From: Xestospongia bergquistia
Taxonomy: Eukaryota > Porifera > Demospongiae > Haplosclerida > Petrosiidae
DNA: 64,000 nucleotides
Assembly: GCA_963965975.1 (NCBI GenBank)
Contig: OZ014414.1
Location: forward strand, 4,563,501-4,627,500
Reading direction: 5' to 3'
The position numbers were made by a program, and so were the translations under genes. Positions 1 through 64,000 of the stretch are shown here, one piece after another. Each line of letters begins with the position of its first letter. The stretch's first letter is position 1. The notes beneath the pieces were generated by a model. The model saw nothing but the letters and a program-made list of their open reading frames with translations, had not been told where the DNA came from and searched no databases.

Positions 1-2040
1 GAATTTGCTGTAAGGCATGAAGTGGACAAAATGGATATAGATGGGTGTGATGAAGTTGAATGCAAGAATGACGAATTGAGTGAATTATTTATGGTCAATG
101 AAGTGCCTGATGAAATGTATGTTGATGAGTATGAAGATTCTGCTGTATCCGCTGCTTCAAGTGCTTGTCCACCAAGTACTGTTCCAAGTGCTTTACCACC
201 TACTATACCTAGTACAATTTCAGTTGACACATCTACAGGCAAATGCAAAATAGATATGAGCAATAAATCACCGATTGACTTTTTCAAGATGCTGGTCACA
301 CTGGATATATTAGATAACATTGTAGATCAAACTAACGTGTATGCTAATCAATTCTTTGAAAAACAGAGTGCAATACCACCAAGGTCACGACTTCATTCCT
401 GGAAAAAAAAAATTTTGAGTGTTTCAGAATTATTGAAGTTTCTTGCTCTCATTGTTGTAATGGGTGTGGTCCGACTTCCAAGGATGGAAGACCACTGGCT
501 ACAAAAATGGCCATTTGGATCACATTCCTTCGGTAAGATAATGACCCGAGATCGTTTCTCACTGATCTTGAAGTTCTTTCATGTAAACGACAGCTCTAAA
601 TATGTCAAAAGAGGTGAAGTCGGGCATGATCCATTGTACAAAATAAGACCTCTACTCACTTCTCTTCTTCACAATTTCAATCAATGGTACACTCCAAATA
701 AAGAACTTTCATTAGATGAAGCAATGGTGAGCTTCAAAGGTAGAGCCTGGTTTTTACAATATATGCCTAAAAAACCCAAAAAATGGGGACTGAAGGCATT
801 TTCACTGGCAGATGCAAAAACAGGTTACACACTAAATTGGAAACTGTATGCAGGTATGATTGATTACCATTATAATCACGCAATGCTATGTACCGTAATT
901 TGCCTTTTTTACTTTCACCCTATCAGTGTAAACATTAGTAGTAACTTCTACTATAGGTGTTGCAAAGTTGGCTTCAATTACTAAAACACTATGTACATTT
1001 ATTGCTTATTTCATTCACCTTGAAACAAAATTGAGGTATGCACTAAGAAAATTATTTTTTGAACAAACAGTATAAGCAAATTACGGTACACCAAACAGGC
1101 ATCTAACTACAAATTGTAGATGCATATCAATAATATCCTTTACCTTCCAATGTTATAGGCAAAGATGACACTTTAGAGGTGACAAGTGAAAGAACTACAA
1201 CACACTGTATCGTTATGAGGTTGCTGGAGGGGTATGAAAGAAATGACCACCACGTATACATGGACAATTATTATACAAGTCCAGCATTGTTCCTTGAGAT
1301 GGCTCAAAATGGATTTGGAGCCTGTGGAACTGCTCGAGTGAACAGACAAGGAATGCCTGAGGAATGGAAAATATCTAGAAAAGGAAAGAGTGTAAAAATG
1401 AACAAAGAAGTTAGATAGGGTAATGGCTCTACAATGGCAAGACAAACGAGTGATTACAATGCTCACAACAATTCACGACGACCAAATGATATCCAAAAAG
1501 AGGAGGAGCCGATTCGGAAAGGACAATGAAGAGAATGTAGACAAACCACTATGTATTGAGGAATACAATAAGCACATGGGAGGAGTGGACAGAAGTGACC
1601 AACTTCTCTCATATTATGGGTTTATACACAAGACCCTGAAATGGTCGAATAGAGCAGCATTTCACCTACTGGACTTGGCAATTGTAAATAGTTACATATT
1701 ATACAAACTTTCCCATCAAGGAAGGAAACACAAGTCTCATGCTCAATACAGGATAGACATTGCTAACAGCTTACTTCTTGAAGCTGGGCACACAACAATG
1801 GATGAAAGTGAGGAACTTCAATCACCACACAATCGGCTCACTGGTCGTCACTTTCCTTCTAAACTTCCTCTACGTGCGAGTGGTCTCAAGTCTCAAAGAG
1901 AGTGCGTGGTGTGCAGCTTTAAAAAAGGAAGGAAAAGAAAAACAACCACATACTATTGTCGACATTGTAACGTACCGTTATGTGTTACTCCATGTTTTGA
2001 GTTGTACCATACTCATAAAGATCCACAGCGATACCTGTAG
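1..2040 (+). pseudogene. piggyBac transposase, 5'-partial and frameshifted (exon 1 1-853, exon 2 1159-2040)
   Basis: The reading frame is open from base 1 (E-F-A-V-R-H, equal to codons 69 onward of the intact copy) to 853. A 305-nt GT-AG intron (854-1158) follows, and exon 2 starts at 1159. The first catalytic aspartate is in S-L-D-E-A-M (codon near 720) and the second is in Y-M-D-N-Y-Y near 1261. At 1401-1407 a single AACAAAG remains where the intact copy has two, 17 nt apart. The loss shifts the frame and a TAG stop follows at 1416-1418, before the third aspartate. The original frame resumes from about 1423 and runs to the TAG at 2038-2040. That stretch carries the G-G-V-D-R-S-D-Q motif and the cysteine-rich C-terminus. 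The product, if made, would lack the third catalytic residue and the zinc-binding tail. The deletion is seen directly; loss of activity is inferred from known DDD chemistry. Confidence 0.92.
854..1158 (+). other. Spliceosomal intron of transposase copy 1 (305 nt)
   Basis: The donor is GCAG|GTATGA at 853/854 and the acceptor is TTATAG|GC at 1158/1159. Splicing joins the codons for K-L-Y-A-G-K-D-D in frame. The unspliced frame from exon 1 instead reads into stops. The intron has the same length (305 nt) and position as in copy 2. Splice use is inferred from frame continuity and the GT-AG signals. Confidence 0.85.
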
Positions 2041-2137
2041 TGATGATCAACAAAGAATATTATATGTGTAAATGTATAATCATTGTATCCAAAAAAGTAT
2101 AATTATTGTATCTGTAAAAGTATGATCATTATATAAT

Positions 2138-2143
2138 AATAAA
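2138..2143 (+). promoter_or_regulatory. Candidate polyadenylation signal, transposase copy 1
   Basis: A canonical AATAAA hexamer lies 98 nt beyond the transposase stop. It is conserved in copy 2 (reverse complement at 37538-37543). No downstream GU-rich element was verified, so this is a candidate only. Confidence 0.45.
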
Positions 2144-2255
2144 CTCACCTTATAAATGTATATCTTCTCTGGATGAAGAACTCTCTATCCATAAGGATGC
2201 TGAATAAATGTAAGACAAAATTATACATTATATACAGAATATGTTTTATTTTATG

Positions 2256-2295
2256 TTATGTGGTTTGTCTATGTAAACATAAACAAACCACATAA
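2256..2295 (+). repeat. Internal 18-bp inverted repeat (hairpin), piggyBac copy 1
   Basis: The left arm begins TTATGTGGTTTGTCTATG. After four bases the right arm reads CATAAACAAACCACATAA, which pairs at 17 of 18 positions. The same hairpin occurs in copy 2 at 37386-37425, with its one mismatch at a different position. It lies between the polyadenylation signal and the subterminal repeats. Its function is unknown. Confidence 0.75.
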
Positions 2296-2325
2296 CTATA
2301 TTCACACACAAACTATACTCACACA

Positions 2326-2327
<2 letters not shown>

Positions 2328-2357
<30 letters not shown>
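2328..2357 (+). repeat. (CA)n microsatellite, 30 bp
   Basis: A pure CA run inside the element, preceded by interrupted CA-rich sequence from about 2312. The corresponding run in copy 2 is 61 bp long (37301-37361). Confidence 0.95.
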
Positions 2358-2359
<2 letters not shown>

Positions 2360-2521
2360 TAACATACTATTGTAGCTATAGTAATGTACAATTACATGTT
2401 AGTCTGCGTTCTGAGTTGTACCAGATCCACAGCACTACATATCTATATATAATATTATGTAGTAATAACTTTACTATACCACCTACCTCTCTTGATGAGT
2501 TTCTATCCATATTTACATGAA

Positions 2522-2656
2522 AAAATGGTGCTCACGTCTGATGCATCCATCGATGAACAACAGCCCCTAAACACAGGCGCTCACGAAAAGGCGCTCAAAA
2601 CTTGACTCACAAATGTATTCCCAGCAACTCAGGACACACACAACATCGATCACAAG
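2522..2656 (+). repeat. Subterminal direct repeat A, piggyBac copy 1
   Basis: The first of two diverged direct repeats in the right subterminal region. Both run from AAAATGG, through CGATGAACAACAGCCC and GCTCACGAAAAG, to CAACATCGATCACAAG. Subterminal repeats in piggyBac elements can be needed for transposase recognition; that role is an inference here. Confidence 0.75.
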
Positions 2657-2676
2657 GGAAAAAAGCTTTACATAAC

Positions 2677-2819
2677 AAAATGGCGCTTACGTCTGATCGA
2701 TCGATGAACAACAGCCCATAATCACTCACTAAACCTCAGCGCTCACGAAAAGAAGTGCAAACCTTAGTTCACAAATGTATTTACAACATTTCTTGACACT
2801 GGACAACATCGATCACAAG
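2677..2819 (+). repeat. Subterminal direct repeat B, piggyBac copy 1
   Basis: The second copy of the repeat at 2522-2656, starting 155 bp further on. It shares the blocks CGATGAACAACAGCCC, GCGCTCACGAAAAG, CACAAATGTATT and ACAACATCGATCACAAG. Confidence 0.75.
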
Positions 2820-2932
2820 TTGAATATCGTAATAGCAAGAGATAAAGACAGAGATACTTTCCACCAACTTTCTTTTTTCAAAAATGATTAACAAGCGTCG
2901 CGTGACAGATAGCAAAACACGCCTACCACCCA

Positions 2933-2945
2933 CGCGGGTTAAGGG
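2933..2945 (+). repeat. Terminal inverted repeat, right end of piggyBac copy 1
   Basis: CGCGGGTTAAGGG ends the element. It is identical to the corresponding end of the complete copy (reverse complement of 36712-36724) and matches that copy's opposite end at 12 of 13 bases. Confidence 0.88.
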
Positions 2946-2949
2946 TTAA
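2946..2949. repeat. TTAA target site (right side) of piggyBac copy 1
   Basis: TTAA directly follows the terminal GGG and is followed by satellite sequence GAGAAGTTTATAAAG. In the consensus monomer the matching place reads CTATTGAGAGAAG, which has no TTAA. Variants reading CTATTAAGAGAAG occur in the array (near 13512 and 14656), so the element probably entered such a variant. The other target-site copy lies outside the window. Confidence 0.85.
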
Positions 2950-3916
2950 GAGAAGTTTATAAAGTAAACTGCTCAATCTAAAGGAGTCGATGGCACTAAT
3001 TAAATAAACAGATATTAACAGTTTAGTAAGTTAGTTTGCATTAACGCTCTAAAGTCTTTAAGTTAAAGACTTTAGAAGGTTTAGACTATCGAGAGAAGTT
3101 TATAAAGTAAATTGTTCAGTCTAAAGGACTTTATGGCACTAAGTAAATGAACAGCTATTAACAGTTTAGTAAGTAAGTTTGCATTAACACTCTAAAGTCA
3201 TTAAGTGAAAGACTTTAGAAGGTTTAGACTATTGAGTGAATCTTACAAAATAAACTGGTCTGTCTAAAGGACTTTATGGCACTAACTAAATAAACAGCTA
3301 TTAACAGTTTAGTAAGTTAGTTTGCATTAACGCTCTAAAGTCTTTAAGTTAAAGACTTTAGAAGGTTTAGACTATTGAGAGAAGTTTATAAAGTAAACTG
3401 CTAAGTCTAAAGGAGTCGATGGCACTAACTAAATAAACAGCTATTAACAGTTTAGTAAGTTAGTTTGCATTAACGCTCTAAAGTCTTTAAGTTAAAGACT
3501 TTAGAAGGTTTAGACTATTGAGAGAAGTTTATAAGGTAAACTGTTCAGTCTAAAGGACTTTATGGCACTAAGTAAATGAACAGCTATTAACAGTTTAGTA
3601 AGTAAGTTTGCATTAACACTCTAAAGTCATTAAGTTAAAGACTTTAGAGGGTTTAGACTATTGAGTGAATCTTAATAAAATAAACTCCTCTGTCTAAAGG
3701 ACTTTATGGCACTATCTAAATAAAAAGCTATTAACAATTTAGTAAGTTAGTTTGCATTAACGCTCTAAAGTCTTTAAGTTAAAGACTTTAGAAGATTTAG
3801 ACTATTGAGAGAAGATTATAAAGTAAACCGTTCAGTCTAAAGGACTTTATGGCACTAACTAAATAAACAGCTATTAACAGTTTAGTAAGTAAGTTTCCAT
3901 TAACACTCTAAAGTCA

Positions 3917-6900
3917 TTAAGTTAAAGACTTTAGAAGGTTTAGACTATTGAGTGAATCTTACAAAATAAACTGCTCTGTCTAAAGGACTTTATGGCACTC
4001 ACTAAATAAACAGCTATTAACAGTTTAGTAAGTTAGTTTGCATTAACGCTCTAAAGTCTTTAAGTTGAAGACTTTAGAAGGTTTAGACTATTGAGAGAAG
4101 TTTGTAAAGTAAACTGCTCAGTCTAAAGGACTTTATGGCACTAACTAAATAAACAGCTATTAACAGTTTAGTAAGTTAGTTTGCAATAATGCTCTAAGGT
4201 CATTAAGTTAAAGACTTTAGAAGGTTTAGACTATTGAGTGACGCTTATAAAGTAAACTGGTCTCTCTAAAGGACTTTATGGCACTACCTAAATAAAGAGC
4301 TATTAACAGTTTAGTAAGTTATTTTGCATTAACGCTCTAAAGTCTTTAAGTTGAAGACTTGAGAAGGTTTAGACTATTGAGTGACGCTTATAAAGTAAAC
4401 TGGTCTCTCTAAAGGACTTTATGGCACTAACTAAATAAACAGCTATTAACAGTTTAGTAAGTTAGTTTGCAATAATGCTCTAAGGTCTTTAAGTTAAAGA
4501 CTTTAGAAAGTTTAGACTATTGAGAGAAGTTTATAAAGTAAACTGCTCAGTCTAAAGGACTTTATGGCACTAACTAAATAAAGAGCTATTAACAGTTTAG
4601 TAAGTTATTTTGCATTAACGCTCTAAAGTCTTTAAGTTGAAGACTTGAGAAGGTTTAGACTATTGAGTGACGCTTATAAAGTAAACTGGTCTCTCTAAAG
4701 GACTTTATGGCAATAACTAAATAAACAGCTATTAACAGTTTAGTAAGTTAGTTTGCATTAACGCTCTTAAATCTTTAAGTTAAAGAATTTAGAAAGATTA
4801 CACTATTGAGAGCAGTTTATAAAGTAAACTGCTCAGTCTAAAGGACTTTACGGCACTAACTAAATAAACAGCTATTAACAGTTTAGTAACTTAGTTTGCA
4901 TTAACGCTCTAAAGTCTTTAAGTTAAAGACTTTAGAAGGTTTAGACTATTGAGAGAAGTTTATAAAGTAAACTGCTCAGTCTAAAGGAGTTGATGGCACT
5001 AACTAAATAAACAGATATTAACAGTTTAGTAAGTTACTTTGCATTAACGCTCTAAAGTCTTTAAGGTAAAGACTTTAGAGGGTTTAGACTATTGAGAGAA
5101 GTTTATAAAGTAAAAAGCTCAGTCTAAAGGACTTTATGGCACTAACTGAATCAGCAGCTATTAACAGTTTAGTAAGTAAGTTTGCATTAACACTCTAAAC
5201 TCATTAAGTTAAAGACTTTAGAAGGTTTAGACTATTGAGTGAATCTTACAAAATGAACTGCTCTGTCGAAAGAACTTTATGGCACTAACTAAATAAACAG
5301 GTATTAACAGTTAAGTAAGTTAGTTTGCATTAATGCTCTAAACTCTTTAATTTAAAGACTTTAGAAGTTATAGACTATTGAGAGAATTTTATAAAGTAAA
5401 CAGCTCAGTCTAAAGGACTCTATGGCACTAACTAAATAAACAGCTATTAACAGTTTAGTAAGTTAGTTTTGCATTAACGCTCTAAAGTCTTTAAGTTAAT
5501 GACTTTAGAAGGTTTAGACTATTGAGAGAAGTTTATAAAGTAAACTGCTCAGTCTAAAGGAGTCGATGGCACTAACTAAATAAACAGCTATTAACAGTTT
5601 AGTAAGTTAGTTTGCATTAACGCTCTAAAGTCTTTAAGTTAAAGGCTTTAGATGGTTTAGACTATTGAGAGAAGTTTTTAAAGTAAACTGTTCAGTCTAA
5701 AGGACTTTATTTCACTAAGTAAATGAACAGCTATTAACAGTTTAGTAAGTAAGTTTGCATTAACACTCTAAACTCATTAAGTTAAAGACTTTAGAAGGTT
5801 TAGACTATTGAGTGAATCTTACAAAATAAACTCCTCTGTCTAAAGGACTTTATGGCACTAACTAAATAAACAGCTATTAACAGTTTAGTAAGTTAGTTTA
5901 CAATAACGCTCTAAGGTCTTTAAGTTAAAGACTTTAGAAGGTTTAGACTATTGAGTGACGCTTATAAAGTAAACTGGTCTCTCTAAAGGACTTTATGGAA
6001 CTAACTAAATAAACAGCTATTAAAAGTTTAGTAAGTTAGTTTGCATTAGCGCTCTAAAGTCTTTAAGTTAAAGACTTTAGAAGGTTTAGACTATTGAGTG
6101 AATCTTACAAAATAAACTGCTCTGTCTAAAGGACTTTATGGCACTCACTAAATAAACAGCTATTAACAGTTTAGTAAGTTAGTTTGCATTAACGCTCTAA
6201 AGTCTTTAAGTTGAAGACTTTAGAAGGTTTAGACTATTGAGAGAAGTTTGTAAAGTAAACTGCTCAGTCTAAAGGACTTTATGGCACTAACTAAATAAAC
6301 AGCTATTAACAGTTTAGTAAGTTAGTTTGCAATAATGCTCTAAGGTCATTAAGTTAAAGACTTTAGAAGGTTTAGACTATTGAGTGACGCTTATAAAGTA
6401 AACTGGTCTCTCTAAAGGACTTTATGGCACTACCTAAATAAAGAGCTATTAACAGTTTAGTAAGTTATTTTGCATTAACGCTCTAAAGTCTTTAAGTTGA
6501 AGACTTGAGAAGGTTTAGACTATTGAGTGACGCTTATAAAGTAAACTGGTCTCTCTAAAGGACTTTATGGCACTAACTAAATAAACAGCTATTAACAGTT
6601 TAGTAAGTTAGTTTGCAATAATGCTCTAAGGTCTTTAAGTTAAAGACTTTAGAAAGTTTAGACTATTGAGAGAAGTTTATAAAGTAAACTGCTCAGTCTA
6701 AAGGACTTTATGGCACTAACTAAATAAAGAGCTATTAACAGTTTAGTAAGTTATTTTGCATTAACGCTCTAAAGTCTTTAAGTTGAAGACTTGAGAAGGT
6801 TTAGACTATTGAGTGACGCTTATAAAGTAAACTGGTCTCTCTAAAGGACTTTATGGCAATAACTAAATAAACAGCTATTAACAGTTTAGTAAGTTAGTTT

Positions 6901-8208
6901 GCATTAACGCTCTTAAATCTTTAAGTTAAAGAATTTAGAAAGATTACACTATTGAGAGCAGTTTATAAAGTAAACTGCTCAGTCTAAAGGACTTTACGGC
7001 ACTAACTAAATAAACAGCTATTAACAGTTTAGTAACTTAGTTTGCATTAACGCTCTAAAGTCTTTAAGTTAAAGACTTTAGAAGGTTTAGACTATTGAGA
7101 GAAGTTTATAAAGTAAACTGCTCAGTCTAAAGGAGTTGATGGCACTAACTAAATAAACAGATATTAACAGTTTAGTAAGTTAGTTTGCATTAACGCTCTA
7201 AAGTCTTTAAGGTAAAGACTTTAGAGGGTTTAGACTATTGAGAGAAGTTTATAAAGTAAAAAGCTCAGTCTAAAGGACTTTATGGCACTAACTGAATCAG
7301 CAGCTATTAACAGTTTAGTAAGTAAGTTTGCATTAACACTCTAAACTCATTAAGTTAAAGACTTTAGAAGGTTTAGACTATTGAGTGAATCTTACAAAAT
7401 GAACTGCTCTGTCGAAAGAACTTTATGGCACTAACTAAATAAACAGGTATTAACAGTTAAGTAAGTTAGTTTGCATTAATGCTCTAAACTCTTTAATTTA
7501 AAGACTTTAGAAGGTATAGACTATTGAGAGAATTTTATAAAGTAAACAGCTCAGTCTAAAGGACTCTATGGCACTAACTAAATAAACAGCTATTAACAGT
7601 TTAGTAAGTTAGTTTTGCATTAACGCTCTAAAGTCTTTAAGTTAATGACTTTAGAAGGTTTAGACTATTGAGAGAAGTTTATAAAGTAAACTGCTCAGTC
7701 TAAAGGAGTCGATGGCACTAACTAAATAAACAGCTATTAACAGTTTAGTAAGTTAGTTTGCATTAACGCTCTAAAGTCTTTAAGTTAAAGGCTTTAGATG
7801 GTTTAGACTATTGAGAGAAGTTTATAAAGTAAACTGTTCAGTCTAAAGGACTTTATTTCACTAAGTAAATGAACAGCTATTAACAGTTTAGTAAGTAAGT
7901 TTGCATTAACACTCTAAACTCATTAAGTTAAAGACTTTAGAAGGTTTAGACTATTGAGTGAATCTTACAAAATAAACTCCTCTGTCTAAAGGACTTTATG
8001 GCACTAACTAAATAAACAGCTATTAACAGTTTAGTAAGTTAGTTTACAATAACGCTCTAAGGTCTTTAAGTTAAAGACTTTAGAAGGTTTAGACTATTGA
8101 GTGACGCTTATAAAGTAAACTGGTCTCTCTAAAGGACTTTATGGAACTAACTAAATAAACAGCTATTAAAAGTTTAGTAAGTTAGTTTGCATTAGCGCTC
8201 TAAAGTCT
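3917..8208 (+). repeat. Tandem higher-order repeat: two copies of a 2,146-bp (15-monomer) block
   Basis: Variant landmarks recur at a constant offset of 2,146 bp. GGCACTCACTAAA is at about 3995 and 6141. The mutated stretch AAATCTTTAAG...AGATTACAC, the CTGAATCAGCAGC variant and ATTAGCGCTC also recur in the same order. Copy 1 is about 3917-6062 and copy 2 about 6063-8208. I noticed only about three substitutions between the copies (for example TTACTTTGC against TTAGTTTGC, and GTTATAGAC against GGTATAGAC), so the duplication is very recent. The 2,146 bp equal 15 units plus one inserted T. Boundaries are good to about 20 bp. Confidence 0.88.
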
Positions 8209-10889
8209 TTAAGTTAAAGACTTTAGAAGGTTTAGACTATTGAGAGAAGTTTATAAAGTAAACTGCTCAGTCTAAAGGACTTTATGGCACTAACTAAATA
8301 AACAGCTATTAACAGTTTAGTAAGTTAGTTTCCATTAACGCTCTAAAGTCTTTAAGTTAAAGACTTTAGAAGGTTTAGACTATTGAGAGAAGTTTATAAA
8401 GTAAATTCTTCAGTCTAAAGGACTTTATGGCACTAAGTAAATGAACAGCTATTAACAGTGTAGTAAGTAAATTTGCATTAACACTAAAGTCATTAAGTTA
8501 AAGAGTTTAGAAGGTTTAGACTATTGAGTGAATCTTACAAAATAAACTCCTCTGTCTAAAAGACTTTATGGCAATAACTAAATAAACAGTTATTAACAGT
8601 TTAGTAAGTTAGTTTGCATTTACGCTCTAAAGTCTTTAAGTTAAAGACTTTAGAAGGTTTAGACTATTGAGAGAAGTTTATAAAGTAAACTGTTCAGTCT
8701 AAAGGACTTTATGGCACTAAGTAAATGAACAGCTATTAACAATTTAGTAAGTAAGTTTCCATTAACACTCTAAAGTCATTAAGTTAAAGACTTTAGAATG
8801 TTTAGACTATTGAGTGAACCTTACAAAATAAACTCCTCTGTCTAAAGGACTTTATGGCACTATATATATAAGCAGCTATTAACAGTTTAGTAAGTTAGTT
8901 TGCATTAACGCTCTAAAGTCTTTAAGTTAAAGACTTTAGAAGATTTAGACTATTGAGAGAAGATTATAAACTAAACTGTTCAGTCTAAAGGACTTTATGG
9001 CACTAACTAAATGAACAGCTATTAACAGTTTAGTAAGTAAGTTTCCATTAACACTCTAAAGTCATTAAGTTAAAGACTTTAGAAGGTTTAGAATATTGAG
9101 TGAATCTTACAAAATAAACTGCTCTTTCTAAAGGACTTTATGGCACTAACTAAATAAACAGCTACTAACAGTTTAGTAAGTTAGTTTGCATTAACGCTCT
9201 AAAGTCTTTAAGTTAAAGACTTTAGAAGGTTTAGACTATTGAGAGAAGTTTATAAAGTAAACTGCTCAGTCTAAAGGACTTTATGGCACTAACTAAATAA
9301 ACAACTATTAACGGTTTAGTAAGTTAGTTTGCAATAACGCTCTAAGGTCTTTAAGTTAAAGACTTTAGAAGGTTTAGACTATTGAGTGACGCTTATAAAG
9401 TAAACTGGTCTCTCTAAAGGACTTTATGGCACTAACTAAATAAACAGCTATTAACAGTTTAGTAAGTAAGTTTGCATTAACGCTCTAAAGTCTTTAAGTT
9501 AAAGACTTTAGAAGGTTTAGACTATTGAGAGAAGTTTATAAAGTAGACTGCTCAGTCTAAAGGACTTTATGGCACCAACTAAATAAACAGCTATTAACAG
9601 TTTAGTAAGTTAGTTTGCATTAATGCTCTAAAGTCTTTAAGTTAAAGACTTTAGAAAGTTTAGACTATTGAGAGAAGTTTATAAAGTAAACTGCTCAGTC
9701 TAAAGGACTTTATGGCACTAACTAAATAAACAGCTATTAACAGTTTAGTAAGTTAGTTTGCCTTAACGCTCTAAAGTCTTTAAGTTAAAGACTTTAGAAG
9801 GTTTAGACTATATAGAGAAGTTTATAAAGTAAATTGTTCAGTCTAAAGGACTTTATGGCACTAAGTAAATGAACAGCTATTAACAGTTTAGTAAGTAAGT
9901 TTGCATTAACACTCTAAAGTCATTAAGTTAAAGACTTTAGAAGGTTTAGACTATTGAGTGAATCTTACAAAATAAACTCCTCTGTCTAAAGGACTTTATG
10001 GCACTAACTAAATAAACAGCTATTAACAGTTTAGTAAGTTAGTTTCCATTAACGCTCTAAAGTCTTTAAGTTAAAGACTTTAGAAGGTTTAGACTATAGA
10101 GAGAAGTTTATAAAGTAAACTGCTCAGTCTAAAGGAGTCGATGGCACTAACTAAATAAACAGCTATTAACTGTTTAGTAAGTTAGTTTGCATTAACGCTC
10201 TAAAGTCTTTAAGTTAAAGACTTTAGAAGGTTTAGACTATTGAGAGAAGTTTATAAAGTAAACTGTTCAGTCTAAAGGACTTTATGGCACTAAGTAAATG
10301 AACAGCTATTAACAGTTTAGTAAGTAAGTTTGCATTCACTCAAAAGTCATTAAGTTAAAGACTTTAGAAGGTTTAGACTATTGAGTTAATCTTACAAAAT
10401 AAACTCCTCTGTCTAAAGGACTTTATGGCACTAACTAAATAAACAGCTATTAACAGTTTAGTAAGTTAGTTTGCAATAACGCTCTAAGGTCTTTTAGTTA
10501 AAGACTTTAGAAGGTTTAGACTATTGAGTGACGCTTATAAAGTAAACTGGTCTCTCTAAAGGACTTTGTGGAACTAACTAAATAAACAGCTATTAACAGT
10601 TTAGTAAGTTAGTTTGCATTAACGCTCTAAAGTCTTTAAGTTAAAGACTTTAGAAGGTTTAGACTATTGAGAGAAGTTTATAAAATAAACTCCTCTGTCT
10701 AAAGGACTTTATGGCACTAACTAAATAAACAGCTATTAACAGTTTAGTAAGTTAGTTTCCATTAACGCTCTAAAGTCTTTAAGTTAAAGACTTTAGAAAG
10801 TTTAGACTATTGAGAGAAGTTTATAAAGTAAACTGCTCAGTCTAAAGGACTTTATGGCACTAACTAAATAAACAGCTATTAACAGTTTA

Positions 10890-12500
10890 GTAAGTTATTT
10901 TGCATTAACGCGCTACAGTCTGTACGTTGAAGACTTTAGAAGGTTTAGACTATTGAGTGACGCTTATAAAGTAAACTGGTCTCTCTAAAGGACTTTATGG
11001 CAATAACTAAATAAACAGCTATTAACAGTTTAGTAAGTTAGTTTGCATTAACGCTCTAAAGTCTTTAAGTTAAAGACTTTAGAAGGCTTAGACTATTGAG
11101 AGAAGTTTATAAAGTAAACTGCTCAGTCTAAAGGACTTTATGGCACTAACTAAATAAACAGCTATTAACAGTTTAGTAAGTTAGTTTGCATTAAAGCTCT
11201 AAAGTCTTTAAGTTAATGACTTTAGAAGATTTAGACTATTGAGAGAAGTTTCTAAAGTAAACTGCTCAGTCTAAAGGACTTTATGGCACTAACTAAATAA
11301 ACAGCTATTAACAGTTTAGTAAGTTAGTTTGCATTAACGGTCTAACGTCTTTAAGTTAAAGACTTTAGAAGGTTTAGACTATTGTGAGTTTATAAAGTAA
11401 ACTGCTCAGTCTAAAGGACTTTACGGCACTAACTAAATAAACAGCTATTAACAGTTTAGTAAGTTAGCTTGCATTGACGCACTAAAGTCTTTAAGTTAAA
11501 GACTTTAGAAGGTTTAGACTATTGAGAGAAGTTTATAAAGTAAACTGCTCAGTCTAAAGGACTTTATGGCACTAACTAAATAAACAGCTATTAACAGTTT
11601 AGTAAGTTAGTTTGCATTAACGCTCTAAAGTCTTTAAGTTAAAGACTTTAGAAGGTTTAGACTATTGAGAGATGTTTATAAAGTAAACTGTTCAGTCTAA
11701 AGGACTTTATGGCACTAACTAAATAAACGGCTATTAACAGTTTCGTAAGTTATTTTGCATTAACGCTCTAAAGTCTTTAAGTTGAAGACTTTAGAAGCTT
11801 TAGACTATTGAGTGACGCTTATAAAGTAAACTGGTCTCTCTAAAGGACTTTATGGCAATAACTAAATAAACAGCTATTAAGAGTTTAGTAAGTTAGTTTT
11901 CATTAACGCTCTAAAGTCTTTAAGTTAAAGACTTTAGAAGGCTTAGACTATTGAGAGAAGTTTATAAAGTAAACTGCTCAGTCTAAAGGACTTTATGGCA
12001 CTAACTAAATAAACAGCTATTAACAGTTTAGTAAGTTAGTTTGCATTAACGCTCTAAAGTCTTTTAGTTAAAGACTTTAGAAGATTTAGACTATTGAGAG
12101 AGGTGTATAAAGTAAACTGCTCAGTCTAAAGGACTTTATGGCACTAACTAAATAAACAGCTATTAACAGTTTAGTAAGTTAGTTTGCATTAACGCTCTAA
12201 CGTCTTTAAGTTAAAGACTTTAGAAGGTTTAGACTATTGAGAGTTTATAAAGTCAACTGCTCAGTCTAAAGGACTTTACGGCACTAACTAAATGAACAGC
12301 TATTAACAGTTTAGTAAGTTAGCTTGCATTGACGCTCTAAAGTCTTTAAGTTAAAGACTTTAGAAGGTTTAGACTATTGAGAGAAGTTTATAAAGTAAAC
12401 TGCTCAGTCTAAAGGACTTTATGGCACTAAGTAAATAGACAGCTATTAACAGTTTAGTAAGTTAGTTTGCATTAACGCTCTAAAGTCTTTAAGTTAAAGA
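10890..12500 (+). repeat. Tandem higher-order repeat: two copies of an 855-bp (6-monomer) block
   Basis: GTTATTTTGCAT (10895 and 11750) and AGCTTGCATTGACGC (about 11466 and 12321) recur at an 855-bp offset. So does a shortened monomer with GAGTTTATAAAG in place of GAGAGAAGTTTATAAAG. The two copies have more differences than the 2,146-bp pair, so this event looks older. Ends are approximate. Confidence 0.75.
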
Positions 12501-13611
12501 CTTTAGATTGTTTAGACTATTGAGAGAAGTTTATAAAGTAAACTGCTCAGTCTAAAGGACTTTATGGCACTAACTAAATAAACAGTTATTAACAGTTTAG
12601 TAAGTTAGTTTGCATTAACGCTCTAAAGTCTTTAAGTTAAAGAGGTTTAGACTATTGAGAGAAGTTTATAAAGTAAACTGCTCAGTCTAAAGGACTCTAT
12701 GGCACTAACTAAATAAACAGCTATTAACAGTTTAGGAAGTTTGTTTGCATTAACGCTCTAAAGTCTTTAAGATAAAGACTTTAGAAGCTTTAGACTATTG
12801 AGAGAAGTTCATAAAGTAAACTGCTCAGTCTAAAGGACTTTATGGCACTAACTAAATGAACTGCTATTAACAGTTTAGTAAGTAAGTTTGCGTTAACACT
12901 CTAAAGTCATTAAGTTAAAGACTTTAGAAGGTTTAGACTATTAAGTGAATCTTACAAAATAAACTGCTCTGTCTAAAGGACATTATGGAACTAACTATAT
13001 AAACAGCTATTAAGAGTTTAGTAAGTTAGTTTGCATTAACGCTCTAAAGTCTTTAAGTTAAAGACATTAGAAGATTTAGACTATTGAGAGAAGTTTATAA
13101 AGTAAACTGCTCAGTCTAAAGGACTTTATGGCACTATGTAAATGAAGAGCTATTAACAGCTTAGTAAGTAAGTTTGCATTAACATCCTAAAGTCATTAAG
13201 TTAAAGACTTTAGAAGGTTTAGACTATTGAGTGAATCTTCCAAAATAAACTACTCCGTCTAAAGGACTTTATGGCACTGACTAAATAAACAGCTATTAAC
13301 AGTTTAGTAAGTTAGTTTGCATTAACGCTCTAAAGTCTTTAAGTCAAAGACTTTAGAAGCTTTAGACTATTGGGAGAAGTTTATAAAGTAAACTGCTCAG
13401 TCTAAAGGACTTTATGGCACTAACTAAATAAACAGCTATTAACAGTTTAGTAAGTTAGTTTGCATTTACGCTCTAAAGTCTTTAAGTTAAAGACTTTAGA
13501 AAGTTTAGACTATTAAGAGAAGTTTATAAAGTAAACTGCTCAGTCTAAAGGACTTTATGGCACTAACTAAATAAACAGCTATTAACAGTTTAGTAAGTTA
13601 GTTTGCGTTAA

Positions 13612-16600
13612 CGCTCTAAAGTCTTTAAGTTAAAGACTTTAGATTGTTTAGACTATTGAGAGAAGTTTATAAAGTAAACTGCTCAGTCTAAAGGACTTTA
13701 TGGCACTAACTAAATAAACAGCTATTAACAGTTTAGTAAGTTAGTTTGCATTAACGCTCTAAAGTCTTTAAGTTAAAGACTTTAGAAGGTTTAGACTATT
13801 GAGAGAAGTTTATAAAGTAAACTGCTCAGTCTAAAGGACTCTATGGCACTAACTAAATAAACAGCTATTAACAGTTTAGTAAGTTAGTTTGCATTAACAC
13901 TCTAAAGTCTTTAAGATAAAGACTTTAGAAGCTTTAGACTATTGAGAGAAGTTCATAAAGTAAACTGCTCAGTCTAAAGGACTTTATGGCACTAACTAAA
14001 TGAACTGCTATTAACAGTTTAGTAAGTAAGTTTGCGTTAACACTCTAAAGTCATTAAGTTAAAGACTTTAGAAGGTTTAGACTATTAAGTGAATCTTACA
14101 AAATAAACTGCTCTGTCTAAAGGACTTTATGGAACTAACTAAATAAACAGCTATTAACAGTTTGGTAAGTTAGTTTGCATTAACGCTCTAAAGTCTTTAA
14201 GTTAAAGTCATTAGAAGATTTAGACTATTGAGAGAAGTTTATAAAGTAAACTGCTCAGTCTAAAGGACTTTATGGCACTATCAAAATGAAGAGCTATTAA
14301 CAGCTTAGTAAGTAAGTTTGCATTAACACCCTAAAGTCATTAAGTTAAAGACTTTAGAAGGTTTAGACTATTGAGTGAATCTTCCAAAATAAACTACTCC
14401 GTCTACAGGACTTTATGGCACTGACTAAATAAACAGCTATTAACAGTTTACTAAGTTAGTTTGCATTAACGCTCTAAAGTCTTTAAGTTAAAGTCTTTAG
14501 AAGCTTTAGACTGTTGGGAGAAGTTTATAAAGTAAACTGCTCAGTCTAAAGGACTTTGTGGCACTAACTAAATAAACAGCTATTAACAGTTTAGTAAGTT
14601 AGTTTGCATTAACGCTCTAAAGTCTTTAAGTTAAAGACTTTAGAAAGTTTAGACTATTAAGAGAAGATTATAAAGTAAACTGCTTAGTCTAAAGGACTTT
14701 ATGGCACTAACTAAATAAACAGCTATTAACGGTTTAGTAAGTTAGTTTGCATTAACGCTCTAAAGTCTTTAAGTTAAAGACTTTAGAAGCTTTAGACTAT
14801 TGGGAGAAGTTTATAAAGTAAACTGCTCAGTCTAAAGGACTTTATGGCAGTAACTAAATAAACAGCTATTACCAGTTTAGTAAGTTAGTTTGCATTAACG
14901 CTCTAAAGTCTTTAAGTTAAAAACTTTATAAGGTTTAGACTATTGAGAGAAGGTTATAAAGTAAACTGCTCAGTCTAAAGGACTTTATGGCACTAACTAA
15001 ATGAACTGCTATTAACAGTTTAGTAAGTAAGTTTGCGTTAACACTCTAAAGTCATTAAGTTAAAGACTTTAGAAGGTTTAGACTATTGAGTGAATCTTAC
15101 AAAATAAACTGCTCTGTCTAAAGGACTTTATGGCACTAACTAAATATACAGCTATTAACAGTTTAGTAAGTTAGTTTGCATTAACGCTCTAAAGTCTTTA
15201 AGTTAAAGACTTTAGAAGGTTTAGACTATTGAGAGAAGTTTATAAAGTAAACTGCTCAGTCTAAAGGACTTTATGGCACTAACTAAATGAACAGCTATTA
15301 ACAGTTTAGTAAGTAAGTTTGCATTAACACTGTAAAGTCATTAAGTTAAAGACTTTAGAAGGTTTAGACTATTGAGTGAGTCTTACAAAATAAACTACTC
15401 CGTCTAAAGGACTTTATGGCACTAACTAAATAAACAGCTATTAACAGTTTAGTAAGTTAGTTTGCATTAACGCTCTAAAGTCTTTAAGTTAAAGACATTA
15501 GAAGCTTTAGACTATTGAGAGAAGTTTATAAAGTAAACTGCTCAGTCTAAAGGACTTTATGGCACTAACTAAATAAACAGCTATTAACATTTTAGTAAGT
15601 TAGTTTGCATTAACGCTCTAAACTCTTTAAGTTAAAGAGTTTAGAAGGTTTAGACTATTGAGAGAAGTTTATAAAGTAAACTGCTCAGTCTAAAGGAGTC
15701 GATGGCACTAACTAAATAAACAGCTATTAACAGTTTAGTAAGTTAGTTTGCATTAACGCTCTAAAGTCTTTAAGTTAAAGACTTTAGAAGGTTTAGACTA
15801 TTGAGAGAAGTTTATAAAGTAAACTGTTCAGTCTAAAGGACTTTATGGCACTAACTAAATAAACAGCTATTAACAGTTTAGTAAGTTAGTTTGCATTAAC
15901 GCTCTAACGTCTTTAAGTTAAAGACTTTAGAAGGTTTAGACTATTGAGAGTTTATAAAGTAAACCGCTCAGTCTAAAGGACTTTACGGCACTAACAAAAT
16001 AAACAGCTATTAACAGTTTAGTAAGTTAGCTTGCATTGACGCTCTAAAGTCTTTAAGTTAAAGACATTAGAAGGTTTAGACTATTGAGAGAAGTTTATAA
16101 AGTAAACTGCTCAGTCTAAAGGACTTTATGGCACTAACTAAATAAACAGCTATTAACAGTTTAGTAAGTTAGTTTGCATTAACGCTCTAAAGTCTTTAAG
16201 TTAAAGACTTTAGAAGGTTTAGACTATTGAGAGTTTATAAAGTAAACTGCTCAGTCTAAAGGACTTTACGGCACTAACAAAATAAACAGCTATTAACAGT
16301 TTAGTAAGTTAGCTTGCATTGACGCTGTAAAGTCTTTAAGTTAAAGACATTAGAAGGTTTAGACTATTGAGAGAAGTTTATAAAGTAAACTGCTCAGTCT
16401 AAAGGACTTTATGGCACTAACTAAATAAACAGCTATTAACAGTTTAGTAAGTTAGTTTGCATTAACGCTCTAAAGTCTTTAAGTTAAAGACTTTAGAAGG
16501 TTTAGACTATTGAGAGAAGTTCATAAAGTAAACTGCTCAGTCTAAAGGACTTTATGGCACTAACTAAATGAACTGCTATTAACAGTTTAGTAAGTAAGTT

Positions 16601-19600
16601 TGCGTTAACACTCTAAAGTCATTAAGTTAAAGACTTTATAAGGTTTAGACTATTAAGTGAATATTCCAAAATAAACTGCTCTGTCTCAAGGACTTTATGG
16701 CACTAACTAAATAAACAGCTATTAACAGTTTAGTAAGTTAATTTGCATTAACGCTCTAAAGTCTTTAAGTTAAAGACTTTAGAAGATTTAGACTATTGAG
16801 AGAAGTTTATAAAGTAAACTGCTCAGTCTAAAGGACTTTATGGCACTAACTAAATGAACAGCTATTAACAGTTTAGTAAGTAAGTTTGCATTAAACCCTA
16901 AAGTCACTAAGTTAAAGACTTTAGAAGGTTTAGACTATTGAGTGAATCTTACAAAATAAACTACTCCGTATAAAGGACTTTATGGCACTGACTAAATAAA
17001 CAGCTATTAACAGTTTAGTAAGTTAGTTTGCATTAACGCTCTAAAGTCTTTAAGTTAAAGACTTTACATTGTTTAGACTATTGAGAGAAGTTTATAAAGT
17101 AAACTGCTCAGTCTAAAGGACTTTATGGCACTAACTAAATAAACAGCTATTAACAGTTTAATAAGTTAGTTTGCATTAACGCTCTAAAGTCTTTAAGTTA
17201 AAGACTTTAGAAGGTTTAGACTATTGAGAGAAGTTTATAAAGTAAACTGCTCAGTCTAAAGGACTCTATGGCACTAACTAAATAAACAGCTATTAACAGT
17301 TTAGTAAGTTAGTTTGCATTAACACTCTAAAGTCTTTAAGATAAAGACTTTAGAAGCTTTAGACTATTGAGAGAAGTTCATAAAGTAAACTGCTCAGTCT
17401 AAAGGACTTTATGGCACTAACTAAATGAACTGCTATTAACAGTTTAGTAAGTAAGTTTGCGTTAACACTCTAAAGTCATTAAGTTAAAGACTTTAGAAGG
17501 TTTAGACTATTAAGTGAATCTTACAAAATAAACTGCTCTGTCTAAAGGACTTTATGGAACTAACTAAATAAACAGCTATTAACAGTTTAGTAAGTTAGTT
17601 TGCATTAACGCTCTAAAGTCTTTAAGTTAAAGACATTAGAAGATTTAGACTATTGAGAGAAGTTTATAAAGTAAACTGCTCAGTCTAAAGGACTTTATGG
17701 CACTATCTAAATGAAGAGCTTTTAACAGCTTAGTAAGTAAGTTTGCATTAACACCCTAAAGTCATTAAGTTAAAGACTTTAGAAGGTTTAGACTATTGAG
17801 TGAACCTTCCAAAATAAACTACTCCGTCTAAAGGACTTTATGGCACTGACTAAATAAACAGCTATTAACAGTTTAGTAAGTTAGTTTGCATTAACGCTCT
17901 AAAGTCTTTAAGTTAAAGACTTTAGAAGCTTTAGACTATTGGGAGAAGTTTATAAAGTAAACTGCTCAGTCTAAAGGACTTTGTGGCACTAACTAAATAA
18001 ACAGCTATTAACAGTTTAGTAAGTTAGTTTGCATTAACGCTCTAAAGTCTTTAAGTTAAAGACTTTAGAAAGTTTAGACTATTAAGAGAAGATTATAAAG
18101 TAAACTGCTTAGTCTAAAGGACTTTATGGCACTAACTAAATAAACAGCTATTAACGGTTTAGTAAGTTAGTTTGCATTAACGCTCTAAAGTCTTTAAGTT
18201 AAAGACTTTAGAAGCTTTAGACTATTGGGAGAAGTTTATAAAGTAAACTGCTCAGTCTAAAGGACTTTATGGCACTAACTAAATAAACAGCTATTACCAG
18301 TTTAGTAAGTTAGTTTGCATTAACGCTATAAAGTCTTTAAGTTAAAGACTTTAGAAGCTTTAGACTATTGGGAGAAGTTTATAAAGTAAACTGCTCAGTC
18401 TAAAGGACTTTGTGGCACTAACTAAATAAACAGCTATTAACAGTTTAGTAAGTTAGTTTGCGTTAACACTCTAAAGTCATTAAGTTAAAGACTTTAGAAG
18501 GTTTAGACTATTGAGTGAATCTTACAAAATAAACTGCTCTGTCTAAAGGACTTTATGGCACTAACTAAATATACAGCTATTAACAGTTTAGTAAGTTAGT
18601 TTGCATTAACGCTCTAAAGTCTTTAAGTTAAAGACTTTAGAAGGTTTAGACTATTGAGAGAAGTTTATAAAGTAAACTGCTCAGTCTAAAGGACTTTATG
18701 GCACTAACTAAATGAACAGCTATTAACAGTTTAGTAAGTAAGTTTGCATTAACACTCTAAAGTCATTAAGTTAAAGACTTTAGAAGGTTTAGACTATTGA
18801 GTGAGTCTTACAAAATAAACTACTCCGTCTAAAGGACTTTATGGCACTAACTAAATAAACAGCTATTAACAGTTTAGTAAGTTAGTTTGCATTAACGCTC
18901 TAAAGTCTTTAAGTTAAAGACATTAGAAGCTTTAGACTATTGAGAGAAGTTTATAAAGTAAACTGCTCAGTCTAAAGGACTTTATGGCACTAACTAAATA
19001 AACAGCTATTAACATTTTAGTAAGTTAGTTTGCATTAACGCTCTAAACTCTTTAAGTTAAAGACTTTAGAAGGTTTAGACTATTGAGAGAAGTTTATAAA
19101 GTAAACTGCTCAGTCTAAAGGAGTCGATGGCACTAACTAAATAAACAGCTATTAACAGTTTAGTAAGTTAGTTTGCATTAACGCTCTAAAGTCTTTAAGT
19201 TAAAGACTTTAGAAGGTTTAGACTATTGAGAGAAGTTTATAAAGTAAACTGTTCAGTCTAAAGGACTTTATGGCACTAACTAAATAAACAGCTATTAACA
19301 GTTTAGTAAGTTAGTTTGCATTAACGCTCTAACGTCTTTAAGTTAAAGACTTTAGAAGGTTTAGACTATTGAGAGTTTATAAAGTAAACTGCTCAGTCTA
19401 AAGGACTTTACGGCACTAACAAAATAAACAGCTATTAACAGTTTAGTAAGTTAGCTTGCATTGACGCTCTAAAGTCTTTAAGTTAAAGACATTAGAAGGT
19501 TTAGACTATTGAGAGAAGTTTATAAAGTAAACTGCTCAGTCTAAAGGACTTTATGGCACTAACTAAATAAACAGCTATTAACAGTTTAGTAAGTTAGTTT

Positions 19601-20460
19601 GCATTAACGCTCTAAAGTCTTTAAGTTAAAGACTTTAGAAGGTTTAGACTATTGAGAGTTTATAAAGTAAACTGCTCAGTCTAAAGGACTTTACGGCACT
19701 AACAAAATAAACAGCTATTAACAGTTTAGTAAGTTAGCTTGCATTGACGCTGTAAAGTCTTTAAGTTAAAGACATTAGAAGGTTTAGACTATTGAGAGAA
19801 GTTTATAAAGTAAACTGCTCAGTCTAAAGGACTTTATGGCACTAACTAAATAAACAGCTTTTAACAGTTCAGTAAGTTAGTTTGCATTAACGCTCTAAAG
19901 TCTTTAAGTTAAAGACTTTAGAAGGTTTAGACTATTGAGAGAAGTTCATAAAGTAAACTGCTCAGTCTAAAGGACTTTATGGCACTAACTAAATGAACTG
20001 CTATTAACAGTTTAGTAAGTAAGTTTGCGTTAACACTCTAAAGTCATTAAGTTAAAGACTTTATAAGGTTTAGACTATTAAGTGAATCTTACAAAATAAA
20101 CTGCTCTGTCTCAAGGACTTTATGGCACTAACTAAATAAACAGCTATTAACAGTTTAGTAAGTTAATTTGCATTAACGCTCTAAAGTCTTTAAGTTAAAG
20201 ACTTTAGAAGATTTAGACTATTGAGAGAAGTTTATAAAGTAAACTGCTCAGTCTAAAGGACTTTATGGCACTAACTAAATGAACAGCTATTAACAGTTTA
20301 GTAAGTAAGTTTGCATTAACACCCTAAAGTCACTAAGTTAAAGACTTTAGAAGGTTTAGACTATTGAGTGAATCTTACCAAATAAACTACTCCGTATAAA
20401 GGACATTATGGCACTGACTAAATAAACAGCTATTAACAGTTTAGTAAGTTAGTTTGCATT
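13612..20460 (+). repeat. Tandem higher-order repeat: two copies of a ~3,425-bp (24-monomer) block
   Basis: Rare variants recur in order at about 3,425 bp. GATTGTTTAG or CATTGTTTAG is near 13643 and 17068. GATAAAGACTTTAGAAGC is at 13915 and 17340. The GGGAGAAG monomers followed by GGACTTTGTGGC, the GAGAGTTTATAAAG short monomers, and CCCTAAAGTCACTAAG (16896 and 20322) follow. The offset is 24 units less a few bases, because short monomers are included. Copy 1 is about 13612-17036 and copy 2 about 17037-20460. Confidence 0.85.
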
Positions 20461-23400
20461 AAAGCTCTAAAGTCTTTAAGTTAAAGACTTTAGAAGCTTT
20501 AGACTATTGGGAGAAGTTTATAAAGTAAACTGCTCAGTCTAAAGGACTTTATGGCACTAACTAAATAAACAGCTATTAACAGTTTAGTAAGTTAGTTTGC
20601 ATTAACGCTCTAAAGTCTTTAAGTTAAAGACTTTAGAAAGTTTAGACTATTGAGAGAAGTTTATAAAGTAAACTGCTGAGTCTAAAGGACTTTATGGCAC
20701 TAACTAAATAAACAGCTATTAACGGTTTAGTAAGTTAGTTTGCATTAACGCTCTAAAGTCTTTAATTTAAAGACTTTAGAAGGTTTACGCTATTGAGAAA
20801 ATGTTATCAAGTAAAATGCTCAGTGTAAAGGACTTTATTGCACTAACTAATAAAGAGCTATTAAGAGTTTTGTAAGTTATTTTGCTTTAATGCTTTAAAG
20901 TCTTTAAGTTAAAGACTTTAGAAGGTTTAGACTATTGAGTGAATCTTACAAAATAAACTACTCCGTCTAAAGGACTTTATGGCACTAACTAAATAAACAG
21001 CTATTAACAGTTTAGTAAGTTAGTTTGCATTAACGCTCTAAAGTCTTTAAGTTAAAGACTTTAGAAGGTTTAGACTATTGAGAGAAGTTTATAAAGTAAA
21101 CTGCTCAGTCTAAAGGACTCTATGGCACTAACTAAATAAACAGCTATTAACAGTTTAGTAAGTTTGTTTGCATTAACGCTCTAAAGTCATTAAGTTAAAG
21201 ACTTTAGAAGGTTTAGACTATTGAGAGAAGTTTATAAAGTATAGTGCTCAGTCTAAAGGACTTTATGACACTAACTGAATGAGCAGCTATTAACAGTTTA
21301 GTAAGTAAGTTTGCATTAACACTCTAAAGTCATTAAGTTAAAGACTTTAGAAGGTTTAGACTATTGAGAGAAGTTTATAAAGTAAACTGCTCTGTCTAAA
21401 GGACTTTATGGCACTAACTAAATAAACAGGTATAACCAGTTTAGTAAGTTAGTTTGCATTAATGCTCTAAACTCTTTAAGTTAAAGACTTTAGAAGGTAT
21501 AGACTATTGAGAGAAGTTTATAAAGTAAACTGCTCAGTCTAAAGGACATTATGGCACTAACTAAGTAAACAGCTATTAACAGTTTAGTAAGTTAGTTTGC
21601 ATTAACGCTCTAAAGTCCTTAAGTTAAAGACTTTAGAAGGTTTAGACTATTGAGAGAAGTTTATAAAGTAAACTGCTCAGTCTAAAGGACTCTATGGCAC
21701 TAACTAAATAAACAGCCATTAACTGTTTAGTAAGTTAGTTTGCATTAATGCTCTAAAGTCTTTAAGTTAATGTCTTTAGAAGGTTCAGACTATTGAGAGA
21801 AGTTTATAAAGGAAACTGCTCAGTCTAAAGGACTTTATGGCACTAACTAAATGAACAGCTATTAACAGTTTAGTAAGTAAGTTTGCATTAACACTCTAAA
21901 GTCATTAAGTTAAAGACTTCAGAAGGTTTAGACTATTGAGTGACGCTTATAAAGTAAACTGGTCTCTCTAAAGGACTTTATGGCAATAACTAAATAAACA
22001 GCTATTAACAGTTTAGTAAGTTAGTTTGCATTAACGCTCTTAAGTCTTTAAGTTAAAGACTTTAGAAAGATTACACTATTGAGAGCAGTTTATAAAGTAA
22101 ACTACTCAGTCTAAAGGACTTTATGGCACTAACTAAATAAACAGCTATTAACAGTTTAGTAAGTTTGTTTGCATTAACGCTCTAAAGTCTTTAAGTTAAA
22201 GACTTCAGAAGGTTTAGACTATTGAGAGAAGTTTATAAAGTAAACTGTTCAGTCTAAAGGAGTCGATGGCGCTAACTAAATAAACAGCTATTAACTGTTT
22301 AGTAAGTTAGTTTGCATTAACGCTCTAAAGTCTTTAAGTTAAAGACTTTAGAAGGTTTAGACTATTGAGAGAAGTTTATAAAGTAAACTCCTCAGTCTAA
22401 AGGACTCTATGGCACTAACTAAATAAACAGCCATTAACAGTTTAGTCAGTTAGTTTGCATTAACGCTCTAAAGTCATTAAGTTAAAGACTTTAGAAGGTT
22501 TAGACTATTGAGAGAAGTTTATAAAGTAAACTGCTCAGTCTAAAGGACTTTATGGCACTAACTGAATGAGCAGCTATTAACAGTTTAGTAATTAAGTTTG
22601 CATTAACACTCTAAAGTCATTAAGTTAAAGACTTTAGAAGGTTTAGACTATTGAGTGAATCGTACAAAATAAACTGCTCTGTCTAAAGGACTTTATGGCA
22701 CTAACTAAATAAACAGGTATTAACAGTTTAGTAAGTTAGTTTGCATTAATGCTCTAAACTCTTTAAGTTAAAGACTTTAGATGGTATAGACTATTGAGAG
22801 AAGTTTATAAAGTAAACTGCTCAGTCTAAAGGACATTATGGCACTAACTAAATAAACAGCTATTAACAGTTTAGTGAGTTAGTTTGCATTAACGCTCTAA
22901 AGTCTTTAAGTTAAAGACTTTAGAAGGTTTAGACTATTGAGAGAAGTTTATAAAGTAAACTGCTCAGTCTAAAGGAGTCGATGGCACTATCTAAATAAAC
23001 AGCTATTAACAGTTTAGTAAGTTATTTTGCATTAACGCTCTAAAGTCTTTAAGTTAAAGACTTTAGAAGGTTTAGACTATTGAGAGAAGTTTATAAAGTA
23101 AACTTCTCAGTCTAAAGGACTTTATGGCACTAAGTAAATGAACCGCTATTAACAGGTTAGTAAGTAAGTTTGCATTAACACTCTAAAGTCATTAAGTTAA
23201 AGACTTTAGAAGGTTTAGACTATTGAGAGAAGTTTATAAAGTAAACTGTTCAGTCTAAAGGGCTTTATCGCACTAAGTAAATGAACAGTTATTAACAGTT
23301 TAGTAAGTAAGTTTGCATTAACACTCTAAAGTCATTAAGTAAAAGACTTTAGAAGGTTTAGACTATTGAGTGAATCTTACAGAATAAACTCCTCTGTCTA

Positions 23401-26400
23401 AAGGACTTTATGGCACTAACTAAATAAACAGCTATTAACAGTTTAGTAAGTTAGTTTGGATTAATACTCTAAAGTCTTTAAGTTAAAGACTTTAGAAGGT
23501 TTAGACTATTGAGAGAAGTTTATAAAGTAAACTGCTCAGTCTAAAGGAGTCGATGGCACTTACTAAATAAACAGGTATTAACAGTTTAGTAAGTTACTTT
23601 GCATTAACGCTCTAAAGTCTTTAAGTTAAAGACTTTAGAAGGTTTAGACTATTGAGAGAAGTTTATAAAGTAAATTGTTCAGTCTAAAGGACTTTATGGC
23701 ACTAAGTAAATGAACAGCAGTTAACAGTTTAGTAAGTAAGTTTGCATTAACACTCTAAAGTCATCAAGTTAAAGACTTTAGAAGGTTTAGACTATTGAGT
23801 GATTCTTACAAAATAAACTCCTCTGTCTAAAGGACTTTATGGCACTAACTAAATAAACAGCTATTAACAGTTTACTAAGTTATTTTGCATTAACGCTCTA
23901 AAGTCTTTAAGTTAAAGACTTTAGAAGGTTTAGACTATTGAGAGAAGTTTATAAAGTAAACTGTTCAGTCTAAAGGACTTTATGCCACTAAGTAAATGAA
24001 CAGTTATTAACAGTTTAGTAAGTAAGTTTGCATTAACACTCTAAAGTCATTAAGTTAAAGACTTTAGAAGGTTTAGACTATTGAGAGAAGTTTATAAAGT
24101 AAACTGTTCAGTCTAAAGGACTTTATCGCACTAAGTAAATGAACAGTTATTAACAGTTTAGTAAGTAAGTTTGCATTAACACTCTAAAGTCATTAAGTTA
24201 AAGACTTTAGAAGGTTTAGACTATTGAGAGAAGTTTATAAAGTAAACTGTTCAGTCTAAAGGACTTTATCGCACTAAGTAAATGAACAGTTATTAACAGT
24301 TTAGTAAGTAAGTTTGCATTAACACTCTAAAGTCATTAAGTAAAAGACTTTAGAAGGTTTAGACTATTGAGTGAATCTTACAGAATAAACTCCTCTGTCT
24401 AAAGGACTTTATGGCACTAACTAAATAAACAGCTATTAACAGTTTAGTAAGTTAGTTTGCATTAACGCTCTATAGTCTTTAAGTTAAAGATTTTAGAAGG
24501 TTTAGACTGTTGAGAGAAGTTTATAAAGTAAACTGCTCAGTCTAAAGGAGTCGATGGCACTAACAAAATAAACAGCTATTAAGAGTTTAGTAAGTTAGTT
24601 TGCATTAACGCTCTAAAGTCTTTAAGTTAAAGACTTTAGAAGATTTAGACTATTGAGAGAAGTTTATAAAGTAAACTGTTCAGTCTAAAGGACTTTATGG
24701 CACTAACGAAATGAACATCTATTAACAGTTTAGTAAGTAAGTTTCCATTAACACTCTAAAGTCATTAAGTTAAAGACTTTAGAAGGTTTAGACTATTGAG
24801 TGAATCTTACAAAATAAACTGCTCTGTCTAAAGGACTTTATGGCACTAACTAAATCAACAGCTATTAACAGTTTAGTAAGTTAGTTTGCATTAACGCTCT
24901 AAAGTCTTTAAGTTAAAGACTTTAGAAGGTTTAGACTATTGAGAGAAGTTTATAAAGTAAACTGCTCAGTCTAAAGGACTTTATGGCACTAACTAAATAA
25001 ACAGCTATTAACAGTTTAGTAAGTTAGTTTGCATTAACGCTCTAAAGTCTTTAAGTTAAACACTTTAGAAGGTTTAGACTATTGAGTGACGCTTATAAAG
25101 TAAACTGGTCTCTCTAAAGGACTTTATGGAACTAACTAAATAAACAGCTATTAACAGTTTAGTAAGTTAGTTTGCATTAACGCTCTAAAGTCTTTAAGTT
25201 AAAGACTTTAGAAGGTTTAGACTATTGAGAGAAGTTTATAAAGTAAACTGCTCAGTCTAAAGGACTTTATGGCACTAACTAAATGAACAGCTATTAACAG
25301 TTTAGTAAGTTAGTTTGCATTACGCTCTAAAGTCTTTAAGTTAAAGACTTTAGAAAGTTAGACTAATGAGAGAAGTTTATAAAGTAAACTGCTCAGTCTA
25401 AAGGACTTTATGGCACTAACTAAATAAACAGCCATTAACAGTTTAGTAAGTTAGTTTGCATTAACGCTCTAAAGTCTTTAAGTTAAAGACTTTAGAAGGT
25501 TTAGACTACTGAGAGAAGATTATAAAGTAAACTGCTAAGTCTAAAGGACTTTATGGCACTAACTAAATAAACAGCTATTAACAGTTTAGTAAGTTAGTTT
25601 GCATTAACGCTCTAAAGTCTTTAAGTTAAAGACTTTAGAAGGTTTAGACTACTGAGAGAAGATTATAAAGTAAACTGCTCAGTCTAAAGGACTTTATGGC
25701 ACTAACTAAATGAACAGCTATTAACAGTTTAGTAACTAAGTTTGCATTAACACTCTAAAGTCTTTAAGTTAAAGACTTTAGAAGGTCTAGGCTATTGAGA
25801 GAAGTTTATAAAGTAAACTGCTCAATCTAAAGGACTTTATGGCACTAACTAAATAAACAGCTATTAACAGTTTAGTAAGTTAGTTTGCATTAACGCTCTA
25901 AAGTCTTTAAGTTAAAGACTTTAGAAGGTTTAGACTATTGAGAGAAGTTTATAAAGTAAACTGCTCAGTCTAAAGGACTTTATGGCACTAACTAAATAAA
26001 CAGCTTTTAACAGTTTAGTAAGTTTGTTTGCATTAACGCTCTAAAGTCTTTAAGTTAAAGACTTTAGAAGCTTTAGACTATTGAGAGAAGTTTATAAAGT
26101 AAACTGCTCAGTCTAAAGGACTTTATGGCACTAGCTAAATAAACAGCTATTAACAGTTTAGTAAGTTAGTTTGCATTAACGCTCTAAAGTCTTTAAGTTA
26201 AAGACTTTAGAAAGTGTAGACTATTGAGAGAAGTTTATAAAGTAAACTGCTCAGTCTAAAGGACTTTATGGCACTAACTAAATAAAAAGCTATTAACAGT
26301 TTAGTAAGTTAGTTTACATTAACATTATAATGTCTTTAAGTTAAAGACTTTAGAAGGTTTAGACTATTCAGAGAAGTTTATAAAGTAAACTGCTCAGTCT

Positions 26401-27170
26401 AAAGGACTTTATGGCACTCACTAAATAAACAGCTATTAACGGTTTAGTAAGTTAGTTTGCATTAACGCTCTAAAGTCTTTAAGTTAAAGACTTTAGAAGG
26501 TTTATACTATTTAGAGAAGGTTATCAAGTAAACCGCTCAGTCTAAAGGACTTTATGCACTAACTAATAAAGAGCTATTAACAGTTTTGTAAGTTATTTTG
26601 CTTTAACGCTCTAAAGTCAAGACTTTAGAAGGTTTAGACTATTGAGAGAAGTTTATCAAGTAAACTGCTCAGTCTAAAGGACTCTATGGCACTAACTAAA
26701 CAAACAGCCATTAACAGTTTAGTAAGTTAGTTTGCATTAACGCTCTAAAGTCTTTAAGTTAAAGATTTTATAAGGTTTAGACTATTGAGAGAAGTTTATA
26801 AAGTAAACTGCTCAGTCTAAAGGAGCCGATGGCACTAACTAAATAAACAGCTATTAACAGTTTAGTAAGTTAGTTTGCATTAACGCTCTAAAGTCTTTAA
26901 GTTAAAGACATTAGAAGGTTTAGACTATTGAGAGAAGTTTATAAAGTAAACTGTTCAGTCTAAAGGACTTTATGGCACTAACTAAATGAACAGCTATTAA
27001 CAGTTTAGTAAGTAAGTTTCCATTAACACTCTAAAGTCATTAAGTTAAAGACTTTAGAAGGTTTAGACTATTGAGTGAATCTTACAAAATAAACTGCTCT
27101 GTCTAAAGGACTTTATGGCACTAACTAAATAAACAGCTATTAACAGTTTAGTAAGTTAGTTTGCATTAAC

Positions 27171-27313
27171 GCTCTAAAGTCTTTAAGTTAAAGACTTTAG
27201 AAGGTTTAGACTATTGAGAGAAGTTTATAAAGTAAACTGCTCAGTCTAAAGGACTTTATGGCACTAACTAAATAAACAGCTATTAACAGTTTAGTAAGTT
27301 AGTTTGCATTAAC
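27171..27313 (+). repeat. Reference consensus monomer of the 143-bp satellite (class A)
   Basis: A single unit matching the majority base at every position I compared. Landmarks in order: GCTCTAAAGTC, palindrome centre AAGTT, GGTTTAGACTATTGAGAG, AAGTTTATAAAGTAAACTG, CTCAGTCTAAAGGAC, TTTATGGCACTAACTAAA, TAAACAGCTATTAACAG, TTTAGTAAGTTAG, TTTGCATTAAC. Class B differs as a linked set: AAATGAACAG, GTAAGTAAG, AACACTC, GTCATTAAG, GAGTGAATCTTACAAAAT, GCTCTGTCT. Class C has GAGTGACGCTTATAAAG followed by CTGGTCTCTCT. Confidence 0.9.
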
Positions 27314-30300
27314 GCTCTAAAGTCTTTAAGTTAAAGACTTTAGAAGGTTTAGACTATTGAGTGACGCTTATAAAGTAAACTGGTCTCTCTAAAGGACTTT
27401 ATGGAACTAACTAAATAAACAGCTATTAACAGTTTAGTAAGTTAGTTTGCATTAACGCACAAAGTCTTTAAGTTAAAGACTTTAGAAGGTTTACACTATT
27501 GAGAGAAGTTTATAAAGTAAACTGCTCAGTCTAAAGTTCTTGATGGCACTAACTAAATAAACAGCTATTAACAGTTTAGCAAGTTATTTTGCATGAACGC
27601 TCTAAAGTCTTTAAGTTGAAGACTTTAGAAGGTTTAGACTATTGAGTGACGCTTATAAAGTAAACTGGTCTCTCTAAAGGACTTTATGGCAATAACTAAC
27701 TGAACAGCCATTAACAGTTTAGTAACTAATTTTGCATTAACACTCTAAAGTCATTAAGTTAAAGACTTTAGAAGGTTTAGACTATTGAGTGAGTCTTACA
27801 AAATAAACTGCTTTGTCTAAAGGACTTTATGCCACTAACTAAATAAACAGCTATTAACAGTTTAGTAAGTTTGTATGCATTAACGCTCTAAAGTCTTTAA
27901 GTTAAAGACTTTAGAAGGTTTAGACTATTGAGAGAAGTTTATAAAGTAAATTGCTCAGTCTAAAGGACTTTATGGCACTAACTAAATAAACAGCTATTAA
28001 CAGTTTAGTAAGTTAGTTTGCATTAACGCTCTAAAGTCTTTAAGTTAAAGACTTTAGAAAGTGTAGACTATTGAGAGAAGTTTATAAAGTAAACTGCTCA
28101 GTCTAAAGGACTTTATGGCACTAACTAAATAAAAAGCTATTAACAGTTTAGTAAGTTAGTTTACATTAACATTATAAAGTCTTTATGTTAAAGACTTTAG
28201 AAGGTTTAGACTATTGAGCGAAGTTTATAAAGTAAACTGCTCAGTCTAAAGGACTTTATGGCATAACTAAATAAACAGCTATTAACGGTTTAGTAAGTTA
28301 GTTTGCATTAACGCTCTAAAGTCTTTAAGTTAAAGACTTTAGAAGGTTTAGACTATTTAGAGAAGGTTATCAAGTAAACTGCTCAGTCTAAAGGACTTTA
28401 TTGCACTGACCGATAAAGAGCTATTAACAGTTTTGTAAGTTATTTTGCTTTAACGCTCTAAAGTCAAGACTTTAGAAGGTTTAGACTATTGAGAGAAGTT
28501 TATCAAGTAAACTGCTCAGTCTAAAGGACTCTATTGCACTAATTAAACAAACAGCCATTAACAGTTTAGTAAGTTATTTTGCATGAACGCTCTAAAGTCT
28601 TTAAGTTGAAGACTTTAGAAGGTTTAGACTATTGAGTGACGCTCATAAAGTAAACTGGTCTCTCTAAAGGACTTTATGGCAATAACTAAATAAACAGCTA
28701 TTAACAGTTTAGTAAGTTAGTTTGCATTAACGCTCTAACGTCTTTAAGTTAAAGACTTTAGAAGGTTTAGACTATTGAGAGAAGTTTATAAAGTAAACTG
28801 CTCAGTCTAAAGGACTTTATGGCACTAACTAAATAAACAGCTATTAACAGTTTAGTAAGTTAGTTTGCATTAACGCTCTAAAGTCTTTAAGTTAAAGACT
28901 TTAGAAGGTTTAGACAACTGAGAGAAGATTATAAAGTAAACTGCTCAGTCTAAAGGACTTTATGGCACTAACTAAATGAACAGCTATTAACAGTTTAGTA
29001 ACTAAGTTTGCTTTAACACTCTAAAGTCTTTAAGATAAAGACTTTAGAAGGTCTAGACTATTGAGAGAAGTTCGTAAAGTAAACTGCTCAGTCTAAAGGA
29101 CTTTATGGAACTAACTAAATGAACTGCTATTAACAGTTTAGTAAGAAAGTTTGCGTTAACACTCTAAAGTCATTAAGTTAAAGACTTTAGAAGGTTTAGA
29201 CTATTGAGTGAATCTTACAAAATAAACTGGTCTGTCTAAGGGACTTTATGGCACTAACTAATTAAACAGCTATTAACAGTTTAGTAAGTTAGTTCGCATT
29301 AACGCTCTAAAGTCTTTAAGTTAAAGACTTTATAAGGTTTAGACTATTGAGAGAAGTTTATAAAGTAAACTGCTCAGTCTGAAGGACTCTATGGCACTAA
29401 CTAAATAAACAGCCATTAACAGTTTAGTAAGTTAGTTTGCATTAACGCTCTAAAGTCTTTAAGTTAAAGACTTTAGAAGGTTTAGACTATTGAGAGATGT
29501 TTATAAACTAAACTGCTCAGTCTAAAGGACTTTATGGTACTAACTAAATGAACAGCTATGAACAGTTTAGAAAGTAAGTTTGCATTAACACTCTAAAGTC
29601 ATTAAGTTAAAGACGTTAGAAGGTTTAGACTATTCAGTGACGCTTATAAAGACAACTGGTCTCTCTAAAGGACTTTATGGCACTAACTAAATAAACAGCT
29701 ATTAACAGTTTAGTAAGTTAGTTTACATTAACGCTCTAAAGTCTTTAAGTTAAAGACTTTAGAAGGTTTAGACTATTGAGAGAAGTTTATAAAGTAAACT
29801 GCTCAGTCTAAAGGACTTTATGGCACTAACTAAATAAAGAGCTATTAACAGTTTAGTAAGTTAGTTTGCATTAACGCTCTAAAGTCTTTAAGTTAAAGAC
29901 TTTAGAAGGTTTACACTATTGAGAGAAGTTTGTAAAGTAAAGTGCTCAGTCTAAAGGATTCTATGGCACTAACTAAATAAACAGCCATTAACAGTTTAGT
30001 AAGTTAGTTTGCATTAACGCTCTAAAGTCTTTAAGTTAAAGACTTTAGAAGGTTTAGACTATTGAGAGATGTTTATAAAGTAAACTGCTCAGTCTAAAGG
30101 ACTTTATGGTACTAACTAAATGAACAGCTATGAACAGTTTAGTAAGTAAGTTTGCATTAACACTCTAAAGTCATTATGTTAAAGACGTTAGAAGGTTTAG
30201 ACTATTGAGTGAATCTTACAAAATAAACTGCTCTGTCTAAAGGACTTTATGGCCTAACTAAATAAACAGCTACTAACGGTTTAGTAAGTTAGTTTGCATT

Positions 30301-33300
30301 AATGCTCTAAAGTCTTTAATTTAAAGACTTTAGAAGGTTTAGACTATTGAGAGAAGTTTATAAAGTAAACTGCTCAGTCTAAAGGACTTTATGGCACTAA
30401 CTAAATAAACAGCTATTAACAGCTTAGTAAGTTAGTTTGCATTAACACTCTAAAGTCTTTAAATTAAAGACTTTAGAAGTTTTAGACTATTGAGAGAACT
30501 TTATAAAGTAAACTGCTCAGTCTAAAGGACTTTATGGCACTAACTAAATAAACAGCTATTAACAGTTTAGTAAGTTAGTTTGCATTAACGCTCTAAAGTC
30601 TTTAAGTTAAAGACTTTAAAAGGTTTAGACTATTGAGAGAAGTTTATAAAGTAAACTGCTCAGTCTAAAGGACTCTATGTCACTAACTAAATAAACAGCC
30701 ATTATCAGTTTAGTAAGTTAGTTTGCATTAATGCTCTACAGTCTTTAAGTTAATGACTTTAGAAGGTTTAGACTATTGAGAGAACTTTATAAAGTAAACT
30801 GCTTAGTCTAAAGGACTTTATGGCACCAACTAAATGAACAGCTATTAACAGTGTAGTAAGTAAGTTTGCATTAATCCTCTAAAGTCATTAAGTTAAAGAC
30901 TTTAGATGGTTTAGAGTATTGAGTTAATCTTACAAAATAAACTGCTCTGTCTAAAGGACTTTATGGCCTAACTAAATAAACAGCTACTAACAGTTTAGTA
31001 AGTTAGTTTGCATTAATGCTCTAAAGTCTTCAAGTTAAAGACTTTAGAAGGTTTAGACTATTGAGAGAAGTTTATAAAGTAAACTGCTCAGTCTAAAGGA
31101 CTTTATGGCACTAACTAACTAAACGGCTATTAACAGCTTAGTAACTTAGTTTGCATTAACACTCTAAAGCCTTTAAGTTAAAGTCTTTAGAAGTTTTAGA
31201 CTATTGAGAGAACTTTATAAAGTAAACTGCTCAGTTTAAAGGACTTTATGGCACTAACTAAATAAACAGCTATTAACAGTTTAGTAAGTTAGTTTGCATT
31301 AACGCTCTAAAGTCTTTAAGTTAAAGACTTTAGAAGGTTTAGACTATTGAGAGAAGTTTATAAAGTAAACTGCTCAGTCTAAAGGACTTTATGGCACTAA
31401 CTAACTAAACGGCTATTAACAGCTTAGTAAGTTAGTTTGCATTAACACTCTAAAGCCTTTAAGTTAAAGACTTTAGAAGTTTTAGACTATTGAGAGAACT
31501 TTATAAAGTAAACTGCTCAGTTTAAAGGTCTTTATGGCACTAACTAAATAAACAGCTATTAACAGTTTAGTAAGTTAGTTTGCATTAACGCTCTAAAGTC
31601 TTTAAGTTAAAGACTTTAGAAGGTTTAGACTATTGAGAGAAGTTTATAAAGTAAACTGCTCAGTCTAAAGGACTTTATGGCACTAACTAAATAAACAGCT
31701 ATGAACAGTTTAGTAAGTAAGTTTGCATTAACACTCTAAAGTCATTAAGTTAAAGACGTTAGAAGGTTTAGACTATTGAGTGAATCTTACAAAATAAACT
31801 GCTCTGTCTAAAGGACTTCATGGCACTAACTAAATAAACAGCTATTAACAGTTTAGTAAGTTAGTTTGCATTAACGCTCTAAAGTCTTTAAGTTAAAGAC
31901 TTTAGAAGGTTTAGACTATTGAGAGATGTTTATAAAGTAAACTGCTCAGTCTAAAGGACTTTATGGTACTAACTAAATGAACAGCTATGAACAGTTTAGT
32001 AAATAAGTTTGCATTAAGCCTCTAAAGTCATTAAGTTAAAGACTTTAGAAGGTTTAGAGTATTGAGTTAATCTTACAAAATAAACTGCTCTGTCTAAAGG
32101 ACTTTATGGCCTAACTAAATAAACAGCTACTAACGGTTTAGTAAGTTAGTTTGCATTAATGCTCTAAAGTCTTTAATTTAAAGACTTTAGAAGGTTTAGA
32201 CTATTGAGAGAAGTTTATAAAGTAAACTGCTCAGTCTAAAGGACTTTATGGCACTAACTAAATAAACAGCTATTAACAGCTTAGTAAGTTAGTTTGCATT
32301 AACACTCTAAAGTCTTTAAATTAAAGACTTTAGAAGTTTTAGACTATTGAGAGAACTTTATAAAGTAAACTGCTCAGTCTAAAGGACTTTATGGCACTAA
32401 CTAAATAAACAGCTATTAACAGTTTAGTAAGTTAGTTTGCATTAACGCTCTAAAGTCTTTAAGTTAAAGAGTTTAGAAGGTTTAGACTATTGAGAGAAGT
32501 TTATAAAGTTAACTGCTCAGTCTAAAGGACTTTATGGCACTCACTAAATGAACAGCTATTAACAGTTTAGTAAGTTAGTTTGCATTATCGCTCTAAAGTC
32601 TTTAAGTTAAAGACTTTAGAAGGTTTAGACTATTGAGAGGAGTTTATAAAGCAAACTGCTCAGTCTAAAGGACTCTATGGTGCTAACTAAATAAACAGCC
32701 ATTAACAGTTTAGTAAGTCAGTTTGCATTAACACTCTAAAGTCTTTAAGTTAAAGACTTTAAAAGGTTTAGACTATTGAGAGGAGTCTATAAAGTAAACT
32801 GCTCAGTCTAAAGGACTTTATGGCACTAACTAAATGAACAGCTATTAACAGTTTAGTAAGTAAGTTTGCATTGACGCTCTAAAGTCATTAAGTTAAAGAC
32901 TTTAGAAGGTTTAGACTATTGAGTGAATCTTACAAAATAAACTGGTCTGTCTAAAGGACTTTATGGCACTAACTAAATAAACAGCTATTAACAGTTTTGT
33001 AAGTTAGTTTGCATTAGTGCTCTAAAGTCTTTAAGTTAAAGACTTTAGAAGGTTTAGACTATTGAGAGAATTTTATAAAATAAAATGCTCAGTCTAAAGG
33101 ACTTTATGCCACTAACTAAATAAACAGGTATTAACAGTTTAGTAAGTTAGTTTGCATTAACACTCTAAAGTCTTTAAGTTAAAGACTTTAGAAGTTTAGA
33201 CTATTGAGAGAACTTTATAAAGTAAACTGCTCAATCTAAAGGACTTTATGGCACTAACTAAATAAACAGCTATTAACAGTTTAGTAAGTTAGTTTGCATT

Positions 33301-36253
33301 AACGCTCTAAAGTCTTCATGTTAAAGACTTTAGAAGGTTTAGACTATTGAGAGCAGTTTATAAAGTAAACTGCTCAGTCTAAAGGACTTTATGGCACTAA
33401 CTGAATAAACAGCTATTAACAGTTTAGTAAGTTAGTTTGCATTAACGCTCTAAAGTCTTAAGTTAAAGACTTTAGAAGCTTTAGACTATTGAGAGAAGTT
33501 TATAAAGTAAACTGCTCAGTCTAAGGGACTTTATGGCACTAATTAAATAAACAGATATTAACAGTTTAGTAAGTTAGTTCGCATTAACGCTCTAACGTCT
33601 TTAAGTTAAAGACTTTAGAAGGTTTAGACTCTTGAGAGTTTATAAAGTAAACTGCTCAGTCTAAAGGACTTTATGGCACAAACTAAATAAACAGCTATTA
33701 ACAGTTTAGTAAGTTAGTTTGCATTGACGCTCTAAAGTCTTTCAGTTAAAGACATTAGAAGGTTTAGACTATTGAGAGAAGTTTATAAAGTAAACTGCTC
33801 AGTCTAAAGGACTTTATGGCACTAACTAAATAAACAGCTATTAACAGTTTAGTAAGTTAGTTTGCATTAACGCTCTTAAGTCTTTAAGTTAAAGACTTTA
33901 GATTGTTTAGACTATTGAGAGAAGTTTATAAAGTAAACTGCTCAGTCTAAAGGACTTTATGGCACTAACTAAATAAACAGCTATTAACAGTTTAGTAAGT
34001 TAGTTTGCATTAACGCTCTAAAGTCTTTGAGTTAAAAACTTTAGAAGGTTTAGACTATTGAGAGAAGTTTAAAATGTAAACTGCTCAGTCTAAAGGACTC
34101 TATGGCACTAACAAAATAAACAGCTATTAACAGTTTAGTAAGTTAGTTTGCATTAACGCTCTAAAGTCTTTAAGTTAAAGACATTAGAAGGTTTAGACTA
34201 TTGAGAGAAGTTCATAAAGTAAACTGCTCAGTCTAAAGGACTTTATGGCACTAACTAAATGAACAGCTATTAACAGTTTAGTAAGTAAGTTTGCATTGAC
34301 ACTCTAAAATCATTAAGTTAAAGACTTTAGAAGGTTTAGACTATTGAGTGAATCTTACAAAATAAACTGGTCTGTCTAAAGGACTTTACGGCACCTACTA
34401 AATAAACAGCTATTAACAGTTTAGTAAGTTAGTTTGCATTAATGCTCTAAAGTCTTTAAGTTAAGACTTTAGAAGGTTTAGACTATTGAGAGAATTTTAT
34501 AAAATAAAATGCTCAGTCTAAAGGACTTTATGCCACTAACTAAATAAACAGGTATTAACAGTTTAGTAAGTTAGTTTGCATTAACACTCTAAAGTCTTTA
34601 AGTTAAAGACTTTAGAAGTTTAGACTATTGAGAGAACTTTATAAAGTAAACTGCTCAATCTAAAGGACTTTATGGCACTAACTAAATAAACAGCTATTAA
34701 CAGTTTTGTAAGTTAGTTTGCATTAACGCTCTAAAGTCTTCATGTTAAAGACTTTAGAAGGTTTAGACTATTGAGAGCAGTTTATAAAGTAAACTGCTCA
34801 GTCTAAAGGACTTTATGGCACTAACTGAATAAACAGCTATTAACAGTTTAGTAAGTTAGTTTGCATTAACGCTCTAAAGTCTTTAAGTTAAAGACTTTAG
34901 AAGCTTTAGACTATTGAGAGAAGTTTATAAAGTAAACTGCTCAGTCTAAGGGACTTTATGGCACTAATTAAATGAACAGATATTAACAGTTTAGTAAGTT
35001 AGTTTGCATTAACGCTCTAACGTCTTTAAGTTAAAGACTTTAGAAGGTTTAGACTCTGGAGAGTTTATAAAGTAAACTGCTCAGTCTAAAGGACTTTATG
35101 GCATTAACTAAATAAACAGCTATTAACAGTTTACTAAGTTAGTTTGTATTGACGCTCTAAAGTCTTTAAGTTAAAGACATTAGAAGGTTTAGACTATTGA
35201 GAGAAGTTTATAAAGTAAACTGCTCAGTCTAAAGGACTTTATGGCACTAACTAAATAAACAGCTATTAACAGTTTAGTAAGTTAGTTTGCATTAACGCTC
35301 TAAAGTCTTTAAGTTCAAGACTTTAGATTGTTTAGACTATTGAGAGAAGTTTATAAAGTAAACTGCTCAGTCTAAAGGACTTTATGGCACCAACTAAATA
35401 AACAGCTATTAACAGTTTAGTAAGTTAGTTTGCATTAACGCTCTAAAGTCTTTAAGTTAAAGACTTTAAAAGGTTTAGACTATTGAGAGGAGTTTATAAA
35501 GTAAACTGCTCAGTCTAAAGGTCTTTATGGCACTAACTAAATGAACAGCTATTAACAGTTTAGTAAGTAAGTTTGCGTTGACACTCTAAAGTCATTAAGT
35601 TAAAGACTTTAGAAGGTTTAGACTATTGAGTTAATCTTACAAACTAAACTGGTCTGTCTAAAGGACTTTATGGCACTAACTAAATAAACAGCTATTAACA
35701 GTTTAGTAAGTTAGTTTGCATTAGTGCTCTAAAGTCTTTAAGTTAAAGACTTTAGAAGTTTAGACTACTGAGGGAAGTTTATAAAGTAAACTGCTCAGTC
35801 TAAAGGACTTTATGGCACTAACTAACTGAACAGCTATTAACAGTTTAGTAACTAAGTTTGCATTAACACTCTAAAGTCATTAAGTTAAAGACTTTAGAAG
35901 GTTTAGACTATTGAGTGAGTCTTACAAAATAAACTGCTTTGTCTAAAGGACTTTATGGCACTAACTAAATAAACAGCTATTAACAGTTTAGTAAGTTTGT
36001 TTGCATTAACGCTCTAAAGTCTTTAAGTTAAAGACTTTAGAAGGTTTAGACTATTGAGAGAAGTTTATAAAGTAAACTGCTCAGTCTAAAGGACTTTATG
36101 GCACTAGCTAAATAAACAGCTATTAACAGTTTAGTAAGTTAGTTTGCATTAATGGTCTAAAGTCTTTAAGACTTTAGAAGGTTTAGACTATTGAGAGAAG
36201 TTTAAAATGTAAACTGCTCAGTCTAAAGGACTCTATGGCACTAACTAAATAAA

Positions 36254-36415
36254 CTGTTAATAGCTGTTCATTTATTTAGTGCCATAAAGTCCTTTAGACT
36301 GAGCAGTTTACTTTATGAACTTCTCTCAATAGTCTAAACCTTCTAATGTCTTTAACTTAAAGACTTTAGAGCGTTTATGCAAACTAACTTACTAAACTCT
36401 TAATAGCTGTTTATT
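36254..36415 (-). repeat. Inverted satellite island (about 160 bp)
   Basis: The array changes strand after ACTAACTAAATAAAC and reads TGTTAATAGCTG onward, the reverse complement of the monomer, for just over one unit. It returns to forward orientation at AAGTCTTTAAG. The breakpoints fall in the third dyad (entry) and at the main palindrome (exit), both places where forward and reverse sequence can pair. Confidence 0.88.
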
Positions 36416-36707
36416 AAGTCTTTAAGTTAAAGACTTTAGAAGGTTTAGACTACTGAGGGAAGTTTAGAAAGTAAACTGCTCAGTCTAAAGGACTTTATGG
36501 CACTAACTAACTGAACAGCTATTAACAGTTTAGTAACTAAGTTTGCATTAACACTCTAAAGTCATTAAGTTAAAGACTTTAGAAGGTTTAGACTATTGAG
36601 TGAATCTTACAAAATAAAGTGGTCTGTCTAAAGGACTTTATGCCACCTACTAAATAAACAGCTATTAACAGTTTAGTAAGTTAGTTTGCATTAATGCTCT
36701 AAAGTCT

Positions 36708-36711
36708 TTAA
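36708..36711. repeat. TTAA target-site duplication, left side of piggyBac copy 2
   Basis: AAAGTCTTTAA runs directly into CCCTTAACCCGCG. The duplicate TTAA is at 40336-40339. It corresponds to positions 13-16 of the consensus monomer, inside the main palindrome. Confidence 0.95.
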
Positions 36712-36724
36712 CCCTTAACCCGCG
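36712..36724 (+). repeat. Terminal inverted repeat, left end of piggyBac copy 2
   Basis: CCCTTAACCCGCG, the transposase 3' side of the element. It pairs with 40323-40335 at 12 of 13 positions. Identical sequence (reverse complement) ends copy 1 at 2945. Confidence 0.93.
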
Positions 36725-36837
36725 TGGGTGGTAGGCGTGTTTTGCTATCTGTCACGCGACGCTTGTTAATCATTTTTGAAAAAAGAAAGATGGTGGAAAG
36801 TATCTCTGTCTTTATCTCTTGCTATTACGATATTCAA

Positions 36838-36980
36838 CTTGTGATCGATGTTGTCCGGTGTCAAGAAATGTTGTAAATACATTTGTGAACTAAGGTTTGT
36901 ACTTCTTTTCGTGAGCGCTGAGGTTTAGTGTGTGATTATGGGCTGTTGTTCATCGATCGATCAGACGTAAGCGCCATTTT
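36838..36980 (-). repeat. Subterminal direct repeat B, piggyBac copy 2
   Basis: Begins CTTGTGATCGATGTTGT on the + strand and ends at GCGCCATTTT. Shared blocks with 37001-37135 are AATACATTTGTGA, CTTTTCGTGAGCGC, GGGCTGTTGTTCATCGAT and CAGACGT. Possibly transposase-binding (inference). Confidence 0.75.
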
Positions 36981-37000
36981 GTTATGTAAAGCTTTTTTCC

Positions 37001-37135
37001 CTTGTGATCGATGTTGTGTGTGTCCTGAGTTGCTGGGAATACATTTGTGAGTCAAGTTTTGAGCGCCTTTTCGTGAGCGCCTGTGTTTAGGGGCTGTTGT
37101 TCATCGATGGATGCATCAGACGTGAGCACCATTTT
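37001..37135 (-). repeat. Subterminal direct repeat A, piggyBac copy 2
   Basis: Partner of 36838-36980, offset 163 bp. It corresponds to 2522-2656 of copy 1. Confidence 0.75.
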
Positions 37136-37297
37136 TTCATGTAAATATGGATAGAAACTCATCAAGAGAGGTAGGTGGTATAGTGAAGTTATTACTACAT
37201 AATATTATATATAGATATGTAGTGCTGTGGATCTGGTACAACTCAGAACACAGACTAACATGTAATTGTACATTACTATAGCTACAATAGTATGTTA

Positions 37298-37300
<3 letters not shown>

Positions 37301-37361
<61 letters not shown>
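37301..37361. repeat. (TG)n microsatellite, 61 bp
   Basis: An uninterrupted GT run. Copy 1 has 30 bp at the same place plus an adjacent interrupted stretch, so the locus has changed length since the copies separated. Confidence 0.96.
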
Positions 37362-37363
<2 letters not shown>

Positions 37364-37385
37364 TATAGTTTGTGTGTGAATATAG

Positions 37386-37425
37386 TTATGTGGTTTGTTT
37401 ATGTTTACATAGACAAACCACATAA
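37386..37425. repeat. Internal 18-bp inverted repeat (hairpin), piggyBac copy 2
   Basis: TTATGTGGTTTGTTTATG, loop TTTA, then CATAGACAAACCACATAA: 17 of 18 positions pair. Conserved in copy 1 at 2256-2295. Confidence 0.78.
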
Positions 37426-37537
37426 CATAAAATAAAACATATTCTGTATATAATGTATAATTTTGTCTTACATTTATTCAGCATCCTTATGGATAGAGAG
37501 TACTTCATCCAGAGAAGATATACATTTATAAGTTGAG

Positions 37538-37543
37538 TTTATT
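37538..37543 (-). promoter_or_regulatory. Candidate polyadenylation signal, transposase copy 2
   Basis: AATAAA on the minus strand, 98 nt beyond the transposase stop. Conserved with 2138-2143 in copy 1. Confidence 0.45.
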
Positions 37544-37640
37544 ATTATATAATGATCATACTTTTACAGATACAATAATTATACTTTTTTGGATACAATG
37601 ATTATACATTTACACATATAATATTCTTTGTTGATCATCA

Positions 37641-39901
37641 CTACAGGTATCGCTGTGGATCTTTATGAGTATGGTACAACTCAAAACATGGAGTAACACA
37701 TAACGGTACGATACAATGTTGACAATAGTATGTGGTTGTTTTTCTTTTCCTTCCTTTTTTAAAGCTGCACACCACACACTCTCTTTGAGACTTGAGACCA
37801 CTCGCACGTAGAGGAAGTTTAGAAGGAAAGTGACGACCAGTGAGCCGATTGTGTGGTGATTGAAGTTCCTCATTTTCTTCCATTGTTGTGTGCCCAGCTT
37901 CAAGAAGTAAGCTGTTAGCAATGTCTATCCTGTATTGAGCATGAGACTTATGTTTCTTTCCTTGATGGGAAAGTTTGTATAATATGTAACTATTTACAAT
38001 TGCCAAGTCCAGCAGGTGAAATGATGCTCGATTCGACCATTTCAGGGTCTTGTGTATAAACCCATAATATGAGAGAAGTTGGTCACTTCTGTCCACTCCT
38101 CCCATGTGCTTATTGTATTCCTCAATACATAGTGGTTTGTCTACATTCTCTTCATTGTCCTTTCCGAATCGGCTCCTCCTCTTTTTGGATATCATTTGGT
38201 CGTCATGAATTGTTGTGAGCATTGTAATCACTCGTTTGTCTTGCCATTGTAGAGCCATTACCCTATCTAACTTCTTTGTTCTTACATCTCCTTTGTTCAT
38301 TTTTACACTCTTTCCTTTTCTAGATATTTTCCATTCGTCAGGCATTCCTTGTCTGTTCACTCGAGCAGTTCCACAGGCTCCAAATCCATTTTGAGCCATC
38401 TCAAGGAACAATGCTGGACTTGTATAATAATTGTCCATGTATATGTGGTGGTCATTTTTTTCATACCCCTCCAGCAACCTCATAACGATACAGTGTGTTG
38501 TAGTTCTTTCACTTGTCACCTCTAAAGTGTCATCTTTGCCTATAACATTGGAAGGTAAAGGATATTATTGATATGCATCTACAATTTGTAGTTAGATGCC
38601 TGTTTGGTGTACCGTAATTTGCATATACTGATTGTTCAAAAAATAATTTTCTTAGTGCATACCTCAATTTTGTTTCAAGGTGAATGAAATAAGCAATAAA
38701 TGTACATAGTGTTTTAGTATTTGAAGCCAACTTTGCAACACCTATAGTAGAAGTTACTACTAATGTTTACACTGATAGGGTGAGAGTAAAAAAGGCAAAT
38801 TACGGTACATAGCATTGCGTGATTATAATGGTAATCAATCATACCTGCATACAGTTTCCAATTTAGTGTGTAACCTGTTTTTGCATCTGCCAGTGAAAAT
38901 GCCTTCAGTCCCCATTTTTTGGGTTTTTTAGGCATATATTGTAAAAACCAGGCTCTACCTTTGAAGCTCACCATTGCTTCATCTAATGAGAGTTCTTTAT
39001 TTGGAGTGTACCATTGATTGAAATTGTGAAGAAGAGAAGTGAGTAGAGGTCTTATTTTGTACAATGGATCATGCCCGACTTCACCTCTTTTGACATATTT
39101 AGAGCTGTCGTTTACATGAAAGAACTTCAAGATCAGTGAGAAACGATCTCGGGTCATTATCTTACCGAAGGAATGTGATCCAAATGGCCATTTTTGTAGC
39201 CAGTGGTCTTCCATCCTTGGAAGTCGGACCACACCCATTACAACAATGAGAGCAAGAAACTTCAATAATTCTGAAACACTCAAAAATTTTTTTTTCCAGG
39301 AATGAAGTCGTGACCTTGGTGGTATTGCACTCTGTTTTTCAAAGAATTGATTAGCATACACGTTAGTTTGATCTACAATGTTATCTAATATATCCAGTGT
39401 GACCAGCATCTTGAAAAAGTCAATCGGTGATTTATTGCTCATATCTATTTTGCATTTGCCTGTAGATGTGTCAACTGAAATTGTACTAGATATAGTAGGT
39501 GGTAAAGCACTTGGAACAGTACTTGGTGGACAAGCACTTGAAGCAGCGGATACAGCAGAATCTTCATACTCATCATCATACATTTCATCAGGCACTTCAT
39601 TGACCATAAATAATTCACTCAATTCGTCATTCTTGCATTCAACTTCATCACACTCATCTACATCCATTTTGTCCAGTTCATGCCTTACAGCAAATTCCAT
39701 TTCATTCACACATTCATTTACATCACATCCAATTGGCACACATTCTTCATCATCACTCTCATCTGTCTTGCTTTCACCAAGTAGCCTCTCCATTTCTTCA
39801 CATTCCAAATATCCATCAAATTCATCATCGCTGTCATCAGACTCATCCATTTCATTATTGCATACCATCTCGATTACATCATCAACACCTAATTTTGCCA
39901 T
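37641..39901 (-). CDS. piggyBac transposase, intact, two exons (39901-38845 and 38539-37641), 651 aa
   Basis: Cuts and pastes the element at TTAA by DDD-type chemistry; expected to act in the nucleus. Exon 1 gives residues 1-352 plus part of codon 353, and exon 2 gives the rest. The joined length of 1,956 nt is exactly 652 codons, including the stop. Residues 1-115 are acidic (runs of D and E), followed by a P/S/T linker. The transposase core begins near 158 (P-I-D-F-F). Catalytic aspartates are predicted at D307 (S-L-D-E-A-M), D388 (Y-M-D-N-Y-Y) and D502 in G-G-V-D-R-S-D-Q, with D505 beside it; these are the conserved piggyBac positions. Basic stretches at 470-475 and 613-619 could be nuclear localisation signals. 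The C-terminal zinc-binding domain uses C607, C610, C625, C628, C633, C637 and nearby H642 and H644. The start ATG at 39901 has A at -3 and G at +4. It resembles PGBD4-type proteins; I assign no closer family. No stop or frameshift is present. Confidence 0.94.
38274..38297 (-). repeat. Paired AACAAAG direct repeats, 17 nt apart, in transposase exon 2
   Basis: CTTTGTT occurs at 38274-38280 and 38291-38297 on the + strand (AACAAAG on the coding strand). Copy 1 retains only one copy and has lost the 17 nt between them. This is the signature of deletion between short direct repeats. Confidence 0.9.
38540..38844 (-). other. Spliceosomal intron of transposase copy 2 (305 nt)
   Basis: On the minus strand the donor is GCAG|GTATGA (38845/38844) and the acceptor is TTATAG|GC (38540/38539). 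It interrupts glycine codon 353. Removing it joins K-L-Y-A-G to K-D-D-T-L in frame. The position and length match copy 1. Confidence 0.87.
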
Positions 39902-39907
39902 TTTCTG

Positions 39908-40004
39908 CTATAAAATACAATGAAAAGTTTATATTTTTTTAGCTTCTATATGTGTGTGTGTACATGTATATATATACATACATGTAATAAAGTGCATGGC
40001 TTAC
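39908..40004 (-). other. Candidate 5'UTR intron of transposase copy 2 (97 nt)
   Basis: On the minus strand a strong donor ACTG|GTAAGC (40005/40004) is followed 97 nt later by a pyrimidine-rich acceptor ending TTTTATAG|CAG (39908/39907), eight bases upstream of the ATG. Both signals are close to consensus, but there is no coding frame to test splicing. Confidence 0.4.
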
Positions 40005-40031
40005 CAGTAAAGGCTCAGGTATTGTCTCCAG

Positions 40032-40175
40032 AATCGAAGTCTCACAGTGAAGTAGTTTTGAAAAAAACTGGTATAGAACAATAGACAGTAAAATCTGAAG
40101 TAGTATTTTCAAAATCGAAGTCTCACAGTGAAGTAGTTTTGAAAAAAACTGTTTTAGTACAACAGGCAGTAAAAG
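40032..40175 (-). repeat. Direct repeat pair (81-bp offset) upstream of the transposase
   Basis: AATCGAAGTCTCACAGTGAA followed by GTAGTTTTGAAAAAAACTG occurs at about 40032 and again at about 40113. Each copy is followed by a related ACAGTAAAA or GCAGTAAAA segment. The first 39 bp are nearly identical. It lies in the 5' leader or promoter. Confidence 0.82.
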
Positions 40176-40267
40176 CATCAAGGCAAAGAGCAGAATATCA
40201 ATTGGCAACACTTCGGGTACGACGTCCTTTCCAGCAGTATTTTATTTGACAGCCTGTGAAGCATATA

Positions 40268-40327
40268 TATATGCGCGCCGCGATAAAGCGTATGGGGGCG
40301 TGGCGCATATTTATATGCGCGTCGCGA
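40268..40327 (-). repeat. GC-rich subterminal direct repeats (two 16-bp copies)
   Basis: TATATGCGCGCCGCGA (40268-40283) and TATATGCGCGTCGCGA (40312-40327) differ at one base. They are the most GC- and CpG-rich sequence in an AT-rich window, and the second abuts the terminal repeat. A transposase recognition site is a reasonable inference. Confidence 0.8.
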
Positions 40328-40335
40328 GTTAAGGG
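40323..40335 (+). repeat. Terminal inverted repeat, right end of piggyBac copy 2
   Basis: CGCGAGTTAAGGG, the transposase 5' side of the element. Its reverse complement CCCTTAACTCGCG matches the other end at 12 of 13 bases. Confidence 0.93.
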
Positions 40336-40339
40336 TTAA
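40336..40339. repeat. TTAA target-site duplication, right side of piggyBac copy 2
   Basis: TTAA follows GGG and leads into GTTAAGACTTTAGAAGG, the remainder of the interrupted satellite monomer. Confidence 0.95.
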
Positions 40340-42630
40340 GTTAAGACTTTAGAAGGTTTAGACTATTGAGAGAATTTTATAAAATAAAATGCTCAGTCTA
40401 AAGGACTTTATGCCACTAACTAAATAAACAGGTATTAACAGTTTAGTAAGTTAGTTTGCATTAACACTCTAAAGTCTTTAAGTTAAAGACTTTAGAAGTT
40501 TAGACTATTGAGAGAACTTTATAAAGTAAACTGCTCAATCTAAAGGACTTTATGGCACTAACTAAATAAACAGCTATTAACAGTTTAGTAAGTTAGTTTG
40601 CATTAACGCTCTAAAGTCTTCATGTTAAAGACTTTAGAAGGTTTAGACTATTGAGAGCAGTTTATAAAGTAAACTGCTCAGTCTAAAGGACTTTATGGCA
40701 CTAACTGAATAAACAGCTATTAACAGTTTAGTAAGTTAGTTTGCATTAACGCTCTAAAGTCTTTAAGTTAAAGACTTTAGAAGCTTTAGACTATTGAGAG
40801 AAGTTTATAAAGTAAACTGCTCAGTCTAAGGGACTTTATGGCACTAATTAAATAAACAGATATTAACAGTTTAGTAAGTTAGTTTGCATTAACGCTCTAA
40901 CGTCTTTAAGTTAAAGACTTTAGAAGGTTTAGACTCTGGAGAGTTTATAAAGTAAACTGCTCAGTCTAAAGGACTTTATGGCACTAACTAAATAAACAGC
41001 TATTAAGAGTTTACTAAGTTAGTTTGTATTGACGCTCTAAAGTCTTTAAGTTAAAGACATTAGAAGGTTTAGACTATTGAGAGAAGTTTATAAAGTAAAC
41101 TGCTCAGTCTAAAGGACTTTATGGCACTAACTAAATAAACAGATATTAACAGTTTAGTAAGTTAGTTTGCATTAACGCTCTAAAGTCTTTAAGTTAAAGA
41201 CTTTAGATTGTTTAGACTATTGAGAGAAGTTTATAAAGTAAACTACTCAGTCTAAAGGACTTAATGGCACTAACTAAATAAAGAGCTATTAACAGTTTAG
41301 TAAGTTAGTTTGCATTAACGCTCTAAAGTCTTTAAGTTAAAGACTTTAAAAGGTTTAGACTATTGAGAGGAGTTTATAAAGTAAACTGCTCAGTCTAAAG
41401 GACTTTATGGCACTAACTAAATGAACAGCTATTAACAGTTTAGTAAGTAAGTTTGTATTGACACTCTAAAGTCATTAAGTTAAAGACTTTAGAAGGTTTA
41501 GACTATTGAGTGAATCTTACAAACTAAACTGGTCTGTCAAAAGGACTTTATGGCACTAACTAAATAAACAGCTATTAACAGTTTAGTAAGTTAGTTTGCA
41601 TTAGTGCTCTAAAGTCTTTAAGTTAAAGACTTTAGAAGGTTTAGACTATAGAGAGAATTTTATAAAATAAAATGCTCAGTCTAAAGGACTTTATGCCACT
41701 AACTAAATAAACAGGTATTAAGAGTTTAGTAAGTTAGTTTGCATTAACACTCTAAAGTCTTTAAGTTAAAGACTTTAGAAGTTTAGACTACTGAGGGAAG
41801 TTTATAAAGTAAACTGCTCAGTCTAAAGGACTTTATGGCACTAACTAACTGAACAGCTATTAACAGTTTAGTAACTAAGTTTGCATTAACACTCTAAAGT
41901 CATTAAGTTAAAGATTTAGAAGGTTTAGACTATTGAGTGAGTCTTACAAAATAAACTGCTTTGTCTAAAGGACTTTATGGCACTAACTAAATAAACAGCT
42001 ATTAACAGTTTAGTAAGTTTGTTTGCATTAACGCTCTAAAGTCTTTAAGTTAAAGACTTTAGAAGGTTTAGACTATTGAGAGAAGTTTATAAAGTAAACT
42101 GCTCAGTCTAAAGGACTTTATGGCACTAGATAAATAAACAGCTATTAACAGTTTAGTAAGTTAGTTTGCATTAATGGTCTAAAGTCTTTAAGTTAAAGAC
42201 TTTAGAAGGTTTAGACTATTGAGAGAAGTTTAAAATGTAAACTGCTCAGTCTAAAGGACTCTATGGCACTAACTAAATAAACTGTTAATAGCTGTTCATT
42301 TAGTTAGTGCCATAAAGTCCTTTAGACTGAGCAGTTTACTTTATGAACTTCTCTCAATAGTCGAAACCTTCTAATGTCTTTAACTTAAAGACTTTAGAGC
42401 GTTAATGCAAACTAACTTACTAAACTGTTAATAGCTGTTTATTAAGTCTTTAAGTTAAAGACTTTAGAAGGTTTAGACTACTGAGGGAAGTTTATAAAGT
42501 AAACTGCTCAGTCTAAAGGACTTTATGGCACTAACTAACTGAACAGCTATTAACAGTTTAGTAACTAAGTTTGCATTAACACTCTAAAGTCATTAAGTTA
42601 AAGACTTTAGAAGGTTTAGACTATTGAGTC
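40340..42630 (+). repeat. Satellite array right of the transposon: 2,252-bp type higher-order repeat
   Basis: The same 143-bp satellite. This stretch repeats 34460-36596 monomer by monomer. Shared variants in order are the TATGCCACTAAC monomer, GAAGTTTAGACTATTGAG, CTTCATGTTAAAG, CTAAGGGACTTT, GACTCTGGAGAG, TTGTATTGACG and ACTACTGAGGGAAG, with an inverted island at the same relative place. One additional 143-bp unit is present around 41650-41780. Confidence 0.88.
42283..42443 (-). repeat. Inverted satellite island, second copy (about 160 bp)
   Basis: The same strand-switch structure and breakpoints as 36254-36415, carried here by the larger duplication. The two islands share the rare variants CTTTATGAACTTC and TTCTAATGTCTTT. 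Confidence 0.87.
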
Positions 42631-42665
42631 TAAGTCTAAAGTTTAGTAAGTTAGTTTGCATTAAC
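42615..42665 (+). repeat. Rearrangement junction within the satellite
   Basis: CTATTGAGTC is followed by TAAGTCTAAAGTTTAGTAAG. It joins the middle of one monomer to the late part of another and loses roughly 70-80 bp of a unit. It marks the point where similarity to the left 2,252-bp block stops. Confidence 0.7.
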
Positions 42666-43003
42666 GCTCTAAAGTCTTTAAGTTAAACACTTTAGAAGGT
42701 TTAGACTATTGAGAGAAGTTTATAAAGTAAACTGCTCAGTCTAAAGGACTTTATGGCACTAACTAAATAAAAAGCTATTAACAGTTTAGTAAGTTAGTTT
42801 ACATTAACATTATAAAGTCTTTAAGTTAAAGACTTTAGAAGGTTTAGACTATTGAGCGAAGTTTATAAAGTAAACTGCTCAGTCTAAAGGACTTTATGGC
42901 ATAACTAAATAAACAGCTATTAACGGTTTAGTAAGTTGGTTTGCATTAACGCTCTAAAGTCTTTAAGTTGAAGACTTTAGAAGGTTTAGACTAATTACAG
43001 AAT
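42666..43003 (+). repeat. Forward satellite monomers between junction and inversion
   Basis: About 2.4 class A monomers. They share the variants ACATTAACATTATAAAG and GAGCGAAG with a stretch near 28150-28260. They end at GTTTAGACTAATTACAG, where orientation changes. Confidence 0.85.
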
Positions 43004-45968
43004 GTTAGCGTTTAGGCAAATTATCTTACTAAACTGTTAATAGCTGTTTATTTATTTAGTGCCATAAAGTCCTTTAGACTGAGCAGTTTACTTTATAAAC
43101 TTCACTCAATCGTCTAAACATTCTAAAGTCTTTAACTTATAGACTTTAGAGCGTTAAAGCAAAGTAACTTACTAAACTGTTAATAGCTGTTTATTTAGTT
43201 AGTGCCATAAAGTCCTTTAGACTGAGCAGTTTACTTCATAAACCTCTCTCAATAGTCTAAACCTTCTAAAGTCTTTAACTTAAAGACTTTAGAGCGTTAA
43301 TGCAAACTAGCTTACTAAACTCTTAATAGCTGTTTATTTAGTTAGTGCCATAAATTCCTTTAGAGAGAGCAGTTTACTTTATAAACTTCTCTCAATAGTC
43401 CAAACCTTCTAAAGTCTTTAACTTAAAGAGTTTAGAGCATTAAAGCAAACTAACTTACTAAACTGTTAATAGCTGTTTATTTAGTTAGTGCCATAAAGTC
43501 CTTTAGACTGAGCACTTTACTTTATAAGCGTCACTCAATAGTCTAAACCTTCTAAAGTCTTTAACTTAAAGACTTAAGAGCGTTAATGCAAACTAACTTA
43601 CTAAACTGTTAATAGCTGTTTATTTATTTAGTACCATAAAGTCCTTTAGACTGAGCAGTTTACTTTATAAACTTCTCTCAATAGTCTAAACCTTCTAAAG
43701 TCTTTAACTTAAAGACTTTAGAGCGTTAATGCAAACTAACTTACTAAACTGTTAATAGCTGTTTATTTAGTTAGTGCCATTAAGTCCTTTAGACTGAGCA
43801 GTTTACTTTATAAAATTCTATCAATAGTCTAAACCATCTAAAGTCTTTAACTTAAAGACTTTAGACCGTTAATGCAAACTAACTTACTAAACTGTTAATA
43901 GCTTTTTATTTAGTTAGTGCCATAAAGTTCTTTAGACAGAGCATTTTACTTTATAAGCGTCACTCAATAGTCTAAACCTTTTAAAGTCTTTAACTTAAAG
44001 ACTATAGAGCGTTAATGCAAACTAAGTTGCTAAACTGTTAATAGCTGTTTATTTAGTTAGTGCCATAAAGTCCTTTAGACTGATCAGTTTACTTCATAAA
44101 CGTCTCTCAATAGTCTAAACATTCTAAAGTCTTTAACTTAAATACTTTAGAGCGTTAATGCAAACTAACTTACTAAACTGTTAATAGCTGTTTATTTAGT
44201 TAGTGCCATAAATTCCTTTAGAGAGAGCAGTTTACTTTATAAACTTCTCTCAATAGTCTAATCCTTCTAAAGTCTTTAACTTAAAGACTTTAGAGCGTTA
44301 ATGCAAACTAACTTACTAAACTGTTAATAGCTGTTTATTTAGTTAGTGCCACAAAGTCCTTACGACAGAGCAGTTTACTTTATAAACATGTCTCAATAGT
44401 CTAAACCTTCTAAAGTCTTTAACTTAAAGACTTTAGAGCGTTAATGCAAACTAACTAAAGTGTTAATAGCTGTTTATTTAGTTAGTGCCATAAAGTCCTT
44501 TAGACTGAGCAATTTACTTTATAAACTTCTCTCAATAGTCTAAACCTTCTAAAGTCTTTAACTTAAAGACTTTAGAGCGTTAATGCAAACTAACTTACTA
44601 AACTGTTAATAGCTGTTTATTTAGTTAGTGCCATAAAGTCCTTTAGACAGAGCAGTTTATTTTGTAAGATTCACTCAATAGTCTAAACCTTCTAAAGTCC
44701 TTAACTTAATGACTTTAGAGTGTTAACGCAAACTTACTTACTAAACTGTTAATAGCTGTTTATATAGTTAGTGCCATAAAGTCCTTTAGACTCAGCAGTT
44801 TACTTTATAATCTTCTCTCAATAGTCTAAACTTTCTAAAGTCTTTAACTTAAAGACTTTAGAGCGTTAATGCAAACAAACTTACTAAACTGTTAATAGCA
44901 GTCCATTTAGTTAGTGCCATAAAGTCCTTTAGACTGAGCAGTTTACTTTGTAAAATTCTCTCAATAGGCTAAACCTTCTAAAGTCTTTAACTTAAAGACT
45001 TTAGAGCGTTAATGCAAACTAACTTACTAAACTGTTAATAGCTGTTTATTTAGTTAGTGCCATAAAGTCCTTTAGACAGAGCAGTTTATTTTGTAAGATT
45101 CACTCAATAGTCTGAACCTTCTAAAGTCTTTAACTTAATGACTTTAGAGTTTTAATGCAAAATTACTTACTAAACTATTAATAGCTGTTCATTTAGTTAG
45201 TGCCATAAACTCCTTTACACTTAGTAGTTTACTTTATAAACTTCTCTCAATAGTCTAAACCTTCTAAAGTCTTTAACTTAAAGACTTTAGGGCGTTAATG
45301 CAAACTAACTTACTAAACTGTTAATAGCTGTTTATTTAGTTAGTGCCATAAAGTCCTTTAGACTGAGCAGTTTACTTTATAAACTTCTCTCAATAGTCTA
45401 AGCCTTCTAAAGTCTTAAACTTAAAGACTTTAGAGCGTTAAAGCAAACTAACTTACAAAACTGTTAGTAGCTCTTTATTTAGTTAGTGACATAAAGTCCT
45501 TTAGACTGAGCAGGTTACTTTATAGAGTTCGTTCAATAATCTAAACCTTCTAAAGTCTTTAACTTAAAGACTTTATAGCGATAATGCAAACTAACTTACT
45601 AAACTGTTAATAGCTGTTTATTTAGTTAGTGCCATAAGGTCCTTTAGACTGAGCAGTTTACTTTATAAACTTCTCTCAATAGTCTAAAGCTTCTAAAGTC
45701 TTTAACTTAAAGACTTTAGAGTGTTAATGCAAACTAACTTACTAAGCTGTTAATAGCTGTTTATTTAGTTAGTGCCATAAAGTCCTTTAGACTGAGGAGT
45801 TTACTTTATAAACTTCTCTCAATAGTCTAAACCTTCTAAAGTCTTTAACTTAAAGACTTTAGAGCGATAATGCAAACTAACTTACTAAACTGTTAATTGC
45901 TGTTTATTTAGTTAGTGCCATAAAGTCCTTACGACTGAGCAGTTTACTTTATAAACATCTGTCAATAG
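43004..45968 (-). repeat. Inverted satellite block (2,965 bp, about 21 monomers)
   Basis: The monomer reads as its reverse complement throughout (landmarks GCAAACTAACTTACTAAAC, TAGTGCCATAAAGTCCTTT). Entry is through a degraded junction at about 42994-43020 and exit is at GTCAATAG|TTAAACACTTTAG. It includes class B and class C units, so a mixed segment was inverted or inserted in opposite orientation. No unrelated sequence is present at either edge. Confidence 0.93.
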
Positions 45969-48900
45969 TTAAACACTTTAGAAGGTTTAGACTATTGAGA
46001 GAAGTTTAAAATGTAAACTGCTCAGTCTAAAGGACTCTATGGCACTAACTAAATAAACAGCCATTAACAGTTTAGTAAGTTAGTTTGCATTAACGCTCTA
46101 AAGTCTTTAAGTTAAAGACTTTAAAAGGTTTAGACTATTGAGAGGAGTTTATAAAGTAAACTGCTCAGTCTAAAGGACTTTATGGCACTAACTAAATGAA
46201 CAGCTATTAACAGTTTAGTAAATAAGTTTGCATTGACACTCTAAAGTCATTAAGTTAAAGACTTTAGAAGGTTTAGACTATTGAGTGAATCTTACAAAAT
46301 AAAATGGTCTGTCTAAATGACTTTATGGCACTAACTAAATAAACAGCTATTAACAGTTAAGTAAGTTAGTTTGCATTAGTGCTCTAAAGTCTTTAAGTTA
46401 AAGACTTTAGAAGGTTTAGACTATTGAGAGAATTTTATAAAATAAAATGCTCAATCTAAAGGACTTTATGCCACTAACTAAATAAACAGGTATTAACAGT
46501 TTAGTAAGTTTGTTTGCATTAACACTCTAAAGTCTTTAAGTTAAAGACTTTAGAAGTTTAGACTATTGAGAGAACTTTATAAAGTAAACTGCTCAATCTA
46601 AAGGACTTTATGGCACTAACTAAATAAACAGCTATTAACAGTTTAGTAAGTTAGTTTGCATTAACGCTCTAAAGTCTTCATGTTAAAGACTTTAGAAGGA
46701 TTTAGACTATTGAGAGCAGTTTATAAAGTAAACTGCTCAGTCTAAAGGACTTTATGGCACTAACTGAATAAACAGCTATTAACAGTTTAGTAAGTTAGTT
46801 TGCATTAACGCTCTAAACTCTTTAAGTTAAAGACTTTAGAAGCTTTAGACTATTGAGAGAAGTTTATAAAGTAAACTGCTCAGTCTAAGGGACTTTATGG
46901 CACTAATTAAATAAACAGATATTAACAGTTTAGTAAGTTAGTTTGCATTAACGCTCTAACGTCTTTAAGTTAAAGACTTTAGAAGGTTTAGACTCTGGGA
47001 GTTTATAAAGTAAACTGCTCAGTCTAAAGGACTTTATGGCACTAACTAAATAAACAGCTATTAACAGTTTACTAAGTTAGTTTGTATTGACGCTCTAAAG
47101 TCTTTAAGTTAAAGACATTAGAAGGTTTAGACTATTGAGAGAAGTTTATAAAGTAAACTGCTCAGTCTAAAGGACTTTATGGCACTAACTAAATAAACAG
47201 CTATTAACAGTTTAGTAAGTTAGTTTGCATTAACGCTCTAAAGTCTTTAAGTTAAAGACTTTAGATTGTTTAGACTATTGAGAGAAGTTTATAAAGTAAA
47301 CTGCTCAGTCTAAAGGACTTTATGGCACTAACTAAATAAACAGCTATTAACAGTTTAGTAAGTTAGTTTGCATTAACGCTCTAAAGTCTTTAAGTTAAAG
47401 ACTTTAGAAGGTTTAGACTATTGAGAGAAGTTTATAATGTAAACTGCTCAGTTTAAAGGACTCTATGGCACTAACTAAATAAACAGCTATTAACAGTTTA
47501 GTAAGTTAGTTTGCATTAACGCTCTAAAGTCTTTAAGTTAAAGACATTAGAAGGTTAGACTATTGATAGAAGTTCATAAAGTAAACTGCTCAGTCTAAAG
47601 GACTTTATGGCACTAACTAAATGAACTGCTATTAACAGTTTAGTAAGTAAGTTTGCGTTAACACTCTAAAGTCATTAAGTTAAAGACTTTAGAAGGTTTA
47701 GACTATTGAGTGAATCTTACAAAATAAACTGCTCTGTCTAAAGGACTTTATGGCACTAACTAATTAAAAAGCTATTAACAGTTTAGTAAGTTAGTTTGCA
47801 TTAACGCTCTAAAGTCTTTAAGTTAAAGACTTTAGAAGGTTTAGACTATTGAGAGAATTTTATAAAATAAAATGCTCAATCTAAAGGACTTTATGGCACT
47901 AACTGAATAAACAGCTATTAACAGTTTAGTAAGTTAGTTTGCATTAACGCTCTTAAGTCTTTAAGTTAAAGACTTTAGATTGTTTAGACTATTGAGAGAA
48001 GTTTATAAAGTAAACTGCTCAGTCTAAAGGACTTTATGGCACTAACTAAATAAACAGCTATTAACAGTTTAGTAAGTTAGTTTGCATTAATGCTCTAAAG
48101 TCTTTAAGTTAAACACTTTAGAAGGTTTAGACTATTGAGAGAAGTTTAAAATGTAAACTGCTCAGTCTAAAGGACTTTATGGCACTAACTAAATAAACAG
48201 CTATTAACAGTTTAGTAAGTTAGTTTGCATTAACGCTCTAAAGTCTTTAAGTTAAAGACATTAGAAGGTTTAGACTATTGAGAGAAGTTCATAAAGTAAA
48301 CTGCTCAGTCTAAAGGACTTTATGGCACTAACTAAATGAACAGCTATTAACAGTTTAGTAAGTAAGTTTGCATTGACACTCTAAAGTCATTAAGTTAAAG
48401 ACTTTAGAAGGTTTAGACTATTGAGTGAATATTACAAGATAAACTGGTCTGTCTAAAGGACTTTATGGCACTAACTAAATAAACAGCTATTAACAGTTTA
48501 GTAAGTTAGTTTGCATTAACGCTCTAAAGTCTTTAAGTTAAAGACTTTAAAAGGTTTAGACTATTGAGAGGAGTTTATAAAGTAAACTGCTCAGTCTAAA
48601 GGACTTTATGGCACTAACTAAATGAACAGCTATTAACAGTTTAGTAAGTAAGTTTGCATTGACACTCTAAAGTCATTAAGTTAAAGACTTTAGAAGGTTT
48701 AGACAATTGAGTGAATCTTACAAAATAAACTGGTCTGTCTAAAGGACTTTATGGCACTAACTAAATAAACAGCTATTAACAGTTTAGTAAGTTAGTTTGC
48801 ATAGTGCTCTAATGTCTTTAAGTTAAAGACTTTAGAAGGTTTAGACTATTGAGAGAATTTTATAAAATAAAATGCTCAGTCTAAAGGACTCTATGCCACT

Positions 48901-51839
48901 AACTAAATAAACAGGTATTAACAGTTTAGTAAGTTAGTTTGCATTAACGCTCTAAAGTCTTTAAGTTAAAGACTTTAGAAGTTTAGACTATTGAGAGAAC
49001 TTTATAAAGTAAACTGCTCAATCTAAAGGACTTTATGGCACTAACTAAATAAACAGCTATTAACAGTTTAGTAAGTTAGTTTGCATTAACGCTGTAAAGT
49101 CTTCATGTTAAAGACTTTAGAAGGTTTAGACTATTGAGAGCAGTTTATAAAGTAAACTGCTCAGTCTAAAGGACTTTATGGCACTAACTGAATAAACAGC
49201 TATTAACAGTTTAGTAAGTTAGTTTGCATTAACGCTCTAAAGTCTTAAGTTAAAGACATTAGAAGCTTTAGACTGTTGAGAGAAGTTTATAAAGTAAACT
49301 GCTCAGTCTAAGGGACTTTATGGCACTAATTAAATAAACAGATATTAACAGTTTAGTAAGTTAGTTCGCATTAACGCTCTAAAGCCTTTAAGTTAAAGAC
49401 TTTAGAAGGTTTAGACTCTTGAGAGTTTATAAAGTAAACTGCTCAGTCTAAAGGACTTTATGGAACTAACCAAATAAACAGCTATTAACAGTTTAGTAAG
49501 TTAGTTTGCATTAACGCTCTAAAGTCTTTAAGTTAAAGACTTTAGATTGTGTAGACTATTGAGAGAAGTTTATAAAGTAAACTGCTCACTCTAAAGGACT
49601 TTATGGCACTAACTAAATAAACAGCTATTAACAGTTTAGTAAGTTAGTTTGCATTAACGCTCTTAAGTCTTTAAGTTAAAGACTTTAGATTGTTTAGACT
49701 ATTGAGAGAATTTTATAAAGTAAACTGCTCAGTCTAAAGGACTTTATGGCACTAACTAAATAAACAGCTATTAACAGTTTAGTAAGTTAGTTTGCATTAA
49801 CGCTCTAAAGTCTTTAAGATAAACACTTTAGAAGGTTTAGACTATTGAGAGAAGTTTAAAATGTAAACTGCTCACTCTAAAGGACTCTATGGCACTAACT
49901 AAATAAACAGCTATTAACAGTTTAGTAAGTTAGTTTGCATTAACGCTCTAAAGTCTTTAAGTTAAAGACATTAGAAGGTTTAGACTATTGAGAGAAGTTC
50001 ATAAAGTAAACTGCTCAGTCTAAAGGACTTTATGGCACTAACTAAATGAACAGCTATTAACAGTTTAGTAAGTAAGTTTGCATTGACACTCTAAAGTCAT
50101 TAAGTTAAAGACTTTAGAAGGTTTAGACTATTGAGTGAATCTTACAAAATAAACTGGTCTGTCTAAAGGACTTTATGGCACTAACTAAATAAACAGCTAT
50201 TAACAGTTTAGTAAGTTAGTTTGCATTAATGCTCTAAAGTCTTTAAGTTAAGACTTTAGAAGGTTTAGACTATTGAGAGAATTTTATAAAATAAAATGCT
50301 CAGTCTAAAGGACTTTATGCCACTAACTAAATAAACAGGTATTAACAGTTTAGTAAGTTAGTTTGCATTAACACTCTAAAGTCTTTAAGTTAAAGACTTT
50401 AGAAGTTTAGACTATTGAGAGAACTTTATAAAGTAAACTGCTCAATCTAAAGGACTTTATGGCACTAACTAAATAAACAGCTATTAACAGTTTAGTAAGT
50501 TAGTTTGCATTAACGCACTAAAGTCTTCATGTTAAAGACTTTAGAAGGATTTAGACTATTGAGAGCAGTTTATAAAGTAAACTGCTCAGTCTAAAGGACT
50601 TTATGGCACTAACTGAATAAACAGCTATTAACAGTTTAGTAAGTTAGTTTGCATTAACGCTCTAAAGTCTTTAAGTTAAAGACTTTAGAAGCTTTAGACT
50701 ATTGAGAGAAGTTTATAAAGTAAACTGCTCAGTCTAAGGGACTTTATGGCACTAATTAAATAAACAGATATTAACAGTTTAGTAAGTTAGTTTGCATTAA
50801 CGCTCTAACGTCTTTAAGTTAAAGACTTTAGAAGGTTTAGACTCTGGGAGTTTATAAAGTAAACTGCTCAGTCTAAAGGACTTTATGGCACTAACTAAAT
50901 AAACAGCTATTAACAGTTTACTAAGTTAGTTTGTATTGACGCTCTAAAGTCTTTAAGTTAAAGACATTAGAAGGTTTAGACTATTGAGAGAAGTTTATAA
51001 AGTAAACTGCTCAGTCTAAAGGACTTTATGGCACTAACTAAATAAACAGCTATTAACAGTTTAGTAAGTTAGTTTGCATTAACGCTCTAAAGTCTTTAAG
51101 TTAAAGACTTTAGATTGTTTAGACTATTGAGAGAAGTTTATAATGTAAACTGCTCAGTCTAAAGGACTCTATGGCACTAACTAGATAAACAGCTATTAAC
51201 AGTTTAGTAAGTTAGTTTGCATTAACGCTCTAAAGTCTTTAAGTTAAAGACATTAGAAGGTTAGACTATTGATAGAAGTTCATAAAGTAAACTGCTCAGT
51301 CTAAAGGACTTTATGGCACTAACTAAATGAACTGCTATTAACAGTTTAGTAAGTAAGTTTGCGTTAACACTCTAAAGTCATTAAGTTAAAGACTTTAGAA
51401 GGTTTAGACTATTGAGTGAATCTTACAAAATAAACTGCTCTGTCTAAAGGACTTTATGGCACTAACTAATTAAAAAGCTATTAACAGTTTAGTAAGTTAG
51501 TTTGCATTAACGCTCTAAAGTCTTTAAGTTAAAGACTTTAGAATGTTTAGACTATTGAGAGAATTTTATAAAGAAAACTGCTCAGTCTAAAGGACTCTAT
51601 GGCACTAACTAAATAAACAGCTATTAACAGTTTAGTAAGTTAGTTTGCATTAGCGCTATAAAGTCTTTAAGTTAAAGACTTTAGAAAGTTTAGACTATTG
51701 AGAGAAGTTTATAAAGTAAACTGCTCAGTCTAAAGGACTTTATGGCACTAACTAAATAAAAAGCTATTAACAGTTTAGTAAGTAAGTTTGCATTAACACT
51801 CTAAAGTCATTAAGTTAAAGACGTTAGAAGGTTTAGACT

Positions 51840-54800
51840 ATTGAGTGAATCGTACAAAATAAACTGCTCTGTCTAAAGGACTTCAAGGCACTAACTAAAT
51901 AAACAGCTAATAACAGTTTAGTAAGTTAGTTTGCATTAATGCTCTAAAGTCTTTAAGTTAAAGATTTTAGAAGGTTTAGACTATTGAGAGAAGTTTATAA
52001 AGTAAACTGCTCAGTATAAAGGACTTTATGGCACTAAATAAATAAACAGCTATTAACAGTTTAGTAAGTTAGTTTGCATTAACACTCTAAAGTCTTTAAG
52101 TTAAAGACTTTAGAAGTTTTAGACTATTGAGAGAACTTTATAAAGTAAACTGCTCAGTCTAAAGGACTTTATGGCACTAACTAAATAAACAGCTATTAAC
52201 AGTTTAGTAAGTTAGTTTGCATTAACGCTCTAAAGTCTTTAAGTTAAAGACTTTAGAAGGTTTAAATTATTGAGAGAAGTTTATAAAGTAAGCTGCTCAG
52301 TCTAAAGGACTTTATGGCAATAACTAAATAAACAGCTATTAACAGTTTAGTAAGTTAGTTTGCATTAACGCTCGAAGGTCTTTAAGTTAAAGACTTTAGA
52401 AGGTTTAGACTATTGAGTGACGCTTATAAAGTAAACTGCTCAGTCTAAAGGACTTTATGGCACTAACTAAATAAACAGCTATTAACAGTTTAGTAAGTTA
52501 GTTTGCATTAACGCTCTAAGGTCTTTAAGTTAAAGACTTTACATTGTTTAGACTATTGAGTGACGCTTATAAAGTAAACTGGTCTCTCTAAAGGACTATA
52601 TGGCACTAACTAAATAAACAGCTATTAACATTTTATTAATTTAGTTTGAATTAACGCTCTAAAGTCTTTAAGTTAAAGACTTTAGAGGGTTTAGACTATT
52701 GAGAGAAGTTTATAAAGTAAACTGCTCAGTCTAAAGGACTTTATGGCACTAAGTTAATAAACAGCTATTAACAGTTTAGTAAGTTAGCTTGCATTAACGC
52801 TCTAAAGTCTTTAACTTATTGACTTTAGAAGGTTTAGACCATTGAGAGAAGTTTATACAGTAAACAGCTCAGTCTAAAGGACTTTATGGCACTATCTAAA
52901 TAAACAACTACTAACAGTTTAGTAAGCTAGTTTGCATTAATGCTCTAAAGTCTTTAAGTTAAAGACTTTAGAAGGTTTAGACTATTGAGAGAAGTTAGTA
53001 AAGTAAACTCCTCAGTCTAAAGGACCTTATGGCACTAACTAAATAAACAGCTATTAACAGTTTAGTAAGTTAGTTTGCATTAACGCTCTAAAGTCTTTAA
53101 GTTAAAGACTTTAGAAGGTTTAGATTATTGAGCGAACTTTATAAAGTAACCTGCTCAGTCTAAAGGACTTTATGGCACTAACTAAATAAACAGCTATTAA
53201 CAGTTTTGTAAGTTAGTTTGCTTTAACGCTCTAAAGACTTTCAGTTAAAGACTTTAGAAGGCTTAGACTATAGAGAGAAGTTTATAAAGTAAACTGCTCA
53301 GTCTAAAGGACTTTATGGCACTAACTAAATAAACAGCTATTAACATTTTAGTAAGTTAGTTTGCATTAACGCTCTAAAGTCTTTAAGTTAAAGACTTTAG
53401 ACGGTTTAGACTATTGAGAGAAGTTTATAAAGTAAACTGCTCAGTCTAAAGGACTTTATGGCACTAACTAAATAAACAACTATTAACAGTTTAGTAAGTT
53501 AGTATGCATTAACGCTCTAAAGTCTTTAATTTAAAGACTTTAGAAGGTTTAGACTATTGAGAGAAGTTTATAAAGTAAACTGCTCAGTCTAAAGGACTCT
53601 ATGACACTAACTAAATAAACAGCCATTAACAGTTTAGTAAGTTAGTTTGCATTAACGCTCTAAAGTCTTTAAGTTAAAGACTTTAGAAGGTTTAGACTAT
53701 TGAGTGAATCTTACAAAATAAACTGCTCTGTCTAAAGGACTTCAAGGCACTAACTAAATAAACAGCTAATAACAGTTTAGTAAGATAGTTTGCATTAATG
53801 CTCTAAAGTCTTTAAGTTAAAGATTTTAGAAGGTTTAGACTATTGAGAGAAGTTTATAAAGTAAACTGCTCAGTCTAAAGGACTTTATGGCACTAACTAA
53901 ATAAACAGCTATTAACAGTTTAGTAAGTTAGTTTGCATTAACGCTCTAAAGTCTTTAAGTTAAAGACTTTAGAAGTTTTAGACTATTGAGAGAACTTTAT
54001 AAAGTAAACTGCTCAGTCTAAAGGACTTTATGGCACTAACTAAATAAACAGCTATTAACAGTTTAGTAAGTTAGTTTGCATTAACGCTCTAAAGTCTTTA
54101 AGTTAAAGACTTTAGAAGGTTTAAACTATTGAGAGAAGTTTATAAAGTAAGCTGCTCAGTTTAAAGGACTTTATGGCAATAACTAAATAAACAGCTATTA
54201 ACAGTTTAGTAAGTTTGTTTGCATTAACGCTCGAAGGTCTTTAAGTTAAAGACTTTAGAAAGTTTAGACTATTGAGTGACGCTTATAAAGTAAACTGCTC
54301 AGTCTAAAGGACTTTAAGGCACTAACTAAATAAACAGCAATTAACAGTTTAGTAAGTTAGTTTGCATTAACGCTCTAAGGTCTTTAAGTTAAAGACTTTA
54401 CATTGTTTAGACTATTGAGTGACGCTTATAAAGTAAACTGGTCTCTCTAAAGGACTATATGGCACTAACTAAATAAACAGCTATTAACATTTTATTAATT
54501 TAGTTTGAATTAACGCTCTAAAGTCTTTAAGTTAAAGACTTTAGAGGGTTTAGACTATTGAGAGAAGTTTATAAAGTAAACTACTCAGTCTAAAGGACTT
54601 TATGGCACTAAGTTAATAAACAGCTATTAACAGTTTAGTAAGTTAGCTTGCATTAACGCTCTAAAGTCTTTAACTTATTGACTTTAGAAGGTTTAGACCA
54701 TTGAGAGAAGTAAACAGCTCAGTCTAAAGGACTTTATGGCACTATCTAAATAAACAACTACTAACAGTTTAGTAAGCTAGTTTGCATTAACGCTCTAAAG

Positions 54801-55310
54801 TCTTTAAGTTAAAGACTTTAGAAGGTTTGGACTATTGAGAGAAGTTAGTAAAGTAAACTGCTCAGTCTAAAGGACCTTATGGCACTAACTAAATAAACAG
54901 CTATTAACAGTTTAGTAAGTTAGTTTGCATTAACGCTCTAAAGTCTTTAAGTTAAAGACTTTAGAAGGTTTAGATTATTGAGCGAACTTTATAAAGTAAC
55001 CTGCTCAGTCTAAAGGACTTTATGGCACTAACTAAATAAACAGCTATTAACAGTTTTGTAAGTTAGTTTGCTTTAACGCTCTAAAGCCTTTCAGTTAAAG
55101 ACTTTAGAAGGCTTAGACTATAGAGAGAAGTTTATAAAGTAAACTGCTCAGTCTAAAGGACTTTATGGCACTAACTAAATAAACAGCTATTAACAGTTTA
55201 GTAAGTTAGTTTGCATTAACGCTCTAAAGTCTTTAAGTTAAAGACTTTAGACGGTTTAGACTATTGAGAGAAGTTTATAAAGTAAACTGCTCAGTCTAAA
55301 GGACTTTATA
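51840..55310 (+). repeat. Tandem higher-order repeat: two copies of a 1,859-bp (13-monomer) block
   Basis: TTCAAGG is at 51882 and 53741, and GGACTATATGG at 52590 and 54449. Both give an offset of 1,859, exactly 13 x 143. The block also carries ATTAATTTAGTTTGAATTAA, CTTATTGACTTT and GAGCGAACTTTATAAAG variants in order. Copy 2 has a 14-nt deletion near 54710. Confidence 0.87.
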
Positions 55311-55439
55311 GCACTAACTAAATAAACGGCTGTTATAGTTTAGTAAGTAAGTTTGCATTAACACTCTAAAGTCATTAAGTTAAAGACTTTAGAGAGTTTA
55401 GACTATTGAGAGAAGTTTATAAAGTAAACTGCTCAGTCT

Positions 55440-58400
55440 AAAGGACTTTACGGCGCTAAGTTAATAAACAGCTATTAACAGTTTAGTAAGTTAGTTTGCA
55501 TTAACGCTCTAAAGTCTTTAAGTTAAAGACTTTAGAAGGTTTAGACTATTGAGAGATGTTTATAAAGTAAACTGCTCAGTCGTAAGGACTTTATTGCACT
55601 AACTAAATAAACAGCTATTAACAGTTTAGTAAGTTAGTTTGCATTAACGCTCTAAAGTCATTAAGTTATTGACTTTAAAAGGGTTAGACTATTGAGAGAA
55701 GTTTATACAGTAAACAGCTCAGTCTAAAGGACTTTATGGCACTGTCTAAATAAACAACTACTAACAGTTTAGTAATTTAGTTTGCATTAACGCTCTAAAG
55801 TCTTTAAGTTAAAGACTTTAGAAGGTTTAGACTATTGAGAGAGGTTTATAAAGTAAACTGCTCAGTCTAAAGGACTCTATGGCACTAACTAAATAAACAG
55901 CTATTAACAGTTTAGTAAGTTAGTTTGCATTAACGCTATAAAGTCTTTAAGTTAAAGACTTTAGAAGCTTTAGACTATTGAGAGAAGTTTATAAAGTAAA
56001 CTGCTCAGTCTAAAGGACTTTATGGCACTAACTAAATAAACAGCTATTAACAGTTTAGTAAGTTAGTTTGCATTAACGCTCTAAAGTCTTTAAGTTAAAG
56101 ACTTTAGAATGTTTAGAGTATTGAGAGAAGTTTATAAATTAAACTGCTCAGTCTAAAGGACTCTATGACACTTACTAAATAAGCAGACATTGACAGTTTA
56201 GTAAGTTAGTTTGCATTAACGCTCTAAAGTCTTTAAGTTAAAGACTTTAGAAGGTTTAGACTATTGAGAGAAGTTTATAAAGTAAACTACTAAGTGTAAA
56301 GGACTTTATGGCACTAACTAAATGAACAGCTATTAATAGTTTAGTAAGTAAGTTTGCATTAACACTCTAAAGTCATTAAGTTAAAGACTTTAGAGGGTTT
56401 AGGCAATTCAGAGAAGTTTATAAAGTAAACTGCTCAGTCTAAAGGACTTTATGGCACTAACTAAATAAACAGCTATTAACAGTTTAGTAAGTTAGTTTGC
56501 ATTAACGCTCTAAAGTCTTTAAGTTAAAGACTTTAGAAGGTTTAGACTATTTAGAGAAGTTTACAAAGTAAACAACTCAGTCTAAAGGAGTCTATGACAC
56601 TAACTAAATAAACAGCCATTAACAGTTCAGTAAGTTAGTTTGCATTAACGCTCTAAAGTCTTTAAGTTAAACACTTTAGAAGGTTTAGACTATTGAGAGA
56701 AGTTTATAAAGTAAACTACTAAGTATAAAGTAAACTGCTCAGTCTAAAGGACTTTATGGCACTAACTAAATGAACAGCTATTAACAGTTTAGTAAGTAAG
56801 TTTGCATTGACACTCTAAAGTCATTAAGTTAAAGACTTTAGAAGGTTTAGACTATTGAGTGAATCTTACAAAATAAACTGGTCTGTCTAAAGGACTTTAT
56901 GGCACTAACTAAATAAACAGCTATTAACAGTTTAGTAAGTTAGTTTGCATTAGTGCTCTAAAGTCTTTAAGTTAAAGACTTTAGAAGGTTTAGACTATTG
57001 AGAGAATTTTATAAAATAAAATGCTCAGTCTAAAGGACTCTATGCCACTAACTAAATAAACAGGTATTAACAGTTTAGTAAGTTAGTTTGCATTAACGCT
57101 CTAAAGTCTTTAAGTTAAAGACTTTAGAAGTTTAGACTATTGAGAGAACTTTATAAAGTAAACTGCTCAATCTAAAGGACTTTATGGCACTAACTAAATA
57201 AACAGCTATTAACAGTTTAGTAAGTTAGTTTGCATTAACGCTGTAAAGTCTTCATGTTAAAGACTTTAGAAGGTTTAGACTATTGAGAGCAGTTTATAAA
57301 GTAAACTGCTCAGTCTAAAGGACTTTATGGCACTAACTGAATAAACAGCTATTAACAGTTTAGTAAGTTAGTTTGCATTAACGCTCTAAAGTCTTAAGTT
57401 AAAGACTTTAGAAGCTTTAGACTATTGAGAGAAGTTTATAAAGTAAACTGCTCAGTCTAAGGGACTTTATGGCACTAATTAAATAAACAGATATTAACAG
57501 TTTAGTAAGTTAGTTCGCATTAACGCTCTAAAGTCTTTAAGTTAAAGACTTTAGAAGGTTTAGACTCTTGAGAGTTTATAAAGTAAACTGCTCAGTCTAA
57601 AGGACTTTATGGAACTAACTAAATAAACAGCTATTAACAGTTTAGTAAGTTAGTTTGCATTGACGCTCTAAAGTCTTTCAGTTAAGGACATTAGAAGGTT
57701 TAGACTATTGAGAGAAGTTTATAAAGTAGACTGCTCAGTCTAAAGGACTTTATGGCACTAACTAAATAAACAGCTATTAACAGTTTAGTAAGTTAGTTTG
57801 CATTAACGCTCTAAAGTCTTTAAGTTAAAGACTTTAGATTGTTTAGACTATTGAGAGAAGTTTATAAAGTAAACTGCTCACTCTAAAGGACTTTATGGCA
57901 CTAACTAAATAAACAGCTATTAACAGTTTAGTAAGTTAGTTTGCATTAACGCTCTTAAGTCTTTAAGTTAAAGACTTTAGATTGTTTAGACTATTGAGAG
58001 AATTTTATAAAGTAAACTGCTCAGTCTAAAGGACTTTATGGCACTAACTAAATAAGCAGCTATTAACAGTTTAGTAAGTTAGTTAGCATTAACGCTCTAA
58101 AGCCTTTAAGATAAACACTTTAGAAGGTTTAGACTATTGAGAGAAGTTTAAAATGTAAACTGCTCACTCTAAAGGACTCTATGGCACTAACTAAATAAAC
58201 AGCTATTAACAGTTTAGTAAGTTAGTTTGCATTAACGCTCTAAAGTCTTTAAGTTAAAGACATTAGAAGGTTTAGACTATTGAGAGAAGTTCATAAAGTA
58301 AACTGCTCAGTCTAAAGGACTTTATGGCACTAACTAAATGAACAGCTATTAACAGTTTAGTAAGTAAGTTTGCATTGACACTCTAAAGTCATTAAGTTAA

Positions 58401-61400
58401 AGACTTTAGAAGGTTTAGACTATTGAGTGAATCTTACAAAATAAACTGGTCTGTCTAAAGGACTTTATGGCACTAACTAAATAAACAGCTATTAACAGTT
58501 TTGTAAGTTAGTTTGCATTAATGCTCTAAAGTCTTTAAGTTAAGACTTTAGAAGTTTTAGACTATTGAGAGAATTTTATAAAATAAAATGCTCAGTCTAA
58601 AGGACTTTATAGCACTAACTAAATAAACGGCTGTTATAGTTTAGTAAGTAAGTTTGCATTAACACTCTAAAGTCATTAAGTTAAAGACTTTAGAGAGTTT
58701 AGACTATTGAGAGAAGTTTATAAAGTAAACTGCTCAGTCTAAAGGACTTTACGGCGCTAAGTTAATAAACAGCTGTTAACAGTTTAGTAAGTTAGTTTGC
58801 ATTAACGCTCTAAAGTCTTTAAGTTAAAGACTTTAGAAGGTTTAGACTATTGAGAGAAGTTTATAAAGTAAACTGCTCAGTCTAAAGGACTTTATAGCAC
58901 TAACTAAATAAACGGCTGTTATAGTTTAGTAAGTAAGTTTGCATTAACACTCTAAAGTCATTAAGTTAAAGACTTTAGAGAGTTTAGACTATTGAGAGAA
59001 GTTTATAAAGTAAACTGCTCAGTCTAAAGGACTTTACGGCGCTAAGTTAATAAACAGCTATTAACAGTTTAGTAAGTTAGTTTGCATTAACGCTCTAAAG
59101 TCTTTAAGTTAAAGACTTTAGAAGGTTTAGACTATTGAGAGATGTTTATAAAGTAAACTGCTCAGTCGTAAGGACTTTATGGCACTAACTAAATAAACAG
59201 CTATTAACAGTTTAGTAAGTTAGTTTGCATTAACGCTCTAAAGTCTTTAAGTTATTGACTTTAAAAGGGTTAGACTATTGAGAGAAGTTTATACAGTAAA
59301 CAGCTCAGTCTAAAGGACTTTATGGCACTGTCTAAATAAACAACTACTAACAGTTTAGTAATTTAGTTTGCATTAACGCTCTAAAGTCTTTAAGTTAAAG
59401 ACTTTAGAAGGTTTAGACTATTGAGAGAGGTTTATAAAGTAAACTGCTCAGTCTAAAGGACTCTATGGCACTAACTAAATAAACAGCTATTAACAGTTTA
59501 GTAAGTTAGTTTGCATTAACGCTCTAAAGTCTTTAAGTTAAAGACTTTAGAAGCTTTAGACTATTGAGAGAAGTTTATAAAGTAAACTGCTCAGTCTAAA
59601 GGACTTTATGGCACTAACTAAATAAACAGCTATTAACAGTTTAGTAAGTTAGTTTGCATTAACGCTCTAAAGTCTTTAAGTTAAAGACTTTAGACGGTTT
59701 AGACTATTGAGAGAAGTTTATAAAGTAAACTGCTCAGTCTAAAGGACTTTACGGCGCTAAGTTAATAAACAGCTATTAACAGTTTAGTAAGTTAGTTTGC
59801 ATTAACGCTCTAAAGTCTTTAAGTTAAAGACTTTAGAAGGTTTAGACTATTGAGAGATGTTTATAAAGTAAACTGCTCAGTCGTAAGGACTTTATGGCAC
59901 TAACTAAATAAACAGCTATTAACAGTTTAGTAAGTTAGTTTGCATTAACGCTCTAAAGTCTTTAAGTTATTGACTTTAAAAGGGTTAGACTATTGAGAGA
60001 AGTTTATACAGTAAACAGCTCAGTCTAAAGGACTTTATGGCACTGTCTAAATAAACAACTACTAACAGTTTAGTAATTTAGTTTGCATTAACGCTCTAAA
60101 GTCTTTAAGTTAAAGACTTTAGAAGGTTTAGACTATTGAGAGAGGTTTATAAAGTAAACTGCTCAGTCTAAAGGACTCTATGGCACTAACTAAATAAACA
60201 GCTATTAACAGTTTAGTAAGTTAGTTTGCATTAACGCTCTAAAGTCTTTAAGTTAAAGACTTTAGAAGCTTTAGACTATTGAGAGAAGTTTATAAAGTAA
60301 ACTGCTCAGTCTAAAGGACTTTATGGCACTAACTAAATAAACAGCTATTAACAGTTTAGTAAGTTAGTTTGCATTAACGCTCTAAAGTCTTTAAGTTAAA
60401 GACTTTAGAATGTTTAGAGTATTGAGAGAAGTTTATAAATTAAACTGCTCAGTCTAAAGGACTCTATGACACTTACTAAATAAACAGACATTGACAGTTT
60501 AGTAAGTTAGTTTGCATTAACGCTCTAAAGTCTTTAAGTTAAAGACTTTAGAAGGTTTAGACTATTGAGAGAAGTTTATAAAGTAAACTACTAAGTGTAA
60601 AGGACTTTATGGCACTAACTAAATGAACAGCTATTAATAGTTTAGTAAGTAAGTTTGCATTAACACTCTAAAGTCATTAAGTTAAAGACTTTAGAGGGTT
60701 TAGGCAATTCAGAGAAGTTTATAAAGTAAACTGCTCAGTCTAAAGGACTTTATGGCACTAACTAAATAAACAGCTATTAACAGTTTAGTAAGTTAGTTTG
60801 CATTAACGCTCTAAAGTCATTAAGTTAAAGACTTTAGAAGGTTTAGACTATTGAGAGAAGTTTACAAAGTAAACAACTCAGTCTAAAGGAGTCTATGACA
60901 CTAACTAAATAAACAGCCATTAACAGTTCAGTAAGTTAGTTTGCATTAACGCTCTAAAGTCTTTAAGTTAAACACTTTTGAAGGTTTAGACTATTGAGAG
61001 AAGTTTATAAAGTAAACTACTAAGTATAAAGTAAACTGCTCAGTCTAAAGGACTTTATGGCACTAACTAAATGAACAGCTATTAACAGTTTAGTAAGTAA
61101 GTTTGCATTGACACTCTAAAGTCATTAAGTTAAAGACTTTAGAAGGTTTAGACTATTGAGTGAATCTTACAAAATAAACTGGTCTGTCTAAAGGACTTTA
61201 TGGCACTAACTAAATAAACAGCTATTAACAGTTTAGTAAGTTAGTTTGCATTAGTGCTCTAAAGTCTTTAAGTTAAAGACTTTAGAAGGTTTAGACTATT
61301 GAGAGAATTTTATAAAATAAAATGCTCAGTCTAAAGGACTCTATGCCACTAACTAAATAAACAGGTATTAACAGTTTAGTAAGTTAGTTTGCATTAACGC

Positions 61401-62900
61401 TCTAAAGTCTTTAAGTTAAAGACTTTAGAAGTTTAGACTATTGAGAGAACTTTATAAAGTAAACTGCTCAATCTAAAGGACTTTATGGCACTAACTAAAT
61501 AAACAGCTATTAACAGTTTAGTAAGTTAGTTTGCATTAACGCTGTAAAGTCTTCATGTTAAAGACTTTAGAAGGTTTAGACTATTGAGAGCAGTTTATAA
61601 AGTAAACTGCTCAGTCTAAAGGACTTTATGGCACTAACTGAATAAACAGCTATTAACAGTTTAGTAAGTTAGTTTGCATTAACGCTCTAAAGTCTTAAGT
61701 TAAAGACTTTAGAAGCTTTAGACTATTGAGAGAAGTTTATAAAGTAAACTGCTCAGTCTAAGGGACTTTATGGCACTAATTAAATAAACAGATATTAACA
61801 GTTTAGTAAGTTAGTTCGCATTAACGCTCTAAAGTCTTTAAGTTAAAGACTTTAGAAGGTTTAGACTCTTGAGAGTTTATAAAGTAAACTGCTCAGTCTA
61901 AAGGACTTTATGGAACTAACTAAATAAACAGCTATTAACAGTTTAGTAAGTTAGTTTGCATTGACGCTCTAAAGTCTTTCAGTTAAGGACATTAGAAGGT
62001 TTAGACTATTGAGAGAAGTTTATAAAGTAGACTGCTCAGTCTAAAGGACTTTATGGCACTAACTAAATAAACAGCTATTAACAGTTTAGTAAGTTAGTTT
62101 GCATTAACGCTCTAAAGTCTTTAAGTTAAAGACTTTAGATTGTTTAGACTATTGAGAGAAGTTTATAAAGTAAACTGCTCACTCTAAAGGACTTTATGGC
62201 ACTAACTAAATAAACAGCTATTAACAGTTTAGTAAGTTAGTTTGCATTAACGCTCTTAAGTCTTTAAGTTAAAGACTTTAGATTGTTTAGACTATTGAGA
62301 GAATTTTATAAAGTAAACTGCTCAGTCTAAAGGACTTTATGGCACTAACTAAATAAACAGCTATTAACAGTTTAGTAAGTTAGTTAGCATTAACGCTCTA
62401 AAGTCTTTAAGATAAACACTTTAGAAGGTTTAGACTATTGAGAGAAGTTTAAAATGTAAACTGCTCACTCTAAAGGACTCTATGGCACTAACTAAATAAA
62501 CAGCTATTAACAGTTTAGTAAGTTAGTTTGCATTAACGCTCTAAAGTCTTTAAGTTAAAGACATTAGAAGGTTTAGACTATTGAGAGAAGTTCATAAAGT
62601 AAACTGCTCAGTCTAAAGGACTTTATGGCACTAACTAAATGAACAGCTATTAACAGTTTAGTAAGTAAGTTTGCATTGACACTCTAAAGTCATTAAGTTA
62701 AAGACTTTAGAAGGTTTAGACTATTGAGTGAATCTTACAAAATAAACTGGTCTGTCTAAAGGACTTTATGGCACTAACTAAATAAACAGCTATTAACAGT
62801 TTTGTAAGTTAGTTTGCATTAATGCTCTAAAGTCTTTAAGTTAAGACTTTAGAAGGTTTAGACTATTGAGAGAATTTTATAAAATAAAATGCTCAGTCTA
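55440..62900 (+). repeat. Higher-order repeat with ~4,300-bp offset (about 30 monomers)
   Basis: CGGCGCTAAGTTAATAAAC is at about 55451 and 59750, CAGTCGTAAGGAC near 55578 and 59879, and TATGCC at 57041 and 61342. An unusual short duplication (ACTACTAAGTATAAAGTAAAC) is near 56709 and 61017. Similarity covers about 55440-58600 and 59740-62900. The intervening 58600-59740 is itself a partial re-duplication of the block's first units. Confidence 0.8.
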
Positions 62901-64000
62901 AAGGACTTTATGCCACTAACTAAATAAACAGGTATTAACAGTTTAGTAAGTTAGTTTGCATTAACACTCTAAAGTCTTTAAGTTAAAGACTTTAGAAGTT
63001 TAGACTATTGAGAGAACTTTATAAAGTAAACTGCTCAATCTAAAGGACTTTATGGCACTAACTAAATAAACAGCTATTAACAGTTTAGTAAGTTAGTTTG
63101 CATTAACGCTCTAAAGTCTTCATGTTAAAGACTTTAGAAGGATTTAGACTATTGAGAGCAGTTTATAAAGTAAACTGCTCAGTCTAAAGGACTTTATGGC
63201 ACTAACTGAATAAACAGCTATTAACAGTTTAGTAAGTTAGTTTGCATTAACGCTCTAAAGTCTTTAAGTTAAAGACTTTAGAAGCTTTAGACTATTGAGA
63301 GAAGTTTATAAAGTAAACTGCTCAGTCTAAGGGACTTTATGGCACTAATTAAATAAACAGATATTAACAGTTTAGTAAGTTAGTTTGCATTAACGCTCTA
63401 ACGTCTTTAAGTTAAAGACTTTAGAAGGTTTAGACTCTGGGAGTTTATAAAGTAAACTGCTCAGTCTAAAGACTTTATGGCACTAACTAAATAAACAGCT
63501 ATTAACAGTTTACTAAGTTAGTTTGTATTGACGCTCTAAAGTCTTTAAGTTAAAGACATTAGAAGGTTTAGACTATTGAGAGAAGTTTATAAAGTAAACT
63601 GCTCAGTCTAAAGGACTTTATGGCACTAACTAAATAAACAGCTATTAACAGTTTAGTAAGTTAGTTTGCATTAACGCTCTAAAGTCTTTAAGTTAAAGAC
63701 TTTAGATTGTTTAGACTATTGAGAGAAGTTTATAATGTAAACTGCTCAGTCTAAAGGACTCTATGGCACTAACTAAATAAACAGCTATTAACAGTTTAGT
63801 AAGTTAGTTTGCATTAACGCTCTAAAGTCTTTAAGTTAAAGACATTAGAAGGTTAGACTATTGATAGAAGTTCATAAAGTAAACTGCTCAGTCTAAAGGA
63901 CTTTATGGCACTAACTAAATGAACTGCTATTAACAGTTTAGTAAGTAAGTTTGCGTTAACACTCTAAAGTCATTAAGTTAAAGACTTTAGAAGGTTTAGA

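Follow-up and report, generated by a model that had tools for sequence, protein, structure and literature searches.

A 143-bp demosponge satellite whose unit palindrome coincides with some turning points of its arrays

The 143-bp tandem satellite that occupies most of the window (the whole stretch of 64,000 nucleotides analysed, G000:C4:4563501-4627500) is, in our judgement, probably a (peri)centromeric satellite of a demosponge that lies internally on each chromosome, and one in which a palindrome of the unit, D1, and less clearly a second dyad, D3, would serve as strand-switching sites that build macro-dyads. Macro-dyad organization as such is known from Tribolium; what is new is that a palindrome carried by every unit acts as the turning axis, and that it does so in a sponge.

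Organization of the array

TRF reported a tandem satellite with a period of 143 from 2949 to 64000, and its start was placed at 2946. Unit alignment yielded 398 complete units in the window (all 143 columns, at least 75% identity), which bears out the original prediction of about 400 units of 143 bp. The satellite accounts for about 57 kb of the window and, as is usual for centromeric satellites, its units are close to nucleosome size and stand in long tandem arrays; the plus-strand unit at 27171-27313 is identical to the consensus of family A (see below) and provides columns 1-143.

A satellite had been predicted over the whole of 2950-64000. The extent of the array (2946-64000) agrees with this, but its content is not uniform: the interval 36712-40335 is a piggyBac insert rather than satellite, and the orientation is reversed in 43007-45974 and in two short pieces. 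The plus-strand array thus runs from 2946 to 36711 (TRF and unit alignment), including a short inverted piece at 36240-36419, resumes beyond the insert from 40336 to 43002 (unit alignment), including a second piece at about 42268-42447 that resembles the first, and, after a minus-strand segment of about 21 units (43007-45974, unit alignment), continues from 45967 to 64000 and past the window edge (TRF and unit alignment). The piggyBac element sits in a TTAA of D1, and TTAA flanks both of its ends. Positions 1-2945 are a portion of a second, oppositely directed copy that shares 97.5% identity with it across 2990 aligned positions. As the plus-strand alignment crossed the insert, rows below 75% identity were excluded, and 1046 of 1099 complete rows, 812 of them distinct, were retained. 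Unit orientation was assigned with strict alignment scores, since under looser scoring the symmetry of D1 produced false minus-strand matches.

No simple higher-order repeat was detected in the window, unit similarity being flat across lags (0.92); block duplications, most commonly at lags of 30, 15 and 24, are the sole larger-scale pattern. The window has no Rfam match at the gathering score. The original reading also implied that the satellite lacks CENP-B boxes, and this was borne out for the window: allowing up to two mismatches, five matches were found (13.3 expected by chance), all of them within piggyBac elements and none in the repeats. Human alpha-satellite, as described in part of PMC8997354, likewise consists of near-nucleosome-size tandem units in families common to several chromosomes, but it has the CENP-B box, whereas the sponge window contains neither a CENP-B-box-like site nor a simple higher-order repeat, only block duplications.

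Dyads and predicted folding

Three dyads cover most of the unit. The first had been described as a perfect 27-nt palindrome at columns 4-30; it is indeed perfect there, but is slightly larger, D1 being a 29-nt palindrome (columns 3-31; 27173-27201, plus strand) with 14-nt arms around one unpaired central base. The other two were recovered as originally described: D2, a nested imperfect dyad at columns 35-80 (35-42/73-80, inner 52-57/63-68; 27205-27250, plus strand), and D3, whose 15-nt arms at columns 93-107 and 119-133 pair at 13 of 15 positions (27263-27303, plus strand).

The units fall into two families, A and B, that differ at 10 columns. Family B comprises the majority of sampled units on contigs C1 and C2 and the units of locus L033 on C3, while 65 of the 812 distinct units, including six of the nine from C14, are intermediate. 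As the central base of D1 is A or T in family B, the signs of D1-pattern matches on C1 and C2 were not used as orientation.

With DNA parameters, the consensus was predicted to fold at -26.5 kcal/mol on the plus strand (z -5.19) and at -25.6 kcal/mol on the minus strand (z -5.28), and none of 200 dinucleotide shuffles folded as well on either strand. The expectation that the monomer would fold far better than shuffled controls on both strands therefore held (z about -5.2), a trait shared with proposed non-B-DNA centromeres. Further controls also exceed chance: 64 of 80 random real units had a fold z below -2, the whole unit was equalled by none of 1000 shuffles in either family, and columns 32-143, with D1 removed, were equalled by none of 500 shuffles (2 of 1000 in a separate run). 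The families differ in the hairpin that accompanies D1, which is strong in both and also appears in the fold drawn for family B. In family A the added hairpin is D2, whereas D3 alone is equalled by 67 of 1000 shuffles and so is not significant. In family B it is D3 (2 of 1000, significant), D2 alone not being significant (90 of 1000). Consequently, a cloverleaf of three hairpins is a feature of family A, where D3 is the weak element, and what the two families share as a core is D1.

Conservation and covariation

The D1 arms vary less than unpaired columns, at 3.3% versus 10.1% across the 812 distinct units (p 0.005), and this holds within family A (3.5 versus 5.1%, p 0.045) and within family B (2.8 versus 5.1%, p 0.021). 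Neither of the other dyads varies so little, but within the whole unit D1 is not unique in this; columns 37-42 and 121-126 of family A are as strongly conserved, and D2 of family A differs by rank (p 0.036) while its mean is not lower. None of the 10 differences between the families falls in the D1 arms, although sparing of these 26 columns would occur by chance with p 0.125. The evidence for special conservation of D1 is therefore moderate, and D1 may be kept either because it is protein-bound or because it folds.

The former would fit the reading that a protein dimer binds D1, much as the CENP-B box is bound in its own setting; the symmetry would then reflect the dimer, D1 would be the functional equivalent of that box, and folding and turns would be side effects. 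Low variability of the D1 arms and their sparing between families are what this reading leads one to expect. We nevertheless hold it to be possible but doubtful, as neither a protein nor a matching motif was identified and as an exact turning axis (see below) requires the symmetry itself.

An excess of compensatory changes at paired positions, which the original prediction entailed but which does not belong to the non-B-DNA idea in the published accounts consulted, was absent: 61 such changes were counted over 45 pairs in the 812 distinct units where independence predicts 56.8 (ratio 1.07), within the range of 0.55-2.18 spanned by controls in which each column was paired with one displaced from its partner by one to four columns in either direction. 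Moreover, five of the differences between families A and B lie on paired columns, in D2 and D3; four break the pair, one turns it into G.T, and none is compensated. A weak result points in the opposite direction to the covariation null, 300 real units having a mean fold of -19.02 kcal/mol compared with -18.42 kcal/mol for 600 column-resampled units (p 0.025). Thus, while strong folding was upheld, the proposed three-hairpin cloverleaf is not a conserved shape, since covariation is lacking and the family differences are uncompensated; compensatory change does not preserve the overall structure.

These data bear on the proposal that non-B DNA marks the centromere, i.e., that in living cells hairpins or cruciforms would be extruded at the dyads and would recruit the chaperone of CenH3. 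The strong folding predicted for either strand and for the majority of the units sampled, the slight advantage of real over resampled units, the lack of a CENP-B-box-like site and a centromere-like location all agree with it; we consider it unlikely all the same, given the absent covariation and the uncompensated breakage of D2 and D3 pairs. Non-B DNA as a possible centromere mark is reviewed in PMC8997354, parts of which also report, after Kasinathan and Henikoff 2018, dyad-rich centromeric DNA without CENP-B boxes. As far as the relevant passages of PMC8997354 and PMC9070824 go, such centromeres resemble the sponge satellite in their hairpin-predicted dyads, the lack of a CENP-B box and their place on the chromosome; the dyads described in PMC8997354 are short (<10 bp), whereas the arms of sponge D1 measure 14 nt, and folding of the sponge satellite is predicted from its sequence.

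Turning points at D1

Turns of the array were sought as inverted anchors in three gap ranges (20-50, 100-130 and 212-242 nt); all other gaps together amount to 68% of the null space, and units with mutated anchors escape an exact search. In the range of 20-50 nt, inverted upstream anchors occur at eight places genome-wide, six of which are satellite (on C2, C4, C8, C10, C11 and C13). At all six the gap is exactly 35, which corresponds to a head-to-head turn on the D1 axis; given the range, random switching would produce this with p about 1e-9. The plus and minus alignments meet on columns 3-31 at five of these six loci. Four (L055-L058) have at least 1.5 kb in opposite orientation on either side of the turn, L060 has only 155 bases on its minus side, and L059 is a short double turn whose left turn, judged by eye, lies off any dyad axis. 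Two further loci, L029 and L030, have a head-to-head turn at or just past D1 with a 34-nt overlap.

The six D1 turns look independent, because comparing their flanking units in register gives no higher similarity than comparing them out of register (first five units per side, 41 comparisons, mean difference -0.0001). When flanks were compared with all units of a locus, in-register values were higher for pairs that involve L060 or the minus-strand flank of L057, the distant units there being degenerate.

Conversely, two genome searches with two anchor pairs found no tail-to-tail turn at D1. The second returned 18 places (36 rows), all with the 44-nt spacing of same-orientation units and none with the 53 nt that a symmetric turn would have. 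This cannot be put down to poorer anchors, those for tail-to-tail turns being intact in 846 and 725 of the 1046 units compared with 664 for head-to-head turns; using the second tail-to-tail pair and taking the six as independent, six versus none has a p of 0.003. Since any two copies of D1 are inverted repeats of one another, recombination between them could simply invert the intervening DNA, which would account for exact D1 junctions with unlike arms. As plain inversion must yield head-to-head and tail-to-tail junctions equally, however, the observed ratio disfavors it, and we regard it as quite improbable.

Turning points elsewhere

In the D2 zone (gaps 100-130), which is the widest by chance, only two places were found, one of them a micro-inversion on C12. 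The D3 zone (gaps 212-242) yielded 16 places, 15 of them satellite: three similar ones on C4 whose head-to-head turn coincides exactly with the axis of D3, a set of five similar ones on C14, and seven others. Of these seven, five were read together with one C14 place, the two overlapping C9 places at 5.18 Mb being left out. C8:4526952 turns head-to-head on D3 with a 59-nt overlap, and C8:4933527 and C9:5142102 are shortened turns inside D3 that have lost its centre (partly judged by eye). The places on C5, C12 and C14 were rejected as D3 turns, again partly by eye, as they turn elsewhere. Tail-to-tail anchors in the D3 zone occur twice: C2:12320720 turns precisely at the axis of D3, and the other place is the C12 micro-inversion. 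L029 has a further tail-to-tail turn near D3.

The resulting counts (six in the D1 zone, two in the D2 zone and up to eight in the D3 zone) compare with random proportions of 0.17 : 0.55 : 0.28, so that the probability is 0.043 for at least six D1 places and 0.0005 for at most two D2 places. The zone count alone is modest evidence; the exact D1 axis is the strong part.

Within the window, a head-to-head turn inside D3 lies at 36240-36254 (plus strand), where the plus and minus alignments overlap, and a like turn starts at 42268; the D3-zone place G000:C4:4605666 is the turn at window positions 42166-42410. Three of the four distinct turns of the window lie off the dyad axes (36416-36419, 43002-43007 and 45967-45974, the last with an 8-nt overlap), and the turns of L066 and L067 are likewise off all of them.

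The most improbable of the readings considered is that the satellite is an ordinary one, in which AT-rich sequence has produced functionless dyads by chance: the missing covariation and the off-axis window turns would suit it, but none of the 1000 shuffles of either family folds as well as the unit, and turns are in excess on the D1 axis.

Proposed mechanism and comparison with known satellites

Our preferred reading, in which D1 is a strand-switching site, would involve the following steps. A replication fork breaks or stalls, and the single-stranded DNA could then fold back, or anneal to another copy, on the dyad; synthesis would proceed on the opposite strand, so that the array would reverse at the axis of the dyad and inverted sub-arrays of kilobase length (macro-dyads) would form. 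If one strand were favoured, fold-back or template switching at D1 would yield head-to-head junctions only, and the return turns would arise elsewhere, at D3 or at short shared sequence such as the 8-nt overlap at 45967-45974. Fold-back predicts mirror-image arms, which only one of four testable loci possesses (L056, 0.965 at a one-unit shift versus 0.906); for L055, L057 and L058, a switch to a distant unit or later turnover would therefore have to be invoked. It is also possible that turning points are assembly errors in repeats.

More tentatively, and with considerable doubt, we suggest that all centromeres of this sponge consist of a satellite in which reversal of the array is programmed by the unit's own palindrome: fold-back at D1 in one direction during centromere replication, giving head-to-head turns only, would generate the macro-dyads and so carry dyad symmetry from the unit to the array, convergently with Tribolium.

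The closest known counterparts are the Tribolium macro-dyad satellites TmSat1 and TmSat2, whose authors state, in an excerpt of PMC13081366, that such symmetries are documented only in Tribolium. As outlined there, these are abundant (peri)centromeric satellites on all chromosomes with kilobase changes of orientation and preferred turning sites. The sponge array similarly has kilobase sub-arrays in opposite orientation (43007-45974 of the window; L055-L058). A conserved turning site may be a further parallel: all six satellite places of the 20-50 nt search turn head-to-head at D1, but other junctions are off-axis. Apart from the unrelated phylum, the two systems differ, according to the same excerpt, in that the Tribolium turning site is a special diverged unit whereas here it is a palindrome in every unit, and in that two satellites are intermingled in Tribolium whereas the satellite described here comprises two families that differ at 10 columns. 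No literature on sponge centromeric satellite DNA was found in a limited collection, judged partly by title. If correct, our reading would link unit-level palindromes to reversal at the level of the array, by a mechanism open to scrutiny in assemblies of long reads.

Location in the genome and a CenH3 candidate

The genome comprises 146,460,797 bases in 21 contigs, 15 of which are of chromosome size (28.2 to 5.4 Mb). A pattern search of the genome for the exact 29-nt D1 with central G gave 6826 occurrences (4638 + 2188) and none for the backward control. The window contains 150 exact copies (140 + 10) per 398 retained units; extrapolated at this rate, the 6826 copies correspond to about 18,000 units, or 1.8% of the genome, an estimate that under-counts family B, which the exact pattern under-detects. 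D1 locations are complete for C1, C2 and C3 among the matches listed, and each of these contigs confines them to one block, at 18.39-18.68 Mb of C1 (0.30 of 28.2 Mb), 12.28-12.83 Mb of C2 (0.56 of 16.1 Mb) and 4.15-4.69 Mb of C3 (0.54 of 11.5 Mb).

Beyond these three contigs, the satellite was found on C4 (the window), C6, C8, C9, C10, C11, C12, C13 and C14 and, in one set of probes, on C5 (8 of 8 probes), C7 (1 of 6) and C15 (3 of 6, one partial). Earlier probes without satellite numbered two on C5, one on C6 and one each on C7-C12 and C15. The satellite is therefore present, always internally, on all 15 chromosome-size contigs, in keeping with the localized block on every chromosome that characterizes centromeric satellites, a single block being completely listed for C1-C3 only. 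The first 1500 bases of C19-C21 contain no satellite; C21 (18,997 bases) opens, as judged by eye, with organelle-like tRNA and rRNA sequence.

CenH3 histones are distinguished by a longer loop 1. A histone search of the genome gave 13 matches, of which six loci (seven matches) were examined. One, G000:C7:7990076-7990429, encodes a divergent H3 that is 47% identical to the H3 at C7:8066151 and has three extra loop 1 residues relative to the genome's own H3. Its top PDB matches are labelled cnp1, cnp1 and CSE4 (95.7, 95.5 and 94.1 bits), with canonical H3s close behind (92.8), and we consider it a CenH3-like candidate. Together with the internal satellite on all 15 chromosome-size contigs, this gene leads us to interpret the satellite as (peri)centromeric, its centromere function being likely on these sequence grounds. 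If this is true, a candidate centromere sequence and a named CenH3 candidate gene would be available for a sponge, so that the long-standing question of whether dyads or non-B DNA contribute to specifying centromeres would become testable in an early-branching animal. The other loci appear by eye to be H3.3-like (C12), H2A.Z-like (C1), H2B-like (C13) and H2A-like (C14).

Organization of the satellite array

Within the window, a 162-bp satellite unit carrying a 19-bp duplication occurs twice, at 56565-56879 and 60866-61180, and these paired units, 4301 bp apart, mark the duplication of a block of approximately 30 units. The two piggyBac elements of the window (36712-40335 and 1-2945), which run in opposite directions and are 97.5% identical, are both inserted at TTAA sites within the satellite, one of them inside D1, the 29-nt palindrome of each unit. 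Four of the five best piggyBac copies examined lie in satellite (loci L031-L034, two of which are the window copies).

On a larger scale, similar piggyBac relatives recur along chromosome-size contigs C5, C6, C10, C11, and C13 of the assembly, as does one turning point, where the array reverses orientation, along C14. The spacing of these recurrences (~65-210 kb, mostly 110-170 kb) suggests that whole satellite blocks are arranged as tandem mega-repeats.

The satellite comprises two families grouped by chromosome, A (C4, C6, and C13) and B (C1, C2, and locus L033 on C3), resembling suprachromosomal families; C14 units are mostly intermediate.

Candidate CenH3 gene

Judging from its sequence, a gene on the minus strand of C7 (G000:C7:7990076-7990429, locus L102) is a CenH3/CENP-A candidate; the predicted protein has a divergent tail and a loop 1 longer by three residues.
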